Shown here: in pieces, positions 1-64,000 of the stretch
How the letters are laid out: the number at the start of each line of letters is the position of its first letter
Numbering within the stretch: position 1 is the first letter of the stretch
NCBI RefSeq assembly: GCF_032854445.1
Contig: NC_088305.1
Location: 27,800,628 to 27,864,627 of the forward strand
Source: Liolophura sinensis
Lineage: Eukaryota; Mollusca; Polyplacophora; Chitonida; Chitonidae
DNA: 64,000 bases
Reading direction: 5' to 3'
Notes under the pieces: model-generated
Seen by the model: only the letters and a program-made list of their open reading frames with translations
Databases searched by the model: none
Told to the model about the DNA's origin: nothing
Made by a program: the position numbers and the translations under genes

Positions 1-1200
1 TGTAGCATAGCGCAGTGTAACAATCCTGTAGGGCACTGATCAAGCAGCGTAGCACAGTTTGTGCAAGAGTGCTGCAGTTTTGGGGCAGCACTGCCATCAA
101 GCAGTGTGGGGAAGTGGAGGAGACGTGAAATGCAGTATATCAGTACATTAATTCAAGTCCTGTAGTTACAGTTTGGTGTAACAATTGTGTAGCACAGCTC
201 AGTGTAACAGCCATCAAATGTAACGGGTCATCTGGTCTAACAGCTATGGAGCAAGGCAGTCAACTACATATGGTTGTTTTGTGGCAATATGGCAGGGCCA
301 TCTCTAGAGCCATTTTAGTTCTGGAAAATGGGGCTCCCAAACTGTTGGGTGCTAAAACTACAGGTAATCAAGCTGCATGAAAACCAACAAAACAACTAGA
401 TGTTAATAAGATGGTTTACCAATAAAGTTCTTTCTGCATGCTGTCACAATGTCACCATTAAAGTTTGTGCTCAGAACCTTCAAATTTTTTCTAGACATGG
501 CCCTGTATGATCATGTAGTGTACCACTGTGTAAAGGTTAAGTAGAGCAACGCAAAAAAGTGATCTCTGCAGTTGTATAGCAGAACCTAAATATTTATTAG
601 ATAGGAATTTAACATTTTACTGTGCTATACGAGTGTTGCTCAATCAAAAAGATGTTCTGGGATATCACCATTTGAATTTTACACAATAAAACAGAAAAGA
701 GACGTCAACACTTGCAATTGTTTTTTTTTTCTGTAATAGTAGCAAGAGTTTTAGAGTAATATTTTGCTTTTCAATCAATTTTACTTGGCTTTCTAGTATA
801 ACTACAATACTTCAGCAACAAACAACAGACTCCTGTTAGAATATTTTCACTACAAAGATACTTATATTGCAGTAACCAGAGTAGTACAAATCTGAAATAC
901 TTCATATGGCAAAGTCAGCATCTATTCTGGTGCTACCATGGTGTGTCCCTTTCCAATGAAAGTACTTTCTTTTCTACCCAAGAAACAAATCACAAACTAT
1001 CACACATGATTCGAGCTCATATTTGGCGACCTTAATAACGTCTGGAAATAGAACAGGAATCGCAGGCTATGACGACACAACGCATGGATATGAGAATGGT
1101 CAGCCACAAATATGGAACATTCATTGTTTTTACTCCTCATGAACAGTTTCAATGGTAAATTCACACGCACTCAATGTGTTAAGACGCAGACAAAATCATG
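1..1200. other. 3' flank of HSPD1, no gene seen
   Basis: No coding exon recognised. Bases 1-240 contain several degenerate copies of a TGTAGCACAG / CAGTGTAACA motif, a decayed simple repeat. The rest is plain AT-rich sequence. Confidence 0.5.
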
Positions 1201-1206
1201 TTTATT
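1201..1206 (-). promoter_or_regulatory. Candidate HSPD1 polyadenylation signal
   Basis: AATAAA on the minus strand about 220 bases after the HSPD1 stop codon, the nearest canonical hexamer in that direction. Transcript support was not available. Confidence 0.4.
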
Positions 1207-1427
1207 GGGTGGAAAATAGAATTTCCGAAGCACTGCCATTCTCAATGTCCACCCATTCAGCACTATCCCATGATTCCTTCCCATCATATCTCTAAAGGTT
1301 TAGAGAAAATATGATCACCCTGGTCCAGCACTAGTTTCTCCATGAGAAGAATCACTCCCAGGATGAAATATGCCGCAGGCTTCGTTTGATTGGCCAGCAA
1401 TACTGGTTTCTCCACATTTTCACTGGC

Positions 1428-1595
1428 TTAGAAATCCATTCCACCCATACCGCCCATGCCGCCCATTCCACCCATACCGCCCATTCCGCCACCCGGCATG
1501 GGTGGGTCGGGTTTAGGTATTTCTGTGACTACAGCTTCAGCAGTGGACAAAAGGGAGGCAACTCCAGCAGCATCCATTAAAGCTGTTCGCACAAC
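1428..1595 (-). CDS. HSPD1: HSPD1 coding exon 12 (residues 522-576, stop)
   Basis: Last equatorial helix ([20 protein letters not shown]) and the flexible GGM-repeat tail ending MDF, followed by TAA. The tail has six GGM-type units encoded with mixed codons, so it is not a simple DNA repeat expansion. Confidence 0.97.
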
Positions 1596-4500
1596 CTGTG
1601 AAACAAAGATTCAAGTGACAACCGTCATACTCAAATCACAAATCTTTTCTGTTTTCGGAGCAGATCTATTTCTTTGGAGAAGTTTTAAGAAATAGCTCAC
1701 GTGCATATTAAAGTTAGAATCCCATAAGAAATCAGAATTTGGGCCACCAAACAAATATCTACTCTTCAAAACAAGCGCTATTTAACCAGTTTATTGTATA
1801 TTAAATACAAGCAATGTTTTAGAAACATTCAGATTTCACAGATAAAAATCAGGTTTAAATTTCATGTTTATCAGGATTGCCTTGAACTACCAAATATTTA
1901 AAAAATAAAATATTTTGAAGAATACAGCTGGTAGTATTTCAAAATTCAAAATATAAAGAATCTATTACACATATTTGGGTAAATCCATGTAGCCATGTTT
2001 GACACGAATGACGCATGGTTGAGGCGCCGTCCGCTGTGAACATGGCGTTCTTTACTGTTGCTGCTTCAAAGGACTGACACGACCTTGGGGAGTTCAAGGT
2101 CATATCGCAGAATTGCAGCACTTAGCAGATTAGCCTGAATTTACATAGCATTATTTCAATTCAGACGGCTTCATTCTCACAGTTTAGGCAATTTTCCCAG
2201 AGCTGCAGGAAACACCTTGGATGATTTCTGTGAATTATTTTGCACACACCACAAAATTTTTAATTACCTTTGTTGGGTCAATGATGCCTCTTTCAATGAG
2301 CTGTACAAACTCATTATTCAGAGCATCATATCCAAAATCTCCTTTGCCATTCATAACCTTCTCTACGATGACATTTGATTCAACGCCAGCATTTTTAGAA
2401 ATCGTCAGAGCAGGCATCCGTAAAGATTTCCTTATAATATCGATACCTGTGCCAAATAAAAATATGAAATTTTCAAGTAAATTAATTAAGTCCAGAACTA
2501 GATTTTATAAGTAATTATAATTATTGTTGACTGTTTCCTTCAGACTCATTAAATCAGTTTTTCCCTCCACAATCAGTCAGGTTCAGGTTTTATCATCATA
2601 CAGAAACAGTTTGCCAGAAAAATCAAAAGAACCTTCTCACTTTGTTTCAAATTGAGCTAGACAATTTTTCTCAAGTTCCATTTTCATTCAAAACATGAAT
2701 TTTTCACAAACATATTTTGTTGCTTTTCTTGTAAATACCATTACTAAATATCAGTCACATATAACCTCAAAGTTACAAAAACCAAAGCAATTATAAAGTT
2801 GTGTGTATAGTGGCCACACGGATCTGTACGACCTAATCTTGTTTTACCTATTTTCTGATCTTCATTTTCATACTTGAGGCTGTCTAATCCGGGCAGACAG
2901 CGTAACAAGGCGGTGCCTCCACCAGGTACTATTCCTTCCTCAACTGCGGCTCTCGTCGCATTCAGGGCGTCATTTATACGGTCCTTCTTTTCATTCACTT
3001 CCACTTCACTTGTTCCCCCAACCTGAGGACAAAATCCAAATATTTACTTCACTTCTGTACCATATTCTACGCTGCATGTTGCAATAATAGGGGAATTTTG
3101 AGGCTTAACTCTTGTCGCAAAAGGTAAAAAAAAAAAAAAAAAGCCTTCTCTACACTGCAACTTTTCTGAAATGTTTGGTAAATTTCATTGAAATTAATTT
3201 GCCGATCACCTCTCTCACCATGTTCCAAGGGTACAAACAACGTCTCTTTCCCACTGGAACTTCTGAGGTTCACAAGTGTTCAGCTCTTCAATTTTTCCTA
3301 CTGTTCAACTATTAACTTCTTGTGAACTTTTTATCCGAGATGCCTGTGTTATCACGAATGTAATCAAAACAGACTTAACATTTCTGACAGGCCACATAAT
3401 ACAGTGTGACTTCTGTTACCTTTAGCACTGGAGAACTCTAATCTCCTCTACTGGACAATGGCTAGGTTTACTGGGTGAAATCATGCAAAAGCCAAAAGAA
3501 AAGGTGATTTTCACTGTCAAAACACTAACATGAGCCCTCGCAAACCAGATACAGTTACACCCTCTACCAGGTACACAGTGCTTCTAATCTGACGGAAAGC
3601 TGCAGAAGGCTGTGATACATACAAAAGTCCCTGTAACAGGCACGGAGAGGTTTTAAACGATTAAACATGGTGGTGGTGGGTGGAGAATAATGGGGAAAGC
3701 TATTGCCCTTTAGGAAGTGTCTGACTAACCATCTGGTTAAACACCTCATTAACCACCTGGCTGAAAGCAACTGCTGGAAATCAGCTGCTGGGAGAAGACC
3801 TTTGGCAAATTAGCCAGCAAAAACATAAATCTATACACAAGGTTTATAAGACAAAAGAACTTCGTCAACTAAAATCCTGAAGCCATGTTTGACACGAGCG
3901 ACGCATGGGTAAGGCGCCGTCCGCTGTGAACATGGCGTTCTTTATGTTGCTGCTTTAAAGGACTGACATGACCTTGGGGAGTTCAAGGTCATACCGCAGA
4001 AATGCAGCTTTCACAACCATTATGCGTGGTTGCTTCATGCCAATTTTAGAAGGGAGGAAGAGGAAATAATTTATTGCACATTCATGTATAGAGTGCTAAA
4101 ATAAACCCCCAGTGCTTCTCACACTTGATGAATACCAAAATCTATCCATCAAAGAACAGATCAAATTACTGGGGCCAGGTAATGGCCATGTAACTGGCTC
4201 TGGTAAATTAATAGCACTTTTCCGTAACACAAGAAATATGCATGCCGTAATCTGCTGCATGAAAAGAATTTCCAAACCGTTTTTCTAATTTTTCTTTGCA
4301 GATTGTTTACATCCAAATGAATAAGGACTCAAACTTGACATTTAACGATGGATTACCTTTAAAACAGCAACGCCATTGGCCAGTTTGGCCATACGCTCGT
4401 TCATCTTCTCTTTTTCATATTCGGACGTTGACAATTCCATTTCGTCTTTGATTTGGTTGATTCTCCGTTCAACTTCAGCTTTATCCCCTTTGCCCTGAGA

Positions 4501-7500
4501 AAACAGGTTTTATTATATTACAGACTTTCTTAATGAACTTTGAACACATTAAATTTCTTTATTCCCTTTTATTTATTTATCTGTCTGGCGTCAAAAGTGT
4601 GCTTAAAACCTTTAAGTACCTGTAAGACGGTGACAAGGTTTACGGGTGCAGAAAATGAAAACCTAATCGACAAATTTCCTGTGACGCAAACCTGCTATGT
4701 ATGCAAGAGCTGGATTCACATCTGTGACCTCATTGGACAAGCCAAAGGCATGAAGAATACTTTCGTTACCACAGTCAGCAAGACATAATATTGCAAATAC
4801 TTCGAGACACTGCTACCTTTAGCATTTCATTTCTCGTCCCAAAACAGTCCATTCGGCCTTAGGCACTAAGGTGCCAAATTTATTTATTTATTTGATTGGT
4901 GTTTTACGCCGTATTCAAGAATATTTCACTTATACGACGGCGGCCAGCATTATGGTGGCAGGGCCTGGGGGAAACCCACAACCATTCGCAGGTTGTTGGC
5001 AGACCTCCCCATTTACAGCCACTAAGGAACCAAAACAATGAGAGGATATGTTCTGTATAAAAATGTAGATACATATATACACCATTACAGAAAAGAAATG
5101 TTTTGATGCTTAATATAATTCTGAGCTCACATTCATCAGCAAAGTATCGTCTTTGGTGATGATGACTTCTCCTACATTCCCCAAGTCCTGGATCTGTACG
5201 TCTTCTATCTTATACAGGTTACCTTCATCTCCAAACACCTGAAACACATACAGTACACCGATTAACTGATGGATTGATTGAATGATTGATTTGACAAATT
5301 AGTAGAGCAGAGACTGATTGGAGAGGAAGCTAGGATGACTTGGACTTGAACTCACAGTAACTCAGTTGGTGAGAGGCTCCAGATTTTCATGTCCTTTCTT
5401 GCACATTTCAATCACACTATCTATACAAACCTTAAAAGACAACTAAAAACAAGTTTTGTTTTGATCACTGTCTTCCGCACCAAACTTTTGCGTAGTATCC
5501 CATTATGCACATCGCACATATACAAACAAATTATCCACCATTATGCAATCAGTGTAATGAACGTTCTTAACATCAAACAAACTATTTCTGTCAGACTCAT
5601 TAAATCAGTTTTTACCTCCATTGTGTGTCAGGTGACAAAATGATCATCATTCAGAAATAGTTTATATTTCTCTACATTTTTTCATTAAAACCACAGATTC
5701 CATTTTAAATAAAAAGTTAAAATTACAAAGGCAGGACAGACTTATTTATTTGACTGGGGACAGGGTTGATATTGCAACTACCAATATTATTAAGTACATT
5801 TTCAAAACTAATACATGTAGAAACTAACTAGTGTAAATAAATGCTAATGTACTTTTAGGAGTTATGCCCCTTTAAATTACTCTCCAGTACTCACAATTCC
5901 TCCAGTAGCTACAGCCATGTCACGGAGTGTGTTTTTGCGGTTATCACCAAAGCCTGGTGCCTTCACAGCACACACTTGGAGACCAACTTTGATCCTGAAA
6001 ATGAATGGTTAAACCTAACACTTTAAACATCAAAATAACTCAAAATTAATTTATTTACATATTTTTGTATCATGAGGTTCAGTTTGAAATATTCATGTCA
6101 GGGAAATCTGAAATTTTAATTTTAGTGTGAAACTTAAGGTTAGAAGTCTCAATTTTTACAAAATAACTTTGCATGAACCATACCACCCCCACCCCCACCC
6201 AGTGAACCCTAACCCATAACTCTATACCTGTTAAGGACAAGTGTACTTAAAGCCTCTCCATCCACATCCTCTGCGATGATCACGAGAGGTTTCCGCTGAC
6301 CGTTGGCCAACTCTAGCACAGGTATAATGGACTGCATGCTGGAAATTTTTTTCTCGCAGAGCAAGACCAGGGCATCTTGAAATTCACACTTGGCACCTAT
6401 GATGAAAAAAATCCATTAATGCATGATGTTGATTTTCGCTGTACAACAGGTATGTGTGTCAGTGCCATAGTAACTAACATGTAACTAGCATGCATTATTT
6501 ACCATGGTAACTACATGCTTGTTACCATGGTAAATAATATGTAATTACCAATGCAACTAGCATGTGAATACCATGGCAACTGGTGTGCCAGTACCATGGC
6601 AACTAGCACTGTAGGCATCATGTCACCATAGAAGCTATCACTATGCAGCACTAAGAGGACTTTGGGTGAGTGGTCTCATGTCCCAGAGACATTACACTAA
6701 ACGATAGGAAGGAGCATGGATAGGCACAGAAACCATATCAAATCCACACAAACTCTCCAAACTCTGAGGAGGTAACCCTGGCAATTCTGAGAAAATAAGT
6801 TTCTTTTACTTTAACCTGCCATTCTTACAGTTCACAGAGGTGTGATTATAGAGCTGAGATATCCAATTCATTGCCTCAAATGAAAATAGAATATGCTCTA
6901 TTTCAAATGATTGTACATCTAACATATCTGACTAATGACATCGTTTGAACGCGGTTTATGACAAACTTGTTCCATTTTCATTCCACTTGTTGAATTTGAG
7001 TCTAACGACAGATCATATCACATAAGAGCAGAGTATCAGAAACAGAAGGTGACCAAATCTAGGAGCAGTCAATTCAGACAGACATTTTCCTAAAGGAAGG
7101 TGGCCAAAAACCCCTCTCCTCCCCATAGTTTATTTATTTGATTGGTGTTTTATGCCATACTCAAGAATATTTCACTTATACGACGGCAACCAGCATTATG
7201 GTGGGAGGAAACTGGGCAGAACCCGGGGGGAAACCCACGACCATCCACAGGTTGCTGGCAACCTCCCCATAGTTCATTAAACATTAAAAATATAGTGTTT
7301 CAAACAATACTGGTAAACTTTAACTTGTTCAGTCACAGCTGATCAGCATCATCTGATATTTATTTTAGCATTCTTTTTTCATTTCGCAATGGAGATTGAC
7401 ACCAAAGCAAAGCAGACAGAATGCATTTGAATCATCAAATCTCCATAAAATCACATGACAAGGCTGATCACATAAAATGACATTTGAAGGCCTTCTAGCC

Positions 7501-10500
7501 GCATAAGGGAGAAGTTTGACAAAGCCAATGATCAGCACCACTACCACAACAACACAGACAACCATAAAACATAGCAGTATTTCACAAAGATAAGTCCCAC
7601 TTTAGTCACACTTTTTTTTTTCATTGAACATATTTGTGTCATTATTATAGTGCTAAATATCAATGAGCAACTAATCAAATTTTTGAAGTTTAACTTGACT
7701 TGAAGCTAAATTTACTTCTGAAGAGATGAGCAAAGATGAGATCTATGAATTCTGCCTTTATCTACCGAAGTCACAAATGTATGAGAGATGGGTAGGTGTA
7801 AACAGGGGTGACAAATAATAATACTTTTATCTTTCAATCCCATATCATATGACAAAATAATAACAATTCCAGAAGTCCTATCCACATTTTCATGTTTTGT
7901 TTATTAAATTAAGAACTCTGGGACTTTGTGGCCAAGTGGTTAGCGTGCCAGCATGGTGCAATGACCAATGCAGCCGCTTTGATATCAAGTCCAGCTCAGG
8001 CTAGCTTCCTCTTTAGTTGTCCGTAGAAAGGTCTGCCAGCAACCTGCGGATGGTCGTTGGTTACCCCCTGGGCTCTGCCTAATTTCCTTCCACCATAATG
8101 CTGCCAACGGTCATATAAGTGAAATATTATTGAGTAGGGCATCCATGAAACACCAATCAAATAAATAAATCAATTAAAATGCAGCATTAAAATGTAGCAA
8201 ACCTGAATACCCATGGATCTATGTTTGGGAGATCCACCGGAAAGTGAGAAAGCTGCTGATGTAGCATCAATACCAGTTCTAAAATAGTCACAAAAACTAC
8301 ATAGAAAAGCTCATATGATGCAACTGTAATCCCTCCATATCGAGTATACAATTCACTTCACTTTTATTTCAGGAATCAGGCCAAGAAATCTTTAAGTTCC
8401 TAAACTAGAAGCATTTCTGAAACAATTTACATTGTCTCAATTTTTCTACAATGCATTATCAGTTTGCTTTAGCACACACATCATGAGACGCATAACAGAT
8501 TGTTTCCAGTTTGTTTCACAGACCACAAAATTATCAAAAATTCATAGAAACTTGCTGCAGAACAAGAAATATGACAATAATGGAAACAAAAATATTGGTC
8601 TGTAACAACGCAAGGCTGTTCAGTTAGTCATACAAGTATCGTTGATCGCTACTGTCAATAAAGCTCCTACAAAATGAGAGTGAAGAGAATTCAAAATTCC
8701 TCGTCCAAGGCTGGGATTGAACCTGCACCTCCTGTGTCCTATCGATAGAATTTATTTATTTATTTGATTGGTGTTTTACGTCGTACTCAAGAATATTTCA
8801 CTTATACGACGGTGACCATCTGCAGGTTGCTGGCAGACCTCTCCACACACATAGGGCCAGAGAGAGGACGCCAGCATGAGCAAAATGTAAAAAATAGTGA
8901 CATAAAAACATATCCTTTCAGAAAAGTCTTAATGTAACAGATTTCAAATCTTAATTCTCTATCTTCACAAATGGCTGTTCCCAGTGCCAACTTATCTTTT
9001 TAACAAAAAAGCACTTACCTTTTGCAGTGTTGATAAAATAAGGTGAAATGTATCCCCTATCAAACTTCATTCCCTCAATAGTTTCCAACTCATCTTTTAG
9101 CGTCTTTCCATCCTGGAAGATATTTTTTAAGCAGATTGATCTATATTTTTACACTCCACTGAATCACGGTTAGACAGAAATCAGAGCAATAACTACAGGC
9201 AAATAGCTGCTAGAGTAGTTCTTCCCAGAAAACATATGAGTGGTGTTTGAAAAGGTTGAAGAATTACCAAAACATTAAACTGTAGCAAATATGAATACCA
9301 ATGGGTTTTATGTATGGCAGACCACTCGGGTAACACTGATATGTAAGAGTGTTTGAACAGTAATTTAGAGGAATCTTGCCACCAAGATGATGCCACACAT
9401 GGATAGAGGCATAAAAAGTGTTCATGTTTGACACGAGTGTGTGCTTGGGGTTTAACGTCGTACTCGAAATGTCTGACACGAGTGAGTACTTGGGGTTTAA
9501 CGTCGTACTCACCATGTTTGACACGAGCAAGTGCTTGGGGTTTTACTCACCATGTTTGACACAAGTGAGTGCTTGGGGTATTACTCACCATGTTTGACGC
9601 AAGTGAGTGCATTGGATTTAACGTCATACTCAAAATGTTTGACACATGTGACGTTGTCAACATGGAGTTATCTACTGTTGCCGTTTCTTTGGACTGACAT
9701 GACCTTGGGGAATTCGAGGTCACATCGCAGAATTGCAGCTATTCCTGACTCATACTGTTGCTTCATGCAAATTTAAAAGGGGAAATAATTCAATACTTCA
9801 TGAATATTCTGTACACCTTGCTGATCCCTGCTGATTTTCACGCGCAAAGGTATATTTCATTAGAGAAAAAAAAAATTTTCAACAAGCACCTGATGAACTA
9901 TTCAACCCTCACCTCAAAACCATAGCTTTAATACTAATACTGTAAGTGTCACATTTTCACTTCTAAATTTCACTTCTAATTTTCACTTCTAGATGGTAGT
10001 TATGACCCAGGATGATCCTAGTATTTACAAATTCTTTACACCACACACAGACACACATAATCTTGGACAGGTGCAAATGCAGGGTAACTTACCTTGACTG
10101 TTATGACTCCATTGCGTCCAACTTTCTTCATTGCATCTGATATCAAATCTCCCACAGTCTTGTCCCCATTTGCAGAAATAGTTGCAACCTGAAATATTTT
10201 TATGATCAGTGCTATATTTAAATCACCTGATCAGAACAGTAAATAATTCATTTGTGTGACAGTTTTATTAAAGGTTTGTAGATAGAAAAAACCAGAAACC
10301 TACAGTGAAAAAAAAGCCCATGTCATAACTTAGACCAGATCCACGTCAGCATATATAGAGAAGACGTCCTCTTCATTAAATATGCTCTACATAAAATTGT
10401 AATTGCTTTATATTTAGTTAGTTATTTCACTGCCATTTCACTAGGCCATACTCGGGAATTTTCTGTTTATATGATGCGGACAGGTTTATGGGCGGAGGAA

Positions 10501-13500
10501 ACTGAGGAGCCTGTAGTAAACCACCGACCTTCGGTAAAACACTGATGACCTTTCCAACATGTGACATACAGACATGGGCGCCACGATTGGTGAAAATCAA
10601 TTGGTACTCAACGAACGTTAAGATTACTAGAAACCCCAAGATCAGTGTAATCTAATCCTTATTGTTACCAAGGTCCGACAATCAGTGAAAGTAGCATTTT
10701 TTAAAATTACAACCAACAGCAAAACAAGGAAATCCCTTGTAAGGAAGTCAGCTCAGAATAAAGTGGGTCGTTTGAGAATGCATCCTGAACATGTCAGAGT
10801 GGTGCACGAAGTTTCATCACAGCTGATCAGAAAAGTTTGCAACATAATTCAGGTAAAACTTCTACAATCTGGTATAAAAATTGAGGAGACTGAACATGTG
10901 TTACATTAATACTGAACACACTTAAAACCTGAGATTGTATTTATTAAACAATGTAAGACATAAAATTGCAACTGCTTAAAAACCAATCTCAGAACTGTAA
11001 AGAATTCAAATCATGGTTGGTACAACTGTTCTGTGTACAAATTATAAACTTTGAAGAGAAAACAATTTTAACTGTAGCTGTGTTTTAATTCTGACTTAAG
11101 TTGTTTAATAAATAGGAGCCCAGGGGTTTTTTAAGTTTTGTGGAAAGACCCCAGAGCTACAAGCATATTCCCAATATTCAAGGCAACGCATTACAGTGTA
11201 GCTTCTATTTTTACCCGAGATCTGGTAGCACAAGGTTTTAACCCATGAATAGAAATGTTTTTCAAGAACTTTCAAGAAAGTGATCTACCTTTTCCACCAT
11301 TCAGTTTCACTACAAACTTTTACCACAGGAATAACAGATGTATTTTGGCGTTGGCAGCTTACTTATTGGTTAATTATTTTAATCATTTATTTGGTTTTAT
11401 GCCACACTCCAGAATATTTCACTTATACGACAGCGGCCAGCATTATGGTGGGTGGAAACTGGGCAGAGCACGCGGGAAAGCCATGACCATCCGCAGGTTT
11501 CTGACAGACCTTCCCACGCATGGCCTCGGATAATTAGAATTAATGGACAAAATTTATTTTTAAGGACATATCACAAAACAAAGCCTTTTTCAAGTCCCTG
11601 AAAACCTCAGAAAAGATTTGAAGAATTGTTTGTTACCCTGGGCACATTCCATGTAGGTATCAGCAGGTAATTTCACTTGAACAAGATCTTCAATTCAACA
11701 CAGTACTAGCTTTAGTGTTCAACTACTGACACTGTTAAAACTTACCTGTGCAATTTCTTCTGGCGTGGTCACTTGACGAGACATAGTTTTTAACTGGTCG
11801 ACCACCGAGTCAACGGCAATCATGACACCTATCAGGAAGGAAAGTATGAACGATCAGGGCCAGAAAATGTTTGTCAACAGATCACTGGCAACACACAACA
11901 CTGTATTTCCCCAAAAGTTTTGAGTTTTTCAAGTCACATATTTACCTGAATTCTGATTGATTCATCCACCTGATAGGACCTCTTCAGAGTTTCTTGTGAC
12001 TTTTGAAGTACAGGTATCAAAAATATAATTATAAGGCCACTGTGTGCTTCTGAAAGTGCATTTATACACAGCAAAACTTTGGGGGAAACACAGTACAGTA
12101 AAATAGCAATGTACACCCCATCTTGATATACTCACTCAAATGTGCAAGAAAAATGCAGATAGTCTGTATTTATCACCAATGCATGGAAAAAGACTTTAGT
12201 GATTTTGAGAGAGTGTCTCCTTGCATCTGACATGCAGGCCTCTATACATAAGCTGTTACCTCAATGAAACACTACGCTGTAGATACCAGACAGGACACCA
12301 CCCCCCACCCTCCCCCAACACCCAGTCACACACTGACACCAGGTCTACCAGTATTCAGTCCATTTCTCTTCTGGTGAACACCAAATGAGGAAGTACTAAG
12401 ATGTTCGGAGTCTCAGATTTACGAGGCAGACGCTCTATGATCCACTACTCTACCACAGACAGTCGCAGAGGGATATATAAATGTCCCAGGCAACAGAGAA
12501 GGACTCAAGATCAGCTCAGAATAACGTGGGTAGTTTGTGAATGCATCCTCGACATATCAGCGTGGTGCACGAATTTTCATCACAGCTGACCACCAAGCTA
12601 ACAAGAATTTGAAAATTTTACAACCATCTTCTCTTTATGAAGCTATACTGCTTTTTTGTGATCGAATTTGTTTTTATAGTTTCCTGTGAAAACCAAGCTG
12701 CTATATAAAGCACAACATATGTATGAACAGAATATAAATCTTCATGTTTTGGATGCTGCGTTACAAAACACCATTCGTCTTAAGAACCATTCTTCCCAGA
12801 AGCTCTCTACAGACACTAATAAACTGTAAAATACATTAAAAAAAAAGCATCTAAACATACAAACATACAAATACAACTAGTTACAAAATGTTCGTCTTAT
12901 TTTAGTTAAAATATTGTAGCATCTTGTTTTCCAACATCCCCTGTATGATTTAATCCACCTATGGCTGAACGTGTAGGAAAGAACTTTCAGAGACATTAAA
13001 TTAAGTGTCTCATGTTTCCCTCCAAACATGTTCAGAACATCTGGTAATGATGACTTTCTAAACTTACCTTTTCTAATTTCAACAGGGTTAGCTCCCTTGA
13101 CTATCTTTTCAAATCCCTCTTTTGCAATGGCGCGGGCCAGAATTGTAGCCGTCGTCGTGCCATCGCCAGCCTCCTCATTTGTGTTATTCGCTACATCTTG
13201 TACTAATTTCGCACCAATGTTCATATATTTGTCTTTCAAGTCAATTCCTTTCGCGACGGTGACACCATCTTTTGTGATTTTTGGACTTCCCCAACTCTGT
13301 TCCAGGATAACATTTCTACCCTATAAAAAAACATAAAAACTGATACAAACAAAACCTAAACTAAACAATTTCAATAAGCATTTCAAACAAATTACAATAT
13401 TTGTTGATAAATATAACACTGCTTTGAACAGGTTCTTTCTCAATGTTCCAAGTTCGTATACCAGACATGACAGGAAATTCAAATCTGGAAAGTTTACTTG

Positions 13501-16500
13501 GGAATCTTTTCTTTAGCACCAATGAATAAACGATGTTGCAACAGAAACGCAACATCGGGAAGAGATGGTGCTAGAATTTTTTAGTATTATTTTTTTTTTC
13601 ATTATTATTTGATTAAAGTTGTTTACCATAAGAAAATCAACAAAGGTCTATTCACTGTTGTGAGGTCAAATTCAGTATAAGTTAGCAAGAAAAAACTGAG
13701 AGAAGGAAAAGACCAGCCCTGGTAAATTCCCTCATCATAACATCACAGTTGCTGTTGACAGCCTTGCTTTTAACACACGAATGTATACCCACATGGCTGC
13801 CACGGCTAATAGGCAAAGAAAGTCAGGTTTGTCAGGTTCCTGGCAAGGTGCCATGGTTTACTCCTGACACTCCAATTTTCTCCGGAGACACATTAATCAC
13901 TATAGAAACTTATAAAGTTGTTTTCAATATTTTTGACTTGACTCACTTTGTTATCTCCCTTACCACACCTAGAGTAAGCGAGTGAGTGTTTGGGGTTTAA
14001 CGTCGTTCTTAACAATTTTTCAGTCATATGATGACAAACAATCCTTATATTGTGTATGTAATGTGCTTCCTTGTTGCAGGACGGATTTCCACCGCTCTTA
14101 TCTTGTCCTGCTTCACAGAGACGCCTTACCAAATGCAAGTAAGTCGCCCCGCCTGAGCAATTATACTGCTACGGCTCAACCAGTTGTTGCACTACCCCCT
14201 TCGTGCTGAATGCCAAGTAGTACAACTAGATGACAGCTATGTGAGAGAATTCAAAAAAGCCATCACTGAAAATATGAAGTTTGGGAGTAGCATAATCCTC
14301 CTAAAAGTCCCCTAAACTTTTATCTCCAAGCATGAGCTGGACTTGAATTCATGGAGAAAGCATTGGTGAGGCGCTCCTGGGTCACTGTGCTGCGCTAGCA
14401 TGCTGACCACTTGGCCACAGAGGATCCCAATCTTGAAGAAACCAATGTCTTATTCAGTTTGAAAAAGAAAATCAAATCTGCAAAGTTTACTTGGAATCTT
14501 CTCCTTAGAACAAGGAAAAAAGTTGTAATAAAAACACCGAGAAGAGATGGTGCAATAATCTGTTCGCTTTTTGTTTCTCATTTTTCTGTCATTGTACTTA
14601 AGCTGTACTTAAAACCATTTGTCTCATAAATGTGACCCAGGACATGGGATACAAGGGGTGATTTGTGACCCAGAACATGGGATACAAGGGGTGGTATGTG
14701 ACCCAGAACATGGGATACAAGAGGTGGTTTGTGACCCAGGACATGGGATACAAGGGGTGGAATGTGACCCAGGACATGGGATACAAGAGGTGGGTTGTGA
14801 CCCAGGACATGGGATACAAAGGGTGGAATGTGACCCAGAACATGGGATACAAGGGGTGGAATGTGACCCAGGACATGGGATACAAGGGGTGGAATGTGAC
14901 CCAGAACATGGGATACAAGGGGTGATTTGTGACCCAGAACATGGGATACAAGGGGTGGTATGTGACCCAGGACATGGGATACAAAGGGTGATTTGTGACC
15001 CAGAACATGGGATACAAGGTGTGGTATGGACCCAGGACATGGGATACAAGGGCTGGTATGCGACCCAGGTCATGGGATACAAGGGGTGAACTGTGACCCA
15101 GGACATGAGGTACAAGGGGTGGAATGTGACCCAGGACATGGGCTACAAGGGGTAGAATGTGACGCAGGACATGGGATACAAGAGGAGGAATATGACCCAG
15201 GATATGGGATACAATGGGTGGTACCAGGGGTGGTTTGTGACCCAGGACATTGGATACAAGGTGTGGTGTATGACCCAGGACATGGGATACAATGTGTGGT
15301 ACCAGGGGCAGTTTGTGACCCAGGACATTGGATACAAGGTGTGGTATGTGACCCAGGACATGAGGTACAAGGGGTGGAATGTGACCCAGGACATGGGCTA
15401 CAAGGGGTAGAATGTGACGCAGGACATGGGATACAAGAGGTGGAATATGACCCAGGACATGGGATACAATTGGTGGTACCAGGGTAGGTTTGTGACCCAG
15501 GACATGGGATACAAGGAGTGGTATACTCAAGAAACTTTCCACTCTTGCTGAAAGGAGAAGAGTGAGTGAGTGAGTGCTTGGGGTTTAACGTCGTACTCAA
15601 CAATTTTTCAGTCATATGACGACGAAGGAATCATTAGGGTGCATGCACGTGTAATGTGCCTCCTTGTTGCAGGACGGATTTCCACCGCTCTTTTATTTAG
15701 TGCTGCATCACTGAGACGACTTACCGAAGGCAAGTAAGCTGCCCCGCCCGAGCCATTATACTGATACGGGTCAACCAGTTGTTGCACTATCCCCTTCATG
15801 CTGAACGCCAAGCGAGGAAGTTACAACTTCATCTTTTAAAGTCTTAGGTGTGACTCGACCAAGGATTGATCCTGGATCTACCGGTCCCGAAGCGGACGCT
15901 CTACCAACTGTGCTATCCGGGCCGGTTGAAAGGAGAAGAAAACTTTAAAAAATGACACTATAGGCTGAAAAGAGCACATTTTTTTCTATCTGGTGGTGCC
16001 TGCTGCATAATTTTGCTATTTTACCTCGCCACACACCTAAAGCCTGCAAACGGCAAAGCTGGCATAAATCGCTTAGTCCATGGCGTCCTCCATCTTTAAC
16101 ACCCTGTAATTTCTGCTGGGGGTGTGTTGTCTCTCAGCCAATGAGAGTCGTTAAAACTGCCGGCTTGTTCGTGTAAACTCAGAACCTATGTACAACATTC
16201 CGGTTTCCCAATTGTCAGGCGGAAAACGAACTGTACTGTTCCCTACTTTCTGGGAAGAAGAGTTCTACCGGAAACGTACTAACTGCATTTCGGGGGGGGG
16301 GGGGGGGGGGGGTCCCATCTACAAGTATTCTGGGGTTAATGGATGGTCCATGGCACTAAATTCTTCCCATTTTGTGTTGCACTGAAGCCGACTGCATTGT
16401 ATTTTAGTCTCTCCAATCACAGTTGATCCTAACACAGAAGACTTCAGGACTAGTTCTTAGGTAAAATGGAGTCGCCCACAGCGGATTTTGCCGCGCACTT

Positions 16501-17687
16501 TATTTATCATTTATCAAGTTGAGGTACATACTAGAATTTTTTTTATGACCTGCACCTACGAGGAAATGTACACTATTTTCAATGGTATTTGTCTGATATT
16601 TAAGTTTTCTTCTCCTTTAATAAATTTGATGCTACAGAATTTCCAACTGGAGATGTACATGTTATCCACCCCATCTACAAGTATTCTGGGGTTAATGGAT
16701 GGCCCATGGCACTAAATTCTTCCCATTTTGTGTTGCACTGAAGCCGACTGCATTGTATTTTAGTCTCTCCAATCACAGTTGATCCAGATAAGTTGGAGTG
16801 TGTGGGTGGGTGAGTATGTCTTCGAGAAAGGCCAACTTTAGACCTGCATGACAATAGTATGTCAAGAATCCTTTACTATTTTTTTTTGATGGAATAACAT
16901 ATTTTGAAGAGAATAAAGCATAATGCGCTTTGACAACGAGTAAGAAAATAAAGATGGCGGTGACACATTGTTACATTGCTGGACTGGTGACAACAAAACT
17001 GTTACTAAAAATAAACAGTTTTTTCAATACATAATCCAGGCAGGTCTTCACGGGATGACGTTAATGGTTTTCTTTTAAATGGAACTAGTTCACGTTTTAT
17101 TTTTTTAAATGCAGTTTACAGATTAACATAAGATAAATATTGTGTTTAGGGAACATTTAGTGCGAAAATAAAGTCGTTGGGGCTCTCCTTAAAAACCCTG
17201 TAGTGATGATGTCAATGGTGTTAGCTGTCAAACAACTCTGCAGGAAGAGAACATGCATTAGCAGTATTAAGCTGGCCTGGTTATGCCACTAAGTTCATCG
17301 TTAACGAAAAATATGCATAAAATTCAGGGTTAATTACAAGGTTAAACACACCCATATAAAATGAATATTTAAAAAGAAAAAAAAATTTGTCCAAATTTCA
17401 TTGTTTCCCTTAAAACCAGAATCTTCGTTTCAGATTTCCTTTAATGTATCGTATAAATGCTGTGTTCATGAAGCTGATTGATACCGATGACTTTGTGACA
17501 AGATTTTGTAAAGACTCACCTTTGGTCCTAACGTAACGGCGACAGCGTCCGCTAAGAGATCCACCCCCTGTAACATAAGCGCTCGAGCATCTGCCCCAAA
17601 CTTAATGTCCTTGGCATAAGCGCGGGCTAATGAGGGTGCCACGCGGCGTGAAAGAGAGGTTCGCAGAATGCTGGGCAGGCGGTACAT
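1428..17687 (-). CDS. HSPD1: Mitochondrial 60 kDa heat shock protein (chaperonin 60), 12 coding exons
   Basis: Group I chaperonin of the mitochondrial matrix; it forms the ATP-driven folding ring that works with HSP10. Coding exons (minus strand): 17520-17687, 13068-13320, 11746-11828, 10093-10188, 9019-9112, 6228-6396, 5895-5994, 5131-5238, 4357-4494, 2848-3022, 2268-2446, 1428-1595. Every intron is GT..AG, phases match, and the sum is 1731 nt, giving 576 residues, close to the ~573 usual in animals. Residues 1-24 are Arg-rich with no acidic residue and end in RAY before AKD, the expected import-peptide cleavage site. The ATP-binding GDGTTT is at 108-113, the ATPase Asp at 421 and the family signature [12 protein letters not shown] at 428-439. 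The C-terminus is a GGM repeat ending MDF. Start: the only ATG before the import peptide, four bases after a splice acceptor, so a non-coding exon lies upstream. HSPE1 is divergently transcribed. Confidence 0.98.
1990..2122 (+). repeat. Dispersed repeat in HSPD1 intron 11, copy 1
   Basis: A block starting CCATGTTTGACACGA and ending near CGCAGAATTGCAGC matches 3882-4010 almost base for base over 125 bp. Its second half also matches 9650-9740. Type unknown; no terminal inverted repeat seen. Confidence 0.7.
2268..2446 (-). CDS. HSPD1: HSPD1 coding exon 11 (residues 462-521)
   Basis: Equatorial domain, [20 protein letters not shown] to GIIDPTK. The [16 protein letters not shown] part corresponds to the GYxA region near the nucleotide pocket. 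Donor GTAATT. Confidence 0.96.
2848..3022 (-). CDS. HSPD1: HSPD1 coding exon 10 (residues 404-461)
   Basis: Second intermediate segment and return to the equatorial domain. Contains Asp421 (GroEL Asp398, which activates the water that attacks ATP) and the chaperonin signature [12 protein letters not shown] at 428-439. Exits in phase 1. Confidence 0.97.
3882..4010 (+). repeat. Dispersed repeat in HSPD1 intron 9, copy 2
   Basis: Second copy of the 1990-2122 block, sharing the GGCGCCGTCCGCTGTGAAC core and the GACCTTGGGGAGTTCAAGG end. Confidence 0.7.
4357..4494 (-). CDS. HSPD1: HSPD1 coding exon 9 (residues 358-403)
   Basis: End of the apical domain and start of the second intermediate segment, [11 protein letters not shown] to GVAVLK; mostly charged helices ([17 protein letters not shown]). 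Donor GTAATC is weak at positions +5/+6. Confidence 0.96.
4877..5022 (-). repeat. tRNA-derived SINE, family 1, tail half
   Basis: Tail and body of SINE family 1 (TTGATTGGTGTTTTACGCCG, then ATATTTCACTTATACGACGG). It lies in HSPD1 intron 8 and is truncated before the tRNA-like head. Confidence 0.75.
5131..5238 (-). CDS. HSPD1: HSPD1 coding exon 8 (residues 322-357)
   Basis: Apical domain, [15 protein letters not shown] to DDTLLMN, 36 codons in phase 0. The [14 protein letters not shown] stretch varies between species, while GDEG and GEVIITKDD are the conserved parts. Confidence 0.95.
5895..5994 (-). CDS. HSPD1: HSPD1 coding exon 7 (residues 288-321)
   Basis: Apical domain core with the conserved [11 protein letters not shown] block, ending ATGGI. 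CAG acceptor; donor GTGAGT read directly after Ile321. Confidence 0.96.
6228..6396 (-). CDS. HSPD1: HSPD1 coding exon 6 (residues 232-288)
   Basis: Apical domain, [17 protein letters not shown] to LVLNR. It contains the two helices equivalent to GroEL H and I (IIPVLELAN and [11 protein letters not shown]) that grip unfolded protein and the HSP10 mobile loop. Donor GTATAG, a weaker match than the others. Confidence 0.96.
6460..6620. promoter_or_regulatory. Cluster of X-box-like palindromes in HSPD1 intron 5
   Basis: At least four palindromes of the type GTTACCATGGTAA or TACCATGGCAAC occur at about 6499-6512, 6530-6543, 6568-6580 and 6591-6603, with a weaker one near 6462. This is the shape of RFX X-boxes (GTNRCC..RGYAAC). 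It may be a chance-expanded short repeat and not an enhancer. Confidence 0.4.
7128..7273 (-). repeat. tRNA-derived SINE, family 1, truncated
   Basis: Tail and body of family 1 in HSPD1 intron 5, same extent as the copy at 4877; the tRNA-like head is absent. Confidence 0.75.
7921..8172 (+). repeat. tRNA-derived SINE, family 1, near full length
   Basis: Starts with a tRNA-like head (GTGGCCAAGTGGTTAGCG is an A-box; ATATCAAGTCC is a B-box remnant), then the body with AACCTGCGGATGGTCGT and GTGAAATATT, ending in AATAAATAAAT. HSPD1 intron 5, antisense to the gene. Confidence 0.85.
8750..8882 (-). repeat. tRNA-derived SINE, family 1, internally deleted
   Basis: Tail and part of the body of family 1. 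The central CATTATGGTGGGAGGAAAC stretch is missing. HSPD1 intron 5. Confidence 0.7.
9019..9112 (-). CDS. HSPD1: HSPD1 coding exon 5 (residues 201-231)
   Basis: Carries the hinge glycine (EGM, Gly214, equivalent to GroEL Gly192) and YISPYF at 221-226. The GroEL equivalents Tyr199, Ser201, Tyr203 and Phe204 bind substrate and the co-chaperonin. Exits in phase 1 through GTAAGT. Confidence 0.96.
9421..9660 (+). repeat. Short tandem array built on a GCTTGGGGTTTAACGTCG unit
   Basis: Five irregular copies (about 43-60 bp) of CATGTTTGACACGAGTGAGT plus GCTTGGGGTTTAACGTCG. The second part is the tail sequence of SINE family 2 (see 13975 and 15561), joined here to the dispersed repeat of 1990-2122. HSPD1 intron 4. 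Confidence 0.7.
10093..10188 (-). CDS. HSPD1: HSPD1 coding exon 4 (residues 169-200)
   Basis: Thirty-two codons, [13 protein letters not shown] to GVITVK, part of the intermediate domain that links ring and apical domain. Flanked by CAG acceptor and GTAAGT donor, phase 0 both sides. Confidence 0.96.
10741..10845 (+). repeat. Dispersed repeat in HSPD1 intron 3, copy 1
   Basis: Matches 12510-12605 over about 95 bp with scattered substitutions (GCTCAGAATAA, GAATGCATCCT, GTGGTGCACGAA, CATCACAGCTGA). Class unknown. Confidence 0.6.
11386..11525 (-). repeat. tRNA-derived SINE, family 1, truncated
   Basis: Tail and body of family 1 ending in the ACCTTCCCACGCATGGCC region, in HSPD1 intron 3. Confidence 0.75.
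11746..11828 (-). CDS. HSPD1: HSPD1 coding exon 3 (residues 141-168)
   Basis: An 83-nt exon completing the split Gly141, reading [10 protein letters not shown] and ending TPEEIAQ. It covers the end of the first equatorial segment. Acceptor TAG, donor GTAAGT, phase 0 exit. Confidence 0.95.
12510..12605 (+). repeat. Dispersed repeat in HSPD1 intron 2, copy 2
   Basis: Second copy of the 10741-10845 repeat in the same orientation, about 85-90 percent alike by eye. Confidence 0.6.
13068..13320 (-). CDS. HSPD1: HSPD1 coding exon 2 (residues 57-140)
   Basis: Equatorial ATP-binding domain, starting [14 protein letters not shown] and carrying GDGTTT at 108-113 (Asp109 corresponds to GroEL Asp87). 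Ends EIRK plus one base of a split Gly codon; the donor is GTAAGT. Confidence 0.97.
13975..14220 (-). repeat. tRNA-derived SINE, family 2, without its head
   Basis: Shares GAGTG..TGGGGTTTAACGTCG, CAATTTTTCAGTCATATGA, TTGCAGGACGGATTTCCACC and CAACCAGTTGTTGCACTA with the longer copy at 15561. It stops before the tRNA-like head. HSPD1 intron 1. Confidence 0.75.
14331..14428 (-). repeat. tRNA-like head of SINE family 1
   Basis: Only the head is present. On the minus strand it reads GTGGCCAAGTGGTCAGC and then a B-box-like GAATTCAAGTCC. It is SINE-derived and not a tRNA gene. Confidence 0.7.
14630..15523. repeat. 33-bp minisatellite, about 27 units, in HSPD1 intron 1
   Basis: Unit TGTGACCCAG / GACATGGGATACAAGGGGTG / GTA repeated head to tail with point changes. 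Because 33 is a multiple of 3 the array stays open in several frames on both strands (up to 314 codons); that is a by-product of the period and not evidence of a gene. A block of about 255 bp inside the array is itself duplicated (15102 onward and 15357 onward). Confidence 0.95.
15561..15928 (-). repeat. tRNA-derived SINE, family 2, full length
   Basis: On the minus strand it opens with a tRNA-like head, GGCCCGGATAGCACAGTTGG then TAGAGCGTCC and a B-box-like GGATCAATCC. A body with GTTCAGCATGAAGG and GGTGGAAATCCGTCC follows, then the tail that forms the 9.4-kb tandem array. HSPD1 intron 1. Confidence 0.85.
16292..16312 (+). repeat. Homopolymer run of 21 G
   Basis: Uninterrupted G run immediately left of the first copy of the 115-bp direct repeat at 16313-16430. 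Length is prone to sequencing error. Confidence 0.9.
16313..16786. repeat. 115-bp direct repeats flanking 240 bp
   Basis: A block from CCCATCTACAAGTATTCTGG to CTCCAATCACAGTTGATCC at 16313-16430 is repeated at 16670-16786 with one visible change (GGTCCATGG versus GGCCCATGG). The 240 bp between them encode nothing recognisable. Confidence 0.85.
17520..17687 (-). CDS. HSPD1: HSPD1 coding exon 1 (residues 1-56)
   Basis: Holds the mitochondrial import peptide (1-24) and the start of the equatorial domain, ending GPK. A pyrimidine-rich tract and CAG sit four bases before the ATG on the minus strand, which marks an acceptor and implies an upstream untranslated exon. The donor is GTGAGT in phase 0. 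Confidence 0.96.
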
Positions 17688-18360
17688 GTTGCTGAAAAAA
17701 AAAAGGGAGAGAAAAAAATATTTTATGAGAATTTTGTACAAAATTTTCAATCGTCCTTTCTACCAGGGGTCTATTTAAATGTCATCCTTTCTGCAATAAA
17801 AAAAAAAAAGAGAGAACTAGAAGTCTAAAGTATACGTACTTTACTTGGGCAGGGAAGAGGTGCTATATTTTATAGTTCTGGGACAGAACCTTAATTTTTT
17901 TTTTTTTTTTAGATATGACCTTGACATATTGGGCAATTGTTCGAATACATGTAATTATTAATGTCAACGAGTTAACTCTACAATGGTCGAATTATTAGGC
18001 ACCCCCTTCATTTCCCTGTTTGGAGATGTGCGGTAAGTTTTATGGGAAAACTGGGATAGAGAAATGTTGCGATTAACGTCAGAATTTTAAGATAGCATAC
18101 CAAGTCTATCTACATAGACTTATAAAGATCCTGCAGCCAGACCACTAAATTTTCATAAAACACTTCTACTGATATAAAGATACATATGGGTCAATCATTC
18201 AGACCTTAAGAGCAGTTTTTAATTAACACAGTAAGGTACTATATACTGCTGAACAATAGTAATGAGTTGAGCAAATTTTTGGTATGTAACCAAAGAAATG
18301 AATTCAACAGTTGCTAACCTTGAGGCTCAAATGATTGGGAGTAGGGGAAGGTTGTGAGAT

Positions 18361-18440
18361 TTGGGGGATTAGTGAGATTTGGGGGATATGGGGAATATGG
18401 GGTATAAGGGGGGGAATATGGGGTATAAGGGTGGGGGGGA
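18361..18440 (+). repeat. G-rich tract able to form G-quadruplex
   Basis: More than eight runs of four or more G separated by 3-10 bases (GGGGGATATGGGGAATATGG and similar), inside the intron after the inferred HSPD1 non-coding exon. On the HSPD1 sense strand it is C-rich. Confidence 0.6.
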
Positions 18441-18813
18441 ATCAAGCATTAAGGCGTATGGGCGTATTAGGGAGGTAGTGGAAAACGATCCTAAAATGTG
18501 AAACATGAAGCATATACATTTAACAAAATATTTGAGATCACTTATATGAACCCATGCAGACGTTCCGCCTACATCTCCCAACAAAAGCCCACAACACGAA
18601 AGCGTTACAGCCCGTTCACGTTTGACCCAGCTACTGCCCACGATAATTCAGCACACTGACTTGCCACCACGTGGGCTAGCGTTGTTGCATCAGTGTATCT
18701 TTCATTCCCCAAAATTACGCTACCGATTGCTGTTTCTCTGAAAGCTTACACAGAAAGTACCGTTGGCTTAAATACTTACAAAGCATCCAACAGTCTGGTT
18801 TTGCAATACTTAC

Positions 18814-19085
18814 ATTTTGTCGGTGTCTTTTTTGATTTCACTACACCTCGACTTCGCACTGCGAGCACGTTGTCGTCTATTCCAACCTCGATCTGCAGAC
18901 TGATGAAATCGAGGCTGCACTGCACGGGTGCTGTCAAGGGCCCCATAACCTGTGTATATAAACTATTTACAAGTTTCCAAATTTACAGCATAAGTAATGC
19001 CATAAGATGGGCTCACTGGAATTAACGTAACTAGAACTTTTATCAACAACTGGAATCAGGTCTTTTGATCCCCCCAAAAGGGCAA
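18814..19085 (-). other. HSPD1: Inferred non-coding first exon of HSPD1
   Basis: The acceptor four bases before the HSPD1 ATG demands an upstream exon. Two strong donors of the form GTAAGTATT occur on the minus strand, with introns starting at 18813 or 18779. The right edge is a guess from a minus-strand TATAAA at 19112-19117. From memory, human HSPD1 also has a non-coding first exon. Confidence 0.4.
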
Positions 19086-19111
19086 TTCGTTGCATTACTT
19101 GGAAATATATC

Positions 19112-19117
19112 TTTATA
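19112..19117 (-). promoter_or_regulatory. Candidate TATA box for HSPD1
   Basis: TATAAA on the minus strand, 24 bases downstream (in the HSPD1 direction) of the heat-shock element at 19141. Single weak motif. Confidence 0.25.
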
Positions 19118-19135
19118 ATTCATGTTCCTGGTGAC

Positions 19136-19148
19136 GATGATTCTAGAA
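19136..19148. promoter_or_regulatory. Heat shock element 1
   Basis: GATgaTTCtaGAA: a perfect inverted TTC/GAA pair plus one imperfect third unit, the binding pattern of trimeric HSF1. Confidence 0.6.
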
Positions 19149-19295
19149 AGAACGTACTGTATATGCTACCTGGGTTATATTTCGGCACGGTTTAAACGTT
19201 CTGTGACTTTCTTTGACCCCTGTATAGATGCAGTACAATTAGTAGACATTTGGGAAGCGAAAAGAAACGTAACGTGTCCTTGTTATGAAGTAGTT

Positions 19296-19303
19296 TTCAA
19301 GAA
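19296..19303. promoter_or_regulatory. Heat shock element 2
   Basis: TTCaaGAA, a two-unit perfect core about 145 bases before the HSPE1 start codon. Confidence 0.5.
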
Positions 19304-19313
19304 ATACTCATTT

Positions 19314-19326
19314 TTCGAGAAGCTTG
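19314..19326. promoter_or_regulatory. Heat shock element 3
   Basis: TTCgaGAAgcTTG: two perfect units and a third with one mismatch. Only ten bases separate it from element 2, close enough for cooperative HSF1 binding. Confidence 0.6.
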
Positions 19327-19447
19327 TCGCTCATCACACATGCGCAGTGCCACTTCCTTCAAAGTACGCACGTGTTCGCTGAAGTTGGGAAAAAGCTTGG
19401 AGCAAGGGACTGCTGTTGTGTATCTCTGATCGCAGAGCAAAACAGAA

Positions 19448-19450
19448 ATG
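19448..19450 (+). CDS. HSPE1: HSPE1 coding exon 1 (start codon only)
   Basis: ATG followed at once by the donor GTGAGT. The next coding exon has no other in-frame ATG before the conserved AFKRFLP block, so this start is needed to give a full-length protein. Confidence 0.88.
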
Positions 19451-22391
19451 GTGAGTGTTTAAGGTTTGTGCACGATTTTCAGTAGTGTATTTTAAATTCA
19501 ACTGTCTGGTTTCAGATTTATGGCCGTTGTACTTTTTGTCATACCCACGCCGTTTCGTCTCTGCGGCTTCCACTAGTTTCGGCTGGTGGGCAAGCAGTTG
19601 AGATTGATAATACTGGTTGACAGGATGTCAGAAAAGATGAGCGACCTCATCCAAATATATTGCATCAGGCCACTTTCTGATTGCTTGTTGTGTTTCAGGT
19701 TACAGAAGTTATTAAAATGATTTAAATCCGTGTATGCGAACATTTTCCAGGATTGTATGAGATATTTAAGTGAAGCACACAGGGAGTTGTAAAGCTGAGG
19801 TTTCTGCCATTGTGGGTCTTTAAACTCCCCCCATACACCTATCCATCCTACCCGTCTCAGATGTGACCAGCAGATTTTTCAGTGAACTCGTCACGTAAAC
19901 CGCTTTTATGTTACAAGCGGCTGAACAAATCGTACTACCTTGTTAATACTTAAGTAGTAATTATGTAGTAATACTTAATACTTAAAGTCGTAATTGTGGA
20001 AATGTAATTATGTGCTTAACTTCATTTTTATCACTGTCTCTCATTTTTTTCAGGCGCAAGCATTCAAGAGGTTTTTACCGATGTTTGATAGGGTTTTGGT
20101 GGAACGGTTGGTGGCCGAAACTAAGACGAAAGGCGGGATTATGATTCCAGAAAAGGCACAGGGCAAGGTTGTCGAAGCCACAGTGGTTGCCGTGGGAGCA
20201 GGCGCACGCACAGATGTATGTTACAGGCATTCCTAAACTTTTCACGTTGTAAGGGTTTTACCCAACAGCAGCACAAGGACCAACGAACCTCTGACCAATG
20301 CCCTTTGAGGTGAAAACCAACTCATGTTGGCTTCCTCTCTGGTCGTATTTGGGAAGGTCTTCCAGCAAGCTGTTGATGGCCATGGGTCTCCTCTGGGCTC
20401 TGTGCTGTTTCCTCTTACCATAATACTGGTCAGTCACAGTTGTATGAGTGAAATAATTTTGAGTACTGCTTATAAACGTATATCGAGTAATAAGTCTTTC
20501 TTGACAGGAGTTTCTGAATTTTTACTTGAAATTAGCCGAGTTAGCATTCAGGAATCTCAGAGCGGGTGCACTCACGAATTAACGCTGCTAAAAGGCACCG
20601 TTGAGCCGACATACTTGGCTATGCAAGATGTGTATTCATTCTAACAAAAAATCCCACCCTGTCTCATCCATATCTGAGTGAACTTGTGCGAGTACTGAAA
20701 TGCCGAATTGGCTTATAATTTGGGGTTTTAACAACAAATAACAACAAACATTTGACTGGATTTGCTTTGATCGATTTTTTTTGCCCCAAAAAACTCTAAT
20801 ACAGCCTCTTTCAGTGATGCATTAAATTGAAATTGCGGTATGACGATCACAGGGACTAAGACCAGATAACTCAGATAAGCTGTTGTCATGGAGATGCGAA
20901 TGTCACATTTCTGGCTTAGCTGTTATCTTTGTCCTATCTTGTATATCTGGCTTTAAGTGATGCAACTCATAAGCTGGTGAATACAGAAACTGTGAAATAT
21001 TTGCCTAAGCATTTGTGCTGGTGTTTATATGTTTAAAGCATTTACCGCACAGTTTACAGCATTTACCACATGTAACAGATTTCCAATCTTCCATACACGC
21101 ACAGATAACATCAAAGTTCAGGGGAGATTGTTACATAAGACAATTACCCCACAAATTCAAGTGTCAGGCTAATGTAGGTCAAAGTCTCAGTTAGGAATGA
21201 TTAATATGGGGAGATTATGCACGTTGAATCCTTTCCATGCCCTCCTTTATTGGGGTTGTGGGTTCAAATCCATTTATTGCTAATGGGTACCCTAATCTTT
21301 CCGGTTGAATCGTTTACATCTGCTCGCTTTTTCTTATCTGATTGGTGTACTTAACAATTTTTCACTTATACGACGGGGACCAGGGTTACGTTGGGAGGAA
21401 ACACACGACCATCTGCAGGCTGGTAGACTTTCCCACGTACGGTCAGAGAGGAAGCCAGCATGAGCTGAACTTGAACTCACAGCAACCACGTTAGTGAGAG
21501 GCTTCTGGGTCATTGCGCCATGCTGGCGTGCTAACCACCACGGCCAAGGAGAGCCCTTTACTTGAAATGTAAAGAATATCCTAGTTTATATTTGTCCGTA
21601 TTGTGACCATGATTCGGCATGGAAGTAATAAAATGCAAAAATTCATGTTTGAACAATTAGGCTAAACAGTGCATCTTAATATTGTGTTCATATGCTGATT
21701 TCAGGAAGGGAAAGTGCTGCCCCCTAGTGTCAAAGCTGGCGACAAAGTGTTACTGCCTGAATATGGAGGGACTAAAGTTGTTTTGGAGGAAAAGGTAAAA
21801 AACTTGGTAGTGTTCGATATCCTCAAAAAAGCACATAATGTTGAGAAAATAACAATTTTAAATGACCAGCACTAAATTACTAAAATCTTATTCTGAAATG
21901 CATTATTCATGACAACGAACAAGTTGTAGTGATGTCTTAGCATATGTGTAAACAGGCATAAATATCTTTAGCCTCAAATTAAGTTTAACATTTGGGTATT
22001 TTTGAATTGTTTATAAAAAGTTGAAACTTGAAGCCCCAGCTATTGTTTGTTTCCCGTGATCTTTTGTTGGGGGGAAAACAGGCCCAGGAAGTGTGATAAT
22101 TGTATGTCAGTTTGAAGAAAAATGTGTGTTGAAAGGTTAATGATGCATGTATTTTAATTGTTCTTTTTCAGTTTATAGATGTGAAAGGCTCATAAGAAAC
22201 AAAATACAATTAAAATTGACAGAACATGTTGTGGGGATATAGTGTTTTGTTTCCAAGATTGAGCTGTTTTTTGCTATAAATTTTATGACATGAGAATGGT
22301 ATTTTTGATGTTCATTGTTTGGGGATTTTATTTTTAGGAATATTTCTTATTCCGAGATGGAGATCTTCTGGGAAAATTTGAATCATCATGA
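19448..22391 (+). CDS. HSPE1: Mitochondrial 10 kDa heat shock protein (chaperonin 10), 4 coding exons
   Basis: Co-chaperonin lid that caps the HSP60 ring in the mitochondrial matrix. Exons 19448-19450, 20054-20215, 21705-21794 and 22338-22391 join in frame to 102 residues, the usual animal length. The first exon contributes only the ATG, as I recall for human HSPE1. The FLPMFDRVLVER block (8-19) is the family signature, residues 22-36 form the mobile loop with the hydrophobic IMI (30-32) that docks on HSP60, and LLPEYGGTKV and FRDGDLLGKF are conserved. Introns are GT..AG in phase 0. It diverges from HSPD1 and probably shares its heat-shock elements, keeping subunit supply balanced. The protein ends FESS where many animals have YVD. 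Confidence 0.97.
20054..20215 (+). CDS. HSPE1: HSPE1 coding exon 2 (residues 2-55)
   Basis: Preceded by a long T tract and CAG. Encodes AQAFKRFLPMFDRVLVER, the mobile loop and GKVVEATVVAVGAG; donor GTATGT after Asp55. Confidence 0.97.
20321..20482 (+). repeat. tRNA-derived SINE, family 1, diverged
   Basis: Body and tail of family 1 in HSPE1 intron 2 (TTGGCTTCCTCTCTGG, GATGGCCATGGG, CCATAATACTGG, GTGAAATAATTTTGAGTACT). The head is lost. Confidence 0.65.
21331..21557 (-). repeat. tRNA-derived SINE, family 1, near full length
   Basis: Runs from the TTATCTGATTGGTGTAC tail to a recognisable tRNA-like head (minus strand GGCCGTGGTGGTTAGC, then GAGTTCAAGTTC). HSPE1 intron 2, antisense. Confidence 0.8.
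21705..21794 (+). CDS. HSPE1: HSPE1 coding exon 3 (residues 56-85)
   Basis: Thirty codons, EGKVLPPSVKAGDKVLLPEY to VVLEEK, the beta-barrel part carrying the roof loop. Acceptor TTTCAG, donor GTAAAA. Confidence 0.97.
22338..22391 (+). CDS. HSPE1: HSPE1 coding exon 4 (residues 86-102, stop)
   Basis: EYFLFRDGDLLGKFESS then TGA. The acceptor TTTTTAG follows a T-rich stretch. Confidence 0.95.
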   Translation, partial: EYFLFRDGDLLGKFESS

Positions 22392-24180
22392 TGGAATTCT
22401 GGAGAAAAAGATTCAACAAAAATTGATTTCATCATGAGCGTTCCCACAAAAGTGAACTGAAGATTTCTGTGATGTAGGAGTGCTGGATGAAGACAGAATT
22501 TAGAACATTGAAGACATTCATATTATCGTATTTGGAGGGGGAGCTGCCATATTGTGACTGGTTTACAGAGATGGAAATATTGTGCTAGAATTAGTTGTGC
22601 CATTGTGTCAACCGTTTTCCTGCGATATAACTGCACATGTTTGTACTGTCGCTTAGTATTTTCACCCAACTATAAAAGAGAATATATGTTTGGTAGGGAC
22701 TCATTGTACATGTACTATCACTTAGGTCCAAAGACAATTTAAACCAACTTTTTAGCCAATACATGTGTCAAATAATCATGAGAAAAAAACTTTTGTCTTG
22801 TTTATTTATAGTTTTGACTAAGTAGCTCTGCATGTCAGTCATTCTCTCGTTTCATCACTTTTTTGACATGGACCCTGAGGGTAAGATAAAGTGAAATCCT
22901 CTATATGGGGGATCTTGCAGCTGTTTCGAATTGGTACCTCTTGATGTTTAGGTTAAGCTGTTTTAGCCAGTTAGTAGAGTGAATACTGTTATTCAGCCCC
23001 AAGCTAAGTAACTTCTTCGTTAGAATATAGACTGCTGAATGTGTGCATCCCAACCTCAGTGGCACGGACTTGTGTCCAATAGACCCAAGTTCAATCCCAT
23101 GATGAGACATACTTAAGATTTTAAAATTGATACTGTACGTTCAATATAAAGAAATGGGCTAAGTACTAGTTGGCCTGCTGCATTTGAATGCTCCCTCCTA
23201 TAAGCCAATTCACCCAAAAAAGTTTCCCCGTGCAGCCATTTTGCAGATTTTATTAGACACTTGTTACCTCTGGTGTCTTTAGGCGCATGGTAGTTCAGTG
23301 AGGAAGCACTACAAATATGACTGGATGACAGACAACCAGTCTGCTACAGGGAGAAAACTGTGTGAAACGAATAAAATAATATTGTACGTGATGTGACGCC
23401 CAGACGAACATCTGTAGACATTGGCTACTTCACATGTACATTCGGACGTTTGTCAGGTACTTGGGAGATGCAGTCGTTTCCACTGGGATCAGCCTTCATT
23501 AGCCCACACATCACCAGTGAAATGGCAATGAAAGCCGAATGAAATATCAGTTCAGTATTGAAGTTTAATGTATGCAAACATGTAAGTTTGAATTACTTGC
23601 TTCTTGAAATCCACATAGCTGGGGAATCTGCCTTTACGTTGTACGGTCGCTTTGGGCCCAGTGTAAAGAGGCCCAAATTTATTTGAGTGTTAGTATGCTG
23701 TGGCGTGGGGTTCTCAGTGGCCCAGTGTTAAGCATATTACCCCAGTATCTCGTGTTGGCTTCCTCCCCAGTCGAACATGGAAAGGTCTGCCTGCAGCCTG
23801 CCGATGATCGTTGTTTTCGCGGGGTTCCTTCCACCTTTACATGAACTACTTTCGCATATCCGTCTATACTATGATCGGTTGGGACTTCTTGTTCATTGTC
23901 GTTGGCATCGTGCTCCAGTTGACTTTCTGTTTATTGTCACTGGCATCATGCTCCAGTGGGGCAGCAGTATATGTACAAGTGCAAAGAAGCCGTACTTCTA
24001 CGAAATGAGACGCCGTCGAAATGTGACAGACATAACGATAAAACAATCAAGAATTTCAATACATGTACTGGTGATTCCGATTGTCAACTCACTTATACAG
24101 GTGGCTGCGGTTTGCTTTGCCCATAAATCTAAATCAACATCTTGAGCGCAGCGTTAGATACCAATCAAATGAGGGCCCTC
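22392..24180. other. 3' flank of HSPE1
   Basis: Probably includes the HSPE1 3' UTR. A diverged family 1 SINE fragment lies at about 23695-23840 (TTGGCTTCCTCCCCAGTCG, AAGGTCTGCCTGCAGCCTGC). No further gene recognised. Confidence 0.5.
23370..23375 (+). promoter_or_regulatory. Candidate HSPE1 polyadenylation signal
   Basis: AATAAA about 980 bases after the HSPE1 stop, the first canonical hexamer on that strand. The distance is long for this gene, so a variant signal nearer the stop is also possible. Confidence 0.3.
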
Positions 24181-24239
24181 CGAGGCCTGGTACATGGTTA
24201 TAACGTAATAGCGCACCATAATCGGCCTCTCATCAATGC

Positions 24240-24410
24240 ATCATCATCAAGTCCAGCTCTCGCTAGCTCCCTCTCCGGTAGGTGAAAGGGACTGTCAACA
24301 ACCAGTGAGTGATCGTGGGTTTCCTCGGGGCTCTATTTCCTCCAACCGTAATGCTGGCTGCCATCGTATGTAATTGAAATGTTCTTGAGCCCAGGTTAAG
24401 ACTGCAATCA
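24240..24410 (+). repeat. tRNA-derived SINE, family 1, diverged
   Basis: From TCATCAAGTCCAGCTCTCGC (end of the head) through body to GAAATGTTCTTGAG, heavily mutated. Confidence 0.6.
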
Positions 24411-24512
24411 ATTAATCCGATCGGATGATAAAGTAGGGCTGGTAGTTGAAATGAGGATGTTGACATAGGGCCTATAGGGATGTCCGTAGTTTGAGGGTCA
24501 AATCATATCAAG

Positions 24513-24534
24513 ATATTTGATGAAAGGCTGGACA

Positions 24535-24611
<77 letters not shown>

Positions 24612-24778
24612 ATGAAAGGCTGGACAAGATACGTCAGCGTGGTGGGTGGAAACCGAGCTGGGCCCGGGGGAAACCCACGGCCATCCGCAGACTGCTGACG
24701 GACCTTCCCACGTACGGCCGGAGAGGAAGCCAGCATGAGCTGGACTTGAACTCACAGCGACCGCAGACAAGATATATA
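24513..24778 (-). repeat. SINE family 1 beside (TA)n with flanking duplication
   Basis: A (TA)n run at 24537-24609 is bounded on both sides by ATATTTGATGAAAGGCTGG. The SINE body and head remnant follow (24632-24766), then ACAAGATATATA, which matches the left edge of the (TA)n run. This looks like insertion into a TA-rich site with a target duplication. Confidence 0.6.
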
Positions 24779-25737
24779 AGCCTATCAACCATTTGAATCG
24801 GAATTACAGAACTATATTTAATGGAGCTTCCTGATTTTGTCGTTAAAGGTGTTAATTCTATTCCATTTTCTTCCTATCCATTTAACTTCAGCTCGTGAAA
24901 TGTTCATATACGTATATATACAATATATCCAAGCACGAACGTGATCCAACAAGAGTTAGAACGTGTCTGTGCAATGTGTAGACATATTTTATGTCTTCGT
25001 TCGCTTGGGTGAATATGTATACAGGACCATAGTGAATTTTATAGTCTTCTTTCGTTACAGTGACTTTTATACTGTGACCACGAGGGCATAAGCACGTTGA
25101 GCTATATTTGTCATGCAACTACTTACCGAAGGTGTGCGGTTTATTCATCAGATCTCAAAACTCGAGTAGCGTCATACAAGTAAAAAGTCTTGAGTTCGGT
25201 TAAGGCGAAACAGAAAATTCCAAAAGCCACCATTTTGTTTATCCGATCTCGACATTTTATGATTTTTTTAGAGCTTTTCGATAATGCAAATATGTCTTCA
25301 ATAGAAAAAAAAAATGCGAGAACAGTCCACGTTTCCCACAAATTGGGCGATTTGAAGTCTTTTTATACCCTCCGATGACTTATTCTGTCGGTATAACAAT
25401 TTTAAATAATATGGTCTAAGCAGGAGTTGAAAAAAAAAGATAAGAAAACCCATGCTGCGATTGTAAACTTTGTATAATTGGTATTCAGGCACCAATACTG
25501 TGGACGTCATGATTTGTCGCCGGTTTTGCTACATAAACAAGGCGACGTTTGTCCAAATAATCTAGCTGACGTCATTTACATATAGTAATGATGAAGTTAT
25601 TCGGCGAAAGCTACATTAAGTGTGTATAGCCGCATTGAAGTGATGACGAAAGACGTTAAATCAAAACCACTGTAAGCTAATCGAGCTCAAGAATGGCGTT
25701 GTGACTTCTGCCAAAATTAATGCGAATGAAGCTGTGC

Positions 25738-25740
<3 letters not shown>

Positions 25741-25807
<67 letters not shown>
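25741..25807. repeat. (TA)n microsatellite
   Basis: Pure TA dinucleotide run of about 67 bases in intergenic DNA. Confidence 0.95.
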
Positions 25808-25810
<3 letters not shown>

Positions 25811-26559
25811 CACGGTGAAATCTGATCAGTCAAAATCCTGATGAGGGTTTGTATTATATAGTGTTCATAAACCCAACTGGATACCGCTGACTCTACAAGA
25901 ATCTACAAAAGGGCCATACTTTATATCCAAAATTCACAATATTTTCCACGTTTTATTAACAAATTTAATCTTTGGCTTGGATGGATGGCTGTAATATCAA
26001 TAATTTTCACATTTTAATACGGCACATTTTATGACTGGTAAAAAACAAAAAAAACGAGGTATTTTGCACCATAATATGCACATTAGTTTTGAAGTAAGAA
26101 AATCAAATCTTGAAGCGCTCAAAAATCCTTATTTGTCTCAAGTATATCAAGTAAAAATCAAGCAAATCAAGTATATGATTTGCCCCTTTGAACCCCAATC
26201 GCCAGTGTATATTCGGCGTATATATATTCACTGCGTGGATTTATTTACTGTCCGCACATCTATAGCCAGCAAAAGGCCATTACACATGTCGTCTGTACAC
26301 CGGCTATGCGTTAAGTCAAAATGGACATGACTTTTAAGGGGTCAGTCGTGACCAACACTTGACCACACTGGCCAGTTGCCTTGACCAGCGACATCTCGAG
26401 CCAACACTCTAAGCGATTCAGTGCCACATGGAAAAGTTTTAACACGGTCACATCCTCGTTCTGGTATTTATTCAGCCGCTAACAATTGTCTTAGAGATCA
26501 CGTTCCAAAGGAACAGGAATGCCTTTGTCACAGTCGTCCTGAAAAACAAACAGCGCTTT

Positions 26560-26820
26560 GAGATTATGACTGGGATATATTTATCGGCCATCTTGATTTT
26601 CTCAAACTTGTGTTTGTTGTGGTTTAATTGAACCCTATCAGAGCTTCATAAGCTGACACCTAAGATGAGATCACATATTTATTGGCCCTTTTGAGTTTAA
26701 CAATCTTGTGTTTGCCATGGGTTTGCATGCAAACCTGTCATAGGGTGAGATGATGACTGACATATTTAACGGCCATCTTGATTTCGACAAAGTTGTGTTT
26801 TAGAAAAATTGGGCTCTATA
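26560..26820 (+). repeat. Three diverged tandem copies of about 90-110 bp
   Basis: The pattern ATGA..ACATATTTA..GGCCATCTTGATTT then CAAACTTGTGTTTG occurs three times, at about 26567, 26662 and 26752. Old tandem duplication without recognisable coding content. Confidence 0.55.
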
Positions 26821-27544
26821 GTTTCAACGTGAGGCTTGGAAATAGAAAAAGGAAGATTCGCTTCATCAGCCAAGCATGTTGAATGGTAATTATGACATTT
26901 ACACTGTTGGAGACATATTAAGTTGTTTTGACAAATTGCGAGAATTGCCAGTTTACAACTGCGGACATTTTCCGCACCTGACTACTACCGGTAATATATG
27001 CATGATTTAGTTTATTGCGGTTTGCCAAAATAACTTAATTAATATATGTAATAAGTTGCAGAATATGTACAATATAACTCATAATCATAATTGCAAAAAA
27101 CGTTTTGATTTCAAGAACAGGTATACCAAAACAAAACAAGAAAACCTTTTCAAATTTCTGTTTCCCTAGATTCTCACTAATGCGGTCGCCGTATATAGAA
27201 AGACGTGTCAGCAACCTGTGGATGGTCATGGGTTAATTTTTTGATAAATTTTGAAGTGTACTTTGTAGGTACACTGATCCTTACTATACCATATAGATTT
27301 AACCCTATCTTCACCACTTATTCGGTGTTGTAGCACATGCTGCCCCATTAATCAATGAAACTTTGAATTTATTTTATAATCCCGGGATTATAGAGGACTG
27401 TATTCCATTGTCTTGTGAAAGTTTTACTGTAACCGGGATTGGTGACATTGGGTACTAGCATGAGACACGAGGATTGGGGAGTGATAAACTTCAATAAACG
27501 GTAAAAAATGAGAACAGAAAAATATGTGTGATCTTTTTCATATT

Positions 27545-27780
27545 TACGTATTTATTTGATCGGTGTTTTTTTACCCCGTACTCAAGAATATTTTACATAC
27601 GATGGCGACCAGCATTATGGTGGGAGAAAATTGGGCAGAGCCCGGAGGAAACCAACAACCATCCGCGGACTGCTGGCTGACCTTCCCACGAGTAAACACC
27701 TGCATGAGCTGGACTTGAACTGATATAGCGACCACATTGGTGAGATGGCGTGCTATCCCCCACCGTCACAGAGACCACCT
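27545..27780 (-). repeat. tRNA-derived SINE, family 1, near full length
   Basis: Tail (TTGATCGGTGTTTTTTTACC), body (CAGCATTATGGTGGGAG) and a truncated head (CATGAGCTGGACTTGAACTG). Confidence 0.75.
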
Positions 27781-28489
27781 TACCCTATCCAACTGTTCTT
27801 CTTTTGGTTATGTGTATGTTTTAGCGAATTGTTCAATGGGGAATATGTTCGTACAGGGAGATTTTGTCCATAAACGGGAAGATATTCACAGGGCCAAATG
27901 TAGGCGCTCCATCATTTCACAGTGTTAAATTCCAGAAACATGTTTGAATCCAACCCAACATAAAATTACCAAACGCCACAACCCAAATTAAAGCTTCACG
28001 GTAAATTGACAAGGGATTCAAAACAATTAAATGTAGGAAATACCATGGAGATACTTCAGCAAGAGAAACCGTCTTATCTCTATCCCTTTTGCGCGTCATG
28101 ACGCGGAAAAGCATTTCAATAGGCTTTGCTTCTTATACCAGTATTAAAGGTACACATAAAACAAACAACGTAATTTTTTAGTTTGGATAGCGAAAACGTT
28201 TACATCATTAAATTTTTATTTACAACCAAAACTAAGAAACATACCATGCAAACATACATCTTAAATGTAAAAAAACTCAACACCAGTAAGAGGCATTAAA
28301 CGAAGCATTGAAAGGTTAAAATATGGTAAGGTATAGTTATTACTGTGTTTCGGAAAATATAAACACAGCAAAAATTCCCATAATAGACGGGGTTTAGATT
28401 AACCAATGAAAATGTATCCGTAAATATGCGGTAGTTATTAATCTTAAAATTCAAACTATTGTTTATCCACAAACGGACGCAGCAAAATA

Positions 28490-28850
28490 ATTAAGACAAA
28501 AGTGTTAATTTCCCATCAAAATCTCAGTCTGACAAACACAAGATCTCCAGTGGTCGCTAGACTCATGCACAGTTGTCCTTCTGTGGATCAACGAAACTCA
28601 AGCTACCGGCTGATTAATTTCTATACACCCTTTATCATGCAGTCAGCGCACTTGAAAAGGCGAACGCGTTTTCATTGGATTAAAATGTCCATCACTCAAA
28701 CAAGACAACAGTCAAACCCTAGGTGTTAGACTTCTCCTCCCGTATGGGCGCAATCATCACAACCAATTAAGCTCCTTTGTGAGTATTACAAGTTATCTGT
28801 CAACGCTCATGTGAGTCGTCACTACGGGGAGCAAAACGCACTGGTACTCA
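28490..28850 (+). repeat. Module c copy 1: inverted duplicate of the homeobox promoter block
   Basis: Matches the reverse complement of 36640-36980 over its whole length, including AACCCTAGGTGTTAGACTTC, CCAATTAAGCTCC and AAGTTATCTGTCAACGCTCA. At the place of the TATA box (36622-36628 in the homeobox gene) this copy has ACTCAG, so the core promoter looks dead. Confidence 0.85.
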
Positions 28851-29099
28851 GTTGTGGCGAGGTAGGAGATGGTCTTTATTGTTTGAACTTCATCTCTTGA
28901 CGCCTTCCAAATTCCAACCATACATTTATTAACGATTGTATAGCGTTATAAAATCTATATTACTGTTCGTGTCATATTTTCTCAATATCGGGTATTGAAT
29001 AAAAGCATTGATAAGAAAAATTTGAAAAAAATAAACCCATTATAACGATGTATACAAGGTGATGTTACATTGTTCTGAAAGATAATTCTTCCGATTTTG

Positions 29100-29262
29100 C
29101 TCAGGTGGATAATTGTCAGTTTGAAGTAGATCTCGCACGTTCCCAGACATTCCGGATTAACAATAACAACAGTTTCCAGACACTGGCGCCAGCAGACAAC
29201 GGGAGAACACTTGAGACAGAGATTACCATAATCTGTGGTGAAAAAAAAAAAACAAAAAACAG
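29100..29262 (+). repeat. Module b copy 1 (QTLAPAD exon-like block)
   Basis: After an acceptor-like TTTTGCTCAG it reads DNCQFEVDLARSQTF and RINNNNSFQTLAPADNGRT in one open frame. Inverted relative to the copies on the right. Confidence 0.7.
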
Positions 29263-30027
29263 GACAAATGGGAACAATACCAATCTGAGTGACGGATACC
29301 ACACCGACAGGCTGATATCAGGCTAAGAGGCCGATGACACATAGAAGGAAACTGCGTTTATATTCTAAGATTTAATTCTTTGCGAATCCCCCCAACCTCC
29401 CAACAAATGTGCATATATGCCAAAGTAAACAGCTGTATGCTTATCAAAATAGGCCTGTAACAAATATTCAAATACTTTTGTTGTAAAATATTAAGCCAAA
29501 CAAAATTAATTCTAATGAGCAATTGACCTCTTTAAAATATATTTATTCGGCTTGTCAGTTTGCATTTCACCACGATGGTATATTTTAATGAGCCGATTAA
29601 AGTCTTATATTCATTTCTTCTTGTCAACTAAATAAAAACTATAAAAACAAAAATGCTGACAATATCAATAAAATCAGATCTATTTTATAGTCAATACATC
29701 CCTGACTTTAGAGTCAATCGTTGTTTAAATGCAAAAAAAGAGCAACTTAGCCAAAATTCTTCTTCCAAAGGAAGCGAGAATTCAGTTAGAATAACATTGA
29801 ACGCCCGGAAAGTATATATTTTTTTAATCCCTAGTTAGTGACAAATGGGGCGGCAAATAATGATCTGTTATTCATTGCACACATACACCAACACCAATCA
29901 CAAAAACAATAAAAACCTTTGATATAAATATATCTAAAATATGACTCAAAACAATAATAAAAAAAATTGACATCTATATCTCTAAACAAATACGTCTAAT
30001 GGCTACAATGTTTTATTTTCGTTTGTT

Positions 30028-30112
30028 CTATTCCAGACCACTTATAATTTTCAAAGATCACAACCTACAGCCTCTGGCGCCAGATGAGAAAAAATGCAAC
30101 ACTTGAGGGGCT
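30028..30112 (+). repeat. Module a copy 1
   Basis: ATTCCAGACCACTTATAA to GCAACACTTGAGG; its frame reads QPLAPDEKKCNT then stop. The GGCGCCAG core is intact. Confidence 0.65.
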
Positions 30113-30404
30113 ATCTTGTGATAATCCCTTACAGACAAAATAAAATCCCCTCACCACCTTGTCTTTCACAAATTTACATATCCACTTCCTTCTGAGAAAA
30201 AGGCGATTTGGATCAAAACGCTTCACAGTCCCCCATTGTCTGAAGACAAGTGCCGAACGAAAAATGCCCTGTCTCTTTTAAAGCACAAAACATGGAATGG
30301 ATTTACAACCATTCACTTTTTATGTCTTTTTTTTTTTTTGCGGAAAGCTGTTTAAGATTATGTCCTCTTCGTGTGCTTTTTTCATCAGAAAAGTTGTTCT
30401 TACT

Positions 30405-30530
30405 CAAGAATATTTCACTTATATATACGACGGTGGCCAGTTTTACAGTGTGCCTAGGGTAAACCACTGGTTACTGACAAGGAACTGACAGAGTTTCCAA
30501 CATTTGATAAAGCGATTGAAAAACAAGCAT
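30405..30530 (-). repeat. Diverged SINE family 1 fragment
   Basis: Contains CTCAAGAATATTTCACTTAT and ACGACGGTGGCCAG; the rest is degraded. Confidence 0.5.
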
Positions 30531-31660
30531 CTTAACCAGTTACCACTAACCGCCCTCTAAAGAAAAGACATGCTTGCCAAAACACAAAATAGCCATTCAA
30601 CTAATTACTTAATTAAAAATTTAAGTTTATACATGTACGTCTAAAAATATTTAGATAAAGTAGAGTATCGGATCTATATCACTTGACATAGCGAAGATAT
30701 GATAAAACAAGCTCCTAAGGGTTTTAATCCCGCAAAATATTTAATTACAATTTATTTTATATATTGAATTTGTACATACATTTTAATATACAGAGTGCAT
30801 CTAAATCATATTAATTATATATTTTGGTGAAATGACTCAAATGTAATTAATGATCAGTGAATAGCATATTTACGCACGCAACAATGTGGATGTAAGTATT
30901 ATTTGGATACTACATTAAAAGAAAATGATCTCTCACAGAATAGAGTCAGTCGACGTGGATAAGCAAACCAAGAAGCTGCAATTAATCACGCGCCTCAACA
31001 TTAAGATTAATAAAAAAGAGACAGATAAGCTTAAGTGTTGCCTATTCAAAGACATAAATAAAGAACTAGATTAGTCTATATATAACAACAGCTGGACATC
31101 TCGTGTTTGGAAAATTGGGAACAGACTAGTATTTGAATACATAGAGTGTGCGAAAGTCATTATATTATCAGCTGTTTGGCAAGTCGAGATTCGATGAGAT
31201 AATTTCTACCTTTGTATAGCAATTATGCAGCAGCAGACATGTTATATGTGCTGGTGGGTAAGAGAGATATTAAGACAATGGCGCAAGTGAGTTTTAATTT
31301 CGCAAACCAGGTTGCCATCGAGCTCTGACCGGTCTCCGGCTCCTACAAACCTGGCCGTCATCTAATACCAACGAAATGCCTAGAGTTATGGCGCAAGACA
31401 CCAGTCAAGTGATAAGAAGAATACTAGGAGAGGACATCATCTCCGACAGTTTTCGTTAAAAGTTATTAAAAAGAATATCTAATTACTCTTATAAAGTTTT
31501 TCTCCACCCATAAACCTAATCACCGTCATATAAAAGGAAATATTCTTTAGTATACGGCTTAAATCATCACTTAATTAAAGAAATACGGAAATTCAGTGCT
31601 TCATAAAAGACTATCCATACGTATATTATCTCCAACAATTTTCAAATAAAAAAAAATAGC

Positions 31661-31798
31661 GAAGAATACGGACAGGAGAAGTCCACCTTGTCTGCTGCCA
31701 CTGAACGCATTTTCACTAGTGATCTGATGCGTGCTGCTGTTGCACGCGTGTTACTAGAGGATGAAGAGCATTCGGTATGCACTGATACAAGTGTATAA
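31661..31798 (+). pseudogene. Exon-1 remnant of an inverted homeobox paralogue
   Basis: Forty-five codons align with residues 31-83 of the homeobox protein encoded at 36169-36496: EEYGQEKSTLSAAT against KEYDEEKSTLSIAT, then LLEDE against LPEDE, then TDTSV against SDTSV. A seven-residue in-frame gap is present, and a TAA follows directly after TDTSV. Sequence to the left still resembles the gene weakly but has lost the start codon and the EH1 motif. No homeodomain exon follows before the next repeats. It lies on the opposite strand to the intact gene, about 2.8 kb beyond the inverted promoter copy at 28490-28850. Most likely a decayed inverted duplicate; a fast-evolving exon of a live gene is less likely. 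Confidence 0.75.
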
Positions 31799-32049
31799 TT
31801 TTCCAGTTGAAAAGCCTGCTGCAAGGTGACGTTGTCTCGAACACCTTCCTACAAAGACCTAAAAGGAAACGACAATCTTTTTTTAAGACCGTGTTTTATT
31901 ACAAGCTACCAGTGTTTCTCTTTTTCAGCTTCTCCACCGATTGCACCAAAGTCTCTTTTCTCCGAGGGCGGGGAGGGGATGATAACTACAGATCTGAGGG
32001 ATAATCTGGTAACACTACTTTAGTTTGGCTGTCAGGGATAATGGCAAAA

Positions 32050-32145
32050 GTTCCTCAAGTGTTGTGTCTTTTGTCAGCCGGTGCCAGCAGCTGTGGGTTG
32101 TGGTCTTTGGAAATGTTACGTCGTCTGGAATCGAACCAAAAGAAT
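32050..32145 (-). repeat. Module a copy 2
   Basis: Minus-strand frame FDSRRRNISKDHNPQ then LLAPADKRHNT and a stop. It sits about 250 bases right of the exon-1 remnant, in the opposite orientation. Confidence 0.65.
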
Positions 32146-32394
32146 ATGACTAGAATTGTACGAAATAAAAACTTACCAGCGTAATTCTCTTCATATCTTT
32201 CTTACCCACGAGCAGACATAACAAGTCTCCTGCTGAATAATTACCATACAAAGGTGTTGATTATCTCATCGGATTTAGACTTGCCAAATACAAAAAGTTC
32301 AGCTGATAATATAACTTAATTTTGTTGGTATTTGTCTTTTCTTCAGAACAAAAAGACTTTTGCACAATCAGTGTTTTGAAAAGCTAGACAGTTC

Positions 32395-32760
32395 CCACAC
32401 AAGATCTCCAGCAGGTGCTATATATACAGACTAATTCACTTATTATACATGTATTTGTTTGTCTTTGAATCAGCAAGACTTAAGTCTTACAATTGTCTTT
32501 TGGGGGGATTGCTCAAACTGGCGTCTATACGCAGTTGGTATTCCAGTAAACGCGTTTGAAAAAAGACAAATATGTACATGTTTTGATTGGACTAAAATGA
32601 CAAATGCCCAAAGGACACAGCAACCAGACCGTAGGGGACAGAGTTTTCCTCTCGTGCATAAAGGTATAGATATAACCACTACCATCCTGGCCATGATTGA
32701 CTCCAAGCTCTAGAGTTATCCGACAACACTCATCAGAGATAATGTTAGACCAGTGAGGCC
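32395..32760 (+). repeat. Module c copy 2, strongly diverged
   Basis: Aligns with copy 1 at its start (ACACAAGATCTCCAG), around GATTGGACTAAAATG and near TTTTCCTCTCGTGCATA. The middle is degraded. Confidence 0.55.
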
Positions 32761-33389
32761 TTATAAATTCAGATTAACGTCAATGCATTTTTGTTACCTA
32801 ATTGTGCTTAAGTCATGGTGCTAGAAGGCGTGTAATTTGCTATTATTTATGCATTCACATGGACAGTTAAAATAAAACTCTGAGGTAAACTGATAAGAGA
32901 TGTATTTCATCGGTTATGTGTTACCATTTGCCGACACCATTTGTCAGTGTCGTCGCAGGTTTCTCTTGATGACGCCGAAATAAATGCTGAGTTATTTTTT
33001 TCGGGTTAATACTCCTGGTGTTCTATATACTCTCCAAAATATAATCTGTTAAATTTAACAGACAGTCTGATGTCTGAATGATGCTAGAAAATAGTTTGTT
33101 ATTGCAGCAGATTATTCCATTAAATATCACACACATATTCCATTCAACATAAACATTCTATTAGACTAATAGTATATTATGTTGGATATGACAAGAATGC
33201 CTTCTCTAAAACTCCTGTTTACTTCTGGCTACTAATTTGTTGCCTGTATGTGGTGCAATATTAAGTAACATAACAAAAGTTAACAGACAAATACATTGAA
33301 TCAATATACATGCATCATGAGAAGATTCGGCAAGCTATACTCTTCTGTCGGTGTAAATGGGAGTAGACTTGTAACTCTGCTGATTTTCC

Positions 33390-33485
33390 TCACAGAGACA
33401 ATTGTCATTTTGGAGTAGACTTCGCACGTTCTCAGACATTTCGGATTAACAACAACAACATCTTCCAGACACTGGCGCCCACAGT
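33390..33485 (+). repeat. Module b copy 2, truncated
   Basis: Acceptor-like TTTTCCTCACAG, then the frame through GVDFARSQTFRINNNN to QTLAP; breaks off inside the GGCGCC core. Confidence 0.65.
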
Positions 33486-34054
33486 TTATACATTACAATG
33501 ATCTGTTAAGACGAAAAGAGTAATAGCACAACTCGCTACGATATACTGTTAATGTAGCGGCCTCGCGGGCATATATCACAGTGAGAAGCCAGTATCAAAC
33601 AAAGAACAAAATATCGCCATCCCCAACCCCTTCCACATTTCCACCCCTTTTTAGATTTAGGAACACGTGCATAAAACATGTAAATGAATAAATTCATGTA
33701 AATGTTTCAAATTTTATAAAAATAAGTCGCGATAAATTCAACAGCCCGTGGTGTAAAATATCAAACCTGAGCCCAGTACACTAAAATAAATACAGTCGTT
33801 TAATTTTAACAGGATGTCTGTTGTCTGAGTGATGCTCTGTTAAATTCAATATGATAGTTAACAGCATGCTTCTAACTGGTGTTTTATACTCAAAAATATT
33901 TCGCTTTTATGACAATGGCGTAACAGTCTGGAGGTATACCCATTTATACTTCTAAACATGATTACAAAAACCATCCGATCACATCACAGCTTTCACGAAG
34001 GCTGGTGTATACACGGGCAATACCACTTTGTCGTTCATATATCACACTTACAGC

Positions 34055-34136
<82 letters not shown>

Positions 34137-34494
34137 AATATATACATCAAATATAGAGAAAATTAACCCCCTTCCCCACCAACCGCACGGTTACGTGCGT
34201 GTTTACAGAAACTCGAACTGTGGCATTATAGCATAGCCTGTACTCCAGCTGTCCCAAATTCCGTGGATCGGGAGTGGTATACCTACTGAGCAAACATACT
34301 CTTTACTGTTTCAGTTGGATGTGATGTGCACTTTTGTTGACGAGAGGTTGCCAACTTTAGTGAAAATTTCACCTCATTTCAAGAAAATGTCCTGCAAAGG
34401 TGAAGTATGGTATGGTATTTGGTACTAAGATATAAGAATTGTAAAAAAAAAAACAACTTCAACGATCAATCATGCATTTATGGTTTCAGTTGTA
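33486..34494. other. Intergenic DNA with a (TA)n microsatellite
   Basis: Holds a (TA)n run at 34059-34134 and a scrap of SINE family 1 near 33868-33960. No gene seen. Confidence 0.6.
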
Positions 34495-34500
34495 TTTATT
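34495..34500 (-). promoter_or_regulatory. Candidate polyadenylation signal of the homeobox gene
   Basis: Nearest minus-strand AATAAA downstream of the stop codon, about 715 bases away. Single motif, no transcript support. Confidence 0.3.
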
Positions 34501-35215
34501 CTGGGAGACCCAAGGTACACATTTTTTAACAAGGGTTATGAATTAACACTATATGTATATATACAGCACTATCACGAATGAATCGCCCTACAGGTTGGTA
34601 TGACATGCTAACAATGCTCAGGATACTGGTGGAGGGTAGAGAGAAAGGGTATTAGGTGAGGCGTGGGCCTTACAAATTACAAGAACCCAAACCCGAGGGG
34701 TTAAATCTACTCCTGTGACACATCTGTTTCTACTCACTTGTCATATCACCAAAACTTAACATTCACCTGCTTTGAATTAAAGCCAATCCGGCACTTTTAG
34801 TCTAATCTAAGACAAATATCATTTTCAAGCACTATTGTCGCGGATACAAATTTTAAATATAATTATTCATTCACTATAATATTTTCTTTTTAACAATTAT
34901 TTTATATATAAAGAATCTAATTTTCACGTCTTTTAAATTACACGACAGACTATCTCTCGCAATTAATGGCACATTTATGAATTTAGTTTGCGAACCAAAT
35001 ACCAGAAAAAGAGTACATCTTTTAACCAGAGGAGGGGTGGGTGGGGGTGCAATAAACTTGTGTAAACCGCACTAACAAGGCTGAGTCCCGTATTTCAGAA
35101 GAAAAAAAAATGCACATATGTACATCATATACACGGGTGAGGCCGTGACGGTCTCAATAAATAATGCATAATATTAACAAGAAATTTAAAAATTGTCTAT
35201 CACGTTTCCAGAATA

Positions 35216-35566
35216 TCACATCCTTGCCGACTGAAATGAAGGAGTAGGTAATCCTGGGGCGTAATGATATCCGAATGGGTGGAAAAAGGGCATAGCAGCA
35301 AAGCCAGGATGAGGCGCAGTTATAGGTGGGTAGCCAGGGACCCTATGAGGAAAAGATGGACCAATCGGTGACGGGAGATATGGTGACGTAGGCAGTGTGT
35401 TACCGGAAGGTAAACACGGAGCGACAGCTGGTGGCAGGGGACAAGGAATTCCAAGGGCGTGTAACTGTGCTACGTCTACTCCACCTGTGGGGAAGGCTGG
35501 CCCGTCGTGTTTCTCGTGTCTCTGTCGCTTTTCTTTCATCCTTCTGTTTTGAAACCAGGTTTTTAC
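35216..35566 (-). CDS. Homeobox gene exon 3 (residues 168-283, stop)
   Basis: Starts after ATTTTAG with VKTWFQNRRMKEKRQR, the recognition helix. Then a Pro/His/Tyr-rich tail with repeated short PS/PF patterns and a TGA stop. Confidence 0.94.
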   Translation of the reverse strand, partial: VKTWFQNRRMKEKRQRHEKHDGPAFPTGGVDVAQLHALGIPCPLPPAVAPCLPSGNTLPTSPYLPSPIGPSFPHRVPGYPPITAPHPGFAAMPFFHPFGYHYAPGLPTPSFQSARM

Positions 35567-36496
35567 CTAAAATAATTATAAAGAAATTTATATTTTCAAT
35601 AACATAATTTGATGATTCTAAACTCACGTTTCAAGTTTAATGAGGAAGCTATGTATGAAAACGCACACAAAAAAATGTGTTTAACGGAAATACTGTAATT
35701 TGCGAACTGTCGGTAAATTTTTGATCAAAATTTAGAATTGTGTTTTCTAATTGGGATACAAAAGAGTACAAAAAGTACGAACCTGTTGATCAGTTAAACC
35801 TAGGTCTTCAGCCAAATCACCACGTTCTGTCGCTGTTAGGTACCGCTGTGTCTCGTACCTTTTCTCCAAGTCATCAATCTGTTTCTGCGTAAAAGCTGTC
35901 CTAGCTTTCTTCTTTCGCTGCAGAATTGGGGCGTCCAAATTCTCCAGACTTGAATCTAAAAACGAAAATATACGTTATATTCTTGGTGTCAGGGTACATT
36001 TTATAACACGGTAAACAACAGATAAAATAACTGAATGAATCAAATAGACTGATATATTTTTTTTTTAAGGAATATTGTGACCAATGTCCTTCCGTGTTCA
36101 AAGAGGAATCTAAAAGTACAGTTTCTGCAAAGTTTTTTTTTGTTACTAAATAAACTATTAATTCTTACCAGCTTGTGGAGATGCAGAAGCCAAGTCCGAG
36201 AGGTCGGACACAGGCGTGGAACGCCCCGAATGCCTTGCGCCAGAGAGTCGTACACTTGTATCACTACATTCTGACAATTCTTCATCCACTCGGAGGTTTT
36301 CATCCTCTGGTAACATGGGTGCCACGGCAGTTCGTATCAGAGCACTAGGGGAAAATTGTACCGCTGCGGTGGCAATGGACAAGGTGGACTTCTCCTCGTC
36401 GTATTCTTTGCATTTTTTAGGGTCGTTATCGGAGTTTATAAGTCTGTCGATGGTAAAACTAAACCCCTTTGACTTCTGTTTGCTAAGCAAAGTCAT
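35216..36496 (-). CDS. NK-class homeobox transcription factor, Vent/Bar-like, 3 coding exons
   Basis: DNA-binding developmental regulator. Exons 36169-36496, 35783-35955 and 35216-35566 join in frame to 283 residues. FSFTIDRLI at 12-20 matches the EH1 motif (FxIxxIL) that recruits Groucho/TLE, so repression is likely. The homeodomain is 124-183, with Arg5, Phe8, Leu16, Trp48, Phe49, Gln50, Asn51 and Arg53 in place. An intron sits between homeodomain positions 44 and 45, a site shared by several NK-class genes. The third helix QVKTWFQNRRMK has Thr47, as in Vent, Bar and Barx. The KARTAFT arm recalls Bar and QRYLTATER recalls Vent. Residues 184-283 are Pro-rich and end SFQSARM. The start ATG is the first after the TATA box. 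I cannot fix the orthology, so no symbol is given. Confidence 0.93.
35783..35955 (-). CDS. Homeobox gene exon 2 (residues 110-167)
   Basis: Starts after TTTTTAG and encodes homeodomain positions 1-44 (KKKARTAFTQKQ to LGLTDQQ). The donor GTTCGT is unusual after the GT, but the frame and the next exon leave little choice. Confidence 0.93.
36169..36496 (-). CDS. Homeobox gene exon 1 (residues 1-109)
   Basis: Holds the EH1 motif (12-20) and an acidic, Ser-rich linker (EELSECSDTSVRLSG). Ends in phase 1 at donor GTAAGA. A diverged inverted copy of its middle lies at 31661-31798. Confidence 0.9.
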
Positions 36497-36621
36497 GATG
36501 CGCTAGTAATGTGGGTAAATATCCGTACAATTATGGACGTAGGCTCTGGGATAGAAGGTTCAAGTTGTGTTTACAGAAGAGCAGTCAACAGACATAATGA
36601 CCAAGTATGACCTGGCCACAA

Positions 36622-36628
36622 TTTTATA
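36622..36628 (-). promoter_or_regulatory. TATA box of the homeobox gene
   Basis: CAGTATAAAATTG on the minus strand, about 125 bases before the start codon; predicts a 5' UTR of roughly 100 bases. The same spot reads CTATAAAA in module c copies at 42079, 43301, 48886 and 55049. Confidence 0.65.
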
Positions 36629-36639
36629 CTGGGGCGTTT

Positions 36640-36990
36640 GCGCTCCCCGTGGTCGCAACTCACGTGAGCGTTGACAGATAACTTGTAATACTCACAAAGG
36701 AGCTTAATTGGTTGTGATGAATGCACCATACGGGAGGAGAAGTCTAACACCTAGGGTTTGATTGTTGTCTTGTTTGAGTGTTGGCCATTTAGTCCAATGA
36801 AAACACGTTCGTCTTTTCAAGCGTGTTAATTGCATAATAAAAGGGTGAATAGAAATTCACCAATTGCAAGCCTGAGTTTTCTTGATTCAAACTGTAAATG
36901 AGTCTAGCGGCCTCTGGAGTTTTTGTGTTTTTGTCTGATTTAGATTTTCATGGGAAATTAACACTTTTGTGTGTTAATTATAACCTTACG
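36640..36990 (-). promoter_or_regulatory. Module c copy 3: proximal promoter block of the homeobox gene
   Basis: Directly upstream of the TATA box. On the plus strand it shows an E-box palindrome CTCACGTGAG, a GATA site in GACAGATAACTT, two CCAAT boxes (TTAATTGGTTG and GTCCAATGAAAAC), an ATTGTT Sox-type core and AACACCTAGGGTTTGATTG. This is the only copy attached to an intact homeobox gene. Confidence 0.7.
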
Positions 36991-37567
36991 TCTGCTCGCG
37001 CTTAAACCAAGTACCAAGCTAATTTACACGAGGATTTTTTAATTTTAAAATCATCAATTGTTGTACAATGCGAATCATATTATTGAACATTTTCACTTAA
37101 TCCCTTTCGAAGGTGCTTTGGTGAAATTTTTGTGTCATGGCCTTTAAATACATCGTAACAATGTAAGAAATTACTGGCCGTTTCTGGGATAGAATATTAG
37201 TTAATTTGTCATATATTTAATTTTGTTTTACGGATAACTTTTACACAAAGAAATGTGTATCGAATTACCTTCCCGAGAAAATATCTGTTTACCCCTCATC
37301 AGCAATCTAATAAAATGAACAAGTGAAAAGAACAACAGATCTTACACATTTGCTCCACAGACGTGTAAAACCAAACCATTGTTTCTTTGTGCATGTTTGG
37401 GAACAACATGTCGCAAAACGATTTTCTTTCATTGATAGTGAGCTGGTTGAACTTAAAGCGCCTTATTACATATTGTTAACTGCCTTGTGACAAGTAATAG
37501 TTGACCGGGCGTATGAGTGAAACGGTTTCTTTTGCGAAGAGATTAAGGCATGCGAAGTGAATTGCTC

Positions 37568-37668
37568 AAGTGTTGGGTCGTTTGACAGCCGACGCCCGAG
37601 GCTAGGGATTGTGGTCTGTGGTAATGTTATGTCGTCTGGAATCGAACCAGAAGAATATAAATGTAAAA
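37568..37668 (-). repeat. Module a copy 3
   Basis: Minus frame FDSRRHNITTDHNP then an in-frame stop. The core is changed from GGCGCC to GGGCGTCGGC. Upstream of the homeobox gene. Confidence 0.6.
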
Positions 37669-38102
37669 CATTTGTGCAAGTAAATCGTATGAGAGAAATA
37701 TATAAATAAATAAATATTGATATATTGATATATATATATATATATCAATGAACAAAAACGCTTTGTTTAATAATTGTTGAATGCTAAACACTAGAGGATT
37801 ATGGGAAAATCAATATATAACGTATTCAAGTGATAAGGTGAATTTTAAAATGCTTGATTTCTGTTGAAAAAAGATTCTGTTAAGGTACGATATTATGTCG
37901 CCGGATTTTCACAATAGAGCCTAGGTATATGTTTTAATTTACTGGCTATTTTCATCACGAAGAATTTTCAATATGAAAATCGGAAGATGCCATTAAACTT
38001 CATACAGGAGACTTTACACGGGAATAATCCTTTAAGTATGGTAAAGACATCTCAGTGTGATATTGCCCTCAAGAAGCAGCCTTCGTAAGGCACGAGAAGT
38101 GA

Positions 38103-38262
38103 TCATTTGTCCTCACCGTTTTCTTTACCACAGATTATGGTAATCTCCATTTCAAGTGTTCTGCCGTTGTCTGCTGGCGCCAGTGTCTGGGAGATGTTGT
38201 TGTTGTTAATCTGGAATGTCTGAGAACGTGTGAGGTCTACTCTCCAAAATGACAAGTATCCC
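38103..38262 (-). repeat. Module b copy 3
   Basis: Frame VDLTRSQTFQINNNN then ISQTLAPADNGRT, LEMEITIICGKENGEDK and a stop; intact GGCGCCAG core and a donor-like GTAAAG. Confidence 0.7.
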
Positions 38263-38702
38263 ATTAGAGCATTCGAATTATTTCTAAAGCACTTACTGTT
38301 CACCAGTACATGTCTTTATTTATCAAATGATCATCGATATTTTTAATGATTGTTTTATTACAAATAAAACATCTATACCCATCATCAAGTGTAATGCTGA
38401 TGAAATTTAAAAATCGAAAAGTAAACTCTAAAATGGCTCAGTCGTTGATACTCGGAAGACTAATGCATGTCCTTTGTTCATGAACATTTCAATAAGAAAA
38501 TTTCATCCATGAAAATAAAATTTTCACAAACGACAATGTTTTGTCGGATAAGGGCCATAATAACACTTGCATTTATTTATCAATCGAAAGCTGCTTCAAA
38601 TATTTTCATGGATTGTTGTTTTACTTTTTAACAATTTGAACACTTAGTGCAAATGCAGTGCCGAACGACGTTTGAGCCGAACGACTTTTGCTGAGAGACT
38701 AC

Positions 38703-38802
38703 CATATGACAAAAGAGCTCTTCAAGCGTTGTGATTTTGTCAACTGGCGCCAGTGGGTTGTGGTCTTTGGAAATGTTATGTAGTCTGGAACCGAAAATAT
38801 AT
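38703..38802 (-). repeat. Module a copy 4
   Basis: Core TGGCGCCAGTGGGTTGTGG kept, but the frame is broken by a stop at the position of DDIT. Confidence 0.6.
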
Positions 38803-38879
38803 TTAACTATTTGTATTGAAGATAAGTTATAATCCTCCCAGTGTGGTATCGGATTCTCAGTGTGATATTTTCCTCAAGA

Positions 38880-39028
38880 AGGAGCCTTCACAAGAGGCGA
38901 GAAATGATCATTTGTCGACACTGTTTTCTTTATCACAGTAATCTCTATCTCAAGTGTTCTCCCGTTATCTACTGGCGCCAGTGTCGGGGAAATGTTGTTG
39001 TTGAATGTCTTAGAACGTGTGAGTTATG
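38880..39028 (-). repeat. Module b copy 4, shortened
   Basis: Keeps CTGGCGCCAGTGTC and the AGAACGTGTGAG end; lacks about 10 bases of the NNNN-coding stretch and part of the ITIIC region. Confidence 0.6.
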
Positions 39029-41090
39029 AGACGAGCATCCATTTGAGGAAAAAAATGACAACCATCCTTTGAGCAAAATCTTGAGAATTGTCTTTTAAAA
39101 ATTCATTGAAGTAAAGCGGTACATGTCTTTATCTATCAAATGATGATCCATCGATTTTTATCATAGTTTTATTAAAAGATAAAGTATCCATTCACCATGA
39201 AGTATAACAATAATCAAATTTGAATATCCATAAAAAAAATTAAAAAAAAGTTCCAAAAAAACTCAGATGAGCATGTTTATATTTTTAAACTAATTTCATG
39301 AGACAGCTTTGAAAATAGAAATACAAAATGATCTTGCTGAGGAAAATGCTTGTCAGCACAGACCTATAACAATCTATGCGTCGAAAACAGACATTCATAT
39401 AACAGCCGTCAACAAAAATTGAAGTTGCAGGTCAAAAATCGAAGGCCAATTCCCAAATCTACGTTTAACATAGACCAACAAAGAACTAAAAAACCATATA
39501 AAGCAACGAAATTAAGACGAAATCTTTATGCTTTTATTTAGTTATAAATCTTTTTTTCCAGGTTGGCGATCATGCAAAGTGTATATTATCGCAATGTTCC
39601 ACTCACGAAGAATACGGGAACCGTTAGGTCTGAATGAGTTAGTGCGGGAGGAGAAGTCTAGCACCTAGGGTTTCACTGTTGTTTTGGCCATTTTAGTCCA
39701 ATCAAAATACCTTCGTGTTTTTGTCTGTTGCATAACAATACGGTGTACTCAAATTCACCAATCGTAAGAGTGTGCTTTGTTGATCCAAAGAAAGATAACT
39801 GTAAATGAGTGTAGCGGTCAGTGCAATTTTTGTGTCTGGCAGATAGGGATTTTCATGAGAAATTAACACTCATGTATCTTAAATTCTTTTCTTTTCAGTT
39901 CAGTGGAGTCCGTATTTAAGAAGGTGAAGAAAGGATGCGGCATAAACGAGAGAAAAGATCCAAGACATATTCCCCAGTGGCTTACAATTTTATAACATCT
40001 GAAGAACTTATGTTACTTTGAACAGTTCATGTCCATGCAAACCAGATTTGAAAAATATTGTACGTTTTGAAGCATCCTTTGGCTATTTTAGGTTGCCACA
40101 GTTTTCTTGTTTGAACGTTGGCCACTTTAAACCAATGAAAACGCCTCGGTCTTCCTTGTGTATGTGTGGCAGTCAATTCTTGGATGACTCTTACAGCAGG
40201 TAGCGAATTAAGCTCACAAATTTTAAAGACAAGAAACTGTACATCTTTGCATCTGGTGCCTCTAGATTTTATTCAGGGGATGTTTACGCAAATTTTTAAA
40301 TTTTCCAATTTTGCTACTCTGTCCACAAACAATGCTCTATCTCAACGCAACTTTGGACGTTTGAGCAAAACGGCTTCTCCTCTTAAAGAGATTACAATAT
40401 GACAAAAGAATTCGGTCACTCTTTGTGATTTGTGATATCAGGTACTCAGTGTGATATTGTCCTCAAGAAGTAACCTCCACAAGAGGCGAGAAGTGATCAT
40501 TTGTCGTCATTGTTTTCTTTACCACAGATTATGGTAATCTCCATTTCAAGTGTTCTACCGTTGTCTGCTGGCGCCAGTGTCTGGGAGATGTTGTTGTTGT
40601 TAATCCGGAATGTCTGAGAACGTGAGAGGTCTACTCCAAACTGACAACTGTCTCCATATCTGAGCAAAGTCCTCAAAATTATCTTAATCTCAGAATGCAT
40701 TTTTGTTTTTATTTTTGTTTGAGCGTTTTCACACGCGTTTCACTGAATACAAGACACCGAGGCAAGGATTTTAAATTCCGGAAATGTATATAATGACTTA
40801 ATTATTAGATGGATGCACATATAGTCAGAAGGAGAAATGCACAATATATAAGTTATTTAACTAAGAAAAACAAAAGCTTTATTGATTTCAGTATTTTATT
40901 TTGCCACCATCATTACTGAAATATTGAGTCAAAATAGCTAGTTAAATTTGGGTTAAAAAAGTATTCGGATATTAAATCTGAACTTAATTCCTTACGCGTA
41001 TATGTAGCAACTTTTATGATCAGAATTGCATATAAATTTGTGCACCGTCGGTGCACACGATTATGGGGAATTATGTCAAACATGTAAGTT

Positions 41091-43480
41091 GAATTTATCA
41101 CACCATATTTCTCACAATCTGGCCATTTTTAGGGTGTACTGTAATTTTGACGCCTGTAAAGAGTTTGAAAATGTTCTTGTATTTCACCTTGAGATTTCAA
41201 GCTCCAAGCAATGGTTTGGTATCAAGCTAGTTTTGACTGTTGCATTGTGGGATTAGGACGCGACAGGTCCTCAAGTGTTATGTCTGTTGTCAGCGGACAC
41301 GAAAGGTTGTGGATTGTGGTCTTTGGTAATGTTATGTCGTGTGGAATCGAACCGTATAAGATGACCTGTTATTATGTTCTTTAACTAAATGCACCGGTTT
41401 GTTAAGCTTTATAAACAGGCACAATGTTACGCAAGAATCAAAGTAAAATCTTGACTTTATACTTGTCATTACGTCGCATTGTGTAAGAACAACATGTCTG
41501 CTACAAAGGGCAAGCCACGAGGACATCAGATTTAACACCTTTTCCACACACACATGAAAGCTCACAACTATCGCATTGTCTTAATCATTTTGCGTTTTGG
41601 AATGCAGTAAAGGCGTTTTCATATGTGCCAATTTTGTACGGACGAAAAATTGAATTAAAGGCGTGTCATTAAAGATTATTGTTTTGTTGCTGACAATAAC
41701 TGTAATTTATCCAAGACGTTTTTTTCCTTGGAAATCATGATGTATAACCTTGTAGTGATCGCTTGGCACAGACAGAGGTCGATCATGGCATATTTACACG
41801 TATGTATCTGGCTAAATGTTTGGCTAAGAGATGAAGACAAAAGAACTTTGTGTCTTCTTCAACTTGCACAACAGGCTGCTGCTTGTGACATTTGTTAATT
41901 TTTAGCCTGTAATTAGTGATGGCATAGTTCTTTTAAATAAAATTATAAGGTATATACAATTCTGGTAGTTACTGTCAATATTCCTAAAGTTATATACTTT
42001 GGATCTGTAACAGATGATTGAAGTTGGTTAGTGAGGAGTAATTGGCAGATTTGATGACGACATCCGAGCCCGCCACCATTTTATAGAGCAACATCCATGC
42101 CCCCTGTAGTGACAACTGAAGTGAGCGTTGACAGATAACTTGTAATACTCACAAAGGAGCCTAATTGGTTGTGATGAACACGCCAGTACGATGGAAGGCT
42201 AACACATAGGGTTTGATTGTTGTCTTGTTTGAGGGTTCTTGGAATTTATCACACCATATTTCTCACAATCTGGCCATTTTTAGGGTGTACTGTAATTTTG
42301 ACGCCTGTAAAGAGTTTGAAAATGTTCTTGTATTTCACCTTGAGATTTCAAGCTCCAAGCAATGGTTTGGTATCAAGCTAGTTTTGACTGTTGCATTGTG
42401 GGATTAGGACGCGACAGGTCCTCAAGTGTTATGTCTGTTGTCAGCGGACACGAAAGGTTGTGGATTGTGGTCTTTGGTAATGTTATGTCGTGTGGAATCG
42501 AACCGTATAAGATGACCTGTTATTATGTTCTTTAACTAAATGCACCGGTTTGTTAAGCTTTATAAACAGACACAATGTTACGCAAGAATCAAAGTAAAAT
42601 CTTGACTTTATACTTGTCATTACGTCGCATTGTGTAAGAACAACATGTCTGCTACAAAGGGCAAGCCACGAGGACATCAGATTTAACACCTTTTCCACAC
42701 ACACATGAAAGCTCACAACTATCGCATTGTCTTAATCATTTTGCGTTTTGGAATGCAGTAAAGGCGTTTTCATATGTGCCAGTTTTGTACGGACGAAAAA
42801 TTGAATTAAAGGCGTGTAATTAAAGATTATTGTTTTGTTGCTGACAATAACTGTAATTTATCCAAGGCGTTTTTTGCCTTGGAAATCATGATGTATAACC
42901 TTGTAGTGATTGCTTGGCACAGACAGAGGTCGATCATGGCATATTTACACGTATGTATCTGGCTAAATGTTTGGCTAAGAGATGAAGACAAAAGAACTTT
43001 GTGTCTTCTTCAACTTGCACAACAGGCTGCTGCTTGTGACATTTGTTAATTTTTAGCCTGTAATTAGTGATGGCATAGTTCTTTTAAATAAAATTATAAG
43101 GTATATACAATTAATAATCGTATCATTTTATTTCTATGTGATTATTTTCTTTATTTCTGATTGGTGAGAAAAGTCACGATATCCTGGTAGTTACTGTCAA
43201 TATTCCTAAAGTTATATACTTTGGATCTGTAACAGATGATTGAAGTTGGTTAGTGAGGAGTAATTGGCAGATTTGATGACGACATCCGAGCCCGCCACCA
43301 TTTTATAGAGCAACATCCATGCCCCCTGTAGTGACAACTGAAGTGAGCGTTGACAGATAACTTGTAATACTCACAAAGGAGCCTAATTGGTTGTGATGAA
43401 CACGCCAGTACGATGGAAGGCTAACACATAGGGTTTGATTGTTGTCTTGTTTGAGGGTTGGTCATTTTAGTCCCATGAAA
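41091..43480 (+). repeat. Recent 1.15-1.2 kb direct duplication inside unit 1
   Basis: 41091-42241 and 42242-43480 are nearly identical, with a handful of substitutions. The left copy lacks about 77 bases present at 43112-43189. The junction falls inside module c, at GAGGGTTCTTGGAATTTATC. Confidence 0.9.
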
Positions 43481-44950
43481 ACACGTTCGTCTTTTCAAGC
43501 GTGTTAATTGCATAACAAAAGGGTGTTTTTGGAGTCTAGCTGTCACTGGAATTTTTGTGCTTGTTAGATTGGGATTTTCATGGGAAATTAACGCTTTTGT
43601 TGGTTAATTAATTGTGGGTAAACAGTACAACAAGGTAATTGAACCGGCTAGTTTTAATTTGAAGAAGAGTAATTGTCATACAACATAGGACATTTTCACA
43701 TATTTTCACAAGACAAAGTTTTCTGGTGTTTGTACATCATATTTTACCACAGAATGCTCTCCACACCCAAACATAAAGAGCTGTGTAATATTCAGTTTTA
43801 ACTGATGTGAAAATTTTATTTTTGTAATGTATCTTGGTTAAACATGTTGCAGAATATTACAGCACGATTACACACAACTTAAGTTTTAATTACGTGCCGT
43901 TTCTGTGCTGGTTCTTACAACCTCTATAAAGCAAAAAATGTATTGTTGCTTCGAAACGTTGAAAGAACCGAGTTCTGCAACATTGCGTTCTGCATCTAAA
44001 GAATCCATATATTTCCTGGCGTTTTGAAATCATTTCCGTTTTGTAAATGACACTGATATAAGTTATGTTTATTCCGCTTAGCTCAAATATAGAAACTTTG
44101 TCAACTTCGCCCTTTAGACGTAAATCCGAACAATTCGTTCTTTCCTTTGTGCATGTACGAAAAATATGGCCGATGTAATTTTTATTTTCTCTTTCTTTGA
44201 GTGTCTTATTGGAGATACATACTGAATTTGTCTAATACATCAGAGGACCACATGATAATAAGCCATAATGCTCTGAGTGTGATATCGGCCTCTCTGTGTG
44301 ATATTGGCGTCTCCACTTGATATTGTCTTCACAAGTAGCCTTCACAGGAGGCGAGAATACATTTCAAGTGTTCTACCGTTGTCTGCTGGCGCCAGTGTCT
44401 GGGGGATGTTGTAGTTGTTCATTCGAAATGTCTGAGAACGTGCAAGGTTTACTACAAACTGACAACTGTCCATATGAGATAAATCACATCAATTCTCTTT
44501 TGAAATATACATCTCTTAATATTGTCTTAATTTATTGGAACAGGAAGAAATGAGGGTAGTCAGACATTTGAGATCTCTTTGGCGGTTTTAAGATAAATCA
44601 CTTAGAAAGACAAAAAACACATGTGTTTGATAACAAAGTCAGATAGTGCATCCATGAACAAAACTCTCTTCGTGTTTTTTTTTTTTTTTTTAAATAGAGA
44701 AAACAAACAAATTGAGGAATTCAATCATTCTTTATCAAGCAACTGACAAAAAGTTCATCACCTATAACTGTAAGAATGAGGCTGGCGTTTCACGGGTGAT
44801 CTATACAAGGAAATGGTAACCTAGTTTTGTCACGTTTCTAATAAGTCTCACAATAACCTAAATATGTTCTAATGAATTCACTTCTGGACTCCAAATGTCA
44901 CACGGGATTTAATATGATGATGCTGTTTTGTTTCCATTTATACATATTTA

Positions 44951-45325
44951 CACGTGTGTGTTCATTTATTTTGTTTGATAGCTGAGCGATCCTTGGAATG
45001 GTCGCTTACCTTACTTTATGTAACAACCTCTAGTGAAAACACACGAAGAAACCATCAGTTTCTACATCTTGCAACCAAAGTCACAAAACGATCAAATTTT
45101 AAGACATTTTTTGTTTTCTTTCCTACAAAAGAGTTTACAATTAGATATTTTTCTTCTTTTCTCCATGTTCACACAAGCAACTGTTTACAGTAAAGCCTTT
45201 TTAAAATAGATTGCGGAGAAAAACTCGATCATTTTTACACTTGTGTGTTCATTTTATTTTGTTTGATAGCTGAGCGATCCTTGGAATGGTCGCTTACCTT
45301 ACTTTATGTAACAATCCCCAGTGTC
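44951..45325 (+). repeat. Local duplication of an 85-bp block in unit 1
   Basis: GTTTGATAGCTGAGCGATCC and neighbouring sequence occurs at 44951-45035 and again at 45239-45322. Unit 2 has it once (50915-51000). Confidence 0.8.
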
Positions 45326-46175
45326 TTTTTTTGACATTTTTTGTTTTCTTTGCTACAAAAGATATTGCAATTAAATATTTCTTTTCTTTCTCCATCTGCA
45401 CACAAGCAGCTGTGTAACGTAAAACCTTTTAAAAACAGATCGCATTTTTACAGAGGAAAACTCGACCGTAAGTATGATTGTCCACGAACATTTTGGCACC
45501 GCGTTTTCAAAGACTGATGTATTCTGGAATCATGACAATAGAGAAGCTCAGGTGTGTCTTTTGTCAGCTGGCGCCAGAGGCTGTGGGTTGAGGTCTTTGG
45601 TAATGTCATGTCGTCTAGAATCAAATAGGTGTGCAACATTATGTAATGATAAGATTTTTGGACATAATTTACTGGTACAAATTTCATTCATGTCCTCTAT
45701 ACTGTTCAAGTATGAAGTTAAACCTTGCTTTGATGTAAAGGTGAATTTCTGCATGTCTTCACCTCACAATACACCTGAACACCACACCAGGGAGAAAAGT
45801 CATGCGAAAATAACATACACTTTGACAGCTTATCAGGATATAGATATAAAAACGATCGATTATCAACCTGGCTTATATTGTGGGTACGTTTTAGGCAAAA
45901 ATTCCTGGTATTGTTTGTTTTTGGCAGTTGACAACAGACAACATATTTCTCATAACGCCGTGTGAAAACGTGGTACATGTACAGTGGAATACTGGTATAA
46001 TTTTATGGACAGGTGGGTGAAATAAGTAACACTGGTTATTATTATTCTCATTGTGACTTTCTGTTCAGAGAGGGACGATATCTCGGTATTAGGTTTAAAT
46101 ATTTGTAAAATATAAACATTGTCTGGGCGATACCAGTTCGAAACTAGGAGATTTTTTGTCAAAAATCATTAGCAG

Positions 46176-46250
46176 CTCTGACGTCAGTCCAAGTTTCCCG
46201 TATAGTGCCAAGCTTCCCGTATAGTGCCAAGTTTCCCATATAGTGACCAC
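46176..46250 (-). promoter_or_regulatory. CRE, triple short repeat and E-box at the left edge of unit 2
   Basis: TGACGTCAG, then three copies of AAGTTTCCCGTATAGTG (AGCTTCCC in the second, CCCATATAG in the third), then ACTCACGTGGAC with an E-box. Units 3 and 4 have the CRE and one copy only (near 51860 and 55984). Confidence 0.5.
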
Positions 46251-49200
46251 TCACGTGGACGTTGACAAATAACTCGTACTACTCATAAAGGAGTTTAATT
46301 GGTTGTGATGAATGCGCCCATACGGGAGGAGAAGTCTAGCACCTAGGGTCTAGCACCCATTTTAGTCCAATCAAAACAAGTTCGTCTTTTTTTCTATTGC
46401 ATAACTATACGGTGTACTGAAATTTATCAGTTGTAAAAGTGTGCTTTGTTGATCCAAAGAAAGATAACTGTAAATGAGTGTTGTGGTCAGTGCATTTTTT
46501 GTGTCTGGCAGATGGGGATTTTCATGAGAAATTAACACTCATGTATCTTAATTATTTTCTCTTCAGTTCAGTGGAGTCCGTATTGAAAGACGTCAAGAGA
46601 TAAGGATGCGGCACAAACGAGAGAAAAGATCCAAGACATATTCCCCAGTGGCTTACAATTTTATAACATCTGAAGAACTTATGTTACTTTGGAGAGTTCA
46701 TGTCCATGCAAACCAGATTTGAAAAATATTGTACGTTTTGAAGCAGCCTTTCGTTATTTTAGGTTGTCACAGTTTTCTTGTTTGAAAGTTGGCTATTTTA
46801 TTTCAATTAAAACACCATGGTCTTTCCAATCCATTATAAGCGTGATTTTGGTTAATTTAAAATGGGATAACTGTAAGTGGGTTCAGCCGCCATCGGGTAC
46901 CTTTTGTATATGTAGTAGTCTGAGACTAACGCTAATTAACCAAATAGTCCATTCTTGGATAACTCTTAGCAGCTAGCGAATTAAGCGGACAAATTTTAAA
47001 GACGAGAAACTTTACTTCTTTGAATTTGATTTCTCTGGATTATATTCAGGGGATGTTTATGCAAATTTTTCAATTTTTCAATTTTACTACTCTGTCCACA
47101 GGTCAATACTCCATCTCAACACAACTTTGTACGTTTGAACAAAAGGCTTCTCTTGCTAAGAGATTACAATATGACAAAAGAATTCGGTCACTCTCTGTGG
47201 TATCGGGTACTCAGTGCGATATTGTCCTCAAGAAGTAGCCTTCACGGGAGGCGAGAAGTGATCATTTGTCGTCATTGTGTTCTTTACCACAGATTATGGT
47301 AATCTCCATTTCAAGTGTTCTACCGTTGTCTGCTGGCGCCAGTGTCCGGGAGATGTTGTTGTTGTTAATCCGGAATGTCTGAGAACTTGAGAGGTCTACT
47401 CCAAACTGACAACTGTCTCCATATCTGAGCAAAGTCCTCAAAATTATCTTAATCTCAGGATGTATTTTTGTTTTTATTTTTGTTTGAGCGTTTTCACATG
47501 CGTTTCACTGAATACAAGGCACCGAGGCAAGGATTTTAAATTCCGGAAATGTATATAATGACTTAATTATTAGATGGATGCAGATATAGTCAGAAGGAGA
47601 AATGCACAATATAAAAGTTTTTTAACTAAGAAAAACAAAAGCTTTATTGATTTCAGTATTTTATTTTGCCACCATCACTACTGAAATATTGAGTCAAAAT
47701 AGCTAGTTAAATTTGAGTTAAAAAAATATTCGCGTATATGTAGCAACTTTTATGATCAGAATTGCATATAAATTTGTGTACAGTCGGTGCACACGATTAT
47801 GGGGAATTATGTCAAACATGTAAGTTGAATTTATCACACCATATTACTCACAATCTGGCCATTTTTAGGGTGTACTGTACTTTTGACGCCTGTAAAGAAT
47901 TTCAAAATGTTCTTGTATTTCACCTTGAGATTTCAAGCTCCAAGCAATGGTTTGGTATCAAGCTAGTTTCAACTGTTGCATTGTGGGATTAGGACGCGAC
48001 AGGTCCTCAAGTGTTATGTCTGTTGTCAGTGGACACGAAAGGTTGTGGACTGTGGTCTTTGGTAATGTTATGTCGTGTGGAATCGAACCGTATAAGATGA
48101 CCTGTTATTATGTTCTTTAACTAAATTCACCGGTTTGTTAAGCTTTATAAACAGACACAATGTTACGCAAGAATCAAAGCAAAATCTTGATTTTAGACTT
48201 GTCATTACGTCACATTGTGTAAGAACAACATGTCTGCTACAAAGGGCAAGCCACGAGGACATCAGATTTAACACCTGTTCCACACACACGTGAAAGCTCA
48301 CAACTATCGCATTGTCTTAATCATTTTGCGTTTTGTAATACAGTAAAGCATTTTCATATGTGCCAGTTTTGTACGGACGAAAGACTGAATTAAAGGGGTG
48401 TCATTAAAGATTATTGTTTTGTAGCGGACGATAGCTGTAATATATCCAAGGGCGTTTTTTTCCTTGGAAATCATGATGTATAACCTTGTAGTGATCGCTT
48501 GGCACAGACAGAGGTCGATCATGGCATGTTTACAGGTATGTATCTGGCTAAATGTTTGGCTAAAAGATGAAGACAAAAGAACTTTTTGTCTTCGTCAACT
48601 TGCACCAGAGGCTGCTGTTTGTGACATTTGATAATTTTTAGCCTGTAATTAGTGATCGCATAGTTCTTTTAAATAAAATTATAAGTTATATACAATTAAT
48701 AATCGTATCATTTCATTTCTATGTGATTATTTTCTTTATTTCTGATTGGTGAGAAAAGTCACGATATCCTGGTAGTTACTGTCAATATTCCTAAAGTTAT
48801 ATACTTTAGATCTGTAACAGATGATTGACATTGGTTGGTGAGGAGTAATTGGCAAATTTGATGACGATATCCGAGCCCGCCACCATTTTATAGAGCAACA
48901 CCCAAGCCCCCCGTAGTGACAACTGAGGTGAGCGTTGACAGATAACTTGTAATACTCACAAAGGAGCCTAATTGGCTGTGATGAATGCGCCCATACGGGA
49001 GGAGAAGTCTAACGCCTAGGGTTTGACTGTTGTCTTGTTTGAGGGTTGGTCATTTTAGTCCCATGAAAACACGTTCGTCTTTTCAAGCGTACTAATTGCA
49101 TAACAAAAGGGTGTTTTTGGACATTCACCTTTTACAAGTGTGAGTCTAGCTGTCACTGGAATTTTTGTGCTTGTTAGATTGGGAATTTCATTGGAAATTA

Positions 49201-51884
49201 ACACTTTTGTTGGTTAATTAATTGTGGGTAAACACTACAACAAGGTAATTGAGCCGGCTAGTTTTAATTTGAAGAAGAGTAATTGTCATACAACATAGAA
49301 CATTTTCACATATTTTCACAAGACAAAGTTTTCTGGTGTTTGTACATCATATTTTACCACCGAATGCTCTCCACACCCAAACATAAAGACCTGTGTAATA
49401 TTGAGTTTTAGCTGATGTGAAAATTTATTTTTGTAATGTATCTTGGTTAAACATGTTGGAGAATATTACAGCATGATAACACACAACTTTAGTTCAATTA
49501 CGTGACGTATCTGTGCTGGCTCTTACACCCTCTATAAAGCAAAAAATGTATTGTTGCTTCGAAACGTTGAAAGAACCGAGCTCTGCAACATTGCGTTCTG
49601 CATCTAAGGAATCCATATATATTTCCTGGCGTTTTGAAATCATTCCCGTTTAGTAAATACCACTAATATAAGTTATGTTTATTCCTCTTAGCTCAAATAT
49701 AGAAACTTCGACAACTTCGCCCTTAAGACGTAAATCCGAACATTTCCTTCTTTTCTTTGTGCGTCTGTGAAAAACATGGCCGATGTAATTTTTTTTCTCT
49801 TTCTTTGAGTGTCTTATTGGAGATACGCTGCTGAATTTATCTAATACATCAGAGGACCACATGGTAATAAGCCATATGCTCCGGGTGTGATATCGGCCTC
49901 TCTGTGTGATATCGGCCTCTCCACTTGATATTGTCTTCACAAGTAGCCTTTACAACAGGCGAGGATACACTTCAAGTGTTCTACCGTTGTCTGCTGGCGC
50001 CAGTGTCTGGGGGATCTTGTGGTTGTTCATTCGAAATGTCTGAGAACGTGCAGGGTTTACGACAAACTGATAACTGTCCATATGAGAAAAATCACAAGAA
50101 TTCTCTTTTGAAATATGCATCTCTTAATATTGTCTTAATTTATTGGAACAAGAAGAAATGAGGGTAGTCAGACATTTGGGATCTCTATAGCGGTTATGAA
50201 ATGAATCACTGAGACCGACAAAAACACATGTGTTTGATAACAAAGTCAGATAGTGCATCCATAAACACAACTGTCTTCGTGTTTATCTTTTAATAGAGTA
50301 AACAAACAAATTGAGGAATTCAATCATTCTGTATCGAGCAGCTGAAGTTTAATCGTTGTCTTATTTGCGCATTGGTCATATTAGTCCAACCCACAAAATC
50401 CGGTGTATTCGAGAATCTTGATTGTATCATAGTGGAATCTGACAAAAAGTTCATCACCTAATACTATAAGAATGAGGCTGGCGTTTCACTGGTGATCTAT
50501 ACAAGGAAATGGTATTCTAGTTTTGTCACGTTTCTCAACGGGGCCTCCGTGGCTCAGTGGATTAAAGCGTTAGCGTAGCGTTATGACCCAGGAGTCTCTC
50601 ACCATTGCGGTCGCTGTGAGTTCAAGTCCAGCTCATGCTGGCGACCGTACGTGAGAAGGTCTGCCAGCAACCTGCGGATGGTCGTGGGTTTCCCCCGGGC
50701 TCTGCCCGGTTTCCACCCACCATAATGCTGGCCACCGTCGTATAAGTGAAATATTCTTGAGTACGGCGTAAAACACCAATCAAAAAAAAAAAAAAAAAAA
50801 AAAATAAGTCTCATCACCTAAATATATCCTAATGAATTCACTTCTGGACTCTTCAAATGTCACACGGGATTTAATATGATTATGCTGATTTGTTTCCATT
50901 TATACATTTTTATACTTGTGTGTTCATTTTATTTTGTTTGATAGCTGAGCGATCGTTGGAATGGTCGCTTACCTTACTTTATGTAACAGCCTCCAGTGTC
51001 TTTTTTTGACATTTTTTGTTTTCTTTGCTACAAAAGAAATTGCAGTTAAGTATTTCTTTTCTTTCTCCATCCGCACACAAGCAGCTGTGTACTGTAAAAC
51101 CTTTTAAAAACAGATCGAATTTTTACAGAGGAAAGCTCGACCGTAAGTATGATTGTCCACGAGGATTTTGGCACCACGTTTTCAAAGACTGATGTATTCT
51201 GGAATTATGACAATAGAGAAGCTCAGGTGTGTCTTTTGTCAGCTGGCGCCGGAGGCTGTGGGTTGAGGTCTTTGGTAATGTCATGTCGTCTAGAATCAAA
51301 TAGGTGTGCAACATTATGTAATGATAAAGTTTTTTGACATAATTTACGGGTATAAATTTCATTCATGTCCTCTTTACTGTTTAAGTATGAAGTTAAACCT
51401 TGCTTTGATGTAAAAGTGACTTTCTGCATGTCTTCACCTCACATTACACGTGAACACTACGCCAGGGAGAAAGGTCATGCGAAAATAACATCAACTTTGA
51501 CAGCATATCTGGATATAGATATAAAAGCGATCGATTGTCAACCTGGCTTATATTGTGGGTATTTTTTCGGCAAAAATTCCTGGTATTGTTTATTTCTGGC
51601 AGTTGACAACAGACAACATATTGCTCATAACGCCGTGTCAAAACGTGGTACAAGTACAGTGTCATAGTTGTATAATTTTATGGACAGGTGGGTGAAATAA
51701 GTAACACTGGTTACTATTATTCTCATCGTGACTTTCTGTTCAGATAGAGACGATATCTCGGTATCAGGTTTAAATATTTGTAAAATATAAACATTGGCTG
51801 GGCGATACCAGTTCGAAACTCGGTGCAGAAGATTATTTGTCAGAAATGATTAGGAGCTGTGACGTCAGACCAAGTTTCCCGTAT
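46240..51884. repeat. Composite tandem unit 2 (c-b-a-c-b-a)
   Basis: Cleanest unit, about 5.65 kb: c 46240-46565, b 47265-47425, a 48000-48095, c 48870-49215 with CTATAAAA at 48886-48893, b 49965-50085, a 51228-51315. Interrupted by a SINE at 50536-50804. Left neighbour 46176-46250 has a CRE and three short repeats. Confidence 0.88.
50536..50804 (+). repeat. Young full-length SINE, family 1, with poly(A)
   Basis: tRNA-like head (GGGCCTCCGTGGCTCAGTGG, then TGTGAGTTCAAGTCC), intact body, tail AACACCAATCA and a run of about 23 A. The matching point in unit 1 (44839, TTTCTAATAAGTCTC) is empty, so the insertion came after the units duplicated. Confidence 0.93.
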
Positions 51885-54800
51885 AGTGACCACTCACGTG
51901 AACGTTGACAGATAATTCGTATTACTCATAAAGGAGCTTAATTGGTTGTGATGAATGCGCCCATACGGGAGGAGAAGTCTAGCACCTAGGGTTTCACTGT
52001 TGTTTTGTTTGAGTGTTGGCCATTTTAGTCCAATCAAAATACCTTCGTCTTTTTGTCTGTTGCATAACAATACGGTGTACTCAAATTCACCAATCGTAAG
52101 AGTGTGTTTTGTTGATCCAAAGAAAGCTAACTGTAAATGAGTGTACTGGTCAGTGCAATTTTTGTGTCTGGCAGATGGGGATTTTCATGAGAAATTAACA
52201 CTCTTGTATCTTAATTATTATCTCTTCAGTTCAGTGGAGTCCGTATTGAAAGACGGAAAGAGATAAGGATGCGGCACAAACGAGAGAAAAGATCCAAGAC
52301 ATCTTCCCCAGTGGCTTACAATTTTATAACATCTGAAGAACTTATGTTACTTTGGACTGTTCATGTCCATGCAAACCAGATTTGAAAAATATTGTACGTT
52401 TTGAAGCAGCCTTTCGTGATTTTAGGTTGCCACAGTTTTCTTGTTTGAACGTTGGCCACTTTAGTCCAATGAAAACGCCTTGGTCTTCCCTGTGTCTATA
52501 TGGTAGTCTGAGACTAACGCTAGTTAACCAAATTGCCAATTCTTGGATAACTCTTATAACAGCTAGCGAATTAAGCTGACAAATTTTAAAGACGAGAAAC
52601 GTTACATCTTTGCATTTGATGACTCTGGATTATATTCAGGGGATGTTTACGCAAATTTTTAAATTTTCCAATTTTACTACTCTGTCTACAAATAATGCTT
52701 CAACTCAACACAAATTCGGACGTTTGAGTAAAACGGCTTCTCCTCTTAAAGAGATTACAATGTGACAAAAGAATTCGGTCACTCTTTGTGATATCGGGTA
52801 CTCAGTGTGATATTGTCCTCAAGAAGTAACCTCCACAAGAGGCGAGAAGTGATCATTTGTCGTCATTGTTTTCTTTACCACAGATTTTGGTAATCTCCAT
52901 TTGAAGTGTTCTACCGTTGTCTGCTGGCGCCAGTGTCTGGGAGATGTTGTTGTTGTTAATCCGGAATGTCTGAGAACGTGAGAGGTCTACTCCAAACTGA
53001 CAACTGTCTCCATATCTGAGCAAAGTCCTCAAAATTATCATAATCTCAGGATGCATTTTTGTTTTTTTTATGTTTGAGCGTTTTCACATGCATTTCACTG
53101 AATACAAGACACCGAGGCAAGGATTTTAAATTCCGGAAATGTAGGTTATATAATGACTCAATTTTAAATGGATGCACATAAAGGGAGAAGTAGGAATGCA
53201 CAATATACAAGTTATGTAACTAAGAAAAGCAAAAACTACTGCATCACTACTGAAATGTTGAGTCAAAACAGCGATTTTTTTTCGGAGTTACACTTCTAGT
53301 GTAGGCCTATTATGCAAGACTTGTCAGTGGATCTACTGGATTTTGTAGAATGCATGTTTTTATGTAAATGTTTTTTATTTCTGTAAAACAAAGTTTGGTA
53401 TAAATGATATATTTATTTCCAAAGAGAACAGAATTTGCCTATCTTAAGGCAATGTAAACGTTTATATAGTTGGCATGTATTCTGTTCTGTCTGCGAGAAT
53501 GATAACAGTTTTTATATATAATTTTACACACAAAATTATCAGATAATTTTAAGGTTCTGTAGAGATGAGGTACATCGGACAGGATTTAATATTTTAACTT
53601 TACACATGGTTATGTACATTTATTTAATATTTTCTTTAAAGAGTATTTTTTGTGGAATGGCCGCTTGAGTCGCTTTATGTCAGAACTATATGTCTTACTG
53701 AGAAAGCACACGAAGCGAAGATCCTCTTCGCCACATTTTCATCAGACACTTAACTCAACATTGTGAGATGTTTTTCGTGATACATTTCTGATGACGCCAA
53801 TACATCTTCACTCGGATCCTTCGTATCACAGAATCTCTGTTGTATTACAGATATTTGGGGTCAAGAGCAGCTTTTTAATTTGAGTTAAAATACTTTCAGA
53901 TATTAAATCTGAACATAATGCCTCACATGTATATCTATCAACTTTTATGATCAGAATTGCATATAAATTTGTGCACAGTTGTTGTACATGATTATGGGGA
54001 ATTTTTTCAAACACGTAAGTTGAATTTATAACACAATATTCCTCACAATCTAATTTCACCCTAATTTTTAGGGTATGCTGTAATTTTGACGTCTGTAAAG
54101 AGTTTCAAAATCTTTTTATATTTGACCTCGAGATTTCAATCTCCAAGCAGTGGTTATGCATAACGCTGTTTTTGACTGTTGCATTGTGGGATTATGCCGC
54201 GACAGGTCCTCAAGTGGTACGAATGTGATGCCGTGTGGAATCGAACGGGTATAGGATGACCTATCATTATGTTCTTTAACTAAATGCACCGGTTTGTTAA
54301 ACTTTATAAACAGGCACAATGTTACGCAAGAGTCAAAGTAAAATCTTGATTTTATACATGTCATTACGCCACATTGTGTAAGAACAACATGTCTGCTATA
54401 AAGGGCAAGCCAAGAGGACATCAGATTTAACACCTTTTCCACACACACATGAATGCTCACAACTATGGCATTGTCTTAATCATTTTGCGTTTTGTAATAC
54501 AGTAAAGGCGTTTTCATATGTGCCAGTTCTGTACGGACAAAAGATTGGATTAAAGGCGTCTCGATAAAGGTTATTGCTTTGTTGCGGACGATAGCTGTAA
54601 ATTTACCGAAGCCTTCTTTTCCTCGGAAATCATGATGTATAACATTGTAGAGATCTCTTGGCACAGACAGAGGTCGACCATGACATGTTCACACGTATGT
54701 ACCTGGCTAAATGTTTGGCTAAGAGATGAAGACAAAAGAACTTTTTGTCTTCGTCAGGCTGGTGTTTGCGACACTTGATACTTTTAGCGTGTAATTAGTG

Positions 54801-56019
54801 ATGGCATAACTCTTAAATATAAAATTATAATGTATATACAATGTATATGCAATTAATAGTCGTATCATTTTATTTCTATGTGATTATTTTCTTTATTTCT
54901 GATTGGTGAGAAAAGTCACGATATCCTGGTAGTTAGTGTCAACATCCCTAAAGTTATAGGCCTATAGTTTGTATTTGTAACAGATGATTCAGGTTGGTTG
55001 ATGTAGAGTAATTGGCAGATTTGGTGACGATATCCGAGCCCGCCACCATTTTATAGAGCGGCATCCATGCCCCCTGTAGTGACAAGTCAGGTGAGCGTTG
55101 GCAGATAACTTTTAATACTCACCAAGGAGATTAATTGGTTGTGATGAACACGCTAGTACGAGGGAAGGCTAACACGTACGATTTGATTGTTGTCTTGTTT
55201 GAGGGTTGGTCATTTTAGTTCGTGTTTTCAGGCGTACTAATTGCATAACAAAAGAGTGTTTTTGGACATTCACCTATTACAAGTGTGAGTCTGGCGGTCT
55301 CTGGAATTTTTGTGCTTGTTAGATTGGGATTTTCATGGAAATTAACGCTTTTGCTGGTTAATTAATTGTAACGTGGGTAAACACTACAACACGGTAATTA
55401 AGCCGGCTAGTTTTAATTTGAAGAAGAGTAATTGTCATACAATAAAGGACATATTCACATATTTTCACAAGACAAAGTTTTCTGGTGTTTGTACATCATA
55501 TTTTACTACTGAATGCTCTCCACACCCAAACATAAATGCCACTGATATAAGTTATGTTTATTCCTCCCAGCTCAAATATAAAAACTTCGACAACTTCGCC
55601 CTTTAGATATAAACGAGTAACTTTACATTACGTAGATTTACGTAGCTTTACGAGGATTCTCACCGCTGTTTATCTTGTAGGTAAGTTTTTCGGAAAAAAT
55701 TCCTGGTATTGTTTTTTTTCTGGCAGTTGACAACAGACAAACATATTGCTCTTAACGCCGTGTGAAACCGTGGTACGTGTACAGGGGACTATTGGTATAA
55801 TTTTATGACAGGTGGGTGAAATAAGTAACACTGGTTATTATTACTCTCATTATGACTTTCTGTTCAGACAGTTACGATATCTCGGTATCAGGTTTAAATA
55901 TTTGTAAAATATAAACATAGCCTGGGCGATACCAGTTCGAAACTCGGTGCAGAAGATTATTTGTCAGAGATGATTAGGAGCTCTGACGTCAGACCAAGTT
56001 TCCCGTATAATGACCACTC
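51885..56019. repeat. Composite tandem unit 3, partly deleted
   Basis: c 51885-52230, b 52850-53020, a remnant 54195-54255 (GGCGCC core deleted), c 55020-55365 with CTATAAAA at 55049-55056. The second b and most of the second a are missing between about 55600 and 55690. Bases 53260-53880 do not match the other units. Confidence 0.82.
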
Positions 56020-56470
56020 ACGTGGACGTGGACAGAAAACTCGTACTACTCATAAAGGAACTTAATTGGTTGCGATGAATACAGATAGGGATTTTTCACT
56101 GAGAAATTAACACTCATGCATCTTAATTNNNNNNNNNNNNNNNNNNNNNNNNNNNNNNNNNNNNNNNNNNNNNNNNNNNNNNNNNNNNNNNNNNNNNNNN
56201 NNNNNNNNNNNNNNNNNNNNNNNNNNNNNNNNNNNNNNNNNNNNNNNNNNNNNNNNNNNNNNNNNNNNNNNNNNNNNNNNNNNNNNNNNNNNNNNNNNNN
56301 NNNNNNNNNNNNNNNNNNNNNNNNNNNNAAATTTATCAGTTGTAAAAGTGTGCTTTGTTGATCCAAAGAAAGAAGACTGTAAATGAGTGTAGTGGTCAAT
56401 GCAATTTTTGTACGTGACAGATAGAGATTTTCATGAGAAATTAACACTTATACGTCTTAATTAGTTTCTT
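56020..56470 (-). repeat. Unit 4 start: module c interrupted by the assembly gap
   Basis: Before the gap the block jumps from GAATACAGATAGGG straight to the far end of module c (GAGAAATTAACACTC). After the gap the middle and the same far end appear again (GAGAAATTAACACTTATACG), so the order is not that of any other copy. Confidence 0.75.
56129..56328. other. Assembly gap of 200 N
   Basis: Exactly 200 unknown bases inside the tandem array; the round number suggests a placeholder length. Confidence 0.99.
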
Positions 56471-56770
56471 TTCAGTTGACCTCAGTCAGGGTTTTATTTT
56501 TACTGTTTATTTAACTGCCTAAATAGTACAAATTTACACGCTCCCTTGCACCATGAATTAAGCGGAATTAGGTAAAGAAAAAAATGTTGCAGTGATGTTA
56601 TATGCAATTTATTAGACGTCACTGGTCTTTAATTACTCAAAAAGTCAGTCTTTAATTACTCATCACATTTAACATACAATCGCATTAAAAAAATGCAAAG
56701 TGATCAGGCTTCGAAGATGCTTACTCCACTAGCAGAATCCTGGTTTATGCAGGAATACAATATAATTAAA

Positions 56771-57108
56771 GACGTACGGCATAGAGAGTAAAACCAGAGC
56801 AGCGACGACAGTGTGATAGCCGTCCAGCATAGAGTGTAAATCCAGAGCAGCGATGACAGTGTGACAGCCGTCCAGCATAGAGTGGAAATCCAGAGCAGCG
56901 ACGACAGTGTGACAGCCGTACAGCATAGAGTGTAAATCCAGAGCAGTGACGACAGTGTGACAGCCGTCCAGCATAGAGTGCAAATCCAGAGCAGCGACGA
57001 CAGTGTGATAGACGTACAGCATGGAGAGTAAGACCAGAGCAGCGACGACAGTGTGATAGACGTACACCATAGAGAGTAAAACCAGAGCAGCGACGACAGC
57101 GTGATAGC
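56771..57108. repeat. 48-bp minisatellite, seven units
   Basis: Unit GTGTGACAGCCGTCCAGCAT / AGAGTGTAAATCCAGAGCAG / CGACGACA. Multiples of 3 keep three minus-strand frames open (113-149 codons). A single related unit occurs at about 59945-59995. Confidence 0.93.
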
Positions 57109-58030
57109 TGGGTAATAGTCACATGTAACCGGTGAAATAAGACTAAATGGCATCAGACAGCATGTTGACTTACTCCGATTGTCCTCTAGATCCCTGCCAA
57201 TTTCTTTTTCTTACTTCTTTGGTGGATTTGCCAAGAGTTGTTAGAAGATTGGTTCTGCGATTCTTGACCTAAAACGTCCTTTGTGGCTTTATACGAATAT
57301 CTGTTTCGACTCATAAATAATAGACACTTACCTGGGACTAACATCATATATGTTATATTAGTCCCAGTTCTTACCACGCTAAGCCAGCTGAATTGCATTT
57401 TTTGTAAAACCGCGCTTTACGCCAATCTATCCTGATTGAGTGGCATTTATTGTCCCTTGGTTAAACAAGTTCTAGCCATAGTCAGGCTCCAGTGCCGCCG
57501 AAATTGCTTTAAGCCAAAAACATTCAGCCATTCTTCAGTCCGTCAGAACAATGTGGACAATGTAGCAATTTGCCTCTTTGTGCATGTTTGAAACATTGTA
57601 ATGAAAACGAAGTTTTACTTTCTCTTTCAGTGACGGGCAGCTCTTGAAACTGAATAAAGTCCCTTACGGTAGATTGTTACTCTGTCATAGGTAATAGTTT
57701 GTCGTACTTATAATTACACATGTCCACGAAGGCATTTGGGTACATCATCTTGGTCTAAGAAAAACATTAACGGTATATATATATATTTGGCGGACCTTGG
57801 GGTTATTTTTTAGCGGTTTCAGATCCTTATTATTGTAACTGATAATACACATATTGGTATAAACATGTTTTTATGTCCTAGTGTACATGTCTTTAAAATA
57901 GAATTTGTTTTTGATGTTTGCATTGGCAGCCGCCATGGAATTTAAAATAGGTTAAGAGAGTACAGTCATAATATCTCAGTGAGATATCGGGCTCTCACTA
58001 TGATATCAGCAATATCAATGTGATATTGTC
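57109..58030. other. Intergenic stretch, no gene seen
   Basis: Contains a perfect 10-bp inverted repeat (57332-57341 with 57358-57367, arm CTGGGACTAA). Otherwise plain AT-rich sequence. Confidence 0.5.
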
Positions 58031-58044
58031 CAAGGACGAGAAGT

Positions 58045-58205
58045 GATCATTTGTCGCCACTGTTTTCTTTATCACAGATTATGGTAATCTCCATTTCAAG
58101 TGTTCTGCCGTTGTCTGCTGGCGCCAGTGTCTGGGAGATGTTGTTGTTGTTAATTTGGAATGTCTGGGAACGTGTAAGATCTACTCCAATCTGATAAGTG
58201 TCCAT
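58045..58205 (-). repeat. Module b copy 10, outside the array
   Basis: Frame GVDLTRSQTFQINNNN, ISQTLAPADNGRT, LEMEITIICDKENSGDK and a stop. Acceptor and donor dinucleotides are both lost, yet the reading frame is kept. Confidence 0.7.
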
Positions 58206-58369
58206 ATGAGTAAATTCATAAGAATTACATTTTAAGTTACAAGAACTATAAATCATTACTCGAAGCCTGCATATTATCAAAATTTCGTGAATTCCTGGTA
58301 AAGCTCATATCAACGTTGCGGGTGGGGTGAGAGTGTACGTGTTGGGTGGTGGTAGTGGTGATGTGGGGA

Positions 58370-58384
58370 GGGGGGGGGGGGGGG
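58370..58384 (+). repeat. Homopolymer run of 15 G
   Basis: G run at the end of a G-rich stretch (58318-58384, many GGTG and GGGG). Confidence 0.9.
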
Positions 58385-58639
58385 TATCTCGGCACTATTT
58401 TATATTTGCGGCGAAAATATTTTGAATGGACATTTCCGGCAAAATCTTTTTCATCTCAAATCACACAATTAGTGCAATTTGTCCCATCGCCGAATTAGAC
58501 GAGTTGGGTGAAAGCAAGACAAATCGATTTCACCAACAGCGTATCACACGACACGATTTGCCCAAGGTTATAATTTGTAAGAAATGGCGCTTGTTCTACA
58601 GGGCAGCTGACAAGTTGGGAGTTTACTCGAGGCCGTAAC

Positions 58640-59265
58640 AACTTCTGGAAAGGTACTATAGGATTCGCTGACCTTGGACAATTGCGACAGGATTCCCTGA
58701 CCTTGAACAGATGCTGCAAAAATCACTGACCCTGGACGGATAGATGTACAGAAAACCTTGACAGATGCTATACAAGTGACTGACCTTGGATATATGCTAC
58801 AGAAATCACTGACCCTAGGCAGATGCTTCAGAAATCACTGGTTTTGGACAGGCATGGTACAGAAATCACTGATCTTTAACAGGTACTGCAGAAATCAATG
58901 GCCTTGGACAGACGACAATTATCTTGGCAAACAGTTTTAGAAAGAACTGCTTTTCGGAAATACGTTTTTTATGAATCACTGACATACGTTTTAGAGACCA
59001 CTGACCTTGGATAGGCGTTTTAAGGCATCAATGACCTTGAGCGCACTCTTTTAGCACGTTCTTGGAATTACTAACTTTGAGCTTAGAAAGACACTTTTGG
59101 AAATCAATAACCCTTAAAACACTCATATTGGACAAACGTTTTAAGAAATTACTGACTTTGGACAGTTGGTAAAAGGACTAGCATACCCTGGGCACGTGTT
59201 TTTAGGATTAAGTAACTTTGGATTTAATTGTTTAAGGAATTACTGACCTTAGGCACATTTTTTTT
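58640..59265 (+). repeat. Diverged tandem array rich in TGACCTTGG
   Basis: Irregular units of about 30-40 bases built on AGAAATCACTGACCTTGGAC and AGATGCTAC. Exact TGACCTTG occurs near 58669, 58698, 58783, 58991 and 59031, with several one-base variants. Confidence 0.75.
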
Positions 59266-59320
59266 ACGAATCGACGACTTTTGGAAAGACGGACTGACAG
59301 CTTGGATTGAGCATCATGCA

Positions 59321-59469
59321 GGCCTGGCCCCAGTCTCACAAAGATGTCGTACACGTACGATAATCGCACATATAGGACATTGGTACGGTAATAGTGACGT
59401 ACAAAATATCGTACGACAAATATACGATAAAATATGTCGCATGCCGCTTTCTGAAACTGGGCCCAGGCC
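59321..59469. mobile_element. Small MITE with terminal inverted repeats
   Basis: Left end GGCCTGGCCCCAGTCTCACA and right end (reverse complement) GGCCTGGGCCCAGTTTCAGA form an imperfect inverted repeat around about 110 bases containing several CGTACGATA-like motifs. It has no coding capacity, so it is non-autonomous. Confidence 0.7.
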
Positions 59470-60348
59470 CCTTTGTATTGTCTTCATGTTACTGGTTATT
59501 AAATGTGATGACAGCACAGCATTTAGAGTAATTCTAGACCAGCGACGTCTGTATGAATAGCAATCAACAAAATAGCAAATTTCCGTTGGTTTACCTTGTT
59601 CCGCTTAAACTGTGGCGCTGGGGGCGTATATGTGGCTACTGTTTAAGTATTTACATGGACAATTAGAACAAAGCCCCAAAAGGAAAAGTGACAATTTAAG
59701 AGCCAGGACTTAATGCACGTTACACGCGTCCACTGGCTAACTCTAACAATGTCGTGTATACTCCGGGTTTACTCTCACGCCATTGCATTTTATTCTGCAA
59801 ACATTGGACAAACTTTCTTCTTGGTTTTCGTTTCATACCATGAAGTTTCCATTCACATGCAGGTGATCACGGGTGGAACATGCATCATACATGTAGTGGA
59901 AAACGTTGCTCTTTATCAGGTGTCCGAAATCTGTCGACTATAAAAGACTACAGAATAGAGAATTAAACCAAAACAGTGACGACAGTGTGATATTTGGCAA
60001 ATGGTCACATCTTACCGGTGAAATGCGACCTCGTTTCAGTTTACTTCCGTCACTTTTTCATTTCAACAGTTCGTGCTAAAGCTTAAAAAGTGGCAACGAA
60101 TATGCACCCTTGCACCATGACTTAATGAGAATTGGGTTGTAAATGTAGTGATGTTAGCGGTAGTTTATTAGGCGTCATTGGTCTGGAATAACCCAAATTC
60201 CTGTGTGCTCAACAATTTTAGCCCACCAGCAAATTCCTAGTTTACGCATAAGCAAACTAGCAGCACTGCATTCGAGTGTGCAAACGTGCTGGTCAAGTGC
60301 CCAAAGCTTGGAGAAATCCTTAGCCACTCTGTCATAATGGGAAATATG

Positions 60349-60620
60349 TTTACTTATTTATTCGTCTGATTGTGTTCTACGTCGTACTCCAGAATATTTC
60401 ACTTATACTACGGCGACCAGCATTAGTGTGGGAGGAAACCGGGCAGCGCACAGGGGAAACTTACGGCCATCGGCAGACTGTTGGCCGACTTTCCCAGGTA
60501 TGACCTGAGAAGAAGACAGCATTTGCTGGACTTGAACTCACAGCAACTACATTAAGAGGCTTCCGAGTCATTGCGCTGCGTTAACAGGTTATTAACCACC
60601 AGGTCACACAGGCCCCTTGG
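60349..60620 (-). repeat. tRNA-derived SINE, family 1, full length
   Basis: Tail (TTATTCGTCTGATTGTGTTC), body (CAGCATTAGTGTGGGAGG) and complete tRNA-like head (minus strand CCTGTGTGACCTGGTGG, then GTGAGTTCAAGTCC). Confidence 0.8.
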
Positions 60621-63600
60621 GCAAATTTAGTACAACAGGTCATGAAATAAGTTTAAAGATGCTACTATTGTTGTAAATATTTATTCTTTTTTTATGTACA
60701 GTGTAGGACTGAAATATGTCCTGTAACATTTGATGGACTTGTGTGAAGGAGAAAAACAACACAGCACGATAACAGTACAATCAAGTAAGTGTAAGCCTGA
60801 TGAAGCCTTAAAGCAGGTTTTAGATGTGTATGTGAAACAAGGAAACAAGGTATCAGTGAACTTACAACATGTACAAGGATCTATGAAAGATGTGAAACGA
60901 TGTTGACAAATTATCTTTGTTACAGTAACAGAAAGGACAGGATAATACCACAGTGGATAGGTATGACAAATATATATGTAGTGGAAAACATACATATCAA
61001 GCAGGCATGCATATAATACCGGTATATAGCCTATAATGACAGAATTGCTTTTTTATGTGAATGAATAAAACAAAGTGCAGTCTGTACAAGAAAATTGTAA
61101 TTACACAAGGAACAAAAATTGATGGCAAGTAAAACTTTGCTTAGAATACACTGTCTCATGTTAGGTGTCAAAGAATTAAAAAAAAAAACCCAAAAAACAT
61201 CATTAACAAAGTTAAACTATGTAAGGATGTTGAGGAAATGTTGTAAGTATTTAGAAATTTACGTGCAGAAACACAACAAAAAACCTACGTCCTAACATGA
61301 AACAACTTTTTCAGCTGTATACAATGCCATACTTCAAGCTCAAGTTAAAAATCTGTTAAATCTTTCTATCCCTGTAGTTAATTTTAAAACAACTCTAGAT
61401 AATCTGTCAAAGAAGTATTAAGAAAATCTTACTTCTTAAAGGCAAATGTTACATAACAAAGTATCTACACAGCAATTTTGTAACATAGCAGAGATCAACC
61501 ATACATTAGGCCTGTTTGCAGGCTATAATAAAGTAAAACAAGATGTCATTTCACCATATTAACTGAAGCCACAAGGCAATTTATGTATATATTAATAAAC
61601 ACCAATGTTTTAAATGTTCAACAAAAACAATATCATTATTAAAAACATGGTTCCAAAAAAAATTGGCATTCTGACATACGGGGTGAAAGCAATTCAGCAT
61701 AAGAAAAATTCTGCACAATATCAATATGACAGTTTTTAAAATATATAACGACTGGAAAATCAAATAATCAAAATAGCATTTAAAACTTGTACAACTGTGT
61801 GCAAGTCGCACATCAACTGTCGACAGCTGTTAACGATGCAGTACTTATACAGGGTTTTCATGCATAGTAAGGATGTCTGGTGGCTATATCATAGGAACGC
61901 AAGACATATATTTATAGCATGGTTCCAACATGGTCGACAAGCTATTGCTCTGGTATAGTGATGAATGCACTCTGAAACTCTACTGCTGTCATAGCATGGA
62001 CAAGTTCTACTGAGGTTTTACAGACAACAAATGTCTCTAACCACTCATACCGACAAGTCCAGTTAGATCTTCACGATGGCTCAGAGGGTGCAAGATATTC
62101 ATGATCTTAGGAGAACTTTACCACATTGTCAACTTGCCTACTCATTTATGTCCCACAAAGAGACGAAGACAAATTCACAGCATCCGACAAAAGAAGCCAC
62201 CTCATACTTTTCCAGGTCTTCTTGCACATTATAAATAAGAGAATGGCCCATGTTAAAACGGAGGATGTCAGAAACATTACACACCAACCAACTGACTTAA
62301 CCGACAAATCAAGCTTTACAGCTGCTTATCACAGCTAGACGTGCAAGATGAAAGAGCACATTTCGCACCTACTGCACACACAGTAAGATGTCAAGAGCGT
62401 ATCTCCAATAACATACATGCACAATGATTGGTTAACATCTCTTTCTAAAACAGGTTTAAAATAATCTATCAAAAAAGTGAATTCAAAATGTCAACATCAG
62501 CTTTAATTTATGTACAAGTACAGATCTAAATAACTGGATTTCTTCACTGAACAATAAATCTGTAAGGAACTTGCAAACTTAACGATAACTTCTTCACAGT
62601 CATTTTGAATTCAAGTCATTATCCATAACAATATTTTCTTCAAAGTCATTTTGAATTTAAAACCCATGTTTAAAAAACATTCAAGAGAGACAACTTTTTG
62701 TACACATTAAACATGTGTGATACATTGTATTTTCATTCGGAATCAGTACAGTTTGTTAAAAAAATATTTCAATATATTTTTGACAACAGAAACACTTCAC
62801 ACAAAATCATGTAAAATAAATGTATAATACATTTAAAAGAATAAACGGCCACTTGAGTTGGATCATTTTACACTTTCCCATAAAAAATATTTTGGCAATT
62901 TATCAAGGGTAAATTTTATTTTACTTTTTATTTTAATCATGGGTATGATTATAGCAGTCCTGTTGATGATGGAATGTCAGACAAATCTCATTGATAGTTT
63001 ACAAACTTTATCAATAATGGTCATATGGTCCAGAAAGACATGATTCTTTATGAAAGTCACATTCTACTTTCATTGCCTACTTGTACATAGGCAATTATTT
63101 TATGTCTTACTGTCTTCATACACTCACACAAAACAAAGTTGTGGTGCACCAAAGTCAGGTATTCCAGAAAATTGTCAACACCACCACAATTCGCACAAGT
63201 TATATTATTGCTAAGAAATGAAACATAACTTTTTATGTTAATAAATGATTGTAAAGATCTAATTTTCTGGTCAGGGGAGGGAAGGGAGGCATTTACATCT
63301 AGAACAGAGTAGAAACTTTAAATAAAATACATCATACTTGCATGTGACTGTTCATTCTATCTTGATGGAGGCCATAAAACATAACCCACCAAAAACCAGT
63401 TAGTCTAAGCGGTCTACTCTTCTGTTCTTCTCTGTAATACATCACTGCCTTTGCGTAATTGTGCTCATAAAGCAAAAAGGTACATTACAGTTCACAACCA
63501 CAGCAGGCTAACAACAGAGAATGGTATGTCTCACTCCGAACTTCGAAAATTTCCATTAGCCATTTTGTGAGGTCCCACCTAACCACAGGTTACTCCTAAA

Positions 63601-64000
63601 AACTCACCTTTTAAAAGGGAGAGTGACCTCAAGGGAGGTAATTCAGACTAGCCCTATTGTAATTAACTGGATTGCATAGTTAGTATGTTCTTAAATATAA
63701 GCAAGCTTAAGGCAATTTGAAATTTTAATTTACAAATTTGTACACTGATGATTACATTAAGGAAATCGTCGTTCTATATGATTACACGGTAGTCCTTTTG
63801 GCAAATCAGGAAGTTTATGTGGACTAGAGAGCTTTTTGAACCCTGATGATGTCTAATTTCTACAAAGCATTATAATGACAGAAACAAGGCTATTATTAAG
63901 TAATGCATTAAGTACTCACTTCTATGATAATATAATTTGATATCATCTAAAATATGGATAACTCGCATATCACCGATTTACAAAATGTTTGTTCTGATAT
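60621..64000. other. Right end, no gene seen
   Basis: About 3.4 kb of AT-rich sequence without an exon I can recognise or a copy of the repeats above. The even composition would suit a long 3' UTR or intron of a gene beyond the window, but nothing proves it. Confidence 0.4.

Follow-up and report, generated by a model that had tools for sequence, protein, structure and literature searches.

The closest described systems are mammalian, ribosomal and molluscan. In the mammalian ETCHbox/LEUTX arrays (PMC8208926), local homeobox duplication is combined with gene loss and gene conversion, as in the chiton array studied here. The chiton locus differs in that most of its copies consist of a promoter followed at best by the first codons, while amplification appears to have continued after the coding part was lost. 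Promoters in the intergenic spacers of rRNA genes are served by RNA polymerase I and, according to PMC5765358, work as part of enhancers; both there and in the chiton, gene-less promoter duplicates are repeated upstream of a gene, whereas the chiton block is a presumed RNA polymerase II (Pol II) TATA promoter. For the Pacific oyster, linkage of BarH genes and tandem duplication of Tlx and Emx are reported (PMC5322547). NKL homeobox genes have thus been multiplied locally in that mollusc as in the chiton, although gene copies are described there and promoter copies are found here. In the open-licence literature searched, which covered titles and the beginnings of abstracts, this array was not described. 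What appears to have been amplified and reshuffled by local recombination is the control region of a developmental gene, rather than its coding part.

The homeobox gene and the layout of the array

The window, a stretch of 64,000 nucleotides from the chiton Liolophura sinensis, contains a single intact homeobox gene with three exons (35216..36496, minus strand), recognized in the sequence by its open frames and GT-AG introns, with coding exons at 36496-36169, 35955-35783 and 35566-35216. Its product matched the Pfam Homeodomain (E 1.3e-22). Among solved structures, the lowest E-value in the PDB belonged to a two-domain engrailed construct (6m3d, 9.8e-22), and the best single-domain matches were, in order, 'BarH-like 1' (2dmt, 8.8e-18), 3a01_A (1.7e-17; titled 'homeodomain-containing protein') and 'BarH-like 2'. 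From these matches to solved structures, we provisionally name the gene NKL-type with a Barx/BarH-like homeodomain. A Vent homeobox, considered first, seems less likely, as the PDB matches leaned BarH-like.

The reference copy of the repeated block, termed P, belongs to this gene (36594..36981, minus strand) and contains a TATA box (TATAAAAT, about 36621-36628), a CCAAT box, a 27-base core and an AGATAA motif that we take to be GATA-like. An earlier note on this DNA had placed the block at ten further positions, all of which were found by self-comparison, the one at 32.4-32.7 kb weakly. One such comparison set the limits of four P copies at 46249-46555, 48906-49220, 51892-52218 and 55042-55364, and slightly different limits came from a second. 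Pattern searches returned nine matches to GACAGATAACTTGTAATACT with up to three mismatches (0 expected from 100 shuffles) and eight to AACACCTAGGGTTTGATTG (0.06 expected). Five copies, belonging to types G, I and B, share the 27-base core without change, and no A copy matched it within three mismatches. Self-comparison revealed P as one part of a larger monomer of ~2.9 kb, which also includes the elements Q and R, themselves related to each other (19 copies in their joint alignment). The monomers fall into two diverged types, A and B, which follow each other in tandem pairs, and tandem units are 82-93% identical across long stretches. Q and R contain the motifs TCAAGTG and GGCGCC, presumably NK2-like and SMAD-like, respectively.

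All array copies between 37 and 58 kb, upstream of the gene, share one orientation. Nearest the gene, self-comparison and pattern search located R (37565..37648, plus strand) and Q (38051..38264, plus strand), followed by an R-like copy (38690-38815) and a second Q-like copy (38829-39023). In the array beyond, P lies on the minus strand and Q and R on the plus strand. It begins with a type A P whose gene-proximal half is unrecognizable (39645..39882), type A Q (40431..40685) and R (41265..41353), and continues with a type B P (41974..42237), which holds the promoter-proximal part with CTATAAAA and a partial 5'UTR and is 99.6% identical to the next copy, and R (42416..42504). The following type B P (43155..43610) carries CTATAAAA, the 5'UTR and a start region with ATG changed to GTG and an early stop; behind it lie type B Q (44360..44500) and R (45512..45625). 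Type A P (46241..46555) and Q (47196..47450) and an R (48001..48089) precede a type B P (48760..49220), which again holds CTATAAAA, the 5'UTR and the start region, a type B Q (49968..50108) and an R (51187..51300). Next come type A P (51884..52218), type A Q (52787..53039) and an R with an internal deletion (54209..54247; pattern matches at 54209 and 54234, 46-nt alignment gap), which was left out of the Q/R alignment. Another type B P with CTATAAAA, 5'UTR and start region (54923..55364) is followed by a type A P (56008..56463) that is split by a 200-N assembly gap at 56129-56328 and was matched in two parts, 56016-56083 and 56376-56463. The last Q of the array lies at 58032..58229.

The exceptions in orientation lie on the opposite side of the gene, in the form of inverted copies. 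An inverted P (28487..28879, plus strand) is 81% identical to that of the gene, with its proximal core identical at 117 of 121 ungapped positions, and is accompanied by inverted Q (29078..29250, minus strand) and R (30012..30144, minus strand). Beyond these lie a broken piece of exon 1 left from another, inverted copy of the gene (31610..31795, plus strand), an R in plus orientation (32019..32147), a very degraded inverted P (32395..32716, plus strand), recognized over 88 bp (32568-32655, 73% identity, E 4e-7), and an inverted Q fragment (33370..33479, minus strand).

Gene remnants and exchange between copies

Each copy represents a truncated 5' end of the gene; the copies consist of promoter, 5'UTR and, in the three B copies at 43, 48 and 55 kb (B43, B48 and B55), about nine codons. 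The B copies match 36469-36628, which spans the 5'UTR and these codons, while the 42 kb copy matches only from 36515 and retains 5'UTR only. The start codon is lost in the copies wherever its place can be aligned, and past the truncation point A51, A56 and B48 gave no match to the coding sequence of the gene. A TATA box was not found at the matching place in A46, A51 and A56. The inverted exon-1 remnant shows 78% identity at the DNA level and, over residues 15-82, 47% amino acid identity up to a stop (tblastn E 1.2e-6). The earlier statement that only one copy has a homeobox gene attached holds for the intact gene, but pieces persist in the three codon-bearing B copies (5'UTR and codons), in the 42 kb B copy (5'UTR) and as the inverted exon-1 fragment. 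Similarly, CTATAAAA does occur in four copies, at 42, 43, 48 and 55 kb, as described before, but all are of type B and stem from one ancestor copy, so they do not represent four independent retentions. When A and B were compared beyond the truncation point, the fractions of shuffles reaching the observed score were 0.53, 0.045 and 0.55; with no clear match there, a single shared truncation is a matter of parsimony only.

P core and flanks of B48 (48760..49220) disagree on its kinship to the other B copies. Within P, there are 11 consecutive columns, three of which represent one indel, in which B48 differs from the state shared by B43 and B55, and in all 11 that of the other types is present. 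The P tree joins B43 and B42 to B55, with B48 outside (86 and 97% support), whereas the flanks pair B43 with B48 (5.9% divergence versus 10.1-10.3%). One tract of exchange between copies, which may have run either way, is thus visible in the P core among the B copies. If copies convert one another ectopically within P, where they are still similar, this would help to explain why P stays recognizable.

Conservation in old and recent comparisons

P, Q and R form islands at colinear places in the A and B monomers, between which the spacers are barely alignable. Comparing like spacer segments of A and B, five of seven exceeded all 200 shuffles (z 3.0 to 6.4) and two did not (z 1.4 and -0.9), while an unlike-segment comparison reached z 3.5, below its highest shuffle; homology of the spacers is, therefore, likely but not clean. 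Between gene-less A and B copies, the P-proximal core retains 78-89% identity in six pairs, compared to 61-64% in four pairs for the adjoining leader remnant (Fisher p 2.7e-5, 9.8e-7 and 0.0032). This conservation and the 27-base identity exceed plain decay and could reflect selection on some copies.

Recent pairs gave a different picture. P was not clearly slower than its surroundings in six of the seven recent pairs that hold it, and the combined divergence of P, Q and R fell below that of the rest at p<0.05 in two of nine pairs, which overlap and are uncorrected for multiple testing. Low values were seen for A39-A51 (P 3.3% and Q 1.6% versus 8.7%), for R45-R51 (2/114, p 0.027) and for R of 41/42-48 kb (2/89 divergent), which could likewise reflect selection on some copies; type B Q was not slower (9/141 versus 5.9%). 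A low-divergence tract at 40.49-41.6 kb reaches far beyond Q, and the low rate of Q in one pair is part of this longer tract. The A-B islands had led us to expect that P, Q and R are strongly constrained today, but recent pairs mostly gave no sign of it.

Origin and possible function of the array

We consider it probable that the locus is a local tandem array evolving by birth and death, made up of truncated gene starts among which gene conversion takes place. It combines the features by which such evolution is recognized, namely, adjacent tandem copies, dead or truncated gene parts and exchange between copies. In the proposed scenario, tandem duplication would have copied the 5' end of the NKL-type gene (R, Q, P, 5'UTR and about nine codons), breaking within exon 1, and the resulting ~2.9-kb monomers would have diverged into the A and B types. 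An A-B pair would then have been amplified in tandem via unequal exchange, an inverted second gene copy would have decayed to an exon-1 scrap, and copies would swap sequence by ectopic gene conversion within P. The order of events, the single shared truncation and unequal crossing over as the motor are all inferred, and from the sequence comparisons we likewise infer little present function in most copies. Of the origins offered in the earlier note, remnants of a larger homeobox cluster are supported in modified form by the truncated 5' ends, the inverted exon-1 fragment and the dead copies in a sister cluster (below). The segmental repeat envisaged there is real as a tandem repeat, but the promoter belongs to its origin and is no captured passenger. 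Duplicated enhancers serving the one gene are less probable: gene-less promoter copies do lie upstream of it in one orientation, but most recent P copies evolve no slower than their surroundings.

That enhancer idea extends to a working regulatory array, in which the P, Q and R copies would jointly enhance the single gene or act as its decoy promoters, in the manner of rRNA spacers. The colinear islands amid barely alignable spacers, the single orientation of the 37-58 kb copies upstream of the gene, the identity of the 27-base core across types G, I and B, the low divergence of P and Q in A39-A51 and of R45-R51 and the presumed motif resemblances in P, Q and R are consistent with it. We nevertheless regard it as unlikely, given the unremarkable rates of P in six of seven recent pairs and of type B Q, the extension of the 40.49-41.6 kb tract well past Q and exchange between copies as an alternative cause of islands. 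Slightly less likely again is an array equivalent to rDNA spacer promoters but served by Pol II, in which gene-less P copies with Q/R would have been selected after truncation, some boosting or timing the gene, and conversion would homogenize a binding-site core. Were some copies to work, the array would offer a natural example of a homeobox locus at which unequal exchange alters the number of enhancers. Were none to work, the lesson would be that non-coding islands in a tandem array may look conserved through inter-copy exchange, a warning against calling enhancers from conservation alone. Promoters of unrecognized transcripts, one long noncoding RNA or small protein gene per unit, would fit the CTATAAAA and partial leader retained in type B copies; this seems improbable with A46, A51 and A56 devoid of TATA at the matching place and with neither Rfam (26000-64000, gathering scores) nor ARAGORN (tRNA genes, whole window) returning a match. 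An array inflated by unresolved haplotypes or collapsed repeats is suggested by the 200-N gap in the 56 kb copy, the 99.3-99.6% likeness of the 41-42 and 42-43 kb copies and a 4.4-kb pair in a sister cluster that is 99.93% identical and ends at a 200-N gap. It is, however, highly improbable, since identity in the remaining long unit pairs is 82-93%, a divergence far past the 1.24% heterozygosity given for the chiton genome in PMC11068029.

The least probable reading, with hardly any weight, is that a transposable element or a satellite inserted next to the gene. The copies are many, Q and R are mutually related and a ~100-bp piece of a 2.5-kb unit matches four places on C1, C4 and C13. Genome searches, whose counts are lower bounds, nevertheless found no dispersed copies of P, Q or R outside the locus: the pieces matching P, at least 13, all lay here within a span of 28 kb (the weak 32.4 kb copy not being among them), and at least ten pieces matching Q and at least seven matching R were all local. 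The 27-base P core (up to three mismatches, at least six genome matches) and a Q/R core (at least eight) were likewise confined to the locus, with reversed-pattern controls at 0. The hundreds of unrelated copies that the earlier note named as the mark of an ordinary transposable element were thus not seen within these lower-bound counts, and the confinement of P makes it unlike a dispersed transposon; P also runs contiguously into the gene's own leader and codons. R has a stretch that we take to resemble a tRNA B box, but a SINE was disfavored by the same confinement and the empty ARAGORN and Rfam searches.

Two sister homeobox clusters share their chromosome with this locus (C11:25.838-25.868 and 28.257-28.272 Mb). 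P, Q and R gave no blastn match with E below 0.1 in them. Like the present locus, they show the three-exon structure, the KTWFQNRRMKEKRQR motif and dead copies between open genes, whereas they have retained several open genes. In one of them, the dead copies between open genes consist of exon 1 only, the same decay pattern as in the array.

Confinement of the promoter block to one homeobox locus

The homeobox gene lies on the reverse strand (exons 36496-36169, 35955-35783 and 35566-35216, with GT-AG introns read from sequence) and encodes a product of 283 residues with a homeodomain. In a comparison with solved structures, the lowest E-value for the homeodomain belonged to a two-domain engrailed construct, and the top single-domain matches were 'BarH-like 1', an unnamed 'homeodomain-containing protein' and 'BarH-like 2'. 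As the comparison covered solved structures, we label the gene Barx/BarH-like provisionally.

An earlier note had reported that the promoter block of this gene recurs with conserved motifs at ten further positions. For the block as delimited here (P, 36594-36981), all ten were recovered, weakly at 32.4-32.7 kb, and both quoted motifs occur far above chance. We searched the genome (609,464,459 bases in 632 contigs) for P and for Q and R, two mutually related elements upstream of the gene; for a Liolophura japonica assembly, PMC11068029 gives 609.5 Mb and 632 scaffolds. The window corresponds to C11:27,800,628-27,864,627. With match counts being lower bounds, P yielded at least 13 pieces, all within C11:27,829,114-27,857,090, and every match to Q (at least ten) and R (at least seven) fell inside the locus. 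The 27-base core of P, with up to three mismatches, matched six times and a Q/R core pattern eight times, all at the locus, and the reversed-pattern controls gave zero in both cases. Copies in hundreds of unrelated places, by which the earlier note would have recognized an ordinary transposable element, were not found in this search. A ~100-bp piece of the 2.5-kb unit that belongs to none of these three elements has further matches at four sites on other contigs.

Probable origin from truncated gene starts copied in tandem

Copies of P, Q and R upstream of the gene share a single orientation and, within the array, mostly follow the order P-Q-R. They make up monomers of ~2.9 kb belonging to two diverged types, A (P copies at 39.6, 46.2, 51.9 and 56.0 kb) and B (42.0, 43.2, 48.8 and 55.0 kb); individual copies are named by type and kilobase position. 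Neighbouring A-B pairs share long repeated stretches at 82-93% identity, offset by 5.6 to 6.8 kb; these figures also cover pairs two units apart. At 41091-43459, adjoining B segments are 99.3-99.6% identical (shifts 1151 and 1222), reflecting either a very recent duplication or a haplotype or assembly artefact. Q and R were aligned in 19 copies; all 20 R-Q pairs tested (five of nine R against four of ten Q) scored 5.0 to 9.7 SD above 500 shuffles; the real score was equalled by one shuffle for a single pair and by none for the rest. A 48-bp minisatellite of seven copies (56773-57108), part of which also matches a sister cluster, sits between the last P and the last Q.

In three B copies (43150-43307, 48735-48892 and 54892-55062), the match to the gene runs from the TATA box through the 5'UTR to about the ninth codon; in the 42 kb B copy it is confined to the 5'UTR (41974-42085). 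In the alignment, the ATG is missing from all six copies with an alignable start site: B43, B48 and B55, which also have a stop near codon nine, carry GTG; A46, A51 and A56 carry other letters and are without the TATA box. Comparison of A copies with the gene shows the same leader weakly (z 5.9 and 6.8). Beyond about the ninth codon, B48, A51 and A56 show no match to the coding sequence of the gene. A single truncation predating the A/B split is the simplest reading; since A and B DNA past the break does not clearly match either (the score is reached by a fraction of 0.53, 0.045 and 0.55 of the shuffles), this reading is one of parsimony. An exon-1 fragment with a stop (31610-31795) lies beyond an inverted P on the other side of the gene; besides this fragment and the matches described here, tblastn revealed no further credible exon remnants. 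It is well supported that the copies arose locally and in tandem, as truncated starts of the gene.

Conservation, exchange and drift

When gene-less A copies are compared with gene-less B copies, identity is 78-89% for the P-proximal core in six pairs, versus 61-64% in four pairs for the adjoining leader remnant (Fisher p = 2.7e-5, 9.8e-7 and 0.0032 in three pairs, the last setting P from B55-A51 against the leader from B55-A56). A-B spacers bear no more than traces of similarity: of seven like-segment comparisons, five scored higher than every one of 200 shuffles (z 3.0-6.4) but the other two fell short (z 1.4 and -0.9), and an unlike-segment pair also reached z 3.5. P, Q and R therefore form islands, preserved or renewed by something.

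Renewal by exchange can explain part of this pattern, on account of a discordant tract in P. Flanking sequence pairs B43 with B48 as sisters (5.9% divergence, each ~10% from B55). P trees, from which the weak 32 kb copy was omitted (as were the 39 and 56 kb copies from the second), group B55 with B43 and B42 and leave B48 outside (support 86 and 97%). Of the 28 columns that set B48 apart from both B43 and B55, 14 have the state of other types, compared with 4/29 for B43 and 7/82 for B55; 11 of these 14 are consecutive and include a three-base indel. The tract would either have passed into B48 from a non-B copy or have been exchanged between the lineages of B43 and B55. Nine overlapping, non-independent pairs of recently duplicated segments were compared, seven containing P. 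Divergence of P versus other sequence was 7.2 vs 5.9%, 11.4 vs 10.3%, 8.9 vs 7.0%, 3.3 vs 8.7%, 8.0 vs 10.1%, 9.9 vs 8.6% and 11.0 vs 8.1%; among four pairs tested singly, P was clearly slower only in A39-A51 (p 0.004). Since P is not slower in most recent pairs, most gene-less P copies show no sign of present constraint. R diverged little between its 45 and 51 kb copies (2/114, p 0.027) and, as a count only, differs at 2/89 positions in the 41/42-48 kb pairs; comparison with the 54 kb unit shows 5/44 differences and a 46-nt gap. Q divergence is lower in three type A pairs, in one of which the slow tract extends well past Q, and is not lower in type B. That most copies are now drifting is moderately supported; some may retain a regulatory role.

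Sister clusters and other features

A protein search located relatives at C11:25.84-25.86 and 28.26-28.27 Mb, and the following counts cover 45 kb (L001-L005; C11:25.838-25.868 and 28.257-28.272 Mb). Four three-exon sets in the first cluster are stop-free where aligned, and three other copies there consist of exon 1 only and carry stops; the second cluster holds two three-exon sets, likewise stop-free where aligned, and several broken pieces. Two of the four sets and two of the three dead copies in the first cluster fall within a 4.4-kb pair of 99.93% identity, which ends at a 200-N gap and is possibly a haplotype duplicate. The dead exon-1-only and broken copies indicate that this homeobox subfamily repeatedly leaves headless copies.

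A dispersed repeat of ~90 bp, 80-92% alike, occurs at 4878-4962, 7129-7221, 8743-8818, 50701-50796 and 60354-60446, among others, and in a sister cluster (L001:5262-5357). An exon-like ORF on the reverse strand (12877-13320) presumably resembles mitochondrial HSP60/chaperonin. At 14629-15478, a tandem array with a 33-bp unit containing TGTGACCCAGGACATGGGATACAAGG (18 copies in 14630-15223) yields long repetitive ORFs on both strands.
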